NCBI RefSeq assembly: GCF_029323795.1
Contig: NZ_CP119758.1
Coordinates: 2,356,001 to 2,420,000, forward strand
Length of the DNA stretch: 64,000 nucleotides
Origin: Zobellia alginiliquefaciens
Lineage (GTDB): Bacteria; Bacteroidota; Bacteroidia; Flavobacteriales; Flavobacteriaceae
Reading direction: 5' to 3'
The notes below the pieces were generated by a model. It ran no database searches. It saw nothing but the letters and a program-made list of their open reading frames with translations, and was not told the DNA's origin. Of this stretch, positions 1 to 64,000 are shown one piece after another (within the stretch, counting starts at the first letter, position 1; every line of letters begins with the position of its first letter). The position numbers and the translations under genes are program-made.

Positions 1-1751
1 TTGGCACCTTTTCTGCTTGGGTATTGCTTAGGGTCACGAAGATTTCTAATATGAACCGGCGTTACGATAAAATGAGCCATTTAGATGGCCCGGATTTTCT
101 TGATGCTGTGTTGGAAGAGTATGAAATAGATTACGAAATACCCGAGGAAGATTTAAAGCGTTTGCCAAAAGAAGGGGCTTACATTACCGTAAGCAACCAC
201 CCTTTAGGAGGTATGGACGGGATTGTTCTTTTAAAGTTAATGCTACGTCATAGGTCCGATTATAAGGTGATGGCCAATTTTCTTCTACAGCGCTTTAAGC
301 CTCTGGCACAATATATATTTCCGGTAAACCCCTTTGAAGATCGTAAAGATGCCAAAAGCAGTATGGCGGGATTTAAAAATGCCATGCTTCATCTAAGAGG
401 TGGCCATCCGGTAGGGATTTTTCCTGCAGGAGAAGTGTCTACAAAAAAGGAAGGAAAAATAGCGGTTGATAAACCATGGGAGGAAACAGCAATTAAACTT
501 ATTCGCAAGGCAGAAGTGCCTGTAGTCCCTATTTATTTTCATGCTAAAAACAGCAAATTATTTTATCGATTGGCGAAAATTAGCGGTGTGTTTAGAACTG
601 CAAAACTGCCATCTGAGGTCTATTCCCAAAGAAACAGACCTATAAAAATACGTATTGGTCAGCCTATTTCCGTGGCTACTCAAAAAGAACATAAAACGTT
701 AGAAGAGTATACGGAGTTATTGCGTAGAAAAACATACATACTAGCCAATGCCTATGAAAAAGAGAGGTTAATAGATCAAATACCAACCTCTTTAAAACTG
801 CCAAAACAACCGCGCAAGATTGTGCAGGCAGTTAAGGGTGATGTTATCGAGGCGGAAATAGAAAAACTTGTAGAAAGCGATAGGCGCTTGTTGCAAAGCA
901 AGAATTATGAGGTGTTTCTGGCTCCGGCGAACGAAATACCGTTTACCTTACAGGAAATTGGCCGCCAACGTGAAATTACTTTTCGTGAAATCGGTGAAGG
1001 AACTAATAATTCCATAGATATAGATGAGTTTGATTCATACTATCATCATATGTTTTTATGGGACAATGAGGCAAAGGTAATTGCGGGTGCATACCGTATG
1101 GGTCTTGGGTCTGAAATTTTTGCCAAACATGGTATTGATGGGTTCTATCTTCAAGATCTATTTCGTTTTGAACCTGAGCTTTTTGGTATGATGAGCCAGT
1201 CCATTGAAATGGGAAGGGCCTACATAGTAAAGGAGTATCAACTTAAGCCAATGCCGCTATTCTTACTGTGGAAAGGTATTGTACATACCACCTTACGGCA
1301 TCCTGAACATAAATACTTGATCGGAGGCGTGAGCATCAGCAACCAGTTTTCTAACTTTTCTAAGTCTTTGATGATCGAATTTATGAAAAGTAACTATTGG
1401 GATCCTTATGTGGCGCAATATGTGCGACCTAAAAAGGAATTTAAAGTAAAGTTGAAGGATGCCGATAAAGAGTTTGTTTTTGACGAAACTCAAGCCGATT
1501 TGAACAAATTTGATAGGTTGATAGATGAAGTGGAACCAGGAAACCTTCGTTTGCCGGTTTTAATTAAAAAGTACATCAAGCAAAATGCAAAGGTGGTTGC
1601 TTTTAATGTTGACCCTTTGTTCAATAATGCTATAGATGGCTTAATGTATATAAAGATTGCCGATTTGCCCGAAAGCACGGTTAAACCTGTAATGGAAGAG
1701 TTTCAGGCAGAATTGGAACGTAAATTTATGGAGTCCCAACAAAATGTTTAG
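1..1751 (+). CDS. Bifunctional ornithine/glycine lipid acyltransferase, OlsF-like (5' end outside window)
   Basis: Probable membrane enzyme making ornithine or glycine aminolipids: one domain N-acylates the amino acid, the other O-acylates the lyso-lipid. The N-terminal half is a PlsC-like acyltransferase with the acceptor motif NHPLGGMDG and the downstream GIFPAGEVST block. The C-terminal half, from about FTLQEIGRQREITF onward, is a GNAT-type N-acyltransferase of the OlsB/hemolysin class. This order matches OlsF of Flavobacterium and Serratia. The reading frame is open to base 1 (the codons before the TTG at 24 read GTFSAWV, as family members do), so the gene starts outside the window and neither the TTG at 24 nor the ATG at 51 is the true start. 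Amino acid specificity cannot be read from sequence. It ends 12 bp before the convergent acetyltransferase gene. Confidence 0.85.
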   Translation, partial: GTFSAWVLLRVTKISNMNRRYDKMSHLDGPDFLDAVLEEYEIDYEIPEEDLKRLPKEGAYITVSNHPLGGMDGIVLLKLMLRHRSDYKVMANFLLQRFKPLAQYIFPVNPFEDRKDAKSSMAGFKNAMLHLRGGHPVGIFPAGEVSTKKEGKIAVDKPWEETAIKLIRKAEVPVVPIYFHAKNSKLFYRLAKISGVFRTAKLPSEVYSQRNRPIKIRIGQPISVATQKEHKTLEEYTELLRRKTYILANAYEKERLIDQIPTSLKLPKQPRKIVQAVKGDVIEAEIEKLVESDRRLLQSKNYEVFLAPANEIPFTLQEIGRQREITFREIGEGTNNSIDIDEFDSYYHHMFLWDNEAKVIAGAYRMGLGSEIFAKHGIDGFYLQDLFRFEPELFGMMSQSIEMGRAYIVKEYQLKPMPLFLLWKGIVHTTLRHPEHKYLIGGVSISNQFSNFSKSLMIEFMKSNYWDPYVAQYVRPKKEFKVKLKDADKEFVFDETQADLNKFDRLIDEVEPGNLRLPVLIKKYIKQNAKVVAFNVDPLFNNAIDGLMYIKIADLPESTVKPVMEEFQAELERKFMESQQNV

Positions 1752-1763
1752 AAGGGTTTCTAG

Positions 1764-2264
1764 TTAGTCTATACCTACTACTTTGCTTCTTCTTTCAAAC
1801 AATACATTGTCTTTCCAAACGCCATCTCTTTTGCCTATACGCTCCCGTTTTCCTATGCGTCTGAAGCCCATTTTTTCATGAAGTTTAATACTTCCTATAT
1901 TTTCAGGAAACACACCGGATTGTAAGGTCCATATTCCGTTTTCTTCACTCTGTGCAATTAAGGCTTGCATAAGTACGGAGCCAACGCCCTTTCCTCTGGC
2001 TTCCTTAGAAATATAGACGCTAACTTCGCCCACACCACCGTATACACATCTGCTAGATACCGGAGAAAGTGCGGCCCAACCTAAGCATTGGTCTTCTTCA
2101 AAAGCCACTATTCTGCAATTTGCAATGTGGGAACTGTTCCAGGCCTCGTAAGAAGGAGGTTGGTTCTCAAATGTGGCGTAACCAGTTGCCATGCCATCGG
2201 CATATATTTTTGAAACGGAAGGCCAATCTTCTGGCAACATGGGTCTTAGTTCTACATGTTCCAT
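1764..2264 (-). CDS. GNAT N-acetyltransferase, phosphinothricin acetyltransferase (Pat)-like
   Basis: A 166-residue GNAT-fold acetyltransferase. The acetyl-CoA loop reads EARGKGVGSVLM (the R/Q-x-x-G-x-G/A pattern) near residues 89-100, preceded by the beta-strand GEVSVYIS and followed by NIGSIKLHEKMGFRRIG, the usual C-terminal helix-strand of the Pat/YncA subgroup. Members of this group acetylate amino acid analogues such as phosphinothricin or methionine sulfoximine; the real substrate here is unknown. The gene is a single unit, converging with the OlsF-like gene and followed upstream by a DUF4870 gene on the same strand 23 bp away. Confidence 0.85.
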   Translation of the reverse strand: MEHVELRPMLPEDWPSVSKIYADGMATGYATFENQPPSYEAWNSSHIANCRIVAFEEDQCLGWAALSPVSSRCVYGGVGEVSVYISKEARGKGVGSVLMQALIAQSEENGIWTLQSGVFPENIGSIKLHEKMGFRRIGKRERIGKRDGVWKDNVLFERRSKVVGID

Positions 2265-2287
2265 GGCTAAGATTTAAAATTATGGGA

Positions 2288-2674
2288 TTATAAACTTTTG
2301 AACCAATCCTGAAAATATTCGCCCACTAGCACAGTTGGATTCATGTTGTTGCTAGCGGCATTAATAAGGCTCATGATTATTAATACAAGGCCTATTATAG
2401 CTGCAAAGCATCCTACAATGGGGATAATTCCTAAAACAATGGTCAGTAGCCAAATGCCCAGCGTCTGACGGATGTAAAAGCTACCGAATTCTGTTCGGTT
2501 TTGAGAATTCATTATTAGGGCTACGATCCAACCGATTACTGTAATATGGGCAATAATCGCTACAATCTTACCATTGTCGGGATTATTTGGGTCAAAGGTT
2601 TGTTTTACTTCTTCTTGAAAGTCGTTCGCCGCTTTTTTTGCATTTTCCGAGAAATCTTTTCCTTCTTCTGACAT
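2288..2674 (-). CDS. DUF4870-family small membrane protein
   Basis: A 128-residue protein with a charged soluble N-terminus (about residues 1-35) followed by three hydrophobic segments: IVAIIAHITVIGWIVALIM, IWLLTIVLGIIPIVGCFAAI and the adjoining LVLIIMSLINAA. The pattern of a first helix, a short FYIRQTLG link and two tightly packed helices fits the DUF4870 (Tic20-like) family common in Bacteroidetes. No enzymatic motif is present and function is unknown. It lies 23 bp from the GNAT gene on the same strand and may be cotranscribed with it. Confidence 0.7.
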   Translation of the reverse strand: MSEEGKDFSENAKKAANDFQEEVKQTFDPNNPDNGKIVAIIAHITVIGWIVALIMNSQNRTEFGSFYIRQTLGIWLLTIVLGIIPIVGCFAAIIGLVLIIMSLINAASNNMNPTVLVGEYFQDWFKSL

Positions 2675-2725
2675 GGTATGTGGGTTTGGTGGTTACGGTG
2701 TCTTAAATATAACTATATTTTCTAA

Positions 2726-3112
2726 TTACAGGAACGCTTTGTCTATAGGTTCCCAAAGTTCTAGTTTGTTGCCTTCCGGGTCTAAGATCCATCCGAATTT
2801 GCCATAATCATATTCTTCGATTTCCCCAACGATGGTAACGCCTTCCTGTTTTAAAGCTTCTAAAAGCTCAACTAGGTTTTCTACCCTGAAATTCATCATG
2901 AATTGCTTTTGGCTGGGTTCAAAATATTTGGTGTCTTTGCTCATTGGGCTCCATTGAGTGGAGCAGTCGTTTCCTTCTTTATCCTTCCACCAGAAGGTAC
3001 ATCCGTAGCGGTCCGTATTTAATCCTAGCCGTTCTTTATACCATTCTTTCATACGGTCTGGGTCATTACTTTTAAAGAAGAATCCGCCTAGACCGGTAAC
3101 TCTGTTTTTCAT
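2726..3112 (-). CDS. VOC-family (glyoxalase/bleomycin resistance-like) protein
   Basis: A 128-residue vicinal-oxygen-chelate fold protein with the two beta-alpha-beta-beta-beta modules: KNRVTGLGGFFFKSNDPDRM at the start, and FGWILDPEGNKLELWEP near the end, where the Glu of LELWEP is the usual metal ligand. VOC proteins bind a divalent metal and include glyoxalases, dioxygenases and resistance proteins; this one cannot be assigned a substrate. It is one of two intact VOC genes within 1.3 kb, separated by a DUF1801 gene on the same strand; such small-enzyme clusters are common in flavobacteria and need not form a pathway. Confidence 0.85.
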   Translation of the reverse strand: MKNRVTGLGGFFFKSNDPDRMKEWYKERLGLNTDRYGCTFWWKDKEGNDCSTQWSPMSKDTKYFEPSQKQFMMNFRVENLVELLEALKQEGVTIVGEIEEYDYGKFGWILDPEGNKLELWEPIDKAFL

Positions 3113-3150
3113 TCATTTTTGGTTTTGTGTGGTTCGTAGATGGTGTTTAC

Positions 3151-3612
3151 TTACTTTTTTGGTCTTGTATTTTTCTCGTAAAGTTGAATCCAATCGGTTA
3201 CGGTCATTTTTTGACATAGCGAAGCAATGAGTTCGTACGGTATGTCTGTCATTGATTTAAACCGAATACAACTTTTGCCCATATCTAATTTGCGTTTGCA
3301 ATGCTTTGGGTATTCGCTCACAAACCAGTCATAAAGTTCGGCATCGGCATAAATACCGGAATGATAGAGTGCTACAAAATTCTTTTGGGAAGCTAAATTC
3401 ATGAATGGAAGGGGAAGTTTTGGGTCGCAATGATACCCTTCTGGATAGATGGAATGTGGTACCACATATCCTAACATGCCATAGTTTATCTGTTCGTGAA
3501 AACCCTCTGGCAGATTTTTAAGGATGGTCTCCCGTATTTTGGAGATAATCTCTTGTCTTTCAGTGGGGAGCTGCTCAATATACCCTTCGGGCGAATCTGC
3601 TTTATAATTCAT
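3151..3612 (-). CDS. DUF1801 domain protein
   Basis: A 153-residue soluble protein. The start (SPEGYIEQLPTERQEIISKIRETILKN region) and the block HEQINYGMLGYVVP followed by the NFVALYHSGIY strand are typical of DUF1801/YdhG-like proteins, which share a fold with iron-chaperone frataxin-like proteins; no biochemical role is established for this branch. The Cys and Lys near residues 105-115 (CKRKLDMGKSCIRFKS) are the conserved family block. It ends 3 bp from the VOC gene on the same strand, so the two probably share a transcript. Confidence 0.8.
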   Translation of the reverse strand: MNYKADSPEGYIEQLPTERQEIISKIRETILKNLPEGFHEQINYGMLGYVVPHSIYPEGYHCDPKLPLPFMNLASQKNFVALYHSGIYADAELYDWFVSEYPKHCKRKLDMGKSCIRFKSMTDIPYELIASLCQKMTVTDWIQLYEKNTRPKK

Positions 3613-3615
3613 GGT

Positions 3616-3987
3616 TCACACGTGTTGATCTATTAAAATAGGATTGCCATCTGGGTCTTTTAGCATAATGCTAGCTGGACCAGTGGTCTTTTGGTCGGCT
3701 TCTAAATCTAAGGTTATACCTTTTTCTTTGAAGTGTTTTTGGAGTTCTCGTACATCGTTAAAAGAATCTAGCGCTTCTGCGTTTGAATTCCAGCCGGGAT
3801 TAAAAGTCAGTATATTTTTATCGAACATACCTTGAAATAGACCAATGGTGGCATTGCCGTTTTTCAAGATTAGCCAATTTTGGTCAATTTCACCGGCAAA
3901 GACTGAGAAGCCCAAAGTTTCGTAAAATTGTTTGGAAGCCTGAATATCTTTGACATTTAAGCTCACGGAAAAGTTGCCTAGTTGCAT
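3616..3987 (-). CDS. VOC-family (glyoxalase-like) protein
   Basis: A roughly 123-residue VOC protein. It starts [20 protein letters not shown], the canonical first beta strand and helix, and ends [16 protein letters not shown] with the last strand of the fold. The frame continues upstream to an alternative ATG at 4011, giving eight extra residues (MFILKSKT); I prefer 3987 because family members start directly at the first strand. It has no clear substrate. It is immediately upstream of the DUF1801 gene in transcription direction. Confidence 0.8.
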
Positions 3988-4072
3988 CGTTTTAGATTTT
4001 AAGATGAACAAATTGTACAGCTCATAATCCGATGGGGGAGGCCTATGTTATTTGGACTATGGGTCCTCTAAG

Positions 4073-5035
4073 TTAACAAAATTTTGCTTTTACTTTGTCT
4101 ACAACGGTCTGTGCCAGTTTTTCAAGACTTTCAATAGTCCATCCCGCTACATGGGGTGTAAGCAATACATTATTGGCCTGAATCAAATATTGAAAAGCTT
4201 CCGGCATTTTGGTTAGGTCTACCTCACAGGTTGCGGTTGTGGCAAACATATTTTCGAACGAAGCTTTTTCGTATTCTAGAACATCTAGGCCAGCTCCCAG
4301 AATTTTACCCGATTTAAGGGCGGAAACTAAATCCTCGCTAACGACCGCCTTACCTCTTGCTGTGTTTAACAACCAAAACGGATTATGGAATTTCTCTATG
4401 AACTCAGTATTGATCATGCCAATGGTAGGCTCCGTTTGGGGTACGTGCAAGCTCAAAACATCGGTACGTTGGTTCAGTTCCATAATGCCCACTTGGCGTG
4501 CATTTTCATCGCCTACACCACCTTGAATATCATAACAAATTACTTCCACATCAAAACCACGCAGTTTTTTGGCGAAAGCCTTGCCCATATTTCCATAACC
4601 GATAATACCAACGGTTTTGCCATCCAGTTCAATGCCACGGTTACCTTCACGATCCCATTTTCCGGTACGCACTTCGGTATCGGCTTTTTGTAGTTTGTTC
4701 AACAGGGATAAAAGCATACCTAACGTATGTTCTCCTACTGCATTTCTATTGCCCTCTGGAGCGGGTGCCAGAAATATGCCATGGTCTTCGGCATGGCGAA
4801 CATCAATATTTTCCAATCCGGCGCCTAGTCTTCCTATGAATTTAAGTTTGGAAGCTTTGTTCAGAAATTCACTGTCAATGCTAAATCTGCTGCGAATAAT
4901 AAGTCCGTCGTATTCATGGATTTTGGCTTCAATATCTCCTTTTGAGGAGGTATAATCCTCATCATTCTGAAAGCCTAATTCATTAAATTGTTCTATTAAT
5001 AGAGGATGGTTGACATCTACGTGTAAAATTCTCAT
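4073..5035 (-). CDS. D-2-hydroxyacid dehydrogenase, phosphoglycerate dehydrogenase-like
   Basis: An NAD-dependent D-2-hydroxyacid dehydrogenase of about 320 residues. The Rossmann nucleotide site is VGIIGYGNMGKAFAKKLRGF (GxGxxG), and the catalytic set is visible: Arg in LNTARGKAVV, Glu in the LDVLEYE region, and His in LTPHVAGWT. It lacks the ACT domain of full-length SerA, so 3-phosphoglycerate oxidation for serine synthesis is only one possibility. A second ATG at 5047 adds four residues; I chose 5035 because relatives begin with the MRILHVD-type strand. It follows mgtE on the same strand after about 190 bp. Confidence 0.85.
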   Translation of the reverse strand: MRILHVDVNHPLLIEQFNELGFQNDEDYTSSKGDIEAKIHEYDGLIIRSRFSIDSEFLNKASKLKFIGRLGAGLENIDVRHAEDHGIFLAPAPEGNRNAVGEHTLGMLLSLLNKLQKADTEVRTGKWDREGNRGIELDGKTVGIIGYGNMGKAFAKKLRGFDVEVICYDIQGGVGDENARQVGIMELNQRTDVLSLHVPQTEPTIGMINTEFIEKFHNPFWLLNTARGKAVVSEDLVSALKSGKILGAGLDVLEYEKASFENMFATTATCEVDLTKMPEAFQYLIQANNVLLTPHVAGWTIESLEKLAQTVVDKVKAKFC

Positions 5036-5238
5036 TTTCTCTTCCATAATTACTTTGGCATGTGCCTCTTTTCAAGCTGCTGATATAAGCGATACCATTA
5101 CGTATCGAAAATAGCTTATATGCCGAAAAGGTTGTTTTGATTTACTTAAGGTAGTTCTTTTTAGGTTTGGATGAACTGATATAATCAGGGTCATCGATAA
5201 CTGAACAGCCTACAAAGGTAGTAAAATAGATGTTTGCG

Positions 5239-6591
5239 CTAAATGCCCAATACCATTTTAGCAATAGAGAAGTAAATAAGAATGCCAAAAATATCATTAC
5301 TTGTGGTAATGAACGGCCCTGTGGCTATGGCCGGGTCAATACCCCTCTTGTGCAAAAATAAGGGAGTGAAGGTACCAATGAAACCCGCTACGAGTATTAC
5401 GGCTATCAGGGAAAGGCAAATGGCTAATGAAGTGAGAAACTCCCCTTTCCAGAACCATGTAAAAATTAAAAGAATAGAGGCTAGTGCAAACCCGTTCAAC
5501 AGTGCTAAAAGCATTTCTTTAACGAGGCGACTGCCTACGCTACCTTTTAAGTCGTCATTGGCCAAACCTTGTACAATAATGGCACTAGATTGTACGCCTA
5601 CGTTACCAGCCATAGCTGCAATAAGTGGGGTGAAGAAAAATAAAACGGCATGTTTGCTGATCATTTCTTCAAAGCCGCCCATAATGGCAGCGGCGCCAAC
5701 CCCACCAATCAAACCTAGAAATAACCATGGTAGGCGAGCTCGAGTTAAATCCCAAATACTATCATCCGCCTCTACATCTTGAGAGATACCTGCCGCCATT
5801 TGGTAATCCTTGTCCGCCTCTTCTCGAATAACATCTACAATATCGTCAATAGTAATACGGCCTACCAAGCGTCCAATTTCATCAACCACAGGAATAGCTT
5901 CTAAATCATATTTAGACATGATTTTGGCCACTTCCTCGGGCTTTTCATTTACGTTTACGGAGTCAACCTTTGGAATATAGATTTCGCTAATGTGTGTGCG
6001 GGTAGAGGTGGTCAATAAATCTTTGAGTGAAAGCCGACCTTTTAACTTGTCATCATCGTCCACTACATAAATGGAGTGTACTCTAGTAACATTCTCCGCT
6101 TGGGCGCGCATTTCTTTTACACACTTCAGAACATCCCAGTTTTCGCGGACTTTTACCAATTCTTTCGCCATAAGACCCCCGGCAGAATCTTCGTCATATC
6201 TTAAGAGGTCTACAATGTCTTTGGCATGCTCACGGTCTTCAATTTCTGAGATTACCTCCTGAACCATATCATTGGGCAACTCTCCAATAATATCTGCGGC
6301 ATCATCCGTATCTAACTCCCCAAGCTCATCGGCAATTTCTTTTGCCGATAAGTTGTTAAGAATAGCTTCACGGACGTCTTCGTCTAGTTCCGTAAGGACA
6401 TCGGAAGTCTTGTCACTCTCAAGAAGTTTTATCAGGTATGTAGCCTCGTCTTCGTTAAGCTCGTTGATGATTTCAGCTATATCCGCATAATGAATATCGT
6501 CCATTAGGGTTACCAGCTCGGTATCCCTTTGGGATTCAATAAGCTGTTCAATTTCAGCTAAGAGTTCATCTGTGAGTTTAAACGGCGTCAT
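5239..6591 (-). CDS. mgtE: Magnesium transporter MgtE
   Basis: A 450-residue MgtE-type Mg2+ channel/transporter. Residues 1-130 form the helical N domain with repeats such as ADEIGE-like blocks (AKEIADELGELDTDDAADII), residues about 135-255 carry two CBS domains (VTRVHSIYVVDDDDKLKGRL and YDLEAIPVVDEIGRLVGRIT), and the C-terminal 170 residues hold five hydrophobic segments with the pore sequence PLIAAMAGNVGVQSSAI. The cytosolic domains normally sense Mg2+ and gate the pore. It lies downstream of rsmA on the same strand, a gene order often seen in flavobacteria. Length is normal for the family. Confidence 0.95.
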   Translation of the reverse strand: MTPFKLTDELLAEIEQLIESQRDTELVTLMDDIHYADIAEIINELNEDEATYLIKLLESDKTSDVLTELDEDVREAILNNLSAKEIADELGELDTDDAADIIGELPNDMVQEVISEIEDREHAKDIVDLLRYDEDSAGGLMAKELVKVRENWDVLKCVKEMRAQAENVTRVHSIYVVDDDDKLKGRLSLKDLLTTSTRTHISEIYIPKVDSVNVNEKPEEVAKIMSKYDLEAIPVVDEIGRLVGRITIDDIVDVIREEADKDYQMAAGISQDVEADDSIWDLTRARLPWLFLGLIGGVGAAAIMGGFEEMISKHAVLFFFTPLIAAMAGNVGVQSSAIIVQGLANDDLKGSVGSRLVKEMLLALLNGFALASILLIFTWFWKGEFLTSLAICLSLIAVILVAGFIGTFTPLFLHKRGIDPAIATGPFITTSNDIFGILIYFSIAKMVLGI

Positions 6592-6759
6592 TTTATGCTA
6601 TCATACAAATTGGATTATGTAGAAACTGCGGCAAAGCTAAATAAAAAGCGCTAAAGCGTTGTGCTCTTTACGATTTCTTAGCACGCTTTATCCATGAAGA
6701 GCAGTAATAAAAAAAGAGAAAGCCTTTAATTCTAGATTCGCCTTACCTAATAAAAAGTA

Positions 6760-7623
6760 TTACTCCAGATCAGAAGCTACTTTTTTTGTCAATTCAATAA
6801 AATCAGCAACGCTTAATTGTTCGGGTCGTTGATCAAAAATAGTTTCACCCCTTAGCTCAGGTGAAAGGTCAAAAGTCTTTAGGCTATTGCGAATAGTTTT
6901 TCGGCGTTGATTAAAGGCTGCCTTTACAACTCTAAAGAACAATTTTTCATCGCAATCTAGGGTGAAATTCTTTTTGCGGACCAAACGAAGTACACCAGAT
7001 TGTACTTTTGGTGGAGGGTCAAATACTTGGGGAGATACCGTAAATAAGTATTCCGCATCATAATACGCCTGTACTAAAACAGATAGGATGCCGTAGGTTT
7101 TATTGCCTTCTCCTTCGCAGATACGTTTGGCTACCTCCTTTTGAAACATGCCTGAAAACTCGGGTACTAGCTCTTTCATTTCCAGCATTTTGAAAACAAT
7201 CTGAGTTGATATGTTGTAGGGGAAGTTACCCGTTATGGCAAATTGCTCACCCTGAAATAGACTATTCAGGTCATATTTTAAAAAATCGGCTTCAACTACT
7301 TGCAAAGCGCTTTTGCCGGACATCGCTTTTGGATGTTCTAACGGAAAACTATGATTGAGGTAAACAATAGAATCCGCATCAAGGTCCATCGCCACTAAAT
7401 TTACATCTTGTAAAAGCAAGTACTTAGTGAGTACGCCGGTACCTGGGCCTATTTCTATTACATTTCTATAACCATCCAGAGAAAGGGTGTCCGCAATTTT
7501 TTGGGCGATTTCCTCATCCTTTAAAAAATGTTGGCCAAGATGTTTTTTTGCCTTTACGGGACTATCTTCTTTCCAAGGTTCTGTATGCTGACTCTTATAA
7601 TACTTCTTTTTTTTCTTACCCAT
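6760..7623 (-). CDS. rsmA: 16S rRNA dimethyladenosine transferase RsmA (KsgA)
   Basis: The enzyme dimethylates the two adjacent adenosines in helix 45 of 16S rRNA, a late step of small-subunit maturation. The sequence shows the family start [23 protein letters not shown] motif [16 protein letters not shown], the catalytic motif NFPYNIS (NxPY type) and the C-terminal [14 protein letters not shown] and [12 protein letters not shown] blocks. Length (287 residues) is normal; the N-terminus has a short Lys-rich extension, [13 protein letters not shown]. It is separated from the upstream GGCT-like gene by 9 bp, suggesting one transcript. Confidence 0.97.
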
Positions 7624-7632
7624 ATGCTTCTT

Positions 7633-7935
7633 TTAAGCCTTTACATAAACCCAGGCACTAACGCCAGAGATTAAATCGACTTTAATTTTTTTATATGCAG
7701 AACCCTCGTACTGGTCGGCTTTCGCCAGCTCTTCATCAATCAGCTCATAAACCGTGCCGTTAACCTGTTGATTCTTATTCTCGGTAGGTTCTATAACGGG
7801 GTATCTGCCAAATATTTTTTCTTCTGATATGCGAAACCCCATCAAACCATCTGTGAAACCATTCAATAAGCGCTCAAACACTTGTAGTTGTATAGAACGA
7901 TCCTGAAGGGTGCCGTAGGTAAATAGGTAATGCAT
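7633..7935 (-). CDS. Gamma-glutamylcyclotransferase-like (GGCT) protein
   Basis: A 100-residue protein of the GGCT/AIG2 fold. The substrate loop is FTYGTLQDR, and the catalytic acid is probably the Glu in KADQYEGSAYKK. Larger relatives cleave gamma-glutamyl amines or peptides to 5-oxoproline; the small bacterial versions are mostly uncharacterised, so the substrate is open. It sits 9 bp upstream of rsmA and 20 bp downstream of the DUF4286 gene, all on the minus strand. Confidence 0.8.
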   Translation of the reverse strand: MHYLFTYGTLQDRSIQLQVFERLLNGFTDGLMGFRISEEKIFGRYPVIEPTENKNQQVNGTVYELIDEELAKADQYEGSAYKKIKVDLISGVSAWVYVKA

Positions 7936-7955
7936 GCCAGATTGTCTATTCGTAA

Positions 7956-8267
7956 TTAGTGCTCACTTACAATCTCCATTTCAGTTCTAAAGGACACAAA
8001 TTTGTTTGGAAACCGTTTGTGGGCATCCTCCCGTAATCTGGGTGCGTCTTCAGAGTAATAGCGAAGTAGCTCTTCTTTACTTAAAGTGGTAAATTGTACG
8101 GAATAACTTATGCCGCCCATATCTTCCTCCACCATAATTTTACTCATTTTGGCATTCAGGAATTTTCCGGTTGCAAGCACGTCCGGAATATGGACTTCGC
8201 GCATCCAAACCAGCCATTCATCATGAACGGATTCCTCTATGTTGGTTGTTACGTTGTATATATACAT
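7956..8267 (-). CDS. DUF4286 family protein
   Basis: A 103-residue protein with the DUF4286 pattern: MYIYNVTTNIEESVHDEWL at the N-terminus, a WMREVHIPDVLATGKF block and a GGISYSVQFT strand, consistent with a ferredoxin-like dimeric alpha-beta barrel. There is no known function. In flavobacteria this gene often sits next to rsmA and a TPR protein, as here, so a shared operon is likely (20-bp gaps on both sides). Confidence 0.85.
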   Translation of the reverse strand: MYIYNVTTNIEESVHDEWLVWMREVHIPDVLATGKFLNAKMSKIMVEEDMGGISYSVQFTTLSKEELLRYYSEDAPRLREDAHKRFPNKFVSFRTEMEIVSEH

Positions 8268-8287
8268 GTTGTTGGTTTTTAATGGAT

Positions 8288-10072
8288 TTAATTCACGGCA
8301 TCTCCTCTTAGTATTCTGAAATTCTTTCGCGCTTGTGGAAAATAATAACTGTCCTGGTAGTTATAAATGATTTTCTCGTAATACGACTTCGCTTTTTCAG
8401 GCTGATTCAAGGTGTTTCTATAGAGCTCTGCTAGCGCAAAATGCGCATCGTCTGCCAAAATACCATTGGCATAGAACTCCGTTATTTTTTGGTAATTGTA
8501 TTCGGCGGCTTCATAGGACTTGATGCTTTCTAGAAGTTTTCCTTGTTTAAGAAGGGCCTCGTCCTCTATTTTTTCGCCTTTATGGTTTTCAAGAATACCA
8601 TCAAGCTCAGCAATGGCTTCTTTTGTTTTGTTTTGATAGGCTAGAAGGTCTGCTCGGGCATATTTCTTTAAAGCGGTTTGTGTAGAATCTTCCAAGGAAT
8701 TATCAGAGATTAATAAACTTAATTGCATGGCATCATTGGCAATGAGCTGGGATGTTGAGCTTCTTAGTACTTTAAGTTGGGTAAGTGCCCAGTCAAAATC
8801 ACCTTTGTAGAAACTGGTCTGGGCCACCTTAAACCTTGCATTTTGCCCAAGTACATCATTTTTTAGGTTTTGTTGTATTTGCGAAAAATAGATGAGCGCT
8901 TCATTAAATTTTTTGTCATAGACCAAAATATCACCCAAGGCTAATTTTACAAAAGCCTTTCCTCGTGCGTTTAGCGGAAGCTCTAAACTTTGCTTTAGAA
9001 TCTGGACGGCCATTTCCGGAGTTTCTTTTTTAAAGGTCAGAAAGTTTGCATATGCTACTTGCAATTGCAGGGTTTGAGACTTGTAGCCGTGTATGTTGAT
9101 TAGTTCATCAAATTGTCTTTGGACGGTTTGCAACTCTTTTTCAGAAGGGTCTAAAAGCTGAATATCAATAAGGTTTAATTGAGCGTTTAGCTTAGTGACG
9201 GCGTCACCACTATTATCTGCTATAAATTGAAATATTTCTTGAGCGGTTTCGGTTTCACTTTCTTCCAACGCTAAATTACCAAGGGTATTAAGGCGATGCA
9301 TGTTTGCACCTTCCATTCGTTTATAAATGGCTTTTTCCTGTCTAAAAGCGCTGTTGTATTGCTTTTGCTGTACAAATAACCAACTAAGAAGCTCGTTCCA
9401 GAGTATATCTGGATTCTTCTGGGCGTTTTGTAGGAGTATTTTTTTGAAAGTGATATTGTTTTCATTTTCGGCATCTGCCGTAATGAAATCATCTATATTC
9501 CTAAGTACGTTAGATTTTGATGTCTTGCCCTCACTAATAAGGTTGAGGTACGAAACATACATTTTTTTAATATTCCCCTGTTCACCATAAATGCGGGCCA
9601 TCTGGTAATTATAATCCAATTGGGGATTTAGCTTCATAGCTTTGGAATAGGCAGCGAGGGCTTCGTCTAGAAGTGCATATTTTTGAAAGCGATAACCAAT
9701 GCCATACCCGTAATTCGGATTTTTGTCAATTTGTGAAATTGCTTTTTGATAGTATTCTTTTGCTTTTTCCGGTAGGTTTTGCAATCTGTAGTTATACCCC
9801 ATTTCAATTAATAAAGTGGGAAAGACATTGGCATCCTTAATTTTTTCGGATAACAAGTTCTCTGCGTCCGTATAGCGTTCCAATTGCTGGTAGGTTGCAA
9901 TAAGTGCTTCGGTGTAGTCGGTTCTACGTGGGTTTTTATCCACCAATTTTTCATAGTACACTACAGCCTTGTCAAAATCCCCATCGTTAAAGTACTGCTT
10001 TGCCAAGAAGTCTTCTTGGGCCACAGTGGAAAACGTAATAAGAAGAATGGCGATGCTATATAGAGCCTTCAT
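8288..10072 (-). CDS. Secreted TPR-repeat protein
   Basis: A 594-residue protein with a signal peptide (MKALYSIAILLITFSTVAQ) and TPR repeats through its length, for instance QYFNDGDFDKAVVYYEKLVDKNP, KAKEYYQKAIS and EKAKSYYEKII at the C-terminus. It has no transmembrane helix after the signal and no lipobox, so a periplasmic scaffold is likely. Comparable TPR proteins in Bacteroidetes assist outer-membrane assembly or gliding machinery, but no such link is shown here. It is the first gene of the minus-strand run ending at mgtE; a TAAATTTG -7 element lies on the minus strand at 10086-10093. Confidence 0.85.
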   Translation of the reverse strand: MKALYSIAILLITFSTVAQEDFLAKQYFNDGDFDKAVVYYEKLVDKNPRRTDYTEALIATYQQLERYTDAENLLSEKIKDANVFPTLLIEMGYNYRLQNLPEKAKEYYQKAISQIDKNPNYGYGIGYRFQKYALLDEALAAYSKAMKLNPQLDYNYQMARIYGEQGNIKKMYVSYLNLISEGKTSKSNVLRNIDDFITADAENENNITFKKILLQNAQKNPDILWNELLSWLFVQQKQYNSAFRQEKAIYKRMEGANMHRLNTLGNLALEESETETAQEIFQFIADNSGDAVTKLNAQLNLIDIQLLDPSEKELQTVQRQFDELINIHGYKSQTLQLQVAYANFLTFKKETPEMAVQILKQSLELPLNARGKAFVKLALGDILVYDKKFNEALIYFSQIQQNLKNDVLGQNARFKVAQTSFYKGDFDWALTQLKVLRSSTSQLIANDAMQLSLLISDNSLEDSTQTALKKYARADLLAYQNKTKEAIAELDGILENHKGEKIEDEALLKQGKLLESIKSYEAAEYNYQKITEFYANGILADDAHFALAELYRNTLNQPEKAKSYYEKIIYNYQDSYYFPQARKNFRILRGDAVN

Positions 10073-10085
10073 ACATGAAATTTAA

Positions 10086-10093
10086 CAAATTTA
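10086..10093 (-). promoter_or_regulatory. Putative -7 promoter element for the TPR operon
   Basis: Minus-strand TAAATTTG matches the Bacteroidetes TAnnTTTG -7 consensus and would put the transcript start a few bases ahead of the ATG at 10072. No good -33 TTTG is present at the expected distance, so support is partial. Confidence 0.4.
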
Positions 10094-10277
10094 CGTTAGC
10101 CCCGGAAAAGAATCTGTTAAGGGGACTATAATTTGGACATAAATAGATTGCAAGTCCGGTTTACTTCATTTTACACAAGAATAAAAGCCATTCATACAAT
10201 GTGGCTTAGCACCTGTTTTTATGTGTAATATATTTATAATCAGAACATTAATGAATTTAAATTTAAAAAATAGAAAA

Positions 10278-10589
10278 ATGGCAGTGTTTGTAAAAAATTG
10301 TGACCGCTATGCAGCGTTTCTTTATCCGAACGGAACTAACTCAGGTAGAATTAATCTGTATTGTGCAGATGGGTATAGGATCTATCTAATTTTTGTTGAT
10401 GGAAATCTATCTGAAAATACATATAACGAAGGCATAAAAACGGGAGTGGGTTACCAACCAATAGATAGGTATAGTGATTATTTGGATTTGGTTAGAAATG
10501 AAAAACCAATACGAGTAACATTCAATACCACTAAGAAAAGCTATGTTGTCTACGCCTCTGGTGAAGAGGTTGGGGAAGGAGAGATGTAA
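10278..10589 (+). CDS. Small hypothetical protein
   Basis: A 103-residue soluble protein that I do not recognise. It starts MAVFVKNCDRYAAFLYPNGT and contains predicted beta strands (RINLYCADGYRIYLIFVDG, IRVTFNTTKKSYVVYASG), with no signal peptide, no membrane segment and no catalytic motif. An upstream ATG at 10221 extends the frame by 19 residues, but the A-rich leader before 10278 (TAGAAAA) is the typical flavobacterial start context. The gene stands alone between the divergent TPR gene and the convergent serS and shares a bidirectional terminator with serS. Confidence 0.7.
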   Translation: MAVFVKNCDRYAAFLYPNGTNSGRINLYCADGYRIYLIFVDGNLSENTYNEGIKTGVGYQPIDRYSDYLDLVRNEKPIRVTFNTTKKSYVVYASGEEVGEGEM

Positions 10590-10601
10590 ATTGTGTAAAA
10601 C

Positions 10602-10636
10602 AAAATCGGCCAGACGTATTGATCCTGGCCGATTTT
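10602..10636. terminator. Bidirectional intrinsic terminator between the small hypothetical gene and serS
   Basis: Perfect 12-bp stem AAAATCGGCCAG / CTGGCCGATTTT with an 11-nt loop. The A and T tracts at the two ends let it work in both directions for the converging genes. Confidence 0.9.
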
Positions 10637-10654
10637 AATTTATTATCATCTCAT

Positions 10655-11926
10655 TTAATCTATGCGACTAAATCCACAATAGGGAACCAATACTTCTGGA
10701 ATTTCAATTCCGTCTGCGGTTTGGTAGTTTTCTAAAATCCCGGCTAATACTCTTGGCAATGCTAACGAACTTCCGTTTAAGGTGTGTGCCAACTGACTTT
10801 TACCGTTTTCGTCTTTATACCGTAACTTCAATCGGTTGGCTTGGTAGGTTTCAAAATTAGAAACCGAACTAATTTCCAACCAACGGTCTTGTGCGGTAGA
10901 GAATACCTCAAAATCAAAAGTAAGTGCAGAGGTAAAACCTAGGTCACCACCACAAAGTCTAAGAATACGATATGGCAACTTAAGCTCTCTAAGGATGTTT
11001 TTTACATGTTCTACCATACCATCTAAAGCCTTAAACGAATTGGCAGGGTTTTCCACACGTACAATTTCAACTTTATCAAATTGGTGTAAACGGTTCAGGC
11101 CACGAACGTGAGCGCCATAGCTACCCGCTTCCCTTCTAAAACAAGGTGTGTAGGCGGTATAACAAATAGGGAAGTCACTTTCTGCTACTATTTCATCACG
11201 AAAAAGATTGGTAACAGGAACTTCCGCTGTTGGAATAAGATATAAATCATCTTCTCCTACGTGGTACATCTGCCCTTCTTTATCCGGTAATTGCCCTGTG
11301 CCAAGACCGGAGGCTTCATTCACCAAGTGCGGCACTTGTATTTCCGTATAACCCGCTTCTGCATTCTTATCAAGAAAATAAGAAATTAAAGCACGTTGTA
11401 ATCGAGCACCTTTTCCTTTGTAGACCGGGAAACCAGCACCGGTGACTTTTACACCCAGCTCAAAGTTGATGATATCGTACTTTTTAGCCAATTCCCAGTG
11501 GGGGAGTGCATCTGCGATTAAAGTAGGGACCTCACCTTCTTTGAATATCTCTTCGTTATCTTCATCCGTATTTCCTGCAGGAACAGAGTCATGAGGTACA
11601 TTCGGTATTTTGTAAAGTGCTTTTTGAAGCTCTTCGGCAATCGTGTTCAGTTCATCGCTTAGTTTTTTTGAGTCTTCCTTTAGGGTGCCCGTTTTTTCTT
11701 TAAGCACGTTGGCTTCTTGGGCTTTACCACTTTTAAAGAGCATACCTATTTCTTTGGAAAGTTTGTTGCTTTCCGCTAGGGTAGTGTCCAAAGCCGTTTG
11801 TGTTGAACGTCTTTTCTCATCCAATTGTAATACATCATCAATCAAAGGTGCGGCATCTATATTTCGCTTTTTTAATGCATTTATGATGTCGTCTTTTTTG
11901 TCTCGAACTACGTGTAGCTGTAACAT
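10655..11926 (-). CDS. serS: Seryl-tRNA synthetase
   Basis: Class II synthetase that charges tRNA-Ser. The first 110 residues form the long antiparallel coiled coil that grips the tRNA variable arm; the catalytic domain shows motif 2 (CFRREAGSYGAHVRGLNRLHQ) split over CFRREAGSYGA and RLHQFDKVE, the serine-binding TAEVP of LIPTAEVPVTN, and motif 3 (NGSSLALPRVLAGILENYQ). Length, 423 residues, is standard. It is a single gene converging with the small hypothetical gene upstream of the shared terminator. Confidence 0.97.
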   Translation of the reverse strand: MLQLHVVRDKKDDIINALKKRNIDAAPLIDDVLQLDEKRRSTQTALDTTLAESNKLSKEIGMLFKSGKAQEANVLKEKTGTLKEDSKKLSDELNTIAEELQKALYKIPNVPHDSVPAGNTDEDNEEIFKEGEVPTLIADALPHWELAKKYDIINFELGVKVTGAGFPVYKGKGARLQRALISYFLDKNAEAGYTEIQVPHLVNEASGLGTGQLPDKEGQMYHVGEDDLYLIPTAEVPVTNLFRDEIVAESDFPICYTAYTPCFRREAGSYGAHVRGLNRLHQFDKVEIVRVENPANSFKALDGMVEHVKNILRELKLPYRILRLCGGDLGFTSALTFDFEVFSTAQDRWLEISSVSNFETYQANRLKLRYKDENGKSQLAHTLNGSSLALPRVLAGILENYQTADGIEIPEVLVPYCGFSRID

Positions 11927-11945
11927 TGCTCTTAAATTTAGTCTG

Positions 11946-11953
11946 CAAATTTA
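11946..11953 (-). promoter_or_regulatory. Putative -7 promoter element for serS
   Basis: Minus-strand TAAATTTG fits TAnnTTTG and lies about 20 nt ahead of the serS ATG. A matching -33 TTTG is not clear. Confidence 0.4.
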
Positions 11954-12005
11954 AACTAATGATTAAAAACGAATACATTTACAGCCGTTATAATCTTATT
12001 ATTTT

Positions 12006-12383
12006 ATGGTTTTTGAACATTTAGCGTTGAACGTTACGGATATTAAGAAAAGAGTGGACTGGTTTGTAGCCCATCTGGGTCTTAAGGTGGTAGTTGCTAA
12101 AGAGAATCCGCCTTTTATGACGTTCTTGGCCGACTCCACAGATAGGGTGATATTATAATTGTATCAAAAAGAGAACGAACCTTTTAGCAATTTTAAAGAA
12201 CGGCAACCGGCAACATTCCATATGGCATTCGTTTCTGATGATGCTAAACTTGATAAAGAAAGGCTAATACGTGAAGGGGCATCTTTGGTAGAAGAAGTAA
12301 AACGTGAAGGGGTACATTTGGTTATGTTGCGTGACCCATGGGGAATGCCTTTACAACTTTGTCAACGGGCCAATAAGTTTTAA
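12006..12383 (+). pseudogene. VOC-family gene interrupted by one in-frame stop codon
   Basis: From the ATG at 12006 the frame encodes a VOC protein (MVFEHLALNVTDIKKRVDWF...), but codon 51 is TAA at 12156-12158. The same frame resumes at once with LYQKENEPFSNFKER and runs to a normal VOC end (VMLRDPWGMPLQLCQ) and the stop at 12381-12383. Family members have Glu at the stop position (..VIL-E-LYQ..), so a single GAA-to-TAA change explains it. No other frameshift is present, suggesting a recent mutation, a sequencing error, or readthrough. A TTG at 12159 could in principle restart translation of the C-terminal half, which alone would lack half the fold. Confidence 0.8.
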
Positions 12384-13708
12384 TGCTTTTCTGATTCGGG
12401 TGAGGGGTAGATCCATTCGTTATGCCAAAAGTAATTCCATTTAACATGGGCTAAATCTACTTTAGGGTCTATAAACGGGCGGTAAGGTTTACCGTTAATA
12501 CTAACTCTGGAGTTCACGGCGTATACCTCTATTTGCTCTCCTTTTGCTGCGTATTCTTTTTTTAATCTTTGCGCAAATTGCCAAATAAAGTCTGGGTAGC
12601 CGCCAATTCTACGCAGTTGCTTTTTGGTAAGGTAATCTTCATTTTTTATTGTAGTTTTTTCACCGGTTTCCTTATTTATTACTTTAAACTTTAAGGATCC
12701 GGAACGACTTCTGAGCATCATGCGCCAACTTAATCTATGGCCTTCTTCCGTCCATAACACATCATCTTTTATAAAATGATGTCTTACGGGTAATGCTAGC
12801 TGTACCAAGAAATACAGACCGCCAAGTATAAAAAGGATGTTTTTATACTTAGGGACTTCCAGCTTCTGTAGCAGGTACGGTTTTTTCTTTTTGAAGAATA
12901 TTTTTCGAATCGTTTCAGGTTCAAAAAAGAACACTGTAAAGGCTAATGCCAAATAAGGGAATATGCCAATTTGAAAAACAATAGAATTGAACAGATGAAA
13001 AAATATGGATGCGAAAAAAGCAATTTTTCGAGTGGGTTTCCAAAGGAGGGCCGGTACTATGAGTAAGTCGAATAAAATACCGGAAATTCCTATAATTTTA
13101 TGAAGGAGGGGTTCTTGTAAAAGATTTCCAATTATGGGGTAACTTGCCTTATTGAGCATAAGAACGCGGACAATGCCAAAATCTAACCAATCTCCGTAAA
13201 GTTTTGCTATAGAGGCATAAGTATAGACGATAATCAATTGAAAAATTATAGCCCACCTCACATACGTTAACATACTATTACTTTGCAAATGGGGGTTTCT
13301 CTTTGCATCTATGGAATAACTTCGGTGTGCCGGTAAAAAGCACATGATCAACGAGATTAGTACTAAAAGGTAATAGTGATTGTTGTACGATGTTTTTTGC
13401 ATCAGGTAGACACATGTCCACATTACGGTGAACGAAATGATGGCAAAACGGTATTTGTACCCCAAGGAGATTAGTACGCCAAGTGTACCCATGGCGAAAA
13501 AGTAATAATACATTCCGAAACCCGGTAAGGGCTGCAGCCAATCAAAACCGATAAAGTTGAAAGTGAATTTAGGTTCAATTAAAGTTCTTCTGATCCAACC
13601 GGTTAAAATGGCGCCATAACATTCCAGTGAAATCAATATTCCGAAGAAAATACGGAAAATAATTAGTTGTGAATTATCGATTTTCGAAAAGAGAAAACGA
13701 TTCAACAT
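12380..13708 (-). CDS. HTTM-domain (vitamin K-dependent gamma-carboxylase-like) membrane protein
   Basis: A 442-residue integral membrane protein. The first 280 residues carry several hydrophobic helices with the HTTM hallmarks: LIIFRIFFGILISLE at the start, QKTSYNNHYYLLVLISLIM, YTYASIAKLYGDWL and FFHLFNSIVFQIGIFPYLAL. The family is related to the membrane part of gamma-glutamyl carboxylase, but most bacterial members lack a known substrate. The C-terminal 130 residues are soluble (LRSRSGSLKFKVINKETGEK), consistent with the periplasmic region of relatives. Its stop overlaps the end of the VOC pseudogene by 4 bp and its start directly abuts ribF. Confidence 0.8.
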   Translation of the reverse strand: MLNRFLFSKIDNSQLIIFRIFFGILISLECYGAILTGWIRRTLIEPKFTFNFIGFDWLQPLPGFGMYYYFFAMGTLGVLISLGYKYRFAIISFTVMWTCVYLMQKTSYNNHYYLLVLISLIMCFLPAHRSYSIDAKRNPHLQSNSMLTYVRWAIIFQLIIVYTYASIAKLYGDWLDFGIVRVLMLNKASYPIIGNLLQEPLLHKIIGISGILFDLLIVPALLWKPTRKIAFFASIFFHLFNSIVFQIGIFPYLALAFTVFFFEPETIRKIFFKKKKPYLLQKLEVPKYKNILFILGGLYFLVQLALPVRHHFIKDDVLWTEEGHRLSWRMMLRSRSGSLKFKVINKETGEKTTIKNEDYLTKKQLRRIGGYPDFIWQFAQRLKKEYAAKGEQIEVYAVNSRVSINGKPYRPFIDPKVDLAHVKWNYFWHNEWIYPSPESEKH

Positions 13709-14635
13709 TTATTTAGAGATTAATGCAAGAGAGGTTTGCTTATCTTTTTCAATCTGTTTTTTCAATGCTTCTACGGATTCAAATTTGTGCTCGTCCCGTA
13801 TACGGTGCAAAATATCTATCTGTAGTTCTTGGCCATAGAGATCTTGGTCAAAATCAAAAAAATTGATTTCAATTGTCTTTTTCTTTCCGGCAACCGTTGG
13901 GTTGTAGCCAATGTTCATCATGCCGTAGACCGTTTGTTCCGAAATTTTACTTTTTACAACATACACACCGTTTTTGGGTATGAGTTTGTAGGACTCGGCA
14001 ATATGTAGGTTGGCCGTAGGGAAACCAATTTGTCTGCCTAGACCTTTCCCTTTTTCTATGGTGCCTGTAAGCATGTAGTTATATCCCAAATATGCATTAG
14101 CAGTTGTAATATCTCCTTCTTGAAGGGCTTTTCTTATTTTGGTAGAACTGACGGATACTTCGTCTATTTCTTGAGCGGATATTTCTTCAACTTCAAAGTT
14201 AAAAGTACTGCCAAAGGCTCTTAAGTCTGTAATATTTGCATTTCGGTTTCTGCCAAAACGATGGTCGTAACCAATGATTATTTGTTTTGTGTTTAATTGA
14301 TTTACCAAATTGTCCCTGACAAATTCTGTGGCAGAAAGTCTAGAAAATTCTTGCGTAAAAGGGTGAATGATTAATTGGTCGAGACCTAGAGCTTCTAGTA
14401 TTTTTGTCTTTTCTTCAATTGTATTTAGCAATTTTATGTTCGCATCTTTTTGTAAAACCATACGTGGATGCGGAAAAAAGGTCAATACTGTAGATTTAAG
14501 ATCCAGAGAGGCAGCGTTATTGATCAGGCGTTCAAGAATTTTTCTATGACCTATATGGACTCCGTCAAAAGTGCCTATGGTAATGGCAGTCGGATGCCGT
14601 TTATCGTTTTTGGAAATGCTTTGGACTGTTACCAC
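13709..14635 (-). CDS. ribF: Bifunctional riboflavin kinase/FAD synthetase
   Basis: Makes FMN and then FAD from riboflavin and ATP. The N-terminal FAD synthetase half shows IGTFDGVHIGHRKIL (nucleotidyltransferase G-x-F-D-G-x-H-x-G-H) and IIGYDHRFGRNR; the C-terminal riboflavin kinase half shows GKGLGRQIGFPTANL and NGVYVV, with YGMMNIGYNPTV. Length, 308 residues, is normal. It ends exactly where the HTTM gene starts (13708/13709), so the two are almost surely cotranscribed. The divergent metalloprotease promoter lies about 25-30 bp away. Confidence 0.96.
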   Translation of the reverse strand: MVTVQSISKNDKRHPTAITIGTFDGVHIGHRKILERLINNAASLDLKSTVLTFFPHPRMVLQKDANIKLLNTIEEKTKILEALGLDQLIIHPFTQEFSRLSATEFVRDNLVNQLNTKQIIIGYDHRFGRNRNANITDLRAFGSTFNFEVEEISAQEIDEVSVSSTKIRKALQEGDITTANAYLGYNYMLTGTIEKGKGLGRQIGFPTANLHIAESYKLIPKNGVYVVKSKISEQTVYGMMNIGYNPTVAGKKKTIEINFFDFDQDLYGQELQIDILHRIRDEHKFESVEALKKQIEKDKQTSLALISK

Positions 14636-14658
14636 CTGTTAAAAATAATAAAAAGACT

Positions 14659-14666
14659 TATATTTG
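14659..14666 (+). promoter_or_regulatory. -7 promoter element for the metalloprotease gene
   Basis: TATATTTG exactly fits TAnnTTTG and sits 22 nt ahead of the ATG at 14688, so the leader would be only about 15 nt. A -33 TTTG at the right spacing is not evident. Confidence 0.5.
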
Positions 14667-14687
14667 ATTCTGTTCTAAACCCCCTTG

Positions 14688-17600
14688 ATGGTTACAAAAT
14701 TACGTCTTGTTTTTTCAATTACCATAGCATTTCTTTCCTTTTCCGCTTCGGCACAGAGTGAATACTGGGAAAGTTCGTCAATGAAAAAATCTTCCTACAA
14801 GAAGGTTTCACAAGGTTTGAGGGTAGATGATGGAAAAGTTTTTGCCTTGAAGGAAAAACTTTTCAAACAAGAATTAAAAAATTCTACAACCTCTAAAAGC
14901 AATTCTAGAATCGTCTATTTTCCCAATTCAAGTGGAAATATGGTGGCTTATAGTGTCCGCGAAACTCCAGTTCTTTCAGAGGAACTTTCAAAAAAATATC
15001 CAGAAATCAAGTCATTTTCCGGTAGAGCGGTAGATAATCGTGAAGACCGCATAAGATTTAGTATTTCCCAGAAAGATGTACAAGCTATGATCGTCTCCGC
15101 TAAGACCAGTGAAAGCAGTTTCATTGAAAAAGTGGAGGATGATAAATATATGGTGTACTCAAGAAGTGCTAAAGCAGAAGATGAAAGTGATTTTGTATGC
15201 AGCACTCAAGAAAAAGTATTGGCTTTTGGTGCGAGTCTTACGGCAAAGCCCCTAGATGACCGTGTCATTAGAAAATATAGATTGGCGGTTTCTGCAACTG
15301 GAGAATATACAGAATACCATGGTGGTACAGTAGCCGATGCTCTAGCAGGAATCAACGCAACATTAACCAGGGTAAACGAGGTTTTTGAGACTGATTTGGC
15401 CGTTCGTTTAGAACTTGTTTCCACTACGGATAAAATTATTTATACCAATGTAAACACAGACCCTTATGATGGTACATTAAGTACGTTGGGGAATGAAGGC
15501 CAGGCCGTAATGACCAGTGAAATTGGTGAAACAAATTATGATATAGGGCATGTTTTTCACAAAGGGGAAAACAATGGTAATGCCGGTTTTATAGGCGCTA
15601 TCTGTGTAACCAATAGAAAAGGTAGTGCTTATTCATCGAGCTTAACTCCTAAGGGAGATAGGTTTGACTTGGATTTTGTGGCTCATGAAATGGGCCATCA
15701 ACTAGGGGCAAATCATACTTGGTCCCATGAATTTGAGGGCACTGTAGTCCAGGTAGAACCAGGTAGTGGATCTACTATTATGGGATATGCCGGTATTACG
15801 GGTGTTAATGATGTTGCTGCTAGAGGAGATGATTATTTTCATTATATCAGCATTCAACAGATTATAGATAATTTAAAGACAAAGACTTGTGGTGAGGTTA
15901 TGGGTATTTCTAATACACCACCGGTGGTCGATGGCCTTGAAGATTATGTGATTCCAAAATCTACTGCTTTTGTATTAGAGGGCAGTGCGTCCGATTCAGA
16001 TGCTACGGATGTATTAACCTATACTTGGGAGCAAATAGATAACGGAGTAGTTACTCAGGCCTCTTTTGGTCCAAATAACGCTAGTGGAGCAAATTTTAGG
16101 TCTAGATTGCCAAGTTTAGCTCCAGTACGATATTTTCCTATGCTTTCACAAGTGATAAAAGGCAATTTAACCCAGACTTTCCCAACAAGAGGCTCGGCCT
16201 GGGAAACGGTTTCCGATGTTGAGAGAGAAATGAACTTTGCTTTTAGCGTTAGGGACAATGCACCCGGAGGAGGGCAAGTGGTTTCGGAATTAATGAATAT
16301 TGCCGTAGTGAATAGTGCAGGTCCTTTTCAGGTTACCTCTCAAGCTTCTGCTGAAACCTATGTTGCCGGTGAAATGCTGCAAATAGAATGGGATGTGGCA
16401 GGTACGGATGCATTGCCGGTTGCAACTAAAAACGTAGATATAAGTCTTTCGGTTGATGGTGGGGTAACTTTTACGGTTCCATTAGCAATGGGAGTGGTTA
16501 ACGATGGCGCTCATAAGGTGGTCGTTCCCGGTATGCCAACTACGGAAGCACGTATTATGGTAAAGGCATCGGATAATATTTATTATGCCGTGAACTCAGA
16601 AGATTTTACTATTGAAGCCTCTCAGTTTGTTATGAATTTTTCAGGTTTGGAATATGAAGCCTGTCACTTTGATGACCTTGTGGTTCCATTTGTTTATGAA
16701 ACTTATTTGGGTTTTGATGAAGAAGTTACTTTTGAGGTGACCGATGCGCCCGAAAACCTAGGTGTTACCTTTACGCCAGGAACGGCTTTGCTAGATGGGA
16801 CAGCAGTGGATATGGTGGTTGAAAATACTGAAAATGTGCCGGAAGGGTCTTATTCGTTAACGGTTTCGGCAGTTTCAGCAAGTGTTTCAAAAGAAATTAC
16901 ATTGGACCTAAAAATATATGATACCGACTTTCCAACGGTTGGGCTAACAGCACCGGCAAATAATTTGATTGATGCGGCAACAACAGAGCTGTTGAAGTGG
17001 GAAGAAAATGCATCGTATACTTCGTATGAAGTTCATATTGCTACGGATAGCGGGTTTGCCAATCTCGTTGAGTTGGTTACGGTCACAGCCAACAGCTATG
17101 TGCCCGCTGAGCTGAACAATCAAGAAACATATTATTGGCGAGTAAAACCTTTGAATGTATGTGGTGAAGGAGACTTCAGTACTGTTCGTAATTTCACTAC
17201 CATCCAAGTGGATTGTGCCAACAAACCGGCAAGAGACCTTCCGCAGGAAATTAGCTCATCAGAACGAACTACGGTAATTTCTAAAATTGCCTTTTTTGAA
17301 GATTTAAAGGTGGATGATATTAATGTGAGGTTGAATATTGACCATGAGTATTTAGAGGATTTGGTGGTCACCCTTACCTCGCCGTCCAATACGGTAGTTC
17401 CTTTAATTTCCAGTTCATGTGGTAACCTTAAGAATGTAGATGCAACTTTTGATGATGATGCCAGTAGTTTTACATGTGGAGCAACGGCTACAACGGCAAT
17501 AAATGGAACTGTAAAGCCACTAGGATCATTGAGTTCTTTTAAAGGGGAATCCGTATTGGGTGAGTGGACCTTGACCGTTGTTGATAATGCAGCTAGGGAT

Positions 17601-18473
17601 GGAGGGGTTATAAATACGTTTGCCTTGGATATTTGTGTTGAAGGAGAATTTAGGCCAGATGTAGATAATGATGGTGTTTTTGATGATGGGGACGACCTGT
17701 GCCTTAATACGCCCGAAGGTGCAGAAGTAGATTCTTCCGGTTGCGAGGTACATCGTTTTGCTACGGAAAATTTTGAAGTTACGGTACAAAGTGAATCGTG
17801 CAGAAATAATGATGATGGAGTCATTTCTATAAGTGCTATCATGCCTTTGGATTACACCGTAACTATTTCCGGCAATGGAGTGGAGGTAACAGATACATTT
17901 ACAAATACATATTCATTATCAAGCTTAAACTCGGGTGTATACTCGTTATGTGTAAATGCTTCGGGTGACGGATTTGATTATGAGCCATTCTGTGCCCAAG
18001 TAACAATTTTACAGCCGGATCCTTTAGGTGTCTCCTCGGCCGTGTCTTTAGATGGAAAGCAATTGTTGCTTTCTATGGAGGGGGCAGATTTGTATACGAT
18101 TGAATTAAATGGAGATATTGTACTGACGGATAAATCGGAAATTACATTGGATCTTAAATCAGGAGGGAATTTGCTTCGTGTATCTACAGGGCTGGCATGT
18201 CAGGGGGTTTTTGAAGATAGCTTTTTTATAGGGAACGAGCCAATGGTTTATCCAAACCCTTTTGATTATAGTACCAGGATGCTGTTAGGAGCATCAACGG
18301 AAAAAGTAAAAATAGATATCTTTACTATGGGTGGGGCGTTGGTTAAGAGTCAGCAGGCCACACCAAGAAGTGGTGGAATAGATTTAGATTTTTCTTCACT
18401 TCACTCCGGAATTTATATAGTAACAGTAACAGGTGAAACCATTGAGGGAACGGTAAAAGTAATAAAACGATGA
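14688..18473 (+). CDS. Secreted reprolysin-like zinc metalloprotease with P domain and T9SS sorting domain
   Basis: A 1261-residue extracellular or surface protease. Order of parts: signal peptide (residues 1-23, ending SASA-Q), a propeptide region, a metzincin catalytic domain with zinc motif HEMGHQLGANH (His333, Glu334, His337, His343) and a Met-turn near STIMGYAGI, Ig/cadherin-like regions, a fibronectin III-like segment at about 750-838, a proprotein-convertase P domain at about 840-985 (CANKPARDLP...GEWTLTVVDNAARDGG), a Ca-binding-like DVDNDGVFDDGDDLC stretch, and a C-terminal type IX sorting domain (MVYPNPFDYSTRMLL...GIYIVTVTG). An in-frame TTG one codon upstream (14685) is not needed. 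It overlaps the next gene by ATGA, so the pair is translationally coupled. Confidence 0.92.
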   Translation: MVTKLRLVFSITIAFLSFSASAQSEYWESSSMKKSSYKKVSQGLRVDDGKVFALKEKLFKQELKNSTTSKSNSRIVYFPNSSGNMVAYSVRETPVLSEELSKKYPEIKSFSGRAVDNREDRIRFSISQKDVQAMIVSAKTSESSFIEKVEDDKYMVYSRSAKAEDESDFVCSTQEKVLAFGASLTAKPLDDRVIRKYRLAVSATGEYTEYHGGTVADALAGINATLTRVNEVFETDLAVRLELVSTTDKIIYTNVNTDPYDGTLSTLGNEGQAVMTSEIGETNYDIGHVFHKGENNGNAGFIGAICVTNRKGSAYSSSLTPKGDRFDLDFVAHEMGHQLGANHTWSHEFEGTVVQVEPGSGSTIMGYAGITGVNDVAARGDDYFHYISIQQIIDNLKTKTCGEVMGISNTPPVVDGLEDYVIPKSTAFVLEGSASDSDATDVLTYTWEQIDNGVVTQASFGPNNASGANFRSRLPSLAPVRYFPMLSQVIKGNLTQTFPTRGSAWETVSDVEREMNFAFSVRDNAPGGGQVVSELMNIAVVNSAGPFQVTSQASAETYVAGEMLQIEWDVAGTDALPVATKNVDISLSVDGGVTFTVPLAMGVVNDGAHKVVVPGMPTTEARIMVKASDNIYYAVNSEDFTIEASQFVMNFSGLEYEACHFDDLVVPFVYETYLGFDEEVTFEVTDAPENLGVTFTPGTALLDGTAVDMVVENTENVPEGSYSLTVSAVSASVSKEITLDLKIYDTDFPTVGLTAPANNLIDAATTELLKWEENASYTSYEVHIATDSGFANLVELVTVTANSYVPAELNNQETYYWRVKPLNVCGEGDFSTVRNFTTIQVDCANKPARDLPQEISSSERTTVISKIAFFEDLKVDDINVRLNIDHEYLEDLVVTLTSPSNTVVPLISSSCGNLKNVDATFDDDASSFTCGATATTAINGTVKPLGSLSSFKGESVLGEWTLTVVDNAARDGGVINTFALDICVEGEFRPDVDNDGVFDDGDDLCLNTPEGAEVDSSGCEVHRFATENFEVTVQSESCRNNDDGVISISAIMPLDYTVTISGNGVEVTDTFTNTYSLSSLNSGVYSLCVNASGDGFDYEPFCAQVTILQPDPLGVSSAVSLDGKQLLLSMEGADLYTIELNGDIVLTDKSEITLDLKSGGNLLRVSTGLACQGVFEDSFFIGNEPMVYPNPFDYSTRMLLGASTEKVKIDIFTMGGALVKSQQATPRSGGIDLDFSSLHSGIYIVTVTGETIEGTVKVIKR

Positions 18474-19150
18474 GGATACTAGCTTTTATGGTATTGGGAG
18501 TAGTGCTCTTTTCAGCTTGTAAAAAAGACTCGCCAAAAGCGCCTGAAAAAGTTAATTTGATAGCTCCCGCTAAAAATTCAGAATGTACGCCGGTTCAAAG
18601 TGATGGTGAAAATAGTAGCATTGTTCGGTTTACTTGGGGAGCTTCAGACTATACGGAAAGTTATGTGCTACAAGTTACCAATCTGACTACGGGAACGGTG
18701 CAGTCCAAAAATACGTCTAACACTATAGAAACATTGTCATTAACGAAAGGCACACCGTTTTCATGGGTAGTTGAATCAAAAAATTCGGAAATTGCAAAAT
18801 CAACAAGTAGTGATTCTTGGTTGTTCTATAATCCGGGGTCTCAAATTAGTCATGTGCCTTTTCCGGCAGAATTGACTTTTCCGGTGCAGGGCTCAACAGC
18901 TTTTAAGGACGTTAACGGACAAATCCAATTAAGATGGTCAGGTAGTGATTTGGATGATGATATAGAAAGTTATAACGTGTATTTTTCTGATGAAAACCCG
19001 CCAACAACGTTATTGCGAACAACAGATGCAGGAGTTAGTGAGTTAACGGTGGGCGTGACTTCGGACAAGGTCTATTTTTGGAAAGTAGTAACAACCGATG
19101 CCGAGGGAAATATCTCAACGAGCGCTATTTCAGAATTTAAGACCCGTTAA
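18470..19150 (+). CDS. Fibronectin III-like lipoprotein coupled to the metalloprotease
   Basis: A 226-residue lipoprotein: the signal MRILAFMVLGVVLFSAC ends in the lipobox FSAC, followed by KKDSPKAPEKV. The rest contains two fibronectin III-like modules (FTWGASDYTESYVLQV and LRWSGSDLDDDIESYNVYF), each with the Trp and Tyr landmarks. No catalytic motif. It starts inside the stop of the metalloprotease (ATGA overlap at 18470-18473), implying a joint role, for instance anchoring or partnering the protease at the cell surface; that is inference. Its 3' end overlaps the convergent pth gene by 14 bp. Confidence 0.8.
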   Translation: MRILAFMVLGVVLFSACKKDSPKAPEKVNLIAPAKNSECTPVQSDGENSSIVRFTWGASDYTESYVLQVTNLTTGTVQSKNTSNTIETLSLTKGTPFSWVVESKNSEIAKSTSSDSWLFYNPGSQISHVPFPAELTFPVQGSTAFKDVNGQIQLRWSGSDLDDDIESYNVYFSDENPPTTLLRTTDAGVSELTVGVTSDKVYFWKVVTTDAEGNISTSAISEFKTR

Positions 19151-19766
19151 ATTGATTCATGGTACGGGCAACACCTGCAAGAACAAAAGACTGAATTAGC
19201 TCCGTAGTCTTTTCATAACGCTCGCTAAGCGCATTTTTTTCCGTTTCGCTCCATTCGCCCAAAACGTATTCAACCTGCCTTCCTTTCCCAAAGTCGGCAC
19301 CTACGCCAAATCTTAGTCGGTTATAGTTAGTAGTCTGTAGCACGTTCTGAATATCCTTTAGGCCATTGTGGCCTCCATTGCTTCCCTTTGTTTTTAAGCG
19401 TAAAGTTCCAAACTCTAGATTAATATCGTCCGTAATTACAAGGATATTTTCCAAAGGTATTTTTTCCTTGTCCATCCAGTATTTTAAGGCCTTCCCGCTA
19501 AGGTTCATATAGGTAGACGGTTTAAGACAAAGTACGCTACGGCCTTTAATTTTAAAAACACCTACATCACCTAACTTTACGGTCTCAAAGGAGAATTCCA
19601 TGGTTTTGGCAAGCGCATCAAGAACTTTAAATCCAATGTTGTGGCGGGTTTCGGAATATTCACTGCCTATGTTTCCAAGGCCTATAATAAGGTACTTCTT
19701 CATGCTATCCGTTTCTTCTAGAACACTCTTGTTCTGGTTGAAAATTGATTTAATAAACTGAAACAT
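19137..19766 (-). CDS. pth: Peptidyl-tRNA hydrolase
   Basis: Releases tRNA from prematurely dropped peptidyl-tRNA. The core begins MKKYLIIGLGNIGSEYSETR, with the catalytic His in the TRHNIGF block; other landmarks are KPSTYMNLSGKA and SNGGHNGLKDIQ, RLRFGVG. The frame carries about 21 residues ahead of this core (MFQFIKSIFNQNKSVLEETDS); flavobacterial Pth proteins often have such an extension, so I kept the longer start, with 19703 as the alternative. It is the last gene of prs-rplY-pth. The 3' end overlaps the lipoprotein gene on the other strand. Confidence 0.95.
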   Translation of the reverse strand: MFQFIKSIFNQNKSVLEETDSMKKYLIIGLGNIGSEYSETRHNIGFKVLDALAKTMEFSFETVKLGDVGVFKIKGRSVLCLKPSTYMNLSGKALKYWMDKEKIPLENILVITDDINLEFGTLRLKTKGSNGGHNGLKDIQNVLQTTNYNRLRFGVGADFGKGRQVEYVLGEWSETEKNALSERYEKTTELIQSFVLAGVARTMNQFNGS

Positions 19767-19853
19767 AATACGGGGCTTTTTTAGAATGTTCGTTTTCTAG
19801 GTGCGATTATGCTCTAATCTAAATAAGCTGCAAACTTAAAGTTGTAAAAATAC

Positions 19854-19880
19854 AAAAGCGCCCTAATTTAGGGCGCTTTT
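19854..19880. terminator. Intrinsic terminator behind rplY
   Basis: Perfect 11-bp stem AAAAGCGCCCT / AGGGCGCTTTT with a 5-nt loop between rplY and pth. It should stop or reduce minus-strand transcription before pth; the symmetric A/T tails would allow either direction. Confidence 0.9.
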
Positions 19881-19900
19881 TATAAAACTTCAATTGAAAT

Positions 19901-20536
19901 TTATTCTTGGCTTTCTCCGCCTTCAGCTGCTGCTGCTTCAGTTGCTTCGCCTTCTTCTCCTTCAAGATCTTCATCGTCATCAATAGCTACTGCCGTACGC
20001 TGAGTTTTAACTTGAACAACCACTGTAGTTTCTGGGTGTAAGATTGTAAACTCATCTTTCAACAAAGATTCAACAGTAATGTTGTCACCAATTCTTAATT
20101 TTGATATATCAATATCAAAATAATCTGGCAAATTGTCCGGAAGTGCTTTAATAGTAAGTTTTCTCTTTCTGAAAAGTAAACGTCCACCAGCTTTAACACC
20201 AGGAGCATTACCTTCTAAACGAACAGGAATGTTCATGGTAACCTCTTTGTCATCAAAAAGTTGATAAAAATCGATGTGCAAAATTTTATCAGTTACTGGG
20301 TGAAACTGAATGTCTTGCATAATCGCTTTTACCTTACCAGTTCCTAAGTCAACCTTTACGGTATGTGCGGCTGGGGTGTAAACTAAATCTCTGAACGCTA
20401 ACTCATCTGCCGAAAAGTGTAGTGGTTTTTCCCCTCCGTATATCACGCAAGGAACCTGTCCAGCATTACGTAGGGCTTTCGTTGCCTTCTTGCCCACGCT
20501 TTCTCTTTCTGATCCTTTAATTTTAATTGACTTCAT
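19901..20536 (-). CDS. rplY: 50S ribosomal protein L25/general stress protein Ctc
   Basis: A 211-residue long-form L25 that binds 5S rRNA. The N-terminal L25 domain (about residues 1-95) begins [20 protein letters not shown] and contains [13 protein letters not shown] and [20 protein letters not shown]; the C-terminal TL5/Ctc beta domain ([20 protein letters not shown] onward) follows, and the tail is acidic ([12 protein letters not shown]). Length and tail are typical for Bacteroidetes. It lies 50 bp downstream of prs. Confidence 0.96.
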
Positions 20537-20586
20537 TATATGATTTAAAAAATTAATACTCGTAATTGGAGTAGCCTTTTAAAGGG

Positions 20587-21528
20587 CTACATTAAAAATT
20601 TTGATGCAATTGATGTATTGTGATGTACTCTGTGCATTACATCTGCAAAAAGCTCGGCACAGCTTAATACTTTAACCTTGTCCGAGTCTTGTTTTGCCGG
20701 AATAGAATCGGTTACGATCAGTTCTAGCAATTGTGATTTCTCTATTTTTTCATACGCATCACCGGACAAAAGGGCATGTGTTGTAATGGCCCTAACGCTC
20801 AGTGCACCTCTTTCCATCATTAAATCTGCAGCTTTGGTCAGTGTTCCGGCGGTATCTACCATGTCATCTACTAAAACTACATTTTTGCCCTGAACATCTC
20901 CAATTAGCTCCATATGAGATATTACATTGGCTTTGGCTCTTTGTTTGTAACAAATAACAACATCGCTGCCCAATGCTTTTGAATAGGCGTAGGCTCGTTT
21001 GGAACCTCCCATATCAGGAGAAGCAATGGTTAGGTTGTCTAGTTTTAAACTTTTGAGGTATGGCAAAAACATGGTGGAAGCAAACAGATGATCAACAGGT
21101 CTTTCAAAAAAGCCTTGAATTTGATCGGCATGCAAGTCCATTGTAATTATGCGCGTTGCACCAGCTGCTTCAAGCATTTTTGCAATCAGCTTGGCCGCAA
21201 TAGGTACTCTTGGTTTATCTTTTCTATCTTGTCTGGCCCATCCAAAATACGGCATTACAGCGGTTATATGTCTTGCGGATGCACGTTTTGCGGCATCTAG
21301 CATTAATAACATTTCCATTAAATGCTCAGAACTTGGATTGGTAGAGCCGATAATAAAAATACGTGTTCCACGTACGGATTCCTCAAACGACGGTTGAAAC
21401 TCTCCGTCACTATATCTAGAGAAGAGCACGTTGCCTAATTCGGCGCCGTAATATTTGGCAATTTTTTGTGCCAAATCAGCACTCTGTGTACAGGCGAAAA
21501 TTTTAGGTTCGGGAACTTGGTAGGCCAT
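20587..21528 (-). CDS. prs: Ribose-phosphate pyrophosphokinase (PRPP synthetase)
   Basis: Makes phosphoribosyl pyrophosphate from ribose 5-phosphate and ATP for purine, pyrimidine, His and NAD synthesis. Visible motifs are the ATP-site FSRYSDGEF, the ARQDRKD loop, the metal site MDLHADQIQGFF and the PRPP-binding signature VVLVDDMVDTAGTL. Length, 313 residues, is standard. It heads prs-rplY-pth and is divergent from tRNA-Leu; a TAAATTTG -7 element lies about 53 nt upstream of its ATG. Confidence 0.97.
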   Translation of the reverse strand: MAYQVPEPKIFACTQSADLAQKIAKYYGAELGNVLFSRYSDGEFQPSFEESVRGTRIFIIGSTNPSSEHLMEMLLMLDAAKRASARHITAVMPYFGWARQDRKDKPRVPIAAKLIAKMLEAAGATRIITMDLHADQIQGFFERPVDHLFASTMFLPYLKSLKLDNLTIASPDMGGSKRAYAYSKALGSDVVICYKQRAKANVISHMELIGDVQGKNVVLVDDMVDTAGTLTKAADLMMERGALSVRAITTHALLSGDAYEKIEKSQLLELIVTDSIPAKQDSDKVKVLSCAELFADVMHRVHHNTSIASKFLM

Positions 21529-21580
21529 GGGTAACGTATTGTTAACTAGTTTATTGACAAGTCGTTTTATTAGCGAGGTG

Positions 21581-21588
21581 CAAATTTA
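21581..21588 (-). promoter_or_regulatory. Putative -7 promoter element for prs
   Basis: Minus-strand TAAATTTG fits TAnnTTTG. About 18 nt further upstream the minus strand reads TTTAG, one change from the TTTG -33 element. Confidence 0.5.
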
Positions 21589-21634
21589 GACATTTATTTG
21601 TGTTGCTAAAGAATAAATGTTGTTATTTTTTACG

Positions 21635-21662
21635 TTGGAAATAAAAAAATTATATACTTTTG
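21635..21662 (+). promoter_or_regulatory. Promoter of tRNA-Leu(CAA)
   Basis: TTG at 21635-21637, a 17-nt spacer, and TACTTTTG at 21655-21662 (TAnnTTTG). This gives a transcript start a few bases ahead of the tRNA at 21678. Confidence 0.7.
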
Positions 21663-21677
21663 CAGTCCGATTTTAAT

Positions 21678-21758
21678 GCTCGAGTGGCGGAACTGGTAGA
21701 CGCGCTGGATTCAAAATCCAGTTCCTTTGGAGTGCGGGTTCGATTCCCGCCTCGAGTA
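21678..21758 (+). tRNA. tRNA-Leu(CAA)
   Basis: An 81-nt tRNA. The acceptor stem pairs GCTCGAG with CTCGAGT (first pair G-U) and the discriminator base is A58 (21758); the D arm is GTGGCGGAACTGGTAGACGC; the anticodon stem-loop CTGGA-TTCAAAA-TCCAG gives anticodon CAA (reads UUG); a short class II variable arm follows, then the T arm GCGGG-TTCGATT-CCCGC. CCA is not encoded. The 3' end recurs at 49358-49379, so the gene is the likely insertion site of the adjacent island. Confidence 0.95.
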
Positions 21759-21759
21759 C
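21738..21759 (+). repeat. Left attachment-site repeat (tRNA-Leu 3' end)
   Basis: T-loop through acceptor 3' half of the tRNA (GTTCGATTCCCGCCTCGAG then TAC). Pairs with 49358-49379. Confidence 0.65.
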
Positions 21760-21763
21760 GATT

Positions 21764-21798
21764 AAACCCTGTTAATCATTTGATTAATAGGGTTTTTT
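21764..21798 (+). terminator. Intrinsic terminator after tRNA-Leu
   Basis: 15-bp stem (AAACCCTGTTAATCA / TGATTAATAGGGTTT, one G-U pair) followed by a T run at 21793-21798. If the island model holds, this terminator came with the island. Confidence 0.85.
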
Positions 21799-21807
21799 GG
21801 TTTTAGG

Positions 21808-21829
21808 GGTAACAGAATGGTAACAGAAT
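21808..21829 (+). repeat. Two tandem 11-bp repeats inside the island's left end
   Basis: GGTAACAGAAT at 21808-21818 and again at 21819-21829, without mismatch. Direct repeats of this size beside a tRNA attachment site resemble integrase arm-binding sites; that role is inferred. The remaining 21830-21927 interval holds nothing further that I recognise. Confidence 0.6.
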
Positions 21830-21927
21830 TTTAGAATAAAAAGCATATTTAACGCCAGAATAATTAATACCGCTCTCTTTGTATTTGTCTTATTTAATTA
21901 AATATTTTGGAAATCTTTTAATGAAGA

Positions 21928-22968
21928 TTAGAATAGAATACAAACGGGTGTCGGTGCCATAATTTGGTCGATATAGCTTAATAAACCATTAGTTTTGTTG
22001 CGTTTAAAGGATACTAGTGAATTTGTTTTTTGATTAGCTAGAATCAAAAAGTTCTCATCTGGAGTCAAAACAAAATTTCGGGGGCCAACTCCACGTACAG
22101 ATTCATGTCTAATTGCCGTTAGCCTACCATTTGTGTGGTTTACTTTGAAAATTACCACACTATTATGTCCGCGGTTTGACGCATATATAAATTCACCGTC
22201 AGATGAAATTATAATTTCGGCGCTCGTATTTGGCAGTTTATAAGTTTTTGGTAATGTAGAAATTGAATTATCTATCTCATAGCTTACATTGTCAGTTTTT
22301 TTTATAAGAGATATTGTTGATGATAGTTCATTAATAACATAAAACCATTTTTTATTAGGATGCCATGCTAAATGTCTTGGGCCAGAACCAGCGGGCATTG
22401 TTAATTTGTGTTGTTTTCTATAGATAAGTTTCTTATTAGCGTAATCAATTTTTGAAAAGTAAAGCTTGTTAGACCCCAAATCTATAGAAATAATATTGTT
22501 TTCATCCTCCTCAAACCATACAGAATGTGCATGAGGCCCTTCCTGTCGAATATTTGAACCTTTTCCGGTATGTTGTTGTACATAAAGGAGGTTTGATAGT
22601 TTGCCGGTTGATTTTAACTGTAGAAAACCAATTGATCCACTTCCGTAATTGGCGGTAAGGACATGGCCTTGTTGATTTATATTTATAAAACAGGGGGACA
22701 TACCTCCGGATGTTTTTTTGTCAAGTAAAGATAGGGTTTCATCATGAATAGCATAAGATTCGATAGTGCCAACGTTATTTCCGCCATTTTCATTAACTAA
22801 TAAGAGGTACTGTCCATCATGACTTTTTGTAATGAACGAAGGATTGTCTGTCTTGGCAACGATGCCTTTTTTACTTAAATATCCTTTAGAATTTATGGAA
22901 TACATATATACCCCTTCACTCTCTTCATAAGTGTAAGTTCCAATAAAAAACTGATATTTTTTACCCAT
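21928..22968 (-). CDS. Lactonase family protein (6-phosphogluconolactonase-type beta-propeller)
   Basis: A 346-residue seven-bladed propeller of the YbhE/Pgl type. Landmarks are FFIGTYTYEESEGVYMY at the start, LLLVNENGG, NYGSGSIGFLQL, GPHAHSVWF, GSGPRHLAWHPNKKWFYVINE and GPRNFVLTPDENFLILANQ. No signal peptide, so cytoplasmic. YbhE-type enzymes hydrolyse 6-phosphogluconolactone, but relatives in sugar loci act on other aldonolactones. Here it is the first gene inside the island and could supply the lactonase step between the SDR (32271) and the enolase-superfamily dehydratase (33098); this is inferred. It is followed upstream on the same strand by the HAD gene. Confidence 0.88.
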   Translation of the reverse strand: MGKKYQFFIGTYTYEESEGVYMYSINSKGYLSKKGIVAKTDNPSFITKSHDGQYLLLVNENGGNNVGTIESYAIHDETLSLLDKKTSGGMSPCFININQQGHVLTANYGSGSIGFLQLKSTGKLSNLLYVQQHTGKGSNIRQEGPHAHSVWFEEDENNIISIDLGSNKLYFSKIDYANKKLIYRKQHKLTMPAGSGPRHLAWHPNKKWFYVINELSSTISLIKKTDNVSYEIDNSISTLPKTYKLPNTSAEIIISSDGEFIYASNRGHNSVVIFKVNHTNGRLTAIRHESVRGVGPRNFVLTPDENFLILANQKTNSLVSFKRNKTNGLLSYIDQIMAPTPVCILF

Positions 22969-23062
22969 AACATGAATTCAAATTTTGCTCCGATATAATA
23001 TGTATTAATTAGACTAATTTTGTTGCTTAAATAAAGATTTAAAATTATTTGTGGAGTTTTCA

Positions 23063-23755
23063 TCAGGATTGATCTCTATGTAGTAATTGATGGTCTATTA
23101 ATTGATTTAGATTAATAATTTTATTCCCATCGAAGTCACTTGTAGCTGTATTACGTCTATCTAACCATATGGCCTTCATTCCAGAATTTAAACTCCCTAA
23201 ATAGTCTAACTTAAATGAATTCCCAATATAAATACATTCTTCAATTTTTTTGTTTGCCTGTTTTGCGGCATATTGAAAAATTCTTTTATCAGGCTTGGAA
23301 AATCCAACTTTTTCCGATATTAAAATTTGGTCTAAATATTTATGAAGATTATTATGTCTTAATTTAAATATTTGATCAGGGTATGTTCCATTAGATATTA
23401 GACCAATACTTAAATCAGATAATTTTTCTAAAGTGTTAATAGTGTCTTCAAAAATTAAACAAGAACTAAGGAAGTGTTTGTGGTATTTGGAATAAATTTT
23501 TTTAGACGTTGAAACGTTTAAATTTTCTCCAAAATATTTCCAAAATTCTTGGATTCTAGAAATTCTTTGCTGTTCAAGATCAATTTCCTTTTCAAAATAA
23601 ATTGCTAAATATTTGTTTGTGATGTTCATCCAGGTTTCTGCAATGTTTTCTGGTACACTATCTTTAAAATATTCTTTAAATAGCGCTTTAATGGCAAATT
23701 CATGAGCGCTTTCGCTATCTATCAATGTGTCGTCAAGGTCAAAAAAAATGTGCAT
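23063..23755 (-). CDS. HAD-superfamily hydrolase
   Basis: A 230-residue haloacid dehalogenase-type phosphatase. Motif I is FFDLDDTLIDS with the nucleophile Asp, motif II the Ser/Asn of LSIGLISNGTY, motif III the Lys of GFSKPDKRIF, and motif IV the acidic region around IYIGNSFKLDYLGS. The helical cap between motifs I and II suggests subtype I (YjjG/sugar-phosphate phosphatase-like). Substrate unknown; in this locus a sugar phosphate is plausible. Motif IV carries Asn-Ser where many relatives have Asp-x-x-x-Asp, though a later Asp is present. It sits 29 bp downstream of the regulator gene on the same strand. Confidence 0.85.
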   Translation of the reverse strand: MHIFFDLDDTLIDSESAHEFAIKALFKEYFKDSVPENIAETWMNITNKYLAIYFEKEIDLEQQRISRIQEFWKYFGENLNVSTSKKIYSKYHKHFLSSCLIFEDTINTLEKLSDLSIGLISNGTYPDQIFKLRHNNLHKYLDQILISEKVGFSKPDKRIFQYAAKQANKKIEECIYIGNSFKLDYLGSLNSGMKAIWLDRRNTATSDFDGNKIINLNQLIDHQLLHRDQS

Positions 23756-23784
23756 ATATTAATGTGTTTAATTAATATTTCCCT

Positions 23785-24816
23785 TTAGAAACTACTCCTT
23801 CTTACCAGTCTAAAATCGCATTTAATTTTTTTGAATGATTTGTTGAGAATCATATTGGCTGCGACTTCCCCCATTTGATAAAAATCAGTTGAGAGTACAG
23901 TCAGACCGTTCAATATCATCTCATTTATTGGTGATTCGTTATAAGAAATTATACCTATGTCGCTACCAATGTTGTAATCTTTTGATATTGCTGTCTTTGC
24001 AAGTTCAATTAGCTCTTTGTCTAATTGACCGTTGAGTATAAGGTAAACCTGATTTTTTTTAATATCTTCAGGAGTAGCTTGATAGAGGATTTCATAATCA
24101 ATACTATTGTCGGAACAGAACTTAGCTATACCTTTTTGAAGGAAAGGTGCATATAGGCTTCCCTTCAATGAGATTACATTTAATTTTTTGTATTTTTTCA
24201 ACGTCTCCACTCCTTGTTGTAATCCATGGTACACATCATGCTCATAGTTTTGATATACCGATCCGAAATTCCCTGATAACCCTTCGATATGGTGATCTAG
24301 TAGTAGAAGCTTTCTATTGGGAATCTTTCCTAAGGAGTGAACAACTCTTTTTTGTACTTCTTCAATCAAAGGAAAATGAGGAGTAATAACATAGTAATCG
24401 TAATTATCGAGACCATCATCAAGAAACCTTTCGAAGGTAGATATATCTTGGTTATGCAAACGAATACTAATTTCTACGTTGTTTCCCAGCTTTTCTGAAA
24501 AGGAATCGAACATTGCTTGCTTATAAGTTCCCAGGCGATCAAAAATCAATAAAATGTTCAACTTATTGATTTTAGATTCAGAAATATAGTAACCCTTCCC
24601 TTGAGCAGATTCTAATAGGTTTTTCTTTCGCAATAGGGAATAAGCCTTTTTAACGGTTTCTTTTGAAATGTTGAGCTCCGATGATAAATCGTTTAAAGAT
24701 GGAACATAGTCACCACTACGGTACTCCCCTGAATCTACTAAATATTCAATACTCTTAACTAGTTGTTTGTAAAGAGGCTCTTTTGACTCTATTTCAATTT
24801 CAATTTTAGAATGCAT
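23785..24816 (-). CDS. GntR-LacI chimeric (AraR-type) transcriptional regulator
   Basis: A 343-residue regulator. Residues about 10-78 are a GntR winged helix (PLYKQLVKSIEYLVDSGEY, SLNDLSSELNISKETVKKAY, KGYYISES). From about residue 85 the chain follows a LacI/periplasmic-binding-type effector domain: LNILLIFDRLGTYKQAMFDS, YYVITPHF, KLLLLDHHIEG, IGIISYNESPINEMI, and the closing LTVLSTDFYQMGEVAANMIL. This domain order is that of AraR. It is divergent from susC; the intervening 158 bp hold the susC promoter and a palindrome TTGTA-TTA-TACAA close to the AraR half-site TTGTAC. Likely a repressor released by a sugar from the target glycan (inference). Confidence 0.9.
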   Translation of the reverse strand: MHSKIEIEIESKEPLYKQLVKSIEYLVDSGEYRSGDYVPSLNDLSSELNISKETVKKAYSLLRKKNLLESAQGKGYYISESKINKLNILLIFDRLGTYKQAMFDSFSEKLGNNVEISIRLHNQDISTFERFLDDGLDNYDYYVITPHFPLIEEVQKRVVHSLGKIPNRKLLLLDHHIEGLSGNFGSVYQNYEHDVYHGLQQGVETLKKYKKLNVISLKGSLYAPFLQKGIAKFCSDNSIDYEILYQATPEDIKKNQVYLILNGQLDKELIELAKTAISKDYNIGSDIGIISYNESPINEMILNGLTVLSTDFYQMGEVAANMILNKSFKKIKCDFRLVRRSSF

Positions 24817-24876
24817 ATGCGTATTTGATATTTTGTATGATTTTAATTGAGGGTAATTTAAAAATACTCTTATTTA

Positions 24877-24907
24877 TTTGCTAAGTTAATAATTAATTTT
24901 ATATTTG
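24877..24907 (+). promoter_or_regulatory. Promoter of the susC operon
   Basis: TTTG at 24877-24880, a spacer of 19 nt, and TATATTTG at 24900-24907: a full match to the Bacteroidetes -33/-7 consensus. The transcript should start near 24914, leaving a leader of about 60 nt. Confidence 0.8.
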
Positions 24908-24919
24908 ACACCACACTAC

Positions 24920-24947
24920 ACAACAGTATTGTTGTATTATACAATAC
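24920..24947. promoter_or_regulatory. Operator candidate for the GntR-LacI chimeric regulator
   Basis: Nested palindromes just downstream of the expected susC start: TTGTA-TTA-TACAA at 24932-24944, flanked by GTATTGT (24926-24932) and ACAATAC (24941-24947), and ACAACA-GTAT-TGTTGT at 24920-24935. The central one resembles the AraR operator (TTGTAC-GTACAA core). Its place after the start site fits a roadblock repressor. Confidence 0.6.
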
Positions 24948-24974
24948 CGTTATAAATAACCGAAATTACAAATT

Positions 24975-27900
24975 ATGAAAACAACCGAAATTCATTTAGG
25001 ACCAAACAAGCTTCTGGGCAATCAAAGAAGTCTCTCTCTCTTTATCCTACTGAACTTTTTGTTCATCAGTCAAGTGTTTGCCCAAAATACCGCCTCAGGA
25101 ACTGTTTCTGAGGAAAACGGAACACCATTGCCTGGGGCAAATATTGTTGAAAAGGGTACTACCAATGGGGTGACCGCTGATTTCGATGGTAATTTTACAA
25201 TCAAGGTTTCAAGCTCTAATTCCACATTAATAGTATCCTACATCGGTTACACAACTAAGGAGGTAATAATGAATGGACAATTTGCTCATAAAGTAATATT
25301 GGAGCAAAGTGCTGCAGGACTTGATGAAGTAGTCGTAATTGGGTATGGAAGTATAAAGAAAAAAGACTTAACTGGGTCGGTTGCCTCTATTGACAGTGAG
25401 GATATTAAATCGGTTCCTACGGGTACTTTGGCAAGGTCGATTCAGGGGAGAGCATCAGGGGTTCAAGTTCAACAAAATTCAGGGTCTCCTGGCTCTGGAA
25501 TTCAAATTAGAATTCGTGGAACAAATTCCATAAGCGGCAGCAATGAGCCACTGTGGATTATTGATGGGTTTCCTGGGGATCAAAATACAATTAATCCTAA
25601 TGATATCGAAAGTATGGAAATTCTAAAAGATGCCTCTGCTACTGCGATATATGGGTCGCGGGGTGCTAATGGTGTAATTATTATAACTACTAAAAGTGGT
25701 AAGTTAGGTAAAACGAAAGTGTCTTTCGAAAGTAGCTATGGGTTGCAAAAGGTAAGAAATAAATTGGATTTGCTGAATGGTAAGGAATATATGGAATTCA
25801 TAAACATACAGCAAGTAAATGATTTAGGACAAGCGTTTTTTACAGAAGAAGAGATAAATAATGTGGGAAATGAAACCGATTGGCAAGATGCATACTATAA
25901 TCTCGCGCCAGTTCGAAATAAAGCGATCACTGTAAGTGGTGGCAGTGAAAAAACTCAATTCTCTGTAAGTTATGGGCATTTTGATCAAGAGGGAGTAATT
26001 GGCAATAATAACTTCGATAGGCATACTCTTAGGGCTAAAATAAATCATGATATAAGTGATAAGTTAAGTTTAAAATATAATATGAATTTCAGTGAAACCA
26101 AGAATGAAAATGAGTATGCATCTGCTGGATTCAGAGGAAATTCTGTTATCAGTGCTATTTTGGGTGCCCCTCCGACTTTGAGTCCATATGACGAGAATGG
26201 GGAATATCGGGAATTAAGATATTCATATCCTTTTATGAGTGATGGCCTATTGAACCCAGAGGCATATATACAAGAAAACTCAAGTGTTCAAAAAACTCGA
26301 AACACTACAATTGGTCTTGGTCTTGAGTATAAGCTAAATAGCGATTTAATTGTAAATTTGTCAGGTAATTATATTAACATAGATGGGAGGTCGGATTCTT
26401 ATAGAACTCTGGAGTATCCTGGCTCACAAGGTAATGGCGCAATTAGTACGTCTAATAATAGAACTATAGCCAGTAACAATATTATAACTTATAATAAGAC
26501 CTTAGGAACCTCTCATAACATATCGTTGACAGGAGGGGTAACTTATGAAGAATCCTTGTCTACGGGTATAGGAATTTCAGGGTCAGGTTTCTTAAGTGAT
26601 GCAACAGAGAACTATGGGATTGGAGCTGCTAATGTGGTGGGTAATCCAGGTTCTTCTTATACTAAATGGCAATTGTTATCTTATTTGGGTAGATTAAATT
26701 ACTCTTATGATGATAAGTATTATGTAACTGCCAGTTTCCGTTCAGATGGATCCTCCAGGTATAGTGAAGGAAATAAATGGGGTTATTTTCCGTCGGCTGC
26801 TTTAGCTTATCGAATTTCAGAAGAAAACTTTATGGAAGATATATCCTTTATAAATAATCTGAAATTGAGGGCAGGTTATGGGGAGACAGGAAGCACTGCT
26901 ATTTCACCATATACAACCCTTAACATGTTGTTTACGGGTAAAGCTACTTTTGGAGATGACAGTTATACAACTTATGAGCCTTCTGACAGGTTCCCAGGAC
27001 CTTTAAGGTGGGAAACAACTCAGCAAACAGACGTAGGGGTGGATCTGTCGCTTTTCGATGGAAAAATTAATTTCGTTGCGGATTATTATGTCAAAAACAC
27101 TAATGATTTACTTAACTCAGTTCAATTACCTAGATCTCTAGGGTATTCTTATACCATTCAAAACATAGGTAAAGTTCAAAATAAGGGTTGGGAATTTCAA
27201 CTTGATGCAAAACTTTTGGATGGAGATGTAAAATGGAATGTTTCTTCCAATATTTCTTTCAACAAAAATGAAGTAATTGAGTTGTATGATAATCAAGACA
27301 TTCTCGCACCTAATATAAATATTACAGTACTTATTGATTATCTTAACTTGATTAGAGAGGGTCAGCCGATGAATGTCTTTTATGGCTATCAAAGTGATGG
27401 TTATGATGAGAATGGTAACTTTAAATATGTTGACTTGGATCAGAGCGGAGATATTACTTCGGAGGATAGAACATATATAGGTAATCCCAATCCTGATTTT
27501 ATTTATGGTTTCAATTCGAATCTATCATGGAAAAATTTTGATTTTGATATCTTTTTTCAGGGCTCTCAGGGTAACGATATTTATGCTTTAGGAATGGTTG
27601 CTCAGACTATTGACTTTGGAATGGGGTTGAATACGTTAAAAGATGTGCTGTATAATCATTGGACACCAGAAAATCCCAATTCACAATATCCAAAAATTAG
27701 TACCTCTACAACACCAAAAATTTCAGATTCATACGTTTTTGATGGTTCTTATTTAAGACTAAAAAATATTCAGTTGGGCTATAATATTCCAGTAGAAAAA
27801 TTGCGTATACCATTGCTGCAAAAGGGTAAAGTATATATAAGCGGACAGAATTTATTGACATTTACCAAATACCCGTGGCAAGATCCTGAGATTAACAGTT

Positions 27901-27992
27901 TTGGAGGTGCTAGTTCCCTCAGGCAGGGTATTGACCAATATTCCTATCCCGTAGCAAAAACATTTACGTTTGGGGTTAAACTCGATTTTTAA
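24975..27992 (+). CDS. SusC/RagA-family TonB-dependent outer-membrane transporter
   Basis: A 1005-residue outer-membrane importer for oligosaccharides, working with the SusD lipoprotein. A signal peptide (ending VFAQ near residue 37) is followed by a carboxypeptidase-D regulatory-like domain (ASGTVSEENGTPLPGANIVE), the TonB box region DEVVVIGYG, the plug (GSVASIDSEDIKSVPTGTLA; IRIRGTNSISGSNEPLWIID; MEILKDASATAIYGSRGANG) and a barrel ending in FTFGVKLDF with terminal Phe. Length is normal. It opens the plus-strand operon behind a consensus promoter; the SusD gene starts 23 bp downstream. Confidence 0.96.
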   Translation: MKTTEIHLGPNKLLGNQRSLSLFILLNFLFISQVFAQNTASGTVSEENGTPLPGANIVEKGTTNGVTADFDGNFTIKVSSSNSTLIVSYIGYTTKEVIMNGQFAHKVILEQSAAGLDEVVVIGYGSIKKKDLTGSVASIDSEDIKSVPTGTLARSIQGRASGVQVQQNSGSPGSGIQIRIRGTNSISGSNEPLWIIDGFPGDQNTINPNDIESMEILKDASATAIYGSRGANGVIIITTKSGKLGKTKVSFESSYGLQKVRNKLDLLNGKEYMEFINIQQVNDLGQAFFTEEEINNVGNETDWQDAYYNLAPVRNKAITVSGGSEKTQFSVSYGHFDQEGVIGNNNFDRHTLRAKINHDISDKLSLKYNMNFSETKNENEYASAGFRGNSVISAILGAPPTLSPYDENGEYRELRYSYPFMSDGLLNPEAYIQENSSVQKTRNTTIGLGLEYKLNSDLIVNLSGNYINIDGRSDSYRTLEYPGSQGNGAISTSNNRTIASNNIITYNKTLGTSHNISLTGGVTYEESLSTGIGISGSGFLSDATENYGIGAANVVGNPGSSYTKWQLLSYLGRLNYSYDDKYYVTASFRSDGSSRYSEGNKWGYFPSAALAYRISEENFMEDISFINNLKLRAGYGETGSTAISPYTTLNMLFTGKATFGDDSYTTYEPSDRFPGPLRWETTQQTDVGVDLSLFDGKINFVADYYVKNTNDLLNSVQLPRSLGYSYTIQNIGKVQNKGWEFQLDAKLLDGDVKWNVSSNISFNKNEVIELYDNQDILAPNINITVLIDYLNLIREGQPMNVFYGYQSDGYDENGNFKYVDLDQSGDITSEDRTYIGNPNPDFIYGFNSNLSWKNFDFDIFFQGSQGNDIYALGMVAQTIDFGMGLNTLKDVLYNHWTPENPNSQYPKISTSTTPKISDSYVFDGSYLRLKNIQLGYNIPVEKLRIPLLQKGKVYISGQNLLTFTKYPWQDPEINSFGGASSLRQGIDQYSYPVAKTFTFGVKLDF

Positions 27993-28015
27993 ATAAAAAG
28001 CAAATACCTATTATT

Positions 28016-29446
28016 ATGAAAAATTTATTCTTAGCCGTAGTTATTATATGCTTACATATTTCTTGTGAGAACGCTCTTGAAGAAGTGCCAAAAGCAATTG
28101 CAGCAGAGACTTTCTATAAAACTGAAGCAGAATTCGAAGCAGCTATCTATGGTGCATATAGACAATTGGAGCGAGGTCCATTTCACCGTAATTACTTACT
28201 GGTAAATTTATCTCAAGTAGATTATGGGGTAGGAAGAGGCTCATATTCCTCAACAAGTAATTTTCAGGGGTTGGATCCAACTAATATTGATAGAACTAGT
28301 AATATGTGGTCATATTTTTATCGTTCTATTCGTGACGTGAACCTTGTTATTCAAGAAGCAAGTGGGTCAGATGTTGAAATTAATGCAACCATATTGAATC
28401 CGCTAATTGCCGAGGCAAAATTTCTAAGGGCGTTTAATTATTTTCATTTGGTCTTAAACTGGGGGGGAATCCCTTTGAGGACGGAAGATAACATATCAGA
28501 CCCGGATTTGCCGAGAAGTTCTGTAGAAGATGTTTATGCGAAAATAGTTGAAGATTTGGAATTTGCTGAACAGTATTTACCTGATGATCAGAGTTTGGCT
28601 GGTCGCCCTATCAAAATGACTGCTAAAACTCTTTTGGCCGATGTTTATTTGAACATGGGTAGTTGGCAAAATTCTAGGGATAAAGCATTAGAGGTAATAA
28701 ATTCTAACAAATATCAACTCATAAACGTTTCTGAACCAGATGATTTTTACCAAATTTTTGGTTCCAATGTTCTATCCACATCTGAGGAGATCTTTTATAT
28801 GAAGTACAATCCCTTGAGTCCAAGTTCCTTTACAGTTATGCTTCACAAGGATAACCGTGATTATTATTATGGTAATGGAGCATATGCGGCTTATGTGCCC
28901 GATAGTTCCGAGAATAAAACAATTTCCGAATGGGATTTTCAAGATCTACGTAGGAGATTTAACTTATATAATTGGGATATCGGCGTTGGTCCAAAAACAC
29001 TATTGTACAAAAAATTCACAGATCCAGACCAGAGCTTAAGTTGTGATTACACTGTGTATCGTTATGCTGATTTACTTTTGATTTATGCAGAAGCTGATAG
29101 TCGGGCAAATGGAGGGCCTACGGCTGACGGTATGGAAAAACTCAATATGATCCATAGACGTGGATATGGACTTGATCCCAATACGCCTTCTATTGAAGAT
29201 TTCAACTTTGCTGATTATACCGAAGAGACTTTTATAGATTTAGTATTGCAAGAACGTCTTTACGAATTATTTTCAGAACACAAACGGTTCTATGATCTAA
29301 GGAGAACAGGAAGATTAAAAAGCACCATTAAAGATGTGAAGGGAATTGACGTCGCAGATAAACAATTTCTTTGGCCAATTCCCAACATTGAATACGAATA
29401 TAATAATGCTATTGATCCAGGTTCTGATCAAAACCCTGGATACTGA
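28016..29446 (+). CDS. SusD/RagB-family glycan-binding lipoprotein
   Basis: A 476-residue surface lipoprotein. The signal MKNLFLAVVIICLHISC ends at Cys17; next comes ENALEEVPKAIAAETFY, the usual SusD N-terminus. The TPR-like core shows AEAKFLRAFNYFHLVLNWGGIPL and MTAKTLLADVYLNMGSW, and the C-terminal block shows DYTVYRYADLLLIYAEA, LVLQERLYELFSEHKRFYDLRRTG and QFLWPIPNIEYEYN. It caps the SusC barrel and binds the incoming glycan. Paired with the susC gene 23 bp upstream; substrate cannot be read from sequence. Confidence 0.96.
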   Translation: MKNLFLAVVIICLHISCENALEEVPKAIAAETFYKTEAEFEAAIYGAYRQLERGPFHRNYLLVNLSQVDYGVGRGSYSSTSNFQGLDPTNIDRTSNMWSYFYRSIRDVNLVIQEASGSDVEINATILNPLIAEAKFLRAFNYFHLVLNWGGIPLRTEDNISDPDLPRSSVEDVYAKIVEDLEFAEQYLPDDQSLAGRPIKMTAKTLLADVYLNMGSWQNSRDKALEVINSNKYQLINVSEPDDFYQIFGSNVLSTSEEIFYMKYNPLSPSSFTVMLHKDNRDYYYGNGAYAAYVPDSSENKTISEWDFQDLRRRFNLYNWDIGVGPKTLLYKKFTDPDQSLSCDYTVYRYADLLLIYAEADSRANGGPTADGMEKLNMIHRRGYGLDPNTPSIEDFNFADYTEETFIDLVLQERLYELFSEHKRFYDLRRTGRLKSTIKDVKGIDVADKQFLWPIPNIEYEYNNAIDPGSDQNPGY

Positions 29447-29487
29447 TTTTACCTTTTAATGTAGTAGTATAAAGTATTATTTATAAC

Positions 29488-30915
29488 ATGAGAAAATCAA
29501 TTTTAATAAAAGTAGTAATCACTCTTTTCTTTACTGGAAATATATGCTTTGCTCAATACAAGTCTAAAAATTGGGAAACCATTAAGTCGACCAAACCTGG
29601 CTTGGAACAAATAGGACTAATGGCAACTAAAAATTCCAAGGAGATAGAATCCTCTCCTTGGTCTATTGGTTGTGAAACAATGGATAGAGGCTATACCATA
29701 TTCAACAATTACAAAGATTATGTTGGTGAATTAGGAGCTAAATCCGCTCGGCTTCAAGGAGGTTGGGCAAAATGCGAAAAGGTAAAGGGTGTTTATGATT
29801 TTGAATGGTTGGACGAACATGTTTATGGTCTAAAAGAGCAAGGCATACAACCATGGATATCCCTTTCTTATGGGAATCCGTTATATAAATCTAATCCCAA
29901 CCTAGGGTCAAAGATTTTTTCTTCGGAAGAAACATTGGATGCATGGTGTTCTTGGGTGGAAGCAACTGTTGAGCATTATAAGGATACCGTAAATGAATGG
30001 GAAATTTGGAATGAGCCCAACTATGGGAATAACGGAGGTGAAACATACGCTACTTTACTCATAAGAACTATTGAAACTATAAAAAAAGTTCAGCCAGATG
30101 CCGTAATAATTGGGTTTGCTTTATCCGAGATGCCATTGGGATTCACTAAGGAAGTATTCGATGTTCTTAAGAAAAATGATATGGCAGATAAAGTTGATTA
30201 TCTATCATATCACCCTTACGAATTTAATCCAGATGACTCGTATGAAGATGTTGAGGAATTAAAATCTCTTGCCGAGTCATATAATCCAAATATTAAATTG
30301 TTTCAAGGTGAAAATGCGGCACCTTCAGATAATCATTACGTATATCATGCATTAAATGATTATCCATGGACGGAAATAAGTCAAGCAAAATGGTATATGC
30401 GCAGAATGGCTGGAGATCGTGCTAGGGATATCAGAACTAGTGTTTTTGGTATCATTGATATGAAGTATCCCGAAGTACTGTTGTCAATGGGCTTACTGCG
30501 TTCTAATTTAAAACAAGAAGTCCTATACAAGAAACCGGCATTTTATGCCGTGCAGCATATGATGACTTATTTTAATAGTTCGGTCATTCCTTTAGGAGTG
30601 ATGAATTTTGAATCTTCTTCAACTAGAAAGATGACTGTTGCCGGTTTTAAAAAAGGCAATTCATCTACAGCATTATTATGGTACAACGATGAGATACCTT
30701 CCGATGATTTGAAATGGGATTTGGTGGATATTAAAATCGATAACATGAATTTTAAGGATCCGGTAATTGTTGACATGATCTCAGGCAAAGTGTTTGAGTT
30801 GAAAGGTGATTGGAAAAATGATGGAAAAAAGGTCCAGTTTGAAGAACTCCCAGTTTGGGACGGTGTCATGATGATAGCGGAACGCTCGCAAGTAGCTTTA
30901 AAGGCCGAAGAGTAA
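29488..30915 (+). CDS. Clan GH-A glycosidase, GH39-like
   Basis: A 475-residue secreted enzyme with signal peptide MRKSILIKVVITLFFTGNIC...FAQ. A (beta/alpha)8 barrel of clan GH-A is indicated by the acid/base motif WEIWNEPNYG (Glu176) and a later strand KLFQGENAAPS with Glu275 as likely nucleophile; SYHPYEFNP and a C-terminal beta region (from about FESSSTRKMTVAGF) fit. The closest family by motif is GH39, which includes beta-xylosidases, alpha-L-iduronidases and arabinosidase-type enzymes; a neighbouring GH-A family is possible. It follows susD by 41 bp, making it the first enzyme of the operon. Confidence 0.75.
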   Translation: MRKSILIKVVITLFFTGNICFAQYKSKNWETIKSTKPGLEQIGLMATKNSKEIESSPWSIGCETMDRGYTIFNNYKDYVGELGAKSARLQGGWAKCEKVKGVYDFEWLDEHVYGLKEQGIQPWISLSYGNPLYKSNPNLGSKIFSSEETLDAWCSWVEATVEHYKDTVNEWEIWNEPNYGNNGGETYATLLIRTIETIKKVQPDAVIIGFALSEMPLGFTKEVFDVLKKNDMADKVDYLSYHPYEFNPDDSYEDVEELKSLAESYNPNIKLFQGENAAPSDNHYVYHALNDYPWTEISQAKWYMRRMAGDRARDIRTSVFGIIDMKYPEVLLSMGLLRSNLKQEVLYKKPAFYAVQHMMTYFNSSVIPLGVMNFESSSTRKMTVAGFKKGNSSTALLWYNDEIPSDDLKWDLVDIKIDNMNFKDPVIVDMISGKVFELKGDWKNDGKKVQFEELPVWDGVMMIAERSQVALKAEE

Positions 30916-30958
30916 AAATACCGGTATAAACTAATAAGAGGTAAATATAAACAGGTTG

Positions 30959-32209
30959 ATGAAGCAACTCTATAAAGGATATAAATGGGAGGTTCTAGGG
31001 CTCCTTTGGGTGGCCTTTCTTTTAAACCAAGCGGACCGTCAGGTTTTTAATGTTGTATTGCCCTTGATCAAGGCCGATTTAAATCTGACAGATGTCGAAA
31101 TAGGTACAATAGCCACTGTTTTTAATTTAGTGTACGCTGCCTTGGTTCCATTGGCCGGCTATGCAGGTGATATATTTAGCCGAAAATGGATTGTTACCCT
31201 AAGTATTATTTTCTGGAGCGTTGCAACAATGTTTACCGGGCTAGGTAATTCTATGTTGATGTTGATTATAATGCGAAGTGTAGCTACGGGTGGAGGAGAA
31301 GCTTTTTTTGGTCCAGCCAACTATAGTTTGTTGGCCCAATATCATAAAAAAACGCGATCCTTGGCAATGTCACTCCATCAAACCTCCTATTATATCGGGA
31401 TAATTCTATCTGGGTATGTTGCGGGCTATTTGGGCGAACATTACGGATGGAGGTTTGCTTTTTATGCGTTCGGGGGTATAGGCGTAATCCACGGTATTAT
31501 ACTCGCTTTTCGATTAAAAGATAAAAAAAAGGATACCGTTCAAATAGAGAATGGGGAAAGAGTAAAGTTCTGGGAAGGCGTAAAGATTATTTTCAGAACA
31601 CCAACCGCATTGATACTTACTATAGGTTTTAGCGGTCTCATATTTGTTTTGGTAGGATATCTTACCTGGACTCCCACCTATTTATATGAAAATTTCGGGA
31701 TGACTCTTTCCAATGCAGGTTTTCATTCTATGTTCTATACGCATTTGTTTGCTTTTATAGGCATTCTATTTGCCGGTAAGTACTCCGATTTTTTGGCAAA
31801 GAAAAAACCCCAAGCCCGGATGTTGGTACAAGCACTGGGGTTATTGGTTGCTGCACCATTCATCTTATTAATGGGTAATTCGAACACATTATGGTTGGTG
31901 TATATAGGGTTTGCAGGCTTTGGATTCGGAAGAGCATTTTTCGATGCCAACACATATGCCGTACTCTATGATGTAATTCCAGAGAAATATCACTCCTCCG
32001 CTTCAGGTATTATGCTGATGATTGGTTTTTCTGTGGGCTCATTATCACCGATTATATTGGGCTACTTAAAACCGATAATCGGTCTGTCCATGGGAATTTC
32101 ATTGTTAGCAATCGTATGGGTGTTATGTGGAGTGTTATTTCTCGTGGGCTATAAATTTTATTTTTTGAAGGATTACAATAAAAATCAATCGGCAAACCTA
32201 AAAAGGTGA
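30959..32209 (+). CDS. MFS transporter, hexuronate/sugar-acid type
   Basis: A 416-residue inner-membrane carrier with about 12 hydrophobic segments. Major facilitator signatures are GDIFSRKWIVTLSIIFWS after helix 2 and the Trp-Arg-Phe-Ala-Phe block WRFAFYAFGG. The family of similar proteins carries uronates, galactonate or glucarate, fitting the uronate-active enzymes nearby, but specificity is inferred. I start at ATG 30959; the frame also has a TTG at 30956. It lies 43 bp after the GH39-like gene. Confidence 0.85.
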   Translation: MKQLYKGYKWEVLGLLWVAFLLNQADRQVFNVVLPLIKADLNLTDVEIGTIATVFNLVYAALVPLAGYAGDIFSRKWIVTLSIIFWSVATMFTGLGNSMLMLIIMRSVATGGGEAFFGPANYSLLAQYHKKTRSLAMSLHQTSYYIGIILSGYVAGYLGEHYGWRFAFYAFGGIGVIHGIILAFRLKDKKKDTVQIENGERVKFWEGVKIIFRTPTALILTIGFSGLIFVLVGYLTWTPTYLYENFGMTLSNAGFHSMFYTHLFAFIGILFAGKYSDFLAKKKPQARMLVQALGLLVAAPFILLMGNSNTLWLVYIGFAGFGFGRAFFDANTYAVLYDVIPEKYHSSASGIMLMIGFSVGSLSPIILGYLKPIIGLSMGISLLAIVWVLCGVLFLVGYKFYFLKDYNKNQSANLKR

Positions 32210-32270
32210 TTGGCATTAAACTGTATAAGTGAATTATTAAAAAAAAAATGCTTACGATAAAACGATATAT

Positions 32271-33047
32271 ATGAGATTTAAGGACAAAGTGGTTCTTGTA
32301 ACAGGAGCGACCAGGAATACAGGAGTAAGTATCGCCGCACTTTTTATAAGGGAAGGAGCAAAAGTCTGTATTAATGGTGTATCAGAAAAAGGGCTCCAAT
32401 TAGGGGCTTCTGAATTGAATAGAGCAGGACTAAAAAAATTCGACCAATACGCGGCTGATATTTCTGACCAACAACAAGTAGAACATATGTTCCAGGAAAT
32501 TAAAAAGAAGCACGGAAGACTGGATATTTTAGTCAACAATGCAGCTAACCAAGGATTGGGGATGAAATTTGATACGATGAAGCCCAACGACTTTCTTGAG
32601 GTATTAAAAGTAAATATATTAGGTACATTTCAAGTTTCACAGCAAGCTGTTAGAATAATGATGGAACAAAAATCCAAAGGAACTATCATTAATTTGGGCT
32701 CAAACGTCTCTAAACGTGCCATTCATGATCGTACTGCTTACGTGACCAGCAAGGGAGGAATCGATGCCCTTACCCGTTCGATGGCCATTGATTTGGGACC
32801 TAAGGGTATAAGAGTAAATATGGTGGCCCCTGGATATATCAATACAGATAGATGGGAAAAACTTTCAAAAGAACATATAAAACGTAGACATCTGAATATT
32901 CCTATTGGCACCGAGTCAACCACTGACGATATTGCTCAGGCTGTAGCATTCTTAGCTTCGGCCGCGGCCAAAAATATTGTTGGCGAGTGTTTGGTTGTAG
33001 ATGGTGGATGTTCTGCGCAACACATGCCTGCAGATGTTGATTTATGA
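32271..33047 (+). CDS. SDR-family oxidoreductase
   Basis: A 258-residue classical short-chain dehydrogenase. Cofactor motif VTGATRNTGVSIA (TGxxxNTG variant of TGxxxGxG), NNAANQG, catalytic Ser in NLGSNVSKR and YVTSK (Tyr-x-x-x-Lys), and the C-terminal IVGECLVVDGG are all present. Cytoplasmic. It could oxidise a free sugar such as fucose or galactose, or act on a keto-deoxy acid such as a 4-deoxy-5-keto-uronate; sequence alone cannot tell. It is between the MFS gene (61 bp) and the enolase-superfamily dehydratase (50 bp). Confidence 0.9.
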   Translation: MRFKDKVVLVTGATRNTGVSIAALFIREGAKVCINGVSEKGLQLGASELNRAGLKKFDQYAADISDQQQVEHMFQEIKKKHGRLDILVNNAANQGLGMKFDTMKPNDFLEVLKVNILGTFQVSQQAVRIMMEQKSKGTIINLGSNVSKRAIHDRTAYVTSKGGIDALTRSMAIDLGPKGIRVNMVAPGYINTDRWEKLSKEHIKRRHLNIPIGTESTTDDIAQAVAFLASAAAKNIVGECLVVDGGCSAQHMPADVDL

Positions 33048-33097
33048 TTTCGAGTATAATATTCATGGGATGTTGAAATTTTAGAAAAAATAAACTA

Positions 33098-34261
33098 ATG
33101 AAGATTACAGCAATAAAAACGTTTATCTGCCATGCATATCGCACAAATTGGGTGTTTGTAAAAGTATATACCAATATTGATGGGTTGTATGGTATTGGTG
33201 AAGCAACCTTAGAGTACAAAGAACACACAGTAGCGCAAGCTTGTCATGACCTGGAAGGTCTACTAGTTGGTAAAGATCCACATAGAATCGAGGAGTTTTG
33301 GCATTTGGCCTACAGAGAGGGCTATTGGCGAGGAGGAGCGGTTCTGATGAGTGCGATTTCTGCAATTGAGATGGCGCTATGGGACATTAAGGGCAAAGAT
33401 TTAGGTGTTCCTGTATACCAATTACTAGGAGGTAAAGTGCGTGAAGCCATACCTTGTTATGCCAATGGATGGTTTGCCCCAGCAAAAACTCCTGATGAAT
33501 TTGCAGAAAAGGCAAAACAAGCCATAGAAATTGGGTTTTCTGCTCTCAAATGGGATCCTTTTGGGTCCTCTTATTTGCAAATAAGCCGTAAAGAGCTTAA
33601 TGAGGCATTGTCTTGTGTTGAAGCAGTTTATGATTCCGTAAAACATAAGGCTGATATCATTATTGAAGCCCACGGACGTTTCGATATCCCTACGGCGGTA
33701 AGAATCGGTAATGCGCTGTCTCAATTTGATATTCTTTGGTACGAAGAACCCATACCTCCTCAAAACCTAGAAGGATTGGCTGAGGTGAAAAGTAGGGTTA
33801 ATGTACCTGTTTCTGCTGGAGAACGCCTGTATAACAGATGGGACTTTAAAAGGTTGTTCGAACTGAAGGCTGCAGATTTTATTCAACCAGATGTCAGTCA
33901 TGCCGGAGGTATTATGGAACTCAAAAAAATAGCGGCCATTGCCGAATCTTTTCACATTCCTTTTTGTCCTCATAACCCAAGTGGTCCTATAGCTAATGCA
34001 GCGACCTTACAATTGGCGGCCTGCGTCCCGAATTTTTATTTGTTGGAAACAATGAGTAGCGATGTCCCATGGCGTTCTGAAATCAGTACTGAAAATATAC
34101 AATTTGAGAAAGGTAAAATGGTAATTCCTGATTTACCGGGACTTGGAATCGACATTAATGAAAAGGAAATAGAAAAATACCCTTATAAGGCTCAAGAATT
34201 AAGGCACTATAAAGGAAATTTAACAGATATCAGACCGGAAAACGCAAAATCCTATTTCTAG
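33098..34261 (+). CDS. Enolase-superfamily sugar-acid dehydratase (mandelate racemase-like)
   Basis: A 387-residue cytoplasmic enzyme. N-terminal capping domain (MKITAIKTFICHAYRTNW...) and a TIM barrel with metal ligands in EAHGRFD, WYEEPIPP and SAGERLYNRW; the catalytic His is in QPDVSHAGG, and PHNPSGPI and the ETMSS region follow. These blocks resemble D-galactonate dehydratase and related sugar-acid dehydratases; 3,6-anhydrogalactonate cycloisomerases of algal degraders share the fold, so that is an alternative. Together with the SDR and lactonase it suggests non-phosphorylative sugar oxidation. A repeat and hairpin follow at 34300-34360. Confidence 0.85.
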   Translation: MKITAIKTFICHAYRTNWVFVKVYTNIDGLYGIGEATLEYKEHTVAQACHDLEGLLVGKDPHRIEEFWHLAYREGYWRGGAVLMSAISAIEMALWDIKGKDLGVPVYQLLGGKVREAIPCYANGWFAPAKTPDEFAEKAKQAIEIGFSALKWDPFGSSYLQISRKELNEALSCVEAVYDSVKHKADIIIEAHGRFDIPTAVRIGNALSQFDILWYEEPIPPQNLEGLAEVKSRVNVPVSAGERLYNRWDFKRLFELKAADFIQPDVSHAGGIMELKKIAAIAESFHIPFCPHNPSGPIANAATLQLAACVPNFYLLETMSSDVPWRSEISTENIQFEKGKMVIPDLPGLGIDINEKEIEKYPYKAQELRHYKGNLTDIRPENAKSYF

Positions 34262-34299
34262 GATAGATTTATCTCATTAGCGATTGATATCTGAAATTG

Positions 34300-34335
34300 T
34301 TAGTTGAGTTAGTTGAGTTAGTTCAGTTGGTTGAG
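34300..34335 (+). repeat. Four 9-bp tandem repeats
   Basis: TTAGTTGAG, TTAGTTGAG, TTAGTTCAG and TTGGTTGAG in direct succession, running straight into the following hairpin. Function unknown. Confidence 0.8.
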
Positions 34336-34360
34336 GAAGCGTGGATTCCCGCGCTTCCTT
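34333..34360 (+). terminator. Hairpin after the dehydratase gene, terminator or processing stem
   Basis: Stem GGAAGCGTGG / CCGCGCTTCC (one G-U) with loop ATTC, extended by outer pairs. The T tract behind it is short (CTTTC), so it may attenuate or stabilise mRNA rather than stop it fully. It divides the sugar-acid genes from the hydrolase half of the locus. Confidence 0.6.
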
Positions 34361-34480
34361 TCAATCACCGAAAAAGTTTAATATAAAATTTTAGCACAAA
34401 ATCACACATATCGTAAACAACTATAAATGAGCAATTCAGAACTAAATATTATTTTTAGAAACTCTTCTTTTGAAAAGGTC

Positions 34481-36418
34481 ATGGTGAATTTCATAAAGAA
34501 AACACTAGTACTGGCATTTTTACTGTTTCCTATTTTAAGTTTCACCCAAGATATAGCATCATATAAATTACGCAAAAACCAGATTATCAATTCTTTGAAA
34601 AATGTTACCCTCGCAGAACGGGGTAAGCATGGCCTTCCCAAGGCTATTGCCAGACTTGAGGCGAACCCACAAGATGGTGCGGCCTTGACCTACATTACCA
34701 ACGACTTGGATAATCGCCATCAGAGTATGTTCGACTTTCCAGGGATTGCACTTGCCCTTTGTCGCTACTGGGACAGTTTTAATGCCAACCAATTGGAAAA
34801 AATAAAAAGTAATCTCGAGAATTTAGCAAAAGAGGATAAGCAAAATGGTGAAGGCTTTTTGGGGCACGGTACCGAGAACCATGCCACTATTATGTGGAGC
34901 AGTGCTTATTTGTTTGGACAGTTGTTCCCCGATGCTCGTTGGGCCAATGGAATGACAAGCGATGAACTAATGGCAGATATGAAAGAACGCTTGCGAAAAA
35001 CATTCAAAAATGTATATGACCACGGCTATACCGAATATCTTTCTACGACCTATGAAGTGGTAATGAACTTTCCAGTCGAAATATTGTTGGAATATGCTAA
35101 CGATCCGGAAATGAAGGCGATTGCCGAAGCCTTTATGCTCTACAAATGGTCCTTATTATCACTCAATAATTTTGAAGGGAATATCTTGGCTCCCTATGGA
35201 CGGATGAATACCCAGCAAGATCATTTTCCGGATGATAGTTATATCTCGGCTACTACTTATTATAATTGGTTGATGTGGGGATGGGGTCCAGCTACGAGTA
35301 ACGTTAAGATGAATGATTTTTTATACTATTATGAAACCAGCTATACAGTTTTTGCAGCTTTATCCAGAGTTGTTCCCAATGCTGTTTTCTTTAAGTTGTC
35401 AGGAAATGATTCAGCACCATTTGAACTAAAAACTTCGTCCTCAACTTTTGGAAGTTATGGTTCAGGTGTTCCACATCAGATGATGAGAAAAGTGTATCGC
35501 AATAAGACCTATGCTATCGGAACAGGTAATTTTCGTTGGGTGCCCGGAGGTGATTATGCCGACCGTGATGCCAATGGGTTCAACATCGTGTACCATAGTC
35601 CTGACCGTTTTAATTATATCAATTGCTTCCATCCGTACTGGTTCAGCGATGGTGATGAAAAGGACCGTGGCCCGGATACCTGGTACAAAGGGAACATTTC
35701 GCCCTTTCAACAGACAGCGCATTCGAAGAATACGGTGATTACCCTTTTCAATATTCCCGAAAAAGATCCATGGATCGAGTCCCCCAGTGAATCTAAATGG
35801 GCCTGGCGTGATGGTCATGCCGAAAACTTGATAAAAAGGGGAATGTTGCGTTACCCAAAATCTGTAGATGAAAAAGTCGAAGAAAAAGGTTGGATTTTTC
35901 TAAGGGAAGGGGAAACGTATATTGGTATAAAACCCTTAAAAAGTTTTTATGAGCAAACAGATTTAAAAGGGAAAGGATTGGATGGTTTTAATATTATTAA
36001 AAGTGATCACGCACAAACAGGTTTTGTTTTTGAACTTGGCAGTAAAGAGGAATCGGGCACTTTTGGGAATTTCCGCAAGACTCTAAAAAAGAACAGACTT
36101 TCCATCGATTGGAAAAACATGAGGGTCACCTATGTCGACTCACAGAAGGAGAAATTGCAGATACAATATCAGGGAGGTCTACCCATTGCTATTGAAAATG
36201 AGATGCCCGAGCATTTGGTATTAAAGGGCATTAACGGAATGGCAGAATCCATCCCAGTCGTAAAAATCGGGAACAAGATAGAAATAGAGTACCGCGAATG
36301 GCCCATGATCGAGAGCCCGTCCATAAATATGGCGGACAATGTTCTTACTATAAAAGATAACAAGACAGACATAACGGTGAATTGGCAAGGTGATATTCCC
36401 GTTATCACCAAAAATTGA
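34481..36418 (+). CDS. Putative polysaccharide lyase, heparinase-like (alpha/alpha toroid plus beta-sandwich)
   Basis: About 645 residues, secreted (signal MVNFIKKTLVLAFLLFPILS). The first 330 residues are helical with aromatic repeats (FLGHGTENHATIMWSSAYLF, STTYEVVMNFPVEILLEY), followed by a beta-rich half (GVPHQMMRKVYRNKTYAIGT, FRWVPGGDYADRDANGFNIV, SPFQQTAHSKNTVITLF). The NH of GTENHA and Tyr-Glu of STTYEV resemble the Asn/His/Tyr sites of heparinase and chondroitin AC-type lyases, but I cannot place it in a numbered PL family. The unsaturated-uronate hydrolases downstream support lyase activity. A longer frame opens at 34427; I chose 34481 because it begins the signal peptide. Confidence 0.6.
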   Translation: MVNFIKKTLVLAFLLFPILSFTQDIASYKLRKNQIINSLKNVTLAERGKHGLPKAIARLEANPQDGAALTYITNDLDNRHQSMFDFPGIALALCRYWDSFNANQLEKIKSNLENLAKEDKQNGEGFLGHGTENHATIMWSSAYLFGQLFPDARWANGMTSDELMADMKERLRKTFKNVYDHGYTEYLSTTYEVVMNFPVEILLEYANDPEMKAIAEAFMLYKWSLLSLNNFEGNILAPYGRMNTQQDHFPDDSYISATTYYNWLMWGWGPATSNVKMNDFLYYYETSYTVFAALSRVVPNAVFFKLSGNDSAPFELKTSSSTFGSYGSGVPHQMMRKVYRNKTYAIGTGNFRWVPGGDYADRDANGFNIVYHSPDRFNYINCFHPYWFSDGDEKDRGPDTWYKGNISPFQQTAHSKNTVITLFNIPEKDPWIESPSESKWAWRDGHAENLIKRGMLRYPKSVDEKVEEKGWIFLREGETYIGIKPLKSFYEQTDLKGKGLDGFNIIKSDHAQTGFVFELGSKEESGTFGNFRKTLKKNRLSIDWKNMRVTYVDSQKEKLQIQYQGGLPIAIENEMPEHLVLKGINGMAESIPVVKIGNKIEIEYREWPMIESPSINMADNVLTIKDNKTDITVNWQGDIPVITKN

Positions 36419-36440
36419 CCTATCTACCTAAAAAAATTAT

Positions 36441-38369
36441 ATGAAAAAGATATTATTCATTCTATTGTTCTTCGGTATTGGACTTTTTACACAGGCCCAA
36501 GTAGTTATGCCTAAGATATTTAATAATAATATGGTGCTGCAAAGGGATAAACCAATAACAATTTGGGGTTGGGCACAAGCAGGCGAAAAAATCGAGGTCG
36601 TATGTAACGGTCAGAGAGTTAAAACAATAACTGATCTCGATGGGAAATGGGCTGTCACCTTGAAATCTATGAACTATGGAGGTCCGTATGAATTGAGCGT
36701 TCACGGTAAGAATACCATTGTGTTGCAAAATATTATGATTGGGGATGTATGGATTTGCAGTGGACAATCAAACATGGAGTTTGTTGTTCAAGATGTCAAG
36801 AACGCCAAAGCGGAAATTGCCAGTGCTAATTATCCCGAAATACGATCATTTAGGGTTAAACGGGACATGGCCTTTGAACCAGTTGAAGACTTGGAAGGAA
36901 AATGGACGGAATGCAATCCAGAAAATGTAGGACGGTATTCGGCTGTCGCTTATTTCTTTGCCCGGAAGGTATATGAAGAAACAGGAATACCAATCGGTCT
37001 GATCAACGCTTCATGGGGAGGTACTCAGATTGAGACCTGGATAGGTAAAGATGCCTATAAAAAACTTCCTATGGAATATTGGGAACGTTACCCGTACGAT
37101 ATTTTCGGTGATAATCCCGTTGCGTTCATTGAAAATCAAGAAACTGCTCAAAGATTATTTCAAGAGGCAAAGAAGAGAAAGGAGGATAGTAAGGAAGAAG
37201 ACTACACATTCCCGAGCAATACCACAGAATATGAAACCTGCGAAATGCCCCTTAGATGGGACCAATCCGAGCTAAAGCGTATCGATGGGGTGGTTTGGTT
37301 CTATACCACAATCGATTTGCCCGCTACAACCGGCCAAAAGAAGGGAGTTCTCAACCTGGGGCCCATAAATCAACAGGATATGGTATGGATTAATGGAAAA
37401 ACTGTGGGTCATACGGATTCGAATTCGAAGGAGAGAAGCTATGGAATTTCAGAAGGGATTTTACAGGAAGGAACAAATACCGTTGCGGTCAGGATTGATG
37501 ACAATGGCGGCAATGGAGGTTTTATGGGCAAGGCGGAAGACCTGTTCTTAAAGCTTAAAAGCAAAAAATATTCTTTAGCGGGAGATTGGGCATACAGAAA
37601 AGCGATTACCAGCGATATGTTCGAGTACGAGCCAAATGCTCGCAATTTATATCCAAGTATACTTTACAACGCCATGATCAACCCGTTACTAAAATTAAAG
37701 GTCAAAGGGATACTCTGGTATCAGGGGGAACAAAATGTGGGTAGAGCGAGGCAATATGAAACGCTTTTTCCACTTATGATCAAAGACTGGCGAAAAAAAT
37801 GGGGTGAGGAGCTTCCCTTTTATTGGGTGCAACTTCCTAATTACATGAAAATTGATGACAAACCATCCAGAAGTACCTGGGCCGAACTGAGAGAGGCACA
37901 AACAAAGGCTCTATCGTTACCTAAAACCGGAGAGGCCGTTGGTATTGATGTGGGCGAAGCGGGGGACATCCATCCAAAGAATAAACAGGATGTGGGACTA
38001 CGTTTAGCATTGATAGCCTTGAACAAAGACTATGGGAAAACCGAAACGATATTTGCCGGCCCCACTTTCAAATCCGTAAAATTTAAGAATCAAAAAGCGG
38101 TGATTTCCTTCCAAAATATAGGCTCTGGTTTGGTCATCTTGGACAATTCATCGAACGTAAAAGGCTTTGCGATTGCTGGTCAAGATAAAAATTTTGTTTG
38201 GGCCAAGGCAAAAATAGTAGGTAACAAAATCAGTCTTGAAAGTGATCAGGTTACTCAACCGGCTTATGTAAGATATGCTTGGGGGAACAATCCAGAAACG
38301 AATTTATATAATGTGGAAGGTTTACCAGCAAGTCCATTTAGAACAGATGACCAGAATGATGATGATTAG
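36441..38369 (+). CDS. Sialate O-acetylesterase-like (SGNH) esterase
   Basis: A 642-residue secreted esterase (signal ends TQAQ). The SASA/SGNH core has the nucleophile Ser110 in WICSGQSNMEF, GLINASWGGTQIETW, ILWYQGEQNVGRA and the Asp509-x-His511 pair in GDIHPKNKQD. A jelly-roll, beta-galactosidase-like module is inserted at about residues 265-380 (VVWFYTTIDLPATTG, GPINQQDMVWINGKTVG). Such enzymes remove O-acetyl groups from sialate or plant and algal glycans; here a glycan substrate is more likely. Its last bases overlap the start of the next gene, suggesting coupled translation. Confidence 0.88.
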   Translation: MKKILFILLFFGIGLFTQAQVVMPKIFNNNMVLQRDKPITIWGWAQAGEKIEVVCNGQRVKTITDLDGKWAVTLKSMNYGGPYELSVHGKNTIVLQNIMIGDVWICSGQSNMEFVVQDVKNAKAEIASANYPEIRSFRVKRDMAFEPVEDLEGKWTECNPENVGRYSAVAYFFARKVYEETGIPIGLINASWGGTQIETWIGKDAYKKLPMEYWERYPYDIFGDNPVAFIENQETAQRLFQEAKKRKEDSKEEDYTFPSNTTEYETCEMPLRWDQSELKRIDGVVWFYTTIDLPATTGQKKGVLNLGPINQQDMVWINGKTVGHTDSNSKERSYGISEGILQEGTNTVAVRIDDNGGNGGFMGKAEDLFLKLKSKKYSLAGDWAYRKAITSDMFEYEPNARNLYPSILYNAMINPLLKLKVKGILWYQGEQNVGRARQYETLFPLMIKDWRKKWGEELPFYWVQLPNYMKIDDKPSRSTWAELREAQTKALSLPKTGEAVGIDVGEAGDIHPKNKQDVGLRLALIALNKDYGKTETIFAGPTFKSVKFKNQKAVISFQNIGSGLVILDNSSNVKGFAIAGQDKNFVWAKAKIVGNKISLESDQVTQPAYVRYAWGNNPETNLYNVEGLPASPFRTDDQNDDD

Positions 38370-39672
38370 AACCACTGTACCGCTTTTGAAGCGAATGTTA
38401 GGTGTCTGGGTTATAATGCTCCAGATATGGATATGTCCAAATCTAACTATGGGTCAAAAGGATCCTTCTAGACTTTTTAGGCCCTACCTAATAGAAGAGG
38501 GGCCTAAAATTGTAAAGGATTTAGGCGAAGAAATTGAAGGTGGAGTCAGGCTAAGGAAGTTGGTTTTTCATTCCTATACCTACATGGAAGCTGGAGAGCA
38601 GAAAAGTGCCGAGGTCTTTGCCGCTATTGCCCGTCCCGCAAAGGAGGGCAATTATCCTGGGCTGCTTGTTTTGCATGGGGGAGCAGGATATGCACAGGTC
38701 GAGAGGGCAAAAAAATGGGCGGCCCAAGGGTATGTAACGGTGGTCTTGGATGAGCCCGGGGTGGCTGCCCCCGATAAAATACCAATGACCCATGGTCCAT
38801 GGGAAAAATATGAATACGGAGAAAATCGCTTCGTTGTAAAGCCAGAGATAAAATCAAGTACTCTTTTTTCTGCCATTCTAGCTTCTATTCAAGGGCTTTA
38901 TTTATTGCATTCCCAACCGGATGTTATAAATGACAAAATCGGGGTGACGGGAGTTTCATGGGGCGGCTATTTGACAACCTTTATATCCGGTCTGGCCAAT
39001 TCAAAGATCACGGCTTCTTTTTCGGTGTATGGAAGCGGCTACTATGATCTTGGATCCACGTTTTTAAAGATTCTTGACAATATGAGTTCTGAGGACCGCG
39101 CCATTTGGCTCAAGAACCTAGATGCTGGTAGGGTGGCGGAACACATCGAAATACCGTTTTTTATTGCGGCCGCAGCGAACGATAATTGGTTTTATCCTCC
39201 CGCGGTGTCACAAACGCTAAAGAGCATAAAAGGTGAAACAAATCATTTATACGCACCCAACAATTCACACAAAATAGAACTTCCGGGAGGCACAAGTGGG
39301 ATTAGTGAAGAAGAACCAGGCTGGTTGTCCATGGAGCTGGTTTATTTTGAATATTTCCTGAAAGGTAAAGGTATGCCCTTTCCTAATATTGATAAGATTG
39401 AATCTGTCAGGATGAAAAACGGGAACACAAAAATACGTTTTCAGGTTATGGGAGCAGGGTCATTTTCTGGGGCCAATGTGTGTTATGCTCTCGAAAATGA
39501 AGAATGGCCCCAAAAAGTTTGGGAGATAATTTTAGCTACTAGCTTGAATAATGGTTGGTTCGAAGCGGAGATTCCAACAGGGCAACTAGAAGATGGTGTT
39601 GTTTGTTTCGCTTCAATTTCAGATTCAAGACCGGTAACCGTCTCAAGTAGTATCATAAAGATAAATAATTGA
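38347..39672 (+). CDS. Secreted alpha/beta-hydrolase esterase, acetyl xylan esterase-like
   Basis: About 441 residues. The start is uncertain: ATG codons at 38347, 38356, 38359 and 38362 all lead into a signal peptide (LLKRMLGVWVIMLQIWICP...MGQ), the last overlapping the upstream stop as ATGATTAG; the frame itself opens at 38275. The hydrolase core has VLHGGAGYAQVERAKKWAAQ, YVTVVLDEPGV, the nucleophile elbow GVSWGGY (Ser about 204), a strand IPFFIAAAANDNWFYPP carrying the acid, and NNSHKIELP with the likely His. Relatives deacetylate xylan or rhamnogalacturonan. Second esterase in a row; 3' end overlaps an upstream extension of the GH105 frame. Confidence 0.8.
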   Translation: MTRMMMIRTTVPLLKRMLGVWVIMLQIWICPNLTMGQKDPSRLFRPYLIEEGPKIVKDLGEEIEGGVRLRKLVFHSYTYMEAGEQKSAEVFAAIARPAKEGNYPGLLVLHGGAGYAQVERAKKWAAQGYVTVVLDEPGVAAPDKIPMTHGPWEKYEYGENRFVVKPEIKSSTLFSAILASIQGLYLLHSQPDVINDKIGVTGVSWGGYLTTFISGLANSKITASFSVYGSGYYDLGSTFLKILDNMSSEDRAIWLKNLDAGRVAEHIEIPFFIAAAANDNWFYPPAVSQTLKSIKGETNHLYAPNNSHKIELPGGTSGISEEEPGWLSMELVYFEYFLKGKGMPFPNIDKIESVRMKNGNTKIRFQVMGAGSFSGANVCYALENEEWPQKVWEIILATSLNNGWFEAEIPTGQLEDGVVCFASISDSRPVTVSSSIIKINN

Positions 39673-39698
39673 ATTTTTCAGTAAAAAAGACCTTTAAA

Positions 39699-40826
39699 AT
39701 GAATACCAAGACTTTAATCACTATTGTATTTATAATTATGTCCCTTTCGGTAACAGGACAGGCTGACCATAATTTAAAACGGTTCCCAAAGGGGAAAACA
39801 CCACAGGAAATTGGTATGAGAATTTCAGAAAAATTCCTCAATACTTCACATTCCTTATACGGTAATACCAACCCGGTGAAGCCCCCCACACAAATTACCT
39901 ATCCTGACGTTTGTACATGGTTGGGAGGATTGTGGTTTGCAGAAGTTACCAAAAACGAAAAACTTTTTAGTCGTTTTAAGGATCGTTTTCAACCCTTGCT
40001 TAATGAGGATATGAATTTACTTCCCAAGCCCAATCATGTTGATAATAATGTTTTTGGAGCAGTTCCATTGGAATTATATATGAAATCTGGAGACGAAAAT
40101 TATCTAAAAATGGGATTAAAATATGCCGATAGTCAGTGGATTTTACCAGAAAATGCCAACGAAGAACAGAAACAATGGGCTGATCAAGGATATTCATGGC
40201 AGACTCGTATATGGATCGATGATATGTTTATGATTACTGCAATTCAGGCACAGGCATTTAAAGCAACCAAAGATCAAAAATATATTGACAGGGCAGCTAA
40301 GGAAATGGTTTTATACTTAGATAAAATACAATTGAAAAATGGATTGTTCTACCATGCTCCTGAAGCACCTTTTAGTTGGGGAAGAGGAAATGGGTGGATG
40401 GCGGTAGGTATGGCTGAAATTTTACGAAAGTTACCCAAAGATAATGCTGATCGAGAACGTATAATCGCCGGTTACCATGAAATGATGTCATCACTATTAA
40501 AATATCAAGCAGAAGATGGTATGTGGCGACAAATTGTTGATGATAAGTCTGCGTGGAAAGAGACTTCCGCAACAGCGATGTTCACTTATGCGATGATTAC
40601 TGGGGTAAAAGAGGGTTGGCTGAACAAGAAAATATACGGAAAGGCGGCACGCAAGGGCTGGCTTTCGCTAACGGACTATATCAACGAAGATGATGAGCTT
40701 ACCGAGGTGTGCGCCGGTACGAACATTATGAACAGTCGAGACCATTACATGAACCGACCGCGAATTGTTGGTGATCTGCATGGGCAGGCTCCATTACTTT
40801 GGTGCGCTACTGCTTTGGTACGATAG
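39699..40826 (+). CDS. GH105 unsaturated glucuronyl/rhamnogalacturonyl hydrolase
   Basis: A 375-residue secreted enzyme with signal MNTKTLITIVFIIMSLSVTGQ. The alpha/alpha6 barrel shows DVCTWLGGLWFAE, HVDNNVFGAVPLELY, WIDDMFMITAIQA (Asp pair as catalytic acid/base), WGRGNGWMAVGMAEIL and KETSATAMFTYAMI. GH105 enzymes hydrate and release the 4,5-unsaturated uronate left by lyases, which fits the putative lyase three genes upstream. The open frame extends to 39669, but 39699 begins the signal peptide after an A-rich leader. Substrate (galacturonate or glucuronate linked) is not decided. Confidence 0.9.
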   Translation: MNTKTLITIVFIIMSLSVTGQADHNLKRFPKGKTPQEIGMRISEKFLNTSHSLYGNTNPVKPPTQITYPDVCTWLGGLWFAEVTKNEKLFSRFKDRFQPLLNEDMNLLPKPNHVDNNVFGAVPLELYMKSGDENYLKMGLKYADSQWILPENANEEQKQWADQGYSWQTRIWIDDMFMITAIQAQAFKATKDQKYIDRAAKEMVLYLDKIQLKNGLFYHAPEAPFSWGRGNGWMAVGMAEILRKLPKDNADRERIIAGYHEMMSSLLKYQAEDGMWRQIVDDKSAWKETSATAMFTYAMITGVKEGWLNKKIYGKAARKGWLSLTDYINEDDELTEVCAGTNIMNSRDHYMNRPRIVGDLHGQAPLLWCATALVR

Positions 40827-41120
40827 TTATAGTTGGTTATAAGGGAGGTTTATCCAATTGTTTTTTAAGAGGTTAATATTTGGCGGACCTCTAAAGAATA
40901 TCAAGTCATAAAAGACTGCTCAAAAGAAAACTACGAAAGTAATTGAAGTATTGGGTTTCAATGAACTTTTGAGGCCTATAGCCAAGGTGTTCGTGCTTAA
41001 TAGATGGTATTGATTGGTGATGTTGCGAAAGATAAGATGGAAGTCAATTTGTTGAGGTTTAGAATTTTGAAATTATAGAAAAATTAAATAAGTCAATTAT
41101 TAACCTAAATTTTATTCATT
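40827..41120. other. Intergenic gap of about 290 bp with a possible coding remnant
   Basis: Between GH105 and the beta-helix gene. One plus-strand frame, about 40912-41012, reads a 33-residue open stretch (KTAQKKTTKVIEVLGFNELL...) bounded by stops and without start codon. It looks protein-like but I recognise no family; it may be a decayed gene end or chance. No terminator or clear promoter is visible. Confidence 0.25.
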
Positions 41121-43106
41121 ATGAGAAAAACAATTTTTGCCATTATACTTATTTGTGGTCTTGGGTCAATGTTATCCAGTTGCGAGTATATTGATATAAA
41201 AGATATAAAAGATTTCGTTGATGATGACAATGTGAATTATATAAAACCCCAATGGTTTGGGGCAACTATGGATGGAGTTACAGACGATAGGGACGCATTT
41301 GTGGCTACATTGGATGCTGCAGACTCAACAGGAAAAAAGATAATCATTGACAAGGATATATTCCTTGATGTAGAGGAGATTGGTGCCAAGACTATTTTTA
41401 TACCTGATAATATTTATATAGAGGGGAAAAATGGAGCTAAGATAATAGTTAACCATCTACGTTCCCCCGCCTTCATAATGGCGCTCAGCAATAATGTTAC
41501 TATTAAGGACATTACAATTTTATATGACAACGCTTACGATGCATCCATAAATTATGGGTCGGATGCTAGTATAAAAGATTTGAATCAAGCTAATCTTCAA
41601 AATTATCTTGAAACTGAAAGAAATATTACTTTCAACAATTCAAACCCTATCTACAAAGGGGCTATTAACTTCATGTATACTTTTCTTCTCTATGCGGCAA
41701 GTGATATCAATTTTGATAATGTAAAATTTAAAGCAAAAGGTAAAACTGCTGATACTTTTATGATAGGCGGTATAAAGTTCAATGAACAATACAATTCAGA
41801 CCAAGAAGTTGTTGACAATGATTTGGAAGATACCAATATATGTAGAAACATTACTTTTAAAAATTTGGTGTTCGACGGGACTTTAATGGGAGTTCAAGGT
41901 ATAGTCAAGAATTTTGAAAGCACGGGCTTAAGGTCTTATCGATATTCGGATGCTCAATCAGCGGATGGTTCAAATATTGGAGGAGCGGACAAATGGATGC
42001 CACCGCCACACTTAATATATCTGAATAGTGATAACTCGCCTACCTACAATTGTAGTGATGTAAGATTTATTGATACTGTAGATTATGGTGAATACGTGGG
42101 GAATGAAGATGTTAGGGGATCTAGCGGTTATTGCCATTCTTTAAAACTGGTCGATAAACAAAATAACCCTTATGTAGATGGTTACAAATCCTTTAGAAGA
42201 GATGGTTTAGGCGATTTTGGAGGAATAGAAAATGGAGTTTTTAAAGATATATATGCAGAGTTTAATTCTTCAATATTTAGCGCTTCATGGCAATTTAATG
42301 CTTTTAGATGGGTAGGAACTGTAAATAATTCAAGTTTTCAAAATATTGAATTGCAAGATAATGCAGCAATTGCAGCAGTGTATCCTCTAGATGCAATGAC
42401 AGGGTCGGGAAATTTAATGGATGCTATTGATATTTATGTTAAGGAACTGAATACAATTTATTCTGGTCCTTTTGGGATTAGTGGAAGCGGTAATACTATC
42501 ATAAATTCAACTCTTGATATAGAAACTCACTCATCAACTCAAGAATGGAGAGGTGTTGTGTATCATAATGATTTGGCTATGAATGAGGGAGGTGGTAATC
42601 ATTATGAAGTCGTTGTAAAAGGTTGGAGGGATATTAGCCCAAATCCGAGAGCGTTGAGGTCAAGAATGCTGTTTGCAAAACCTGTCAACCCGAACAATAA
42701 CTATGCTAAAGTTATAGACCTAAACAACCATTATATTATAGAGCAAATTAATAATGAAGTAACAGCAACTTGGACTATAACAGAAACGGTTGATTTAGGC
42801 TCGCTACAGGAACAGCAATTGGAAATTCTTGTTGATGCAGATTATTCAATTGTAGATGTACAAGCAAGTGTACTTAGTGATTTGGACGCTAATATAACTT
42901 CATTGTCATTAGGAACTAATTCGGGGGCTGCAAACAACCTGTTGCCAAATATTTCTACCACTGGATCAACAATAGCCAATATAAATGAACCTTCATTAAC
43001 GGGTTCTGGCTCAGATAGAAGTCTATATCTAAGAGGTAATACGAGTTTCAACGATATGGGCGAAGTGAAGGTGACAATGACTTTAAGAAGAATTGACACA
43101 AATTAG
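41121..43106 (+). CDS. Pectate lyase-fold (right-handed beta-helix) lipoprotein
   Basis: A 661-residue lipoprotein: signal MRKTIFAIILICGLGSMLSSC ends at Cys21. After an acidic linker comes the pectate-lyase-3 style start KPQWFGATMDGVTDDRDAF, then beta-helix rungs (NIYIEGKNGAKIIV, NNVTIKDITILYDN, RNITFKNLVFDGT, NSSFQNIELQDN, GNTIINSTLDIET). The last 150 residues look like a separate beta domain. The fold hosts lyases, C5-epimerases and glycosidases (for example GH28-like), but no family signature tells which. Position between GH105 and GH29 suggests action on the same glycan, at the outer surface. Confidence 0.7.
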   Translation: MRKTIFAIILICGLGSMLSSCEYIDIKDIKDFVDDDNVNYIKPQWFGATMDGVTDDRDAFVATLDAADSTGKKIIIDKDIFLDVEEIGAKTIFIPDNIYIEGKNGAKIIVNHLRSPAFIMALSNNVTIKDITILYDNAYDASINYGSDASIKDLNQANLQNYLETERNITFNNSNPIYKGAINFMYTFLLYAASDINFDNVKFKAKGKTADTFMIGGIKFNEQYNSDQEVVDNDLEDTNICRNITFKNLVFDGTLMGVQGIVKNFESTGLRSYRYSDAQSADGSNIGGADKWMPPPHLIYLNSDNSPTYNCSDVRFIDTVDYGEYVGNEDVRGSSGYCHSLKLVDKQNNPYVDGYKSFRRDGLGDFGGIENGVFKDIYAEFNSSIFSASWQFNAFRWVGTVNNSSFQNIELQDNAAIAAVYPLDAMTGSGNLMDAIDIYVKELNTIYSGPFGISGSGNTIINSTLDIETHSSTQEWRGVVYHNDLAMNEGGGNHYEVVVKGWRDISPNPRALRSRMLFAKPVNPNNNYAKVIDLNNHYIIEQINNEVTATWTITETVDLGSLQEQQLEILVDADYSIVDVQASVLSDLDANITSLSLGTNSGAANNLLPNISTTGSTIANINEPSLTGSGSDRSLYLRGNTSFNDMGEVKVTMTLRRIDTN

Positions 43107-43168
43107 AAAAGTGCAATTATTCATATAAACAACGTAAGAGAGTATAAACTACTAAATATAAGACTTTT

Positions 43169-44554
43169 ATGAAATGTAAAATTGCAAGTTTACTATTGTT
43201 TTTTCTACTTATAGCAGAAGGATTAAGTGCCCAGGATAAACATCCTGAGTATCAATATCCAAAAGAACAAGAAAAAATGAAAACCTTGGAAGAATGGCAG
43301 GACATGAAATTTGGCCTGTTTTTGCATTGGGGTACTTATAGTCAATGGGGCATTGTAGAATCATGGTCGCTTTGCCCAGAAGATGAGGGGTTTACCTCCG
43401 TTCGCCCTGAAGGAATGAGCTATTTCGACTATGTTAAGGAATATGAAAACCTTCAGACTACGTTTAATCCAGTCAATTTTAATCCAGAAAAATGGGCAAA
43501 GGCAGCTGAATATGCGGGTATGAAATATATGGTGTTTACCACTAAACATCATGATGGTTTTAATATGTACGATACAAAAGAGTCGGACTATAAAATCACT
43601 AGCACTAAGACTCCGTTTAGCTCAAATCCTAGAGCTGATGTAACTAAAGAGATATTTGATGCCTTTCGTGCCAAGGATTTTATGGCGGGAGCCTACTATT
43701 CTATTTCTGATTGGCACCATAACGATTTTTGGTGGGATTATTTTCCACCGTTTAATCGTCAAATTAACTATTCACCTGAAAAATATCCAGCAAAATGGCA
43801 GAACTATAATGATTTTATTTACAACCAACTGGATGAATTGACAAGTGACTATGGAAAATTGGGCATGTTATGGTTCGATTTGAATAATGTGTCAAATGAA
43901 AAAAAGGTTGATTGGGCTCGATTTGAAAAAGTGATTAGCGATAATCAACCCCAAGCCTTGCTAGTTGCTCGTCATATGTATACGGAATACGAGCACTATC
44001 GTACTCCAGAACAACAGGTTCCGGACAAGGCATTGGATTACCCATGGGAGACTTGTATGACAATGGGCGAAAAATGGTCCTATAGGCCTAATGAGAATTA
44101 TAAATCGGTATACGAATTGGTCCAATTACTGGTTAAAATTGTTTCGAGAGGCGGAAATTTCCTGTTGAATGTTGGCCCTAGCCCCAATGGTGATTTTGAC
44201 GATACCGCCTATGAACGTTTAGAGAGTATTGGTGATTGGATGAAAATCAATGGAGAAGCTATTTACGGTACAAAACCAATAGTTCCATACCATGAAACCA
44301 AATTGGTGTTTACCCAAAAAGATGATTTTGTCTACGCATTTTATCTCCCCGATGAAGGAGAAACAAAAATGCCGGCTAGAATTTCCATTTCGTCCATGCA
44401 ACCAAAAGAAGGGGATGAGGTTTATTTACTTGGGTATAATAAACCATTAAAATGGGAGAAAAATGGTACAGGATTTTTCGTTGAGATTCCTGTGGAACTG
44501 CAGCGAAAACCCAAGTGCGAAAATGCGTGGGTATTAAAATTTCAGAATGAATAA
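43169..44554 (+). CDS. GH29 alpha-L-fucosidase-like
   Basis: A 461-residue secreted enzyme (signal ends LSAQ). GH29 landmarks: WQDMKFGLFLHWGTYSQWG, AGMKYMVFTTKHHDGFNMYD, AGAYYSISDWHH, and LGMLWFDLNN, where Asp237 matches the family nucleophile of the WFD motif; the C-terminal part of the barrel shows VKIVSRGGNFLLNVGPSPNG and is followed by a beta domain. GH29 enzymes release alpha-L-fucose and, in algal systems, sometimes alpha-L-galactose. The presence of this gene is the main reason to suggest fucose or L-galactose in the target glycan. 62 bp after the beta-helix gene. Confidence 0.92.
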   Translation: MKCKIASLLLFFLLIAEGLSAQDKHPEYQYPKEQEKMKTLEEWQDMKFGLFLHWGTYSQWGIVESWSLCPEDEGFTSVRPEGMSYFDYVKEYENLQTTFNPVNFNPEKWAKAAEYAGMKYMVFTTKHHDGFNMYDTKESDYKITSTKTPFSSNPRADVTKEIFDAFRAKDFMAGAYYSISDWHHNDFWWDYFPPFNRQINYSPEKYPAKWQNYNDFIYNQLDELTSDYGKLGMLWFDLNNVSNEKKVDWARFEKVISDNQPQALLVARHMYTEYEHYRTPEQQVPDKALDYPWETCMTMGEKWSYRPNENYKSVYELVQLLVKIVSRGGNFLLNVGPSPNGDFDDTAYERLESIGDWMKINGEAIYGTKPIVPYHETKLVFTQKDDFVYAFYLPDEGETKMPARISISSMQPKEGDEVYLLGYNKPLKWEKNGTGFFVEIPVELQRKPKCENAWVLKFQNE

Positions 44555-44636
44555 GATTTATATGACAGCTTCTATAGTTGAACTCATAAACAATCAATCC
44601 ATAGTAGTTTAAAAATAAAGTAAGATAAACGCAATC

Positions 44637-45512
44637 ATGAGGAAATGTAACATTTATTATTTGACAGTACTTTTTACGATTATCATGAATATGGTCAATA
44701 TTCAAATGAGTTTTGCACAATCGACCAATCATCTGCCAAAAGATAAAACCTGGAAGTTAGTGTGGAATGATGAGTTTAACGGGAAAGAATTGGATACCAC
44801 AAAGTGGGGATTTAGGCTGCATATAATGCAAACTCGCCATATAACTTGGACGGATGACGCTTATAAATTAGACGGTAAGGGTAGTCTGCTGATGAAAGCG
44901 TATAAAAATGAAGGAGAATATCATACCACACAACTACAAACGGGAAGCAATTTCATGGATCGGCCCGGAAATCAGTATGGAAAGACAGAATTGACTTGGC
45001 CAATAGCGAATCTGAAATCCCCCAAGTTTTTACATAAATATGGGTATTATGAAATTCGATGCAAATTACCGACCCAAGAAGGATGGTGGGTCGCATTTTG
45101 GTTACAATCTCCAACCATAGGCTCATCATTGGACCCCTTGGCTTCTGGAGTGGAAATCGATATCATGGAGAATTTTAAAAGAAATGGTACGATTAGCCAA
45201 AATATTCATTGGAACGGGTATGGAGAAAACCATGAGCACGAGGGATCTGGTGAAATGAAAATGGGTTTGAACGATAACGAGTTTCATACCTACGGGGTTG
45301 ATTGGAGTCCAACAGGCTATGTTTTTTATGTTGACGGAAAGGAAACTTGGCGGATATCTGGTCCTGTTTCCCATACAGAGCAGTTTATTTTGGTATCTGC
45401 GGAATGCAATGGGTATCGGGAAGGAGCTGCGTCCCCGATTCTTAAAGAGGCTATACTACCTGATTATTTTGAAGTCGATTACGTACGGGTGTATGATGAA
45501 GTAAAAATTTAA
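44637..45512 (+). CDS. GH16 family endo-glycosidase
   Basis: A 291-residue secreted enzyme (signal ending SFAQ). The beta-jelly-roll GH16 domain shows KLVWNDEFNGKELDTTKW, YGYYEIRCKLPTQEGWWVAF and the active site VEIDIMENF with the ExDxxE form (Glu173 nucleophile, Asp175, Glu178 acid/base), then FHTYGVDWSPTGYVFYVDGK and a C-terminal DYVRVYDE strand. The ExDxxE form occurs in laminarinases, agarases, porphyranases, kappa-carrageenases and endo-galactanases; the exact subfamily is not readable here. A free-standing catalytic domain with no carbohydrate-binding module. Confidence 0.92.
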   Translation: MRKCNIYYLTVLFTIIMNMVNIQMSFAQSTNHLPKDKTWKLVWNDEFNGKELDTTKWGFRLHIMQTRHITWTDDAYKLDGKGSLLMKAYKNEGEYHTTQLQTGSNFMDRPGNQYGKTELTWPIANLKSPKFLHKYGYYEIRCKLPTQEGWWVAFWLQSPTIGSSLDPLASGVEIDIMENFKRNGTISQNIHWNGYGENHEHEGSGEMKMGLNDNEFHTYGVDWSPTGYVFYVDGKETWRISGPVSHTEQFILVSAECNGYREGAASPILKEAILPDYFEVDYVRVYDEVKI

Positions 45513-45586
45513 AAATGAGTGTAGAATAATTAAACTATCGAATTCAGCATTTTAAAAAAATCAAACAACCCAAATCAAAAGACAAT

Positions 45587-47080
45587 ATGCAACGACGAAT
45601 TTTTTTAGAAAAAATACCCACCCTTGGTCTGGGGGTTTTTCTACTTCCTTCAACTGCATGTGATTTACTTTCAGAAGTTAGATTTAAAGGGACCAAAACA
45701 ATCGATGTAAAGATTATTTCCCAAAATCCAATTGAAATTCCAAAAGGGAAAAGAGCTGCATTTGGATGGCGTACAGCCGGTATAAGGCCTAATGACTTTA
45801 TTGTTTTAAAGCCATTATCAAACCTTCCAAACACAAATGTTTTTTTTAGGATATCCATAGCTCAAGAAACGTGGGACGAAAAATTATTGAAAATTAGAAT
45901 ACCTGATACTGAAATTGATATAGGCTCTATAGCTATTAAAAGTTCTTCCGTATTGGTACCATACGAACTCGAAATTGATAAAAAACATGTTCGGTCAATA
46001 AATAAACATGGTCTTGTCCTTTTTCTGGAAGCTTCTGAGCCACTTTGGATTTTTGACAGGCAATCAATCGATGGTAACAATCAATTATTATTGCCACATC
46101 TTTGTGTTTCTACTGAGAAAAATGGTTCCGTAGAGACCTTTTTGGACAATTTTATGTCACTTAACTCAATACAGGCATTTGGCTGGCGAGAAGGAACAGT
46201 GCTTGATGGTCTTTGGCAGATTTACTCACAAAAAGGTACGCAACAGGCTTTGGACATTATTAAAAAGCATTTTGATTTATTTTTTGATGATAATAAAAAT
46301 CTAATCTATGAAAATGCTCATAGTATGCCAAAGTTTAATCAAATAGATGGAATTGAATCTACAATTCCATTTGCAACATTAGCTCGGTTAGATGCTTCTC
46401 ATCCAATATTAAAAACAGTAGTCAAAGCTTGGGATTCTTATACAAAAGAGAACGGTATGGTTACCGATGGCCATTCACTTACCGCCGAGGGATGTTATAC
46501 GGTGGCATATCCAATGGCGGTTATCGGAAAATTGTGGAAACGTAAAGATTTGATGCAAAATGCTTTGGAACAGCTCAGACATCGTTTTGTATTGCTGAAC
46601 AATGGCTCTTTTTACTTACGGTATAACCAAGGAGAAAAGACATATAAGAATTGGGCAAGGGGTGCAGCGTGGTTTTTATTGGGGTCCGTTCGAACAATTT
46701 CTGAACTGGAAGGAGAAATCGAGGATCAGGTAATTATAGAAAAGTTTAGAGAGGGAGTTGATATTGTTGTTGCTATGCAACGCGAAAATGGGCTATGGAA
46801 CTGCTTTATGGATCAAGATGTTGCACCTGATACTTCTGGCTCTGCCGGAATTTCGGCAGCAATTATGACAGGGGTACAAAATGGTTATTTGGAGTCAAAA
46901 TATGCGATATATGCTAAAAAATGTTGGATAGGTCTGCAGCAGTACCTTACACCGGATGGTTTTCTTAAAGGAGCAGCTCAAGATAATAGGGGAGGAATTG
47001 GATTGCAACAAAGTAATTATCGAGTAATTGCCCAAATGGGAATGGGAATGATGGCCCAATTATATGCCTTTAGAAAATAA
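45587..47080 (+). CDS. GH88/GH105-like hydrolase with N-terminal beta domain, probable lipoprotein
   Basis: A 497-residue protein. The leader MQRRIFLEKIPTLGLGV has an RR-x-F-L-K-like Tat pattern and ends in STAC, a lipobox Cys. Residues about 30-165 form a beta-rich domain; from about 180 an alpha/alpha6 barrel follows, with GIESTIPFATLARLDASHP, DGHSLTAEGCYTVAYPMAVI, YKNWARGAAWFLLGSVRTI (compare WSRGQAWGL of GH88) and DTSGSAGISAAIM. The barrel part suggests an unsaturated-uronyl hydrolase; the usual Asp positions are not clear to me, so family assignment is tentative. Follows the GH16 gene by 74 bp. Confidence 0.7.
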   Translation: MQRRIFLEKIPTLGLGVFLLPSTACDLLSEVRFKGTKTIDVKIISQNPIEIPKGKRAAFGWRTAGIRPNDFIVLKPLSNLPNTNVFFRISIAQETWDEKLLKIRIPDTEIDIGSIAIKSSSVLVPYELEIDKKHVRSINKHGLVLFLEASEPLWIFDRQSIDGNNQLLLPHLCVSTEKNGSVETFLDNFMSLNSIQAFGWREGTVLDGLWQIYSQKGTQQALDIIKKHFDLFFDDNKNLIYENAHSMPKFNQIDGIESTIPFATLARLDASHPILKTVVKAWDSYTKENGMVTDGHSLTAEGCYTVAYPMAVIGKLWKRKDLMQNALEQLRHRFVLLNNGSFYLRYNQGEKTYKNWARGAAWFLLGSVRTISELEGEIEDQVIIEKFREGVDIVVAMQRENGLWNCFMDQDVAPDTSGSAGISAAIMTGVQNGYLESKYAIYAKKCWIGLQQYLTPDGFLKGAAQDNRGGIGLQQSNYRVIAQMGMGMMAQLYAFRK

Positions 47081-47158
47081 ATACTCATTTATTTAATCGG
47101 CAAAACTTAAAATATAATAGGGGTAAAGGAATCAGTAAATAAATAAAAGCAAATCACT

Positions 47159-48025
47159 ATGCGTCTAATCGTGGTAATTATTATAGTATTTATCAATAAT
47201 ATTACTTTTGCACAAAACAATACCGATGTAAGTTTGTTTTTTAAAAAGGATAGTACAAACTACTTAAATGAGGTAAGCTCCAAGGAGGGAGATTTATTTA
47301 ATGTTTTGGGGCATCATGGATCAGCTATTGAAAATGAGTGGCTTGGTTTTAGAATCTATTTTAACAAGGTGGCCGCTATTGATGTATACTCTAAAACGAA
47401 AGAAGGTTTAGAGATACGTAAAGCACAATGGTACCCTAGCGTGGAACAGCAAAAAAATGGATGGGGTGCGGATTATTATAAAGTTGGGAATACGGTAGGA
47501 CTTGGCGGTATTCGATTATGGGATGGGGAAAAGGTAGTGCCCTTGAACCCCATTACCAAAAGAACTGCAAGAGTGGTAAAGGAAGGAACTATTTCTTATA
47601 TGGAAATGCTTTCTGAAGGCATACCATACAAAAATACAAATGTTGATATATTGGTACGGGTAACCGTTTTTACGGGTATTCGTAAAGCCAAGGTAGAAGC
47701 ATTTGCCCTTACCTCCGAACCTGTACAATTTGTCACAGGAATTAATCATCACCCAGGGCATAAGATTAATAGTGAGTCTAACTATATTTCCACATGGGGT
47801 TTACACCCCGAAGATGTGGCGGTGGATAAAATTGAAATAGGGTCTGCAATACTGTTTAATCCCAATGATTTTGTTCAAAAAATCAGCGAAGAAAGTCAAT
47901 ATCTACTTGTATCAAAACCAACAAAACTATTGGAGAGTTGGATTGTTTCAGCTAATGCTAAAGAAAAAAAGCTAAATACCTTTGAAAAGTTTTTAGCGTA
48001 TATTGAGGAAGAATCAAAACTCTAA
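47159..48025 (+). CDS. DUF4861 family secreted protein
   Basis: A 288-residue secreted protein (signal MRLIVVIIIVFINNITFAQ). DUF4861 blocks seen: GSAIENEWLGFRIYFNK, AIDVYSKTKEGLEIRKAQWY, WGADYYKVGNTVGLGGIRLWDG, and FVTGINHHPGHKI. The family is beta-rich, common in marine Bacteroidetes polysaccharide loci, and has no confirmed activity that I can cite. It is the last plus-strand gene of the locus and converges with the DUF6807 gene, 92 bp away. Confidence 0.85.
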   Translation: MRLIVVIIIVFINNITFAQNNTDVSLFFKKDSTNYLNEVSSKEGDLFNVLGHHGSAIENEWLGFRIYFNKVAAIDVYSKTKEGLEIRKAQWYPSVEQQKNGWGADYYKVGNTVGLGGIRLWDGEKVVPLNPITKRTARVVKEGTISYMEMLSEGIPYKNTNVDILVRVTVFTGIRKAKVEAFALTSEPVQFVTGINHHPGHKINSESNYISTWGLHPEDVAVDKIEIGSAILFNPNDFVQKISEESQYLLVSKPTKLLESWIVSANAKEKKLNTFEKFLAYIEEESKL

Positions 48026-48117
48026 TAAATCTTCGAAAGTAAAACGGGAAACTCTTTATATGCTTATTTCGATTATGGAATTCAGTAACCTGTTGTAACC
48101 CTTACAATTTCTAAAAG

Positions 48118-49050
48118 CTAATTTTTTCCAAAGTCAGTATGTATTGATTCAATATCAAGAGCCTCATTGTCGCCTTCATGAACAAGCAACCGATAACGTA
48201 AAGTTGTAGGTTGAGTTTCTGATAAAGGTACGGCACTTTCTCCGGGATAAGGGTAAACGGCATTTTGCATACTTCCTTTGGAGCGCAAAACCCATGGATT
48301 TGGAAAGCCGGGATTATCCGGATGACTAAGAATGCTCAGTCCTGAGAGCACGCCGTCTTTACTAAAAGACCCAGAAATATCTATCCAGTCACCTGCAATT
48401 ACGGGTAAAATGTCGGGTGTTACCACTCCAGTAGAACTGGCGAAAGCAATATCGTTTACTAGACGAACTCGAGCAGAAAAACCTCCATAACCTGTTTTAT
48501 TTTGAGCCCCACCTAGACTCATATTTGACTCTAAAGCGCATATAGATATTTTAATGTCTATTTGTCGATAACGATTTTTAGTGGGGTAGACTTTTATTGT
48601 AGTCATTTCTCTAACTACAGGCTTTTCTTTACCATTTTCATCCTTCCAACGAGTGGTTTTCCATAGCACTTCAGCTTGTATAGCTTTAGCTTTTCCCTCA
48701 ACCTTGAGCTCTTTGACGGATTTTACAATCCAGTGAAAATCATTTATATCCCATGCATCTCCTAATTTTGTGTCGTTAATGTATAATTGATGCCACGCCC
48801 AAAAAACACCTCTATGATGTAGATGGTCTTTAGGGAAGTCCTCAGTTAGTATTTGACCATCCAAAGTATACAGCGGGTGTATATAATTAGATCTTTTATA
48901 AGTGCCATTCAGCGATTTGTCAGCTATTTGGTAATTCAAGATGCTATCCTTATTTTCCGTAAAACAGGCTATATTACTTTGAATTTTGACGTTAATGTTT
49001 TGTGCGCTTAGAATATTTGTTAGACTGATAAATAATAATAATCGATACAT
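48118..49050 (-). CDS. DUF6807 family (misnamed PmoA) secreted protein
   Basis: A 310-residue protein with signal MYRLLLFISLTNILSAQ. The block YIHPLYTLDGQILTEDFP followed by KDHLHHRGVFWAWHQ is diagnostic of DUF6807, named PmoA in some databases but unrelated to methane monooxygenase. The His cluster HLHHRG suggests a metal or catalytic site; the beta-rich C-terminal half includes NAVYPYPGESAVPLSET. Often found in carbohydrate loci; function unknown. It is the last gene of the island and the only minus-strand gene on that side. Confidence 0.85.
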   Translation of the reverse strand: MYRLLLFISLTNILSAQNINVKIQSNIACFTENKDSILNYQIADKSLNGTYKRSNYIHPLYTLDGQILTEDFPKDHLHHRGVFWAWHQLYINDTKLGDAWDINDFHWIVKSVKELKVEGKAKAIQAEVLWKTTRWKDENGKEKPVVREMTTIKVYPTKNRYRQIDIKISICALESNMSLGGAQNKTGYGGFSARVRLVNDIAFASSTGVVTPDILPVIAGDWIDISGSFSKDGVLSGLSILSHPDNPGFPNPWVLRSKGSMQNAVYPYPGESAVPLSETQPTTLRYRLLVHEGDNEALDIESIHTDFGKN

Positions 49051-49357
49051 GTTAACTTGTTAAAAATTATCCGAAAATTTAAGTACTATAATTTTCGATA
49101 AAACATTCTCATTTTATGTTATGAAAGTAGGCGATTTTTAAGGTTTTTACATACTAAAATGATAGGTATGTCATAATGGTGAGCTTATTATTTTTTATTC
49201 AGTAAGAAAGTTGCCTGAAGCAATATTAAAATTAAGTCTTTTAGATGCTCGAATTAGCAGGTCGTTTTAAGACCAATGAGAAAAATAAGAGGGAATAAAG
49301 TAATTCTTACGTTAAATATATTATGAACCATAAGGTTATATTCTCTTGTTTGAATAA

Positions 49358-49379
49358 GTTCGATTCGCGCCTCGAGTAC
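49358..49379 (+). repeat. Right attachment-site repeat (displaced tRNA-Leu 3' end)
   Basis: Matches 21738-21759 at 21 of 22 positions; the one change (C to G in the T-stem complement) would break pairing in a real tRNA, and the rest of a tRNA is absent upstream. Confidence 0.65.
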
Positions 49380-49392
49380 AGAGTAGAAAGAA

Positions 49393-49422
49393 AAAAGCTG
49401 AGATGTATTCTCGGCTTTTTTT
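49393..49422 (+). terminator. Intrinsic terminator, probably the original one of tRNA-Leu
   Basis: Stem AAAAGCTGAG / CTCGGCTTTT (one G-U), loop ATGTATT, followed by T run to 49422. No plus-strand gene ends just before it other than the tRNA 3'-end repeat 14 bp upstream, which fits displacement by an insertion. Confidence 0.85.
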
Positions 49423-49472
49423 ATGCCCAAAAATATAGATTCAAAATTACAACTTTCACTACCTTAGCAACT

Positions 49473-50252
49473 ATGAATACAATTGAAATTCGTACCGTAG
49501 ATGTGGTTCAATATATTAAACCTTTACGTGAGGGAGGTTCACTTCCCGGGCTTGTAAAAGCGGACGATGAATTTTTGTATGTCATAAAGTTTAGAGGTGC
49601 GGGGCAAGGCAAAAAAGCTTTGATTGCCGAGCTAATTGGAGCCGAACTTGCCCGTGCTATGGGGCTTAAAGTCCCGGAAATTGTTTTTATGAATTTGGAC
49701 GACAGTTTTAATAAAACTGAGCCAGATGAAGAAATTCAAGATTTACTCAAGTTTAGTGTGGGTTTAAATTTAGGATTACATTACCTGTCAGGATCCATAG
49801 TTTATGACCCGTTGGTGTCTGTTGCAGACCCCTTGACAGCTTCAAAGGTTGTTCTGTTGGATGGTATGATCAGTAATATAGACCGTACGGCAAAGAATAC
49901 AAACTTGCTTAATTGGCACAAAGAGCTTTGGCTCATTGATCACGGTTCTAGTTTTTATTTCCATCACAATTGGGAAACCTGGCGAACCCATTTGGACAGA
50001 ACTTTTCCGGCTATAAAAGATCATGTGCTTTTAGAGCGAGCTAGCGAATTGACGCAGGCAGCGAACGAAATTAAAGAGCGAATAGATGAAACTGTGATTG
50101 CAGAAATTGTATCTAATGTTCCTGAAGATTGGTTGTTGAGTGAATCCGATCAGTTAACGCCACTGGAAAAACGAGCGGCATACAAAGAGTTTTTGAACAC
50201 CCGATTGGCAAAATTAGAAGTGTTGGTTAAAGAAGCGGCAGATGCAAGATAG
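49473..50252 (+). CDS. HipA-like kinase family protein (HipA_2 type)
   Basis: A 259-residue cytoplasmic protein. It starts MNTIEIRTVDVVQYIKPLRE; kinase-like features are the ATP-binding YVIKFRGAGQGKKALIAE with Lys, the catalytic NIDRTAKNTN (compare D-x-x-x-x-N of HipA) and LIDHGSSFYF with the metal Asp. Unlike HipA it lacks the N-terminal extension. HipA phosphorylates Glu-tRNA synthetase; the target of this short branch is unknown. An upstream ATG at 49323 in the same frame runs through the att repeat and a terminator stem, so I reject it. It overlaps the DUF3037 gene by 11 bp, as in many genomes. Confidence 0.8.
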   Translation: MNTIEIRTVDVVQYIKPLREGGSLPGLVKADDEFLYVIKFRGAGQGKKALIAELIGAELARAMGLKVPEIVFMNLDDSFNKTEPDEEIQDLLKFSVGLNLGLHYLSGSIVYDPLVSVADPLTASKVVLLDGMISNIDRTAKNTNLLNWHKELWLIDHGSSFYFHHNWETWRTHLDRTFPAIKDHVLLERASELTQAANEIKERIDETVIAEIVSNVPEDWLLSESDQLTPLEKRAAYKEFLNTRLAKLEVLVKEAADAR

Positions 50253-50625
50253 AGTTACATATGAATTTGCCATAATAAGATTAGTTCCAAAAGTAGAACG
50301 TGGAGAATTTATAAACGTTGGGGCCATTGTGTTCTCTAAAAGAAAAAAGTTCTTACGCATGAAGTTTGCCATTGATCCAAATCGTTTAAAAGCATTTGCT
50401 TGCGATGTGGCACAGGAAGATATAGAAGCGTATTTAAAAGCTTGGAAGTTGGTATGTGAGGGTGAGCCTAAAGGTGGGGTTATTGGGACGCTGGACCTGC
50501 CCTCAAGATTTCGCTGGCTAACCGCTTCTAGGAGTACAATTATACAAAGTTCAAAACCGCACCCTGGTCTTTGTACGGACCCTGAGAAAGAGTTGGAAAT
50601 ACTTTTTAACTTGTATGTTCTTTAA
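50242..50625 (+). CDS. DUF3037 protein, partner of the HipA-like gene
   Basis: A 127-residue protein matching DUF3037: VTYEFAIIRLVPKVERGEFINVGAIVFS at the start, RMKFAIDPNRLKAFACD, and LPSRFRWLTASRSTIIQSS with the closing LCTDPEKELEILFNLYV. Function unknown. The 11-bp overlap with the HipA-like gene implies coupled translation and a shared task. It resembles antitoxin/toxin-sized pairs, but that is speculation; neither gene has a DNA-binding domain. Confidence 0.85.
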   Translation: MQDRVTYEFAIIRLVPKVERGEFINVGAIVFSKRKKFLRMKFAIDPNRLKAFACDVAQEDIEAYLKAWKLVCEGEPKGGVIGTLDLPSRFRWLTASRSTIIQSSKPHPGLCTDPEKELEILFNLYVL

Positions 50626-50914
50626 TTTATGAGGTGTTTTTCAGGTAAATTTCGTTTTTCTTAGTAATACTCAAATGAATTGTAATATTCACTTTTAAGG
50701 CATCATGTTAGTTTTGAAATTCCGAATTTTTTAGATTCAATCGGCAGTGATTTCTACAAGTTGTTAAAAAAAATCTTAAATTTAAAGGCTGCTATGCATT
50801 GATTAGCAGTTTTCTACTCCCCCATAGAAATACACGAGATAGCTTAGAACTATACCTCGTGCAATTAATAATGTCCAGTCCCTTTCTTTAAATGTAACAA
50901 CCGTAAACCGTAGA
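50626..50914. other. Intergenic gap ahead of the histidine kinase gene
   Basis: 289 bp without a gene. A stem CTGCTA / TAGCAG (50789-50794 and 50804-50809) with a 9-nt loop and a TTTT tail could be a weak terminator 160 nt behind DUF3037. Nothing else recognised. Confidence 0.4.
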
Positions 50915-52045
50915 ATGAACAAACCGCTTAATGTAAATAGTCATTTTAATAAAGATAAAATATACACCCAAACTGTTTTGGATCACATGGGTGATTCGGT
51001 ATTTGTAAAAGATGCCCAGAGTAGATTGGTAATTGTCAATGATGCTTTCTGCAAGATGATGGGGCTTTCTCGTAAAGACATTCTAGGAAAAACCCTTGCA
51101 GAAGATTTTGCCCCAGAGGAAGCTGAGTCTTTTTTAAAAGTTGACCAACAAGTTTTGGAAAGCGGTATTGAAAGTGTTGTAGAGGAAAAAATTACGGTTA
51201 GAGGAGGGAAGTCAAAAATTATTTCCACTAGGAAATCACGATTCATTGATGAAAAAGGTCATAAATTTCTTGTGTGTGTGCTTCGCGACATATCCGAAAA
51301 TAAAAAAGCAGAAGAAGATTTACGTAAAAGCGAAACCCAATTAAGGAAAGTTGGAGATACCAAGGATAAACTATTTTCGATTATAGCACATGATTTAAGA
51401 AGTCCGTTTAATAATATCAGTTTGTTATCAGATTTGTTGGGGGATTCGATTCAAAAGAATGATGTTGCACAATCTAACGAGTATTTAGAATTAATCGATA
51501 GGACCACTAAAAACAGCCTTAACCTCTTAGATAATCTTTTGAATTGGGCAAAATCTCAAATGGGTCAACTAGAACTGGAATCAAAAAGTGTTTGTGTTCA
51601 TCAAATAATAAATGAAACTTTAGAATTATACGAGACTATAGCAAAAACCAAGGATATAACTCTAAATTATTCTAAAGTTGAAGCTATAGAGGTGCGTTCT
51701 GATGATAAAATGATAAGAACGGTAGTGCGTAATCTGGTCTCAAATGCTATTAAATTTACAAAACCAGGTGGAAATATAAATTTGTCCACTGCACTGAGCG
51801 ACACCCACGTAGAAGTGACGGTTTCTGACAATGGCGTTGGTATGAGTTCAGATACTTGTAAAAGATTATTTGGCATTAATACCAATATGGCCTGCGTGGG
51901 CACGGCAGACGAAAAAGGTTCCGGTTTTGGTCTAGTGCTCTGTAAGGAGTTTGTAGAAAAACTAGGAGGAAAAATCTGGGCGGAAAGTACATTGGGGGAA
52001 GGCAGTGACTTTAAATTTACTGTGCCATTGAATATGCCCAAATAA
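50915..52045 (+). CDS. PAS-domain sensor histidine kinase, soluble
   Basis: A 376-residue kinase without membrane segments. Residues about 18-130 form a PAS domain (VLDHMGDSVFVKDAQSRLVI, GLSRKDILGKTL, FLVCVLRDISENKKAEE), followed by a short coiled linker and a HisKA domain with the H-box FSIIAHDLRSPFNNIS, then a HATPase with N-box VVRNLVSNAIKFTKPGG, G1 VSDNGVGMS and G2 GSGFGLVLCKEF. No response regulator gene lies nearby, so it is an orphan. Signal unknown; a cytosolic PAS could sense redox state or a ligand. A strong terminator follows at 52076-52098. Confidence 0.93.
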   Translation: MNKPLNVNSHFNKDKIYTQTVLDHMGDSVFVKDAQSRLVIVNDAFCKMMGLSRKDILGKTLAEDFAPEEAESFLKVDQQVLESGIESVVEEKITVRGGKSKIISTRKSRFIDEKGHKFLVCVLRDISENKKAEEDLRKSETQLRKVGDTKDKLFSIIAHDLRSPFNNISLLSDLLGDSIQKNDVAQSNEYLELIDRTTKNSLNLLDNLLNWAKSQMGQLELESKSVCVHQIINETLELYETIAKTKDITLNYSKVEAIEVRSDDKMIRTVVRNLVSNAIKFTKPGGNINLSTALSDTHVEVTVSDNGVGMSSDTCKRLFGINTNMACVGTADEKGSGFGLVLCKEFVEKLGGKIWAESTLGEGSDFKFTVPLNMPK

Positions 52046-52075
52046 CCCTGTTTCCTAGTTTAAAGTTGAATAGGA

Positions 52076-52098
52076 AAAAGAGATGTCTGTTCTCTTTT
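52076..52098 (+). terminator. Intrinsic terminator after the histidine kinase
   Basis: Perfect 8-bp stem AAAAGAGA / TCTCTTTT with loop TGTCTGT. Confidence 0.8.
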
Positions 52099-52131
52099 GT
52101 TTAGTTTAGAGATTAAAATTGAATAAAAGGA

Positions 52132-52725
52132 ATGGACGGCACTACTTTAAAGACTTTTTTAACGACAAACCTAAATGTTGACGAGGGTGAGATTTTTGCA
52201 ATACTTGAGAATTGTAAGAAAAAATCAATCCAAAAAGATACATTCTTATTACGTAAAAATGAACGTTGTGAGCACACTTTTTTTGTTGAAAAAGGCCTGT
52301 TAAGGCAGTACTCTATAGACAATAAGGGTAAAGAGCATGTAATTGCTTTTGCCCCGGAAAATTGGTTTGTAACGGATCGTGAAAGCAGTTATTTTAATTC
52401 GCCTTCAGCATATTATATACAAGCTTTAGAGGCTAGTAGGGTGGTGTTGTTAAACGATGCTTTTATTCAACAGTTATCTAAAAATATTCCATCTTTTTCT
52501 GATTTTAATAATCGGCTTCTTCATAATCATATTCGGCACTTACAGAAGAGAGTAAACGGACTTCTCAGTGCATCGGCAGAAGAAAGGTATTTGCAGTTTG
52601 TGAAAATGTATCCAGATATTCTTTTGCGAGTACCACAAACAATGGTAGCATCCTATTTAGGTGTTACTCCAGAAAGTTTAAGCAGAGTTAGAAAGGGTCT
52701 TGCGCAAAAACATTTTAAAAAATAG
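52132..52725 (+). CDS. Crp/Fnr-family transcriptional regulator
   Basis: A 197-residue protein with a cyclic-nucleotide-binding-type beta barrel (KKKSIQKDTFLLRKNERCEH, FFVEKGLLRQYSID, GKEHVIAFAPENWFVTD) and a C-terminal helix-turn-helix (VPQTMVASYLGVTPESLSRV). The phosphate-binding cassette of true cAMP binders (GEL...R) is not seen, so the ligand may differ or be absent, as in many short Bacteroidetes Crp-like proteins. It lies just upstream of the pirin gene (68 bp), an arrangement common in flavobacteria; it may control that gene. Confidence 0.88.
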   Translation: MDGTTLKTFLTTNLNVDEGEIFAILENCKKKSIQKDTFLLRKNERCEHTFFVEKGLLRQYSIDNKGKEHVIAFAPENWFVTDRESSYFNSPSAYYIQALEASRVVLLNDAFIQQLSKNIPSFSDFNNRLLHNHIRHLQKRVNGLLSASAEERYLQFVKMYPDILLRVPQTMVASYLGVTPESLSRVRKGLAQKHFKK

Positions 52726-52793
52726 CTTCTTACCATACATCAATGTACGGCTTGGTTTATCGCAATAAATTTGTAGTATAAAATGATAAAGAC

Positions 52794-53672
52794 ATGAAAA
52801 CAAGAACAGTAGAATTAGTGGTAAAACCAAAAGACCCACATTTTGTTGGAGATGGTTTTAGAGTGCATAATTTCATACCCAGCGGTTTTAGATTGGATAT
52901 GGAGCGAATGAATCCATTTATTATGATGGACTACAATTCAAAGTTTCATTTTTCTGCAACAGATTCCCCTAGGGGTGTTGACGTACATCCACATAGAGGT
53001 TTTGAAACCGTCACTATTGCTTACAAAGGCAAAGTGGCTCACCATGACAGTAGTGGTGGCGGAGGGGTGATTAGTGAAGGTGATGTACAATGGATGACTG
53101 CTGCAAGTGGTGTTTTGCACAAAGAATACCATGAAGAAGAATGGGCAAAAAAAGGGGGCGACTTTCAAATGGTACAGCTTTGGGTGAATTTGCCTAAAAA
53201 AGATAAAATGAGCGAACCCAAATATCAAGCAATAAAAAAGGAAAATCTAAACCGGTTCAAACTTCCGAACAAAACGGGGGAGGTTGAGGTAATTGCGGGA
53301 GAATACAATGCGGTAAAAGGTGCGGCTTCTACATTTACTCCAATTAATATGTTTAATGCCAGATTGGAAAAAGGAGGTAAAGTGGATTTTTCGTTTCCGG
53401 AGAACTATAATACCGTTCTTTTGGTTATTGAAGGTAGTGTTACGGTAAATGGTACAGATCATGCCCCTACGGATCATTTGGTGTTGATGGCCAATGACGG
53501 GGAGAATTTTACGGTAGAAGCTTCTGAAGATGCATTAGTCTTGGTTTTAAGTGGCGATCCCCTAAACGAGCCTATTGCTGCTCACGGTCCGTTTGTTATG
53601 AATACCAGAGAAGAGCTGATGCAGGCTTTTCACGACTTCAATAACGGCAAATTTGGATACTTGGAGAACTAA
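52794..53672 (+). CDS. Pirin-family cupin protein
   Basis: A 292-residue bicupin. The metal site is VDVHPHRGFETVTIAYKG (two His), VAHHDSSGGGGVISEGDVQW and the HKEYHEE Glu/His in the second half of the N-cupin; the C-terminal cupin begins near INMFNARLEKGGKVDFSFP. Some bacterial pirins are quercetin 2,3-dioxygenases; others bind regulatory partners. Function here unknown. A terminator follows at 53692. Confidence 0.92.
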   Translation: MKTRTVELVVKPKDPHFVGDGFRVHNFIPSGFRLDMERMNPFIMMDYNSKFHFSATDSPRGVDVHPHRGFETVTIAYKGKVAHHDSSGGGGVISEGDVQWMTAASGVLHKEYHEEEWAKKGGDFQMVQLWVNLPKKDKMSEPKYQAIKKENLNRFKLPNKTGEVEVIAGEYNAVKGAASTFTPINMFNARLEKGGKVDFSFPENYNTVLLVIEGSVTVNGTDHAPTDHLVLMANDGENFTVEASEDALVLVLSGDPLNEPIAAHGPFVMNTREELMQAFHDFNNGKFGYLEN

Positions 53673-53691
53673 TAGATTTTAAATTTTTATG

Positions 53692-53735
53692 GCGACAAGG
53701 TGAAAAGAAGTATTGTTTCATTTTGTCGCTTTTTT
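53692..53735 (+). terminator. Intrinsic terminator after the pirin gene
   Basis: 14-bp stem GCGACAAGGTGAAA / TTTCATTTTGTCGC (two G-U pairs) with a 10-nt loop and six T residues. Confidence 0.9.
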
Positions 53736-53805
53736 ATGGTGTTTAATTTGGGTTGTACAAGTGTGTAAAGTAATGTAAATTTAGATTTTATATGCAATCA
53801 TTACA

Positions 53806-54207
53806 ATGGCAGGAGAAAAAGACCTAGCGAAAATGATAAAAGGCATGACCCCAAAGTTGAACGAAGGGGAATATGTATTTGCAACCTTAACGAATGCAAG
53901 CCTAATTTCAAGGGCGGATATCCTTTCTGAGTTTAAAGAGAAAGAAGGTAGTACGGTAATAATTGCCAAGCAAAAAGCCGATGCTTTGAAACTTTCGTAT
54001 GAATACGTAGCTTCTTGGATAACTTTGGAAATCCATTCATCTTTAGAAGGAGTTGGCCTTACTGCTCTGTTTTCCTCAGAATTGGCAAAACACAATATAA
54101 GTTGTAATGTGGTTGCGGCCTACTATCACGACCATATTTTTGTGGATAGAAAAGATGCTGAAAAAGCGGTTGTAGTTTTAAAAGGACTATCTGAAGGTTA
54201 TTCGTAA
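53806..54207 (+). CDS. ACT-domain-like small protein
   Basis: A 133-residue soluble protein with two ACT-like halves: residues 1-65 (LAKMIKGMTPKLNEGEYVFA, the antiparallel strand block) and 66-133 ([60 protein letters not shown]). It matches the COG3602-type ACT proteins, thought to bind small ligands; ligand unknown. The last 165 bp, from 54043, are repeated at 55751-55915. A hairpin AAAAGGG/CCCTTTT overlaps the stop and may terminate. Confidence 0.85.
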   Translation: MAGEKDLAKMIKGMTPKLNEGEYVFATLTNASLISRADILSEFKEKEGSTVIIAKQKADALKLSYEYVASWITLEIHSSLEGVGLTALFSSELAKHNISCNVVAAYYHDHIFVDRKDAEKAVVVLKGLSEGYS

Positions 54208-54230
54208 AAGGGATAACGAATTACCCTTTT
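54206..54230 (+). terminator. Weak terminator-like hairpin overlapping the ACT gene's stop
   Basis: AAAAGGG / CCCTTTT with an 11-nt loop. The stem is only 7 bp, so strength is uncertain. Confidence 0.45.
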
Positions 54231-54515
54231 GAATGTTGCCTCGAAAATTTTACTCATTGCTTTTTGTTTTCAAGCTACGGTTATCTAATCCAGAAACAAT
54301 ATTCTAATCTTTCCGTAAAAAGATATTTTGAAAATTTGGAGGGCAAAGAAACTAGCAGCGGCGTGAGTTGGCCGCTCGAAGTCATGATTTTGTAATGTTT
54401 TGTGGTACCAGTTGATTCAAAATAAATATTTTTCCAAAAAAAATAAATGTTATATATGCTCGTTATTTGTTTGGCACAAAGGCTCGTTTAGTAAACCCTC
54501 AATAATAATCAAACT
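54231..54515. other. Intergenic gap ahead of the YwqK-like gene
   Basis: 285 bp without a gene. It contains a GC-rich hairpin AGCGGC / GCCGCT at 54357-54376 with an 8-nt loop and no T tract, possibly in a leader transcript. No consensus promoter is evident. Confidence 0.4.
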
Positions 54516-55574
54516 ATGAAAAACATTATTAAGAAAATCTTTAAAAGTTTATTGACCTTATTATTGATAACGACGGTAACTGTTTCATCTACCGCACAAA
54601 AAAGCGTACCCACTATAGAATACGTACGTACAGCTAAATTTGGTAAAGAAATCGTTTATTATGGACAGGATGATAAGGTGCTCAATGGTACGTTTAAGAT
54701 TGCGGAAAGGTCCGGAGCTTATAGTGAGGCTACATTTATAGATGGAAAACCTGATGGCAAATGGGAAGGTTACGATAGCTCTGGTAGACTTGAATTTTAC
54801 TCGACCTTTGCTGAAGGTATTGGTAATGGAAAAGGAGAGACTTATTCTCAAGATGGTAGCGTACTGAATACCTATGCTTATAAAAATGGTGAACCGGATG
54901 GGGAATGGATATACAGGAATGAGCACGGAGTATATCAAATAGAAAACTACAATGAGGGCTTAAAAGAAGGAAAATGGGTGCAAACCTCACGGAATTATAA
55001 TGGAGCTGTAACGTCCACAACCATTGAGTATTATAAAAATAACGACCCAACGGGGACTTGGGAAAAAACAAAGGGTGATAATCAGAAAATATCGGTAAAA
55101 GTCTATTCCGGACCCAAATCGTATTCCCTTACCGAATACTTCGAAAACGGTTTTAAAAAAAATGAGGAAATCTACGAGAACGGTGTCAGGGTAATGGAAA
55201 AAAAATACCACGACAACGGAAAATTGGCGCTTTCAGCTACCTACAATGATAAAGGCCCAATTGGGGCACTGGATAAGTTTAATGAAAAAGGGATGATAAT
55301 TAGACACACACCTTATGTCGATGGTCACCTACAAGGTGTAGATGTTACTTATAATTACCGTAGCGGCAACAAATATGTAGAACGGGAATATAAGAATGGT
55401 ATTACCGATGGAATCTATAAGGAATACTACCCTAGTGGAAAACTGGCGTTAGACGGTCAGTACATAAAAGACCAACGTGAGGGGACATGGAAATATTATA
55501 AAGAGAGCGGAGAGTTAAAGCAGGAGCGTGTGTTTAAAAACGACAATCAAGTTTCTGACAAGAGATATGACTAA
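54516..55574 (+). CDS. MORN/YwqK-like repeat protein, secreted
   Basis: A 352-residue protein with signal peptide (ending SSTAQ) and repeated beta-hairpin units of about 23 residues: GKWEGYDSSGRLEFYSTFAEG, GKGETYSQDGSVLNTYAYKNG, GEWIYRNEHGVYQIENYNEG, and near the end GIYKEYYPSGKLALDG and GTWKYYKESGELKQER. Automated pipelines name these YwqK-family antitoxins, but a secreted form without a toxin partner argues against that; a periplasmic or surface structural role is as likely. It separates the ACT gene from its partial copy at 55751. Confidence 0.85.
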   Translation: MKNIIKKIFKSLLTLLLITTVTVSSTAQKSVPTIEYVRTAKFGKEIVYYGQDDKVLNGTFKIAERSGAYSEATFIDGKPDGKWEGYDSSGRLEFYSTFAEGIGNGKGETYSQDGSVLNTYAYKNGEPDGEWIYRNEHGVYQIENYNEGLKEGKWVQTSRNYNGAVTSTTIEYYKNNDPTGTWEKTKGDNQKISVKVYSGPKSYSLTEYFENGFKKNEEIYENGVRVMEKKYHDNGKLALSATYNDKGPIGALDKFNEKGMIIRHTPYVDGHLQGVDVTYNYRSGNKYVEREYKNGITDGIYKEYYPSGKLALDGQYIKDQREGTWKYYKESGELKQERVFKNDNQVSDKRYD

Positions 55575-55750
55575 TCTCACCACTTAAAATATTTGGGAAG
55601 TTGTTTTTCTTGTTTTAATTTTAAATTTTTTCAGGGTTATAATAATGTCGAGATAGTTGAATACTTTTCGGTTCTCGTTGGTCGTATCGAACCTGTTGAA
55701 CGGTGAATGGTAGCTGTCCATTCGTACTTTCCACCAATTATCTCTTATTA

Positions 55751-55915
55751 TTAGAAGGAGTTGGTCTTACTGCTCTGTTTTCCTCAGAATTGGCAAAATA
55801 CAATATAAGTTGCAATGTGGTTGCGGCCTACTATCACGACCATGTTTTTGTGGATAGAAAAGATGCTGAAAAAGCGGTTCATGTACTTAAAATGCTTTCG
55901 GAAAACTATTCGTAA
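55751..55915 (+). pseudogene. Partial copy of the ACT-domain gene
   Basis: 165 bp almost identical to 54043-54207, without gaps, encoding [20 protein letters not shown] and the rest of the ACT C-terminus to the stop. The upstream part of the gene is missing; the open frame that includes it begins at an unrelated ATG (55703). The change ending ([11 protein letters not shown]) differs by several substitutions from the parent, so it is not brand new. Probably a non-functional remnant of a duplication. Confidence 0.8.
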
Positions 55916-56020
55916 AATATAGAAGTCATTATTAAAAAAAAGAAGGTCGTAAGTCCGTTTTTTCAAGTTTCATTTGTTATCTATTTTATTATCTTAGAGG
56001 GCTTAATACCAATCTAGCCC

Positions 56021-57337
56021 ATGCCACTTGCTATTGTAATTGCCGGAATTTTCATTCTTTTCATTTTAATTGCTCGCTTTAAACTCAACGCCTTTATCGC
56101 CTTTATTATCGTTTCCCTATTGGTAGGCGTTGCTGAGGGGATGGATTTTGAAACGGTTACCAAATCTATTCAATCCGGTATTGGTAATACTTTGGGGTAT
56201 CTAATTCTAATTCTTGGTCTTGGGGCCATGTTAGGTAAATTGGTGGCAGATAGCGGTGCCGCACAACGTATCACCACGCAAATGGTAGAGAAATTTGGAA
56301 AAAAACACATTCAGTGGGCTGTGGTATTAACAGGTTTTATTGTAGGTATCCCCATGTTCTATACCGTTGGCTTTGTAATATTAATTCCACTTGTTTTTAC
56401 AGTTGCCGCCGCTACGGGACTTCCCTTAATTTATGTAGGATTGCCTATGTTGGCTTCCCTTTCAGTAACCCACGGATATCTTCCGCCGCACCCGGCACCT
56501 ACAGGTATTGCCGTTATTTTTAATGCGGATATAGGTAAAACGCTATTGTACGGTATTATCGTGGCCATACCAGCTATTATTGTGGCAGGACCTCTTTTGT
56601 CACGCTCAATAAAAAATGTGGAGGCCACGCCTTTAAAAGAATTTTTGAACCCAAAAATCTTAACGGATGATGAGATGCCCAGTACGGCTATCAGTATTGT
56701 AACGGCTTTGCTTCCTGTAATTCTTATAGCTTTTGCATCGGTTATAGCTCTGATACTTCCTGAAGAAAATGCAATTAGAAAAGCAACGGATATTTTAGGC
56801 AATCCCGTAATGGCTATGCTTATATCGGTTTTAGTGGCCATTTATACTTTAGGATTGGCAAGGGGCAAAAAAATGAAAGATGTAATGGACTCTGTTGGAA
56901 GTGCTGTATCCGGCATTACCATGGTACTTCTTATTATAGCAGGAGCAGGGGCTTTAAAACAAGTACTTATAGATAGTGGTGTAAGCGACTACATAGGGGA
57001 AATGCTAAAGGGGTCAACCGTTTCGCCATTAATTTTAGCATGGTTAATTGCTACTGTTATACGGGTCTGTGTAGGCTCTGCAACTGTAGCAGGACTTACG
57101 GCTGCAGGTATTGTATTGCCGTTAATTGCGAATACAGATGTTAGTCCGGAATTAATGGTTTTGGCTATCGGTTCGGGTAGTTTAATGTTATCGCATGTTA
57201 ATGACAGTGGGTTTTGGCTCTATAAAGAGTATTTTAATCTTTCGGTAAAAGATACTTTAAAAACATGGACAGTTATGGAAACCACTGTTGGTGTTATGGG
57301 GCTTATTGGGGTTCTTATTCTTGATATTTTTATATAA
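56021..57337 (+). CDS. GntP-family gluconate/organic acid permease
   Basis: A 438-residue inner-membrane permease with about 12 hydrophobic segments. GntP family features: IARFKLNAFIAFIIVSLLVG, LILGLGAMLGKLVADSGAAQ, HGYLPPHPAPTGIAVIFNAD, and VCVGSATVAGLTAAGIVLP with GSLMLSHVNDSGFW near the end. Members import gluconate, idonate, glycerate or similar acids with protons. The SGNH hydrolase gene follows by 20 bp and may release the substrate; which acid is transported is not known. Confidence 0.93.
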   Translation: MPLAIVIAGIFILFILIARFKLNAFIAFIIVSLLVGVAEGMDFETVTKSIQSGIGNTLGYLILILGLGAMLGKLVADSGAAQRITTQMVEKFGKKHIQWAVVLTGFIVGIPMFYTVGFVILIPLVFTVAAATGLPLIYVGLPMLASLSVTHGYLPPHPAPTGIAVIFNADIGKTLLYGIIVAIPAIIVAGPLLSRSIKNVEATPLKEFLNPKILTDDEMPSTAISIVTALLPVILIAFASVIALILPEENAIRKATDILGNPVMAMLISVLVAIYTLGLARGKKMKDVMDSVGSAVSGITMVLLIIAGAGALKQVLIDSGVSDYIGEMLKGSTVSPLILAWLIATVIRVCVGSATVAGLTAAGIVLPLIANTDVSPELMVLAIGSGSLMLSHVNDSGFWLYKEYFNLSVKDTLKTWTVMETTVGVMGLIGVLILDIFI

Positions 57338-57357
57338 AAACTACGAATCATTGCACG

Positions 57358-58095
57358 ATGATGAAGAGAAGACAATTTATAAACAGAACGGCCCTAGCTA
57401 TTGCAGGAACTAGTCTCATGGGCTGTTTTGACCACTCTAAGTTTCAATTGAAGAAAAATCAGGTCGTGGGTTGCTTTGGTGATAGCATTACGTACGCGGG
57501 AGGTCATGGTTATGTTGAAATGCTTCAGGAAAAATTCAATATAGAAAAGCCGGAACTCAATATTACTTTTATCAACTTTGGAAAAAGTAGTGAGACCGTA
57601 AGCGGACTCACGGAGAAAGACCACCCAGGGCCCAGACCGTATCTTTTTGAGCGGTTAGATACTATTTTAGATAAAAATAAGATAGATGTGGCACTTTTCT
57701 GTTATGGAATCAATGATGGGATTTATGGTAAACCTTCCGAGAAATTATTTAGAAGTTTTAAAATAGGAGTTTATTCCTTCCTAGAAAAAATGAGGCAAAG
57801 AGATATTCCTACTATTTTGCTTACTCCACCTCCTTTGGCCAATTTAGCAGCAAAAGCTCATGAGGGAAATTCATATAGCTACAAAAACCCATATCCGAAG
57901 TATGATGCAGAGGTGTTACAAGAGTTTACCAATATCATTTTAGAAATGCATCACCCATATGCAAATGCCGAGATAAACATTCGTAAACCTCTTTTTAATG
58001 GTCAAAAAGAGTGTTATGGCAAAGACCCTATTCATCCTAATAGGAGCGGTCATAAGTTAATTGCCGATACGATTTTCAGTAATTTATCGTTTTAA
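57358..58095 (+). CDS. SGNH/GDSL hydrolase lipoprotein
   Basis: A 245-residue esterase-like protein. The leader MKRRQFINRTALAIAGTSLMGC (second ATG, 57361) combines an RR-x-F Tat-type motif with a lipobox Cys. Block I is VGCFGDSITYAGGHG with the Ser nucleophile, block III the Asn of YGINDGIYG, and block V the Asp/His pair in DPIHPNRSGHKL. Likely a periplasmic or surface esterase. It is cotranscribed with the GntP gene (20-bp gap), suggesting it supplies a carboxylic acid from an ester; inferred. Confidence 0.85.
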   Translation: MMKRRQFINRTALAIAGTSLMGCFDHSKFQLKKNQVVGCFGDSITYAGGHGYVEMLQEKFNIEKPELNITFINFGKSSETVSGLTEKDHPGPRPYLFERLDTILDKNKIDVALFCYGINDGIYGKPSEKLFRSFKIGVYSFLEKMRQRDIPTILLTPPPLANLAAKAHEGNSYSYKNPYPKYDAEVLQEFTNIILEMHHPYANAEINIRKPLFNGQKECYGKDPIHPNRSGHKLIADTIFSNLSF

Positions 58096-58155
58096 CATTG
58101 CGTTAAGCCCCCGTGGCAGGGTATTTGTTATCTTTATCTTGATTTTTTTAATTCG

Positions 58156-58815
58156 ATGATCAAAAACTATTCGGTATTGGTATTAGCTGTTATGCTGTTT
58201 TCCTTTTCAGGGATGGCACAGACCGATATTCCTCAAAAGAAAGATTTAAAAATAGATGCAGCCAATAAAATAGATGATAATGCTAAGCCTAATGAAGGAA
58301 CATCTTTGAAAATTCCTTCTGTAGTTGATGATCAACCTCAGGTTGAATTGGATTTTGCAAAACGGAATCCGGTTAAGATGATTGATGACCGAGAATTAGT
58401 GCAGGCGGGAGCAGGCATGAAAATTGACCCTAAAGTTGGACCAATACAACCTAAGGAAGGTTCAAAGCAGCATTTCCCGGATATGTACATGGGCGATGTA
58501 AAAAACAATGGCAAATTTGTTGGTATTGTTTGTCGAGACCATGAAAATGTAGATGGCGACCGTATAAAAATTTATGTCAATGGGGATGTTGTTGACCCTA
58601 ATATCCTTTTAACAGGTTCTTTTAAAGGCGTAAATATAGATTTGAAAAAAGGGTTTAATCGTGTAGATTTTGAGGCTCTTAACACCGGAACTTCCGCACC
58701 TAATACCGCTCAGGTAAACGTTTATGATGATAAAGGGGAACTAATTTACGCTAATAAATGGTTGCTCTCCGAGGGTTCTAAAGCTACCTTGATTATTACT
58801 AAAGAGGAGGATTAA
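58156..58815 (+). CDS. Secreted hypothetical protein
   Basis: A 219-residue protein that I do not assign to a family. Signal peptide MIKNYSVLVLAVMLFSFSGMAQ, then a low-complexity acidic/polar linker to about residue 105, then a beta-rich domain (KFVGIVCRDHENVDGDRIKI, DLKKGFNRVDFEALNTGTS, AQVNVYDDKGELIYANKWLL). The last part looks like a small beta-sandwich. No catalytic motif. It stands alone, ahead of the terminator at 58889. Confidence 0.8.
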   Translation: MIKNYSVLVLAVMLFSFSGMAQTDIPQKKDLKIDAANKIDDNAKPNEGTSLKIPSVVDDQPQVELDFAKRNPVKMIDDRELVQAGAGMKIDPKVGPIQPKEGSKQHFPDMYMGDVKNNGKFVGIVCRDHENVDGDRIKIYVNGDVVDPNILLTGSFKGVNIDLKKGFNRVDFEALNTGTSAPNTAQVNVYDDKGELIYANKWLLSEGSKATLIITKEED

Positions 58816-58888
58816 TAGTTTTTTTTCTATTTGGTATAGACTTTAATTGCGTTTCTATTTGAACAGTTTGTGATTTAGATAACAATCC

Positions 58889-58912
58889 TAAAAAGTGGAG
58901 TACCACTTTTTA
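58889..58912. terminator. Intrinsic terminator between the hypothetical and ABC transporter genes
   Basis: Perfect 10-bp stem TAAAAAGTGG / CCACTTTTTA with loop AGTA. Confidence 0.85.
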
Positions 58913-58943
58913 CCGTAACTTTGGCCTCTTCAAACCTTCTTCC

Positions 58944-60680
58944 ATGGCCGAAAAAAAAGTTAGTATACTTACCGCGTTTAAGACCATTATTTGGCCTAGA
59001 CGAAATTTAGTTTTTATTGGACTACTTCTCATTGTAATTAGTAAAGCGGCAAGTTTTGTGGCTCCAATGTCCCTAAAGTATTTGATGGACGATATTATAC
59101 CCAATAAGGATATCGAGTTTTTGAAGCTGCTCGTGGGACTGGTTGCGTTGGCCATTTTGGTACAGGCGGTTACGTCGTTTTTGTTGACTAAAATTTTGAG
59201 CGTACAGGCGCAATTTTTGATTTCCGAACTTCGGGCGCAAGTACAGAAAAAAGTACTCTCTTTGCCTATTCGTTTTTTTGATAATGCAAAGTCGGGAGCT
59301 TTGGTTTCCCGTATTATGAGCGATGTTGAGGGCGTTCGTAATTTAATCGGTACCGGTTTGGTACAATTGGTGGGCGGTACTATTACGGCTGTAGTTTCGC
59401 TCATATTACTTTTGCGCATAAGCTGGACCATGACTGTTTTTACCTTGGTGCCTTTAGCTATTTTTGCCGTTATAGCCTTGAAGGCATTTAAGATTATTAG
59501 ACCTATTTTTAGGAACCGGGGAAAGATAAATGCCGAAGTTAAAGGTAGACTTACCGAAACTTTAGGAGGTGTACGGGTAATTAAAGGTTTTAATGCCGAG
59601 ATACAAGAAAATAAAATATTTGAAGAAGGGGTTGATCGTCTTTTTCAAAATGTGAAAAAGAGTTTGACGGCTACCGCTTTTATGACCAGTTCCTCAACCT
59701 TTCTTTTAGGGATTGCCACAACCGGAATTATGGGTATTGGAGGTTATAAAATCATGATGGATGAATTGACTGTCGGTGAATTTTTAACCTTTACTTTTTT
59801 GTTGGGATTGATGGTAGCGCCCATAGTACAAATGAGCAATATAGGAAGTCAGTTAACCGAAGCCTTGGCCGGGTTGGACCGTACGGAAGAACTCATGAAC
59901 ATGACTCCTGAATCTGATGAAGAAAACCGAACAATTGTTCTGGATGATGTTCAAGGCGATATTGTTTTTGACGATGTTTCTTTTTCGTATGAAGAAGATA
60001 AAGAAGTGCTCCATAATATTAATTTTGAGGTAAAGTCAGGTAACGTAGTGGCTCTAGTAGGGAGTTCTGGCTCTGGGAAATCTACAATTGCCGGGTTAGC
60101 GGCTACTTTTCTAAATCCACAGTCAGGTAAAATTACTATAGATGGCAAGGATGTCTCAAAAGTGAACTTGAATAGCTTCCGGCAGCATTTGGGGGTTGTT
60201 TTGCAAGACGATTTTCTTTTTGAGGGAACCATACGGGAGAACATTCTTTTTCCGCGGCCTAATGCTTCCGAAGAGCAATTACAGCAGGCTGTTAAAGCGG
60301 CATATGTAAATGAATTTACGGATCGGTTCGATGACGGATTGGATACGTTGATAGGGGAACGAGGCGTGAAACTATCGGGTGGTCAACGCCAGCGTATTGC
60401 TATTGCAAGGGCTGTTTTGGCGGACCCTAAAATCTTGATTTTAGATGAAGCTACTTCTAATTTGGATACCGAAAGTGAGGCATTGATACAAAAGAGTTTG
60501 GCCGCCCTTACCGAAGGACGTACCACATTTGTAATCGCACACAGATTAAGTACAATCAGAAAAGCGAATCAGATTTTAGTTATCGAAAATGGAAGAATTG
60601 CCGAAGAAGGCACCCACGATGCGCTTATTGCTAAGGAAGGTAGGTATTTTAATCTATTTACTTATCAGGCAAGGATTTAA
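58944..60680 (+). CDS. ABC exporter, ATP-binding and permease in one chain
   Basis: A 578-residue half-transporter. Six membrane helices fill residues 1-310 (for example LVFIGLLLIVISKAASFVAP), followed by the nucleotide-binding domain: Walker A GSSGSGKST, Q-loop VLQDDFLFEGTIRENI, signature LSGGQRQRIAIARAVL, Walker B ILILDEATSNLD and the H-loop His in TTFVIAHRLS. It is of the MsbA/LmrA exporter class, likely a homodimer; lipid or drug export are usual roles, not decidable here. Its stop overlaps the convergent ferredoxin gene by 4 bp. Confidence 0.93.
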   Translation: MAEKKVSILTAFKTIIWPRRNLVFIGLLLIVISKAASFVAPMSLKYLMDDIIPNKDIEFLKLLVGLVALAILVQAVTSFLLTKILSVQAQFLISELRAQVQKKVLSLPIRFFDNAKSGALVSRIMSDVEGVRNLIGTGLVQLVGGTITAVVSLILLLRISWTMTVFTLVPLAIFAVIALKAFKIIRPIFRNRGKINAEVKGRLTETLGGVRVIKGFNAEIQENKIFEEGVDRLFQNVKKSLTATAFMTSSSTFLLGIATTGIMGIGGYKIMMDELTVGEFLTFTFLLGLMVAPIVQMSNIGSQLTEALAGLDRTEELMNMTPESDEENRTIVLDDVQGDIVFDDVSFSYEEDKEVLHNINFEVKSGNVVALVGSSGSGKSTIAGLAATFLNPQSGKITIDGKDVSKVNLNSFRQHLGVVLQDDFLFEGTIRENILFPRPNASEEQLQQAVKAAYVNEFTDRFDDGLDTLIGERGVKLSGGQRQRIAIARAVLADPKILILDEATSNLDTESEALIQKSLAALTEGRTTFVIAHRLSTIRKANQILVIENGRIAEEGTHDALIAKEGRYFNLFTYQARI

Positions 60681-61006
60681 CTCTCAGGAGCTAATTCCAC
60701 TTCTAACCCATCTAAATCTGGGGTCATGTGAATTTGACAGCCCAGACGGCTGTTGTCTTTCACATCAAAGGCTTCCGCTAGCATAGCATCTTCATCATCT
60801 GATTTTTCAGGAAGCGCATGGTCAGACTCTACATAGCACTGGCAAGAAGCACACATGGCCATACCTCCACAGATTCCAATAGTTCCTTCAGGGGCCAATT
60901 CGTAGGAACGAACAACCTCCATAAGATTCATGTTCATATCGGTTGGGGCATCTACCTCATGGGCAACTCCGTCGCGGTCGGTTATTTTTATTTTTATATC
61001 GGACAT
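60677..61006 (-). CDS. [2Fe-2S] ferredoxin, adrenodoxin type
   Basis: A 109-residue ferredoxin. The cluster ligands follow the C-x5-C-x2-C...C pattern: Cys46, Cys52 and Cys55 in ICGGMAMCASCQC, with Cys90 in SRLGCQIHM; Cys57 is extra. The acidic patch between (PEKSDDEDAM) is typical for the reductase interface. Likely electron carrier, reduced by the ferredoxin-NADP reductase encoded nearby (61472-62542), perhaps serving iron-sulfur assembly. The intervening pseudogene separates them. Confidence 0.92.
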   Translation of the reverse strand: MSDIKIKITDRDGVAHEVDAPTDMNMNLMEVVRSYELAPEGTIGICGGMAMCASCQCYVESDHALPEKSDDEDAMLAEAFDVKDNSRLGCQIHMTPDLDGLEVELAPES

Positions 61007-61045
61007 TAGAAAAGGAATTAGTAGTTAGGGATTAGGTGTTAGTTT

Positions 61046-61415
61046 TTATGAATTGGTTGACTTTCTTGGGGTCATTGATTGTATAAGTCCAAAGAGCATT
61101 CTAGAAATTTCGTTAGACTGTTTGATTAACTCTGTTGTTTCCGGTGATTCTTAAAAAATGAAGTCTCTTGGAAAGATATAACATGGAACGTACCTCGCTA
61201 TTTGAACTTGTTGCAAAATATAAAAATCGAATAAAATCAGGATTCGTGCGTCTGTCAAACCCTTCGGCTATATTGTTAGAAATTGATATCGATGCTCTTA
61301 GAATTTGGTCTTTAAAAGAATAGTCTTTGGAGTTTGAAAACTTTTGGTAGATAACAACAGCAAAATCTTGTGCTTTCTGCCACACCAATACATCTTCAAA
61401 CCTTTTAACTGCCAT
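61046..61415 (-). pseudogene. Frameshifted four-helix bundle (S23/23S rRNA intervening-sequence type) protein
   Basis: The 5' part reads MAVKRFEDVLVWQKAQDFAV, then FKDQILRASISISNNIAEGF and a SEVRSMLYLSKRLHFL end, all typical for the four-helix bundle family of about 120 residues. The frame then leaves the family. Removing one A in the AAG of the TTTTTTAAGAA run restores ESPETTELIKQSNEISRMLF followed by GLIQSMTPRKSTNS and a stop at 61046-61048, so a one-base insertion has occurred. The shorter open frame (61113-61415) would miss the last helix. Function of the family is unknown. Confidence 0.8.
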
Positions 61416-61471
61416 ATGCTTCTATGTTATAGTTTTAAGAACTAACTCCTAATTCCTATATACCTAGCTTC

Positions 61472-62542
61472 CTAATTTATACTCTTTACAACTGCCTTAG
61501 GTGCTTCTTTTTTACTTCCGTCAAAACCGGTTACACCGCCTACGGTTGTATATTTCATTACATATTTCTTATCAGGATAAATACGCTGATAAGCGCTTTG
61601 GCACATTAAGGTGGCTTCGTGGAAACCACAAAGAATCAGTTTTAACTTCCCAGGATAGGTATTTACATCGCCTATGGCATAAATTCCCGGCACGTTGGTC
61701 TGATAATCAAATGTGTTTACTTTAATGGCATTTTTCTCTATTTCCAGTCCCCAATCAGCAATGGGGCCTAATTTTGGAGAAAGCCCAAAAAGCGGCACAA
61801 AATTATCAACTTCTAAGGTAACATCCTCATCGGGATTTGTTGTTTTTCTAATGGAAACCGCCTCTAACTTGTCATCACCTTTTAATGCTACGATTTCAGC
61901 CGGGGTAATCAAATTGATTTTCCCTTCGTTTTTAAGCTGCTGTACTTTTTCCACGGAGTCTAAAGCACCCCTAAATTCATTTCTACGATGAACCAAAGTG
62001 ACCTCGGCAGCAACATCGGCTAAAAATATACTCCAGTCTAGCGCGGAATCTCCACCTCCTGCAATTACCACTTTTTTGTCACGATAGACTTCAGGGTCCT
62101 TTATGATGTATGAAACTCCATTGTCTTCATACTTTTTAAGATTCTGGAGTAATGGTTTTCTAGGTTCAAAACTGCCCAGACCACCAGCAATAGCAACAAC
62201 GGGTGCATGATGTTTGGTGCCTTTATTTGTGGTAACTATGAAGGTGCCATCCTCTAGTTTTTCTATAGTCTGAGCCCTTTCGCCTAAAGTAAAGCCAGGT
62301 TCAAAAGGTTTTATTTGATCCATAAGATTGTTCACTAAATCCCCTGCCAACACTTCAGGAAAGCCTGGTATGTCGTAAATTGGTTTTTTAGGATAAATCT
62401 CGGAGCATTGTCCACCTGCTTGTGGTAGGGCATCTATTAAATGACATTTGAGCTTTAGTAGACCTGCCTCAAAAACGGCAAAAAGCCCTGTTGGGCCAGC
62501 TCCTATAATCAATATGTCTGTCTTGATCATTGAGTTTTGCAT
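61472..62542 (-). CDS. Ferredoxin-NADP+ reductase, thioredoxin reductase-like (YumC type)
   Basis: A 356-residue flavoprotein. FAD site IIGAGPTGLFAVFEAGLL, then ALPQAGGQCSEIYPKKPIYD; NADPH site VVIAGGGDSALDWSIFLAD; and GIYAIGDVNTYPGKLKLIL. The CxxC disulfide of thioredoxin reductase is missing, which places it with the ferredoxin/flavodoxin reductases of the TrxR fold. The [2Fe-2S] ferredoxin gene downstream on the same strand is its likely partner. NifU-like and mrp genes are upstream, suggesting electron supply to iron-sulfur assembly (inference). Confidence 0.9.
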   Translation of the reverse strand: MQNSMIKTDILIIGAGPTGLFAVFEAGLLKLKCHLIDALPQAGGQCSEIYPKKPIYDIPGFPEVLAGDLVNNLMDQIKPFEPGFTLGERAQTIEKLEDGTFIVTTNKGTKHHAPVVAIAGGLGSFEPRKPLLQNLKKYEDNGVSYIIKDPEVYRDKKVVIAGGGDSALDWSIFLADVAAEVTLVHRRNEFRGALDSVEKVQQLKNEGKINLITPAEIVALKGDDKLEAVSIRKTTNPDEDVTLEVDNFVPLFGLSPKLGPIADWGLEIEKNAIKVNTFDYQTNVPGIYAIGDVNTYPGKLKLILCGFHEATLMCQSAYQRIYPDKKYVMKYTTVGGVTGFDGSKKEAPKAVVKSIN

Positions 62543-62600
62543 AAATTTTGGACGAAATTAGTGTTAAAAGGTCAGAAATAAAATGATAAAAATCAGCGTG

Positions 62601-62843
62601 TTAAACGCCAATATTTATCACTTCTTCAATTTGTGGCGCATGCTTTTTAATAGTCATTTCCACACCACTCTTTAAGGTCATCTGGTTAACGCTGCAACCC
62701 ACGCAAGCCCCTTCTAATCTCACTTTAACGGAATTTTCGTTATCTATGGAAACCAAAGATATATCTCCACCATCGCTCTGCAAAAAAGGACGGATTTCCT
62801 CTAGTGCTTTTTCTACTTTCAGTGTTAATTCTTCTGAGGCCAT
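62601..62843 (-). CDS. NifU C-terminal domain protein
   Basis: An 80-residue protein equal to the NifU C-terminal (Nfu) domain: VEKALEEIRPFLQSDGGDIS and GACVGCSVNQMTLKSGVE with the CxxC that holds an iron-sulfur cluster for delivery. It begins 1 bp after the mrp stop, so translation is probably coupled. No scaffold (IscU-type) domain is attached, so it is a carrier, not a scaffold. Confidence 0.95.
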   Translation of the reverse strand: MASEELTLKVEKALEEIRPFLQSDGGDISLVSIDNENSVKVRLEGACVGCSVNQMTLKSGVEMTIKKHAPQIEEVINIGV

Positions 62844-62844
62844 A

Positions 62845-63984
62845 TTATTTTTTCTTAACGGCAGAACAGCCTGCCATAGTTGTTATTTTAATTGCTTCGG
62901 TTGGGGGAAGACTTTTGTTTCTGCCCACAACCTCTTGTACCACATTTTTTGTGATTTCTTCAAAGGCTTCTTCCACAGGAGTAGCAGTTTGCATTGCTGC
63001 TGGTCTTCCTACGTCTCCGGCTTCTCGTATGCTCTGAACTAGAGGAATCTCGCCCAAGAAAGGTACGTCTAAATCTTCAGACAGATTTTTTGCGCCTTCC
63101 TTACCAAAAATGTAATACTTATTATCAGGAAGCTCGTCTGGTGTAAAATAAGCCATATTCTCTACAATTCCCAAAACAGGAACATTTATAGAGTCTTGTT
63201 GAAACATAGCAACCCCTTTTCTGGCATCTGCCAAAGCAACGTTCTGAGGTGTGCTTACCACTACGGCTCCAGTTACGGGCATAGCTTGCATGATGCTCAA
63301 ATGAATATCTCCTGTTCCCGGAGGAAGGTCGATAAGCATAAAATCCAATTCGCCCCAATGTGCATCAAAAATCATTTGATTCAACGCTTTTGCAGCCATT
63401 GGACCACGCCAGATTACCGCTTGGTTGGGCTGGGTGAAAAAACCAATGGATAACATCTTTACGCCATAATTCTCTACCGGTTTCATTTTTGATTTTCCAT
63501 CAACATTAACAGCCAAAGGCTTTTCCATAGGAACATCAAACATTATTGGCATGGAAGGACCGTAAATGTCAGCATCTAAAACGCCTACTTTAAAGCCCAT
63601 TTTAGCCAAGGTTACCGCTAAATTTGCAGTAACCGTAGATTTACCTACACCACCTTTACCGGAAGCAACGGCTATTATATTTTTGATGCCGGGTAATGGT
63701 TTGCCCTTTATTTCATTGGCCTTAGGTTTTGCTGGAGCATCTACCTTAATGTTGACTTTTATCTTAGCCTTTTCGTAAACCTCACGGTGTATGATTTTTA
63801 GAATCTCCACCTCGGTTTTTTTTCTGGCCTGTAAACTAGGGTTGCCAATGGTAATATCCACTTCAACCTCATCTCCAAAAATCTGTATATTTTTAACTGC
63901 ACCGCTTTCTACCATATTTTGGCCCTCACCGGGTACGGTAATATTCTCTAGTGCTCTTAAAACTTCTTTTTTATCAATCTTCAT
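62845..63984 (-). CDS. Mrp/ApbC family iron-sulfur carrier ATPase
   Basis: A 379-residue P-loop ATPase. The N-terminal DUF59-type domain (residues 1-95) precedes the deviant Walker A SGKGGVGKSTVTANLAV, then VLDADIYGPSMPIMF, switch II LIDLPPGTGDIHLSI and the STPQNVALADARKG block. Mrp proteins carry or insert iron-sulfur clusters. The CxxC found in many homologs after VENM is replaced here by VENMAYFTPDELPDNKYYIF; the only Cys is in the terminal AGCSAVKKK. The reading frame is complete, and 16 bp remain upstream in the window. Confidence 0.93.
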   Translation of the reverse strand: MKIDKKEVLRALENITVPGEGQNMVESGAVKNIQIFGDEVEVDITIGNPSLQARKKTEVEILKIIHREVYEKAKIKVNIKVDAPAKPKANEIKGKPLPGIKNIIAVASGKGGVGKSTVTANLAVTLAKMGFKVGVLDADIYGPSMPIMFDVPMEKPLAVNVDGKSKMKPVENYGVKMLSIGFFTQPNQAVIWRGPMAAKALNQMIFDAHWGELDFMLIDLPPGTGDIHLSIMQAMPVTGAVVVSTPQNVALADARKGVAMFQQDSINVPVLGIVENMAYFTPDELPDNKYYIFGKEGAKNLSEDLDVPFLGEIPLVQSIREAGDVGRPAAMQTATPVEEAFEEITKNVVQEVVGRNKSLPPTEAIKITTMAGCSAVKKK

Positions 63985-64000
63985 TATATAAAATCATTCT

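Follow-up and report, generated by a model that had tools for sequence, protein, structure and literature searches.

A polysaccharide utilization island at the 3' end of tRNA-Leu(CAA) in Zobellia alginiliquefaciens with the left attachment arm of an integrase-bearing element family

Introduction

Two kinds of described systems come close to the locus reported here: the cis-mobilizable element (CIME), for which PMC5704250 gives a definition and PMC3146451 a discussion, and the polysaccharide loci of gut Bacteroidetes, 47 of which, with SusC and SusD, are borne by mobile elements according to the relevant part of PMC6907783. The present locus lies in a 64,000-nucleotide stretch of the Z. alginiliquefaciens genome (NZ_CP119758.1, positions 2,356,001 to 2,420,000; hereafter the window). 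As CIMEs are described in the sections that PMC5704250 and PMC3146451 devote to them, the island resembles one in that its cargo lies between attL and attR and no integration or transfer genes were found in it. It is like the gut Bacteroidetes loci in that a SusC/SusD locus forms the cargo of an integrated element; unlike those presented in that part of PMC6907783, it belongs to a marine flavobacterium, its tRNA-Leu site is resolved to the base, and the island is without an integrase. That a polysaccharide locus can reside on an integrative element is already known; what we describe is a clear, base-resolved example, and no paper on this island was found in the open-access literature. Taken together, our analyses make it very likely that an integrase of the type carried by a Maribacter element (M208-type) joined an attP to the end of tRNA-Leu, leaving a stranded CIME-like island.

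Results

ARAGORN placed a single tRNA in the window, an intact tRNA-Leu(CAA) on the forward strand (21678-21759) that has one match in the entire genome (5,066,785 bp, one contig) and whose 3' end is the attachment target. Its last 22 nt, GTTCGATTCCCGCCTCGAGTAC (attL core, 21738-21759, forward strand), recur as GTTCGATTCGCGCCTCGAGTAC (attR core, 49358-49379, forward strand); read directly, the copies are identical at 21 of 22 positions, the sole difference being a G at 49367, which corresponds to the 3' strand of the T-stem. By our own arithmetic, approximately 5e-7 matches of at least 21/22 to a given 22-mer would be expected per 64 kb on both strands. Each copy is followed by a hairpin and a T-run, recognized by eye at 21764-21798 and 49394-49422. 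The tRNA-Leu region taken from each of the eight other Zobellia genomes (the congeners) revealed the empty site: in all eight, the last base of the tRNA continues without a gap into a spacer and terminator resembling window 49380-49427 (forward strand), the original downstream side of tRNA-Leu. When the congener loci were compared with the window by blastn, the left block of homology ended at 21759 (six of eight) or 21766 (two of eight) and the right block began at 49358 in 8/8, the overlap being the core. The inserted island delimited by this empty-site comparison spans 21760-49379, a length of 27,620 bp in which one copy of the core is counted. An initial annotation, made from the sequence alone, had described a 22-nt repeat with one mismatch in the T-stem and an intact left copy, a terminator after each copy, and a 27.6-kb island bounded to the base, and all of these descriptions were borne out.

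The right flank proved more complex than the initial annotation had envisaged when it proposed looking for relatives in which the tRNA runs into the terminator and directly on to the HipA-like gene. The join of tRNA to terminator was present in 8/8 congeners, but HipA followed the terminator directly in none of them. Approximately 1.8 kb separates the two in six congeners, an interval that is 76-84% alike in nucleotides among all six; as read in one of them (G002), it holds a TetR-type gene and an alpha/beta hydrolase gene, and the hydrolase is present there in all six. In the other two congeners, HipA lies elsewhere, at another place in G005 and on a separate contig in G008, whose tRNA contig stops 167 bp past the tRNA (multi-contig genomes are drafts). 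The window has 45 bp between the terminator region and its own HipA_2 kinase-like gene in the flanking chromosome (49473-50252, forward strand, PF20613), and a homologue of the hydrolase (77%) is located at another place in the same genome. Since two genes precede HipA in six congeners and 45 bp do so in the window, the right flank has been altered as well.

A Pfam scan covering the island's 19 likely genes, with overlapping opposite-strand ORFs outside its scope, matched 17 of them, mostly to carbohydrate-related families, and left two without a match, in agreement with the earlier view of the interval as a carbohydrate locus. On the reverse strand lie genes for a seven-bladed lactonase (21928-22968, PF10282), a HAD hydrolase (23063-23755, PF13419), and a GntR-type regulator (23785-24816, PF00392). 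These are followed on the forward strand by genes encoding a SusC-type TonB-dependent transporter (24975-27992, PF07715 and PF13715), a SusD-type lipoprotein (28016-29446, PF14322 and PF07980), a GH39-like glycoside hydrolase (29488-30915; PF01229 at 27.9 bits against a cut-off of 26; PDB relatives PslG and GH39), an MFS transporter (30956-32209, PF07690), an SDR dehydrogenase (32271-33047, PF13561), an enolase-superfamily dehydratase resembling galactonate dehydratase (33098-34261; Pfam, and NCBIfam NF010624 at 340.3 bits against a cut-off of 311), and a 663-aa protein without a family match in Pfam or NCBIfam (34427-36418). The forward-strand series continues with a SASA esterase bearing a GH2-type sugar-binding domain (36441-38369, Pfam), a DLH/AXE1-like esterase whose uncertain start overlaps the preceding gene (38275-39672, Pfam), a GH88-family hydrolase (39669-40826, PF07470), a 661-aa protein without a family match (41121-43106), a GH29 alpha-L-fucosidase (43169-44554, PF01120), a GH16 enzyme (44637-45512, PF00722), a second GH88-family hydrolase (45587-47080, PF07470), and a DUF4861 protein (47159-48025, Pfam); a gene for a DUF6807 protein follows on the reverse strand (48118-49050, Pfam). 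With its SusC/SusD pair and glycoside hydrolases, as assigned by Pfam, the island is a polysaccharide utilization locus. No sulfatase family was matched by Pfam in the 19 genes. Judging from the galactonate dehydratase-like enzyme, GH29, GH16, and the pair of GH88-family enzymes, the putative substrate would be a fucosylated galactan that contains uronate.

Among the matches listed for nine Zobellia genomes, the island's SusC reached at most 42% to any other protein. The GH39-like protein occurred in 3 of 296 genomes, namely its own, one from another genus (G175, 79%), and congener G002 (39%). In G175, eight neighboring genes are collinear with window 23063-34261 at 63-88% at the amino acid level, with 78% at the nucleotide level over 8 kb, in a homologous locus that runs to the end of its contig. 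In the second half of the island, the 661-aa protein has relatives (42-46%) in four congeners and, at E 1e-20, none in other genomes among the matches listed. The two halves of the island may have different histories, and because the listed relatives of the 661-aa protein are confined to congeners, a foreign origin is supported for part of the island, not for the whole. The comparison of base composition and codon use inside and outside the island, proposed along with the initial reading, showed modest differences: the codon-use distance exceeded 500/500 gene-label permutations, and GC content differed little (0.371 inside, 0.395 on the left, and 0.383 on the right).

Adjoining the core, the left arm of the element comprises its own terminator hairpin (21760-21799, forward strand) and, on the same strand at 21808-21829, GGTAACAGAAT occurring twice with an 11-nt period as putative integrase arm sites; the window holds no further exact copy. 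A profile built from five left arms of integrase-bearing elements matched window 21763-21830 at E 2.9e-15, and a profile of three arms located via the integrase, not via the pattern, matched the same interval at E 3.6e-11. The congeners' empty tRNA-Leu sites were absent among the best 25 matches to the five-arm profile (to E 0.37) and the best 22 to the three-arm profile (to E 0.0032), in test sets that consisted of overlapping loci from the same places and, for the five arms, also included one locus from a training place (L027, the top match).

A pattern scan of the genome_contigs collection detected the core end with arm repeats in six stretches: two abutting an intact tRNA-Leu(CAA) (L129 and L132), one at tRNA-Leu(TAA) (L130), one with a broken second copy approximately 130 nt past an intact tRNA-Leu(CAA) (L131), and two with other DNA ahead of the core (L128 and L133). 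As the scan pattern was derived from the arm of the window itself, the M208 (L132) and Muriicola (L130) elements were picked for their likeness, and the three-arm profile served as a retest with integrase-found arms. Both elements carry a tyrosine integrase and a right-arm repeat copy at the opposite end, with approximately 130 nt (M208) and 180 nt (Muriicola) from the integrase to the right core. The M208 integrase has an Arm-DNA-bind domain and, among 296 relatives, four matches at 52-60% identity, with the other matches listed at or below 36%; the Muriicola integrase is 51% identical to it. Each of the four integrases at 52-60% has a tRNA-Leu(CAA) no more than 15 kb away and a further copy of the tRNA end next to it. 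Integrase-bearing members found thus far number six, each beside a tRNA-Leu. The GTAACA pair of the left arm is clear in three of them, variant in two, and not seen in one; on the right arm, the repeats (146-150 nt ahead of the core end) are clear in four of six, take the variant form GTAGCG in G209, and are weak in G132. A scan of viral_contigs gave one match, which was set aside as it had no adjoining tRNA in the part read and its ORFs were judged unrelated.

The M208 element, which we delimited to 48.5 kb at tRNA-Leu(CAA) of Maribacter huludaoensis (NZ_JARKMS010000002.1), has in common with the island the target tRNA, an identical tRNA-end repeat, and a left arm with a hairpin and GTAACA pair; unlike the island, it possesses an integrase and right-arm repeats. 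Its cargo differs, with one protein match (SDR) to island ORFs of at least 150 aa. It also encodes an HTH_17 protein and a DUF5712 protein, the latter presumably of the mobilization type, and no relaxase family was matched in the three M208-element proteins scanned. Three further islands at the same tRNA-Leu(CAA) (G418, G177, and G299) share with the family twin repeats of 11-nt period and a right-end integrase; unlike the window's island, they have a longer repeat extending toward the anticodon loop, GGTACAACATA or GGTCAAACATA repeats in both arms, and an integrase ORF of 405-408 codons. The M208-type traits found in the window's island are a core formed by the tRNA-Leu 3' end and a left arm with a terminator hairpin and GTAACA pair. 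The empty site in 8/8 congeners, together with an integrase-bearing tRNA-Leu family sharing the same left arm, supports site-specific insertion.

On the subject of an integrase, the earlier reading of a mobile insertion had been silent, and the island turned out to be without one by Pfam and by relic searches. Integrase, relaxase, and transposase families were absent from the 19 likely island genes in the Pfam scan, two of these genes having no family match at all, and the integrase and relaxase that an ICE or IME would carry as its own were likewise not found among the 19. The right end (49051-49357) is without a likely gene, and the integrase and right-arm repeats expected there by analogy were not found. 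In the search for an integrase relic, phmmer with ten integrases from the same genome and six from related islands gave none at E 1e-3 among window ORFs of at least 50 codons, and when six M208-type integrases were compared with 21501-49600 by tblastn, E was 1.1 at best. At E 1e-20, the genome that contains the window yields no match to the M208 integrase. Right-arm repeats in the window reached a best score of 11/17, which is the chance level (shuffles of the right side mostly scored 11-13), and those of the Zobellia uliginosa genome (G006) were likewise at chance level. Past approximately 30 nt, the window's right side resembles nothing in the M208-type family. Given the lack of right-side likeness and repeats, the family assignment rests on the core and left arm, and with neither integrase nor right-arm repeats, the island is not an autonomous member of the M208-type family.

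A survey of 397 family genomes, which took in four of the nine Zobellia genomes, found the G variant of the core at two sites, the window's right copy and C10:742870 of Z. uliginosa. One side of the Z. uliginosa junction is 88% alike to the window's right end over 42 bp and the other is 81% alike to the window's left arm over 113 bp, the core included in each, a layout that would correspond to a joined circle and is hence attP-like. By wider synteny, the junction lies within a 42.5-kb insertion beside mnmE, with cargo unlike the window's; its contig had no match to PF00589. Approximately 34 kb of Z. uliginosa held no repeat of the mnmE end and one repeat of 14-15 nt, which links the left arm to a spot 1.8 kb away. 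The two ends of the 42.5-kb insertion look alike by eye (CCGATACAA), but a script found no direct repeat of at least 10 nt. The left arms of the window and Z. uliginosa islands are 85% alike over 75 nt and are each other's closest. Over 30 nt, their right sides resemble each other (3/300 shuffles score as high), but over 300 nt they do not (253/300). With the likeness limited to approximately 30 nt, the idea that both islands have one integrase-free right end in common is not supported.

The presence of the same G in the attP-like Z. uliginosa junction bears on the mismatch itself. Although its position in the T-stem was correctly given from the outset, the decay of a displaced tRNA end is not what the shared letter points to; the G at 49367 probably belongs to the attP of the element itself, which would place the crossover to its right, within 49368-49379 (the last 12 nt). 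A chance mutation in the window is possible. Unbroken identity between the tRNA end and the right copy extends over 12 nt in the window, 14 nt in four relatives, 17 nt in one, and 23 nt in M208, and the right copy diverges from the tRNA to the left of the last 14-17 nt in 5/6 integrase-bearing relatives. The window's G was present in 0/6 of these.

Discussion

The initial reading of site-specific insertion at a tRNA 3' end is, as a whole, partly supported, having gained the empty site in every congener and a family of integrase-bearing elements with the same left arm. In the proposed course of events, an M208-type integrase would recombine attP with the tRNA-Leu 3' end, tRNA-Leu would remain intact after the insertion, and the island would then lose its own integrase or would never have had one. 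Decay in place, whereby an integrase-bearing element inserted and a deletion subsequently removed the integrase, the right-arm repeats, and any transfer genes, is a reasonably likely form of this course. It is consistent with the finding that the position of the integrase in the relatives is occupied in the window by approximately 300 bp without a likely gene, and it parallels the decay reported for other islands in the pertinent sections of PMC5704250 and PMC3146451, but no integrase relic was found and no other decay was noticed in the locus. We nevertheless regard decay in place as a plainer account than arrival in trans. The latter, in which the island came without an integrase and its reduced attP was used by the integrase of a helper now absent, seems to us somewhat unlikely, even though two islands in two Zobellia species combine a common G and mutually closest left arms with different cargo, neither has an integrase or right-arm repeats above chance, and the G is foreign to the integrase-bearing relatives. 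The limited likeness of their right sides provides no support for a common integrase-free ancestor, and the M208-type integrase is in neither genome at E 1e-20. We retain arrival in trans in our considerations because the attP-like junction of Z. uliginosa has this G as well as the left arm most similar to the window's, beside other cargo. A tentative extension of this idea, which we consider unlikely, would be a Zobellia lineage of integrase-free polysaccharide islands that have a reduced attP (a full left arm, with the core as the right arm), swap cargo, and spread as catabolic satellites that borrow their integrase from tRNA-Leu elements.

If the island were ancestral to the genus and each of the eight other species had excised it precisely, the empty site would look the same, yet loss in 8/8 would be needed and the nearest relatives found for eight of its genes are in another genus, which makes this scenario very improbable. 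Entry of the block by homologous recombination via its flanks, with the 22-nt repeat as an incidental feature, is hardly credible: nothing specific speaks for it beyond the right flank having changed as well, with two genes absent before HipA, and it is contradicted by boundaries that coincide with the tRNA 3' end and the repeat in 8/8 comparisons, by an attachment arm that adjoins the core, and by a base-exact empty site. Returning to integration by an M208-type integrase, we view the product, on the basis of its sequence, as CIME-like with putative att sites, for which ancestry from an ICE or IME by decay is a candidate.

Exchange of polysaccharide loci is presumed to be widespread among marine flavobacteria, but the vehicle is seldom observed. 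For this island, a related locus in another genus is available together with the empty site, the attachment arm, and a family of candidate integrases, so that excision and integration become directly testable and the mobility of polysaccharide loci that lack an integrase becomes an experimental question.

tRNA-Leu(CAA) sites and islands in other genomes

The genome of another genus that shares eight collinear genes with the island (G175) carries its island-related locus on a different contig from its tRNA-Leu(CAA) site (L173). At that site, the terminator following the tRNA (L173 4132-4180) resembled the left arm of the M208-type family of integrase elements (E 4.3e-5), and the twin repeats of that arm were absent from it. 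In a locus from a Bacteroidetes MAG (L133), the core, corresponding to the 22-nt tRNA-Leu end, and the left arm were preceded by non-tRNA DNA, an arrangement that possibly represents a tandem or attP-like junction.

In four other Flavobacteriaceae genomes (G418, G177, G299, and G025; L099-L104, L076-L078), part of tRNA-Leu(CAA) occurred a second time at a distance of 24-58 kb, and the repeat was longer; three of the four had a far-end integrase ORF of another type (405-408 codons). In two more tRNA-Leu(CAA) islands (L106 and L107, in G311 and G352), the integrase-like ORF began beside the tRNA and not at the opposite end of the island; that of G352 was short (185 codons).

Right flank of the island and the mnmE site

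The TetR and alpha/beta hydrolase genes found right of the terminator in six congeners were absent from the window (49427-49473); a homologue of the hydrolase (77%) lies elsewhere in the same genome (G000 C1:1550511). The adjacent HipA_2-like gene and adjoining DUF3037 gene (49473-50625) matched the PADLOC candidate pair PDC-M66A/B, and the HipA-like protein was found in all nine Zobellia genomes.

At the 3' side of mnmE, Zobellia uliginosa contains a 42.5-kb insertion (G006 C10, about 700617-743190; L096, L127, L193-L195) enclosing a SusC/SusD-like locus, and a congener (G004) contains an integrase-like gene (L123 10303-11451). In Zobellia, this side of mnmE appears to be a second hotspot of insertion.
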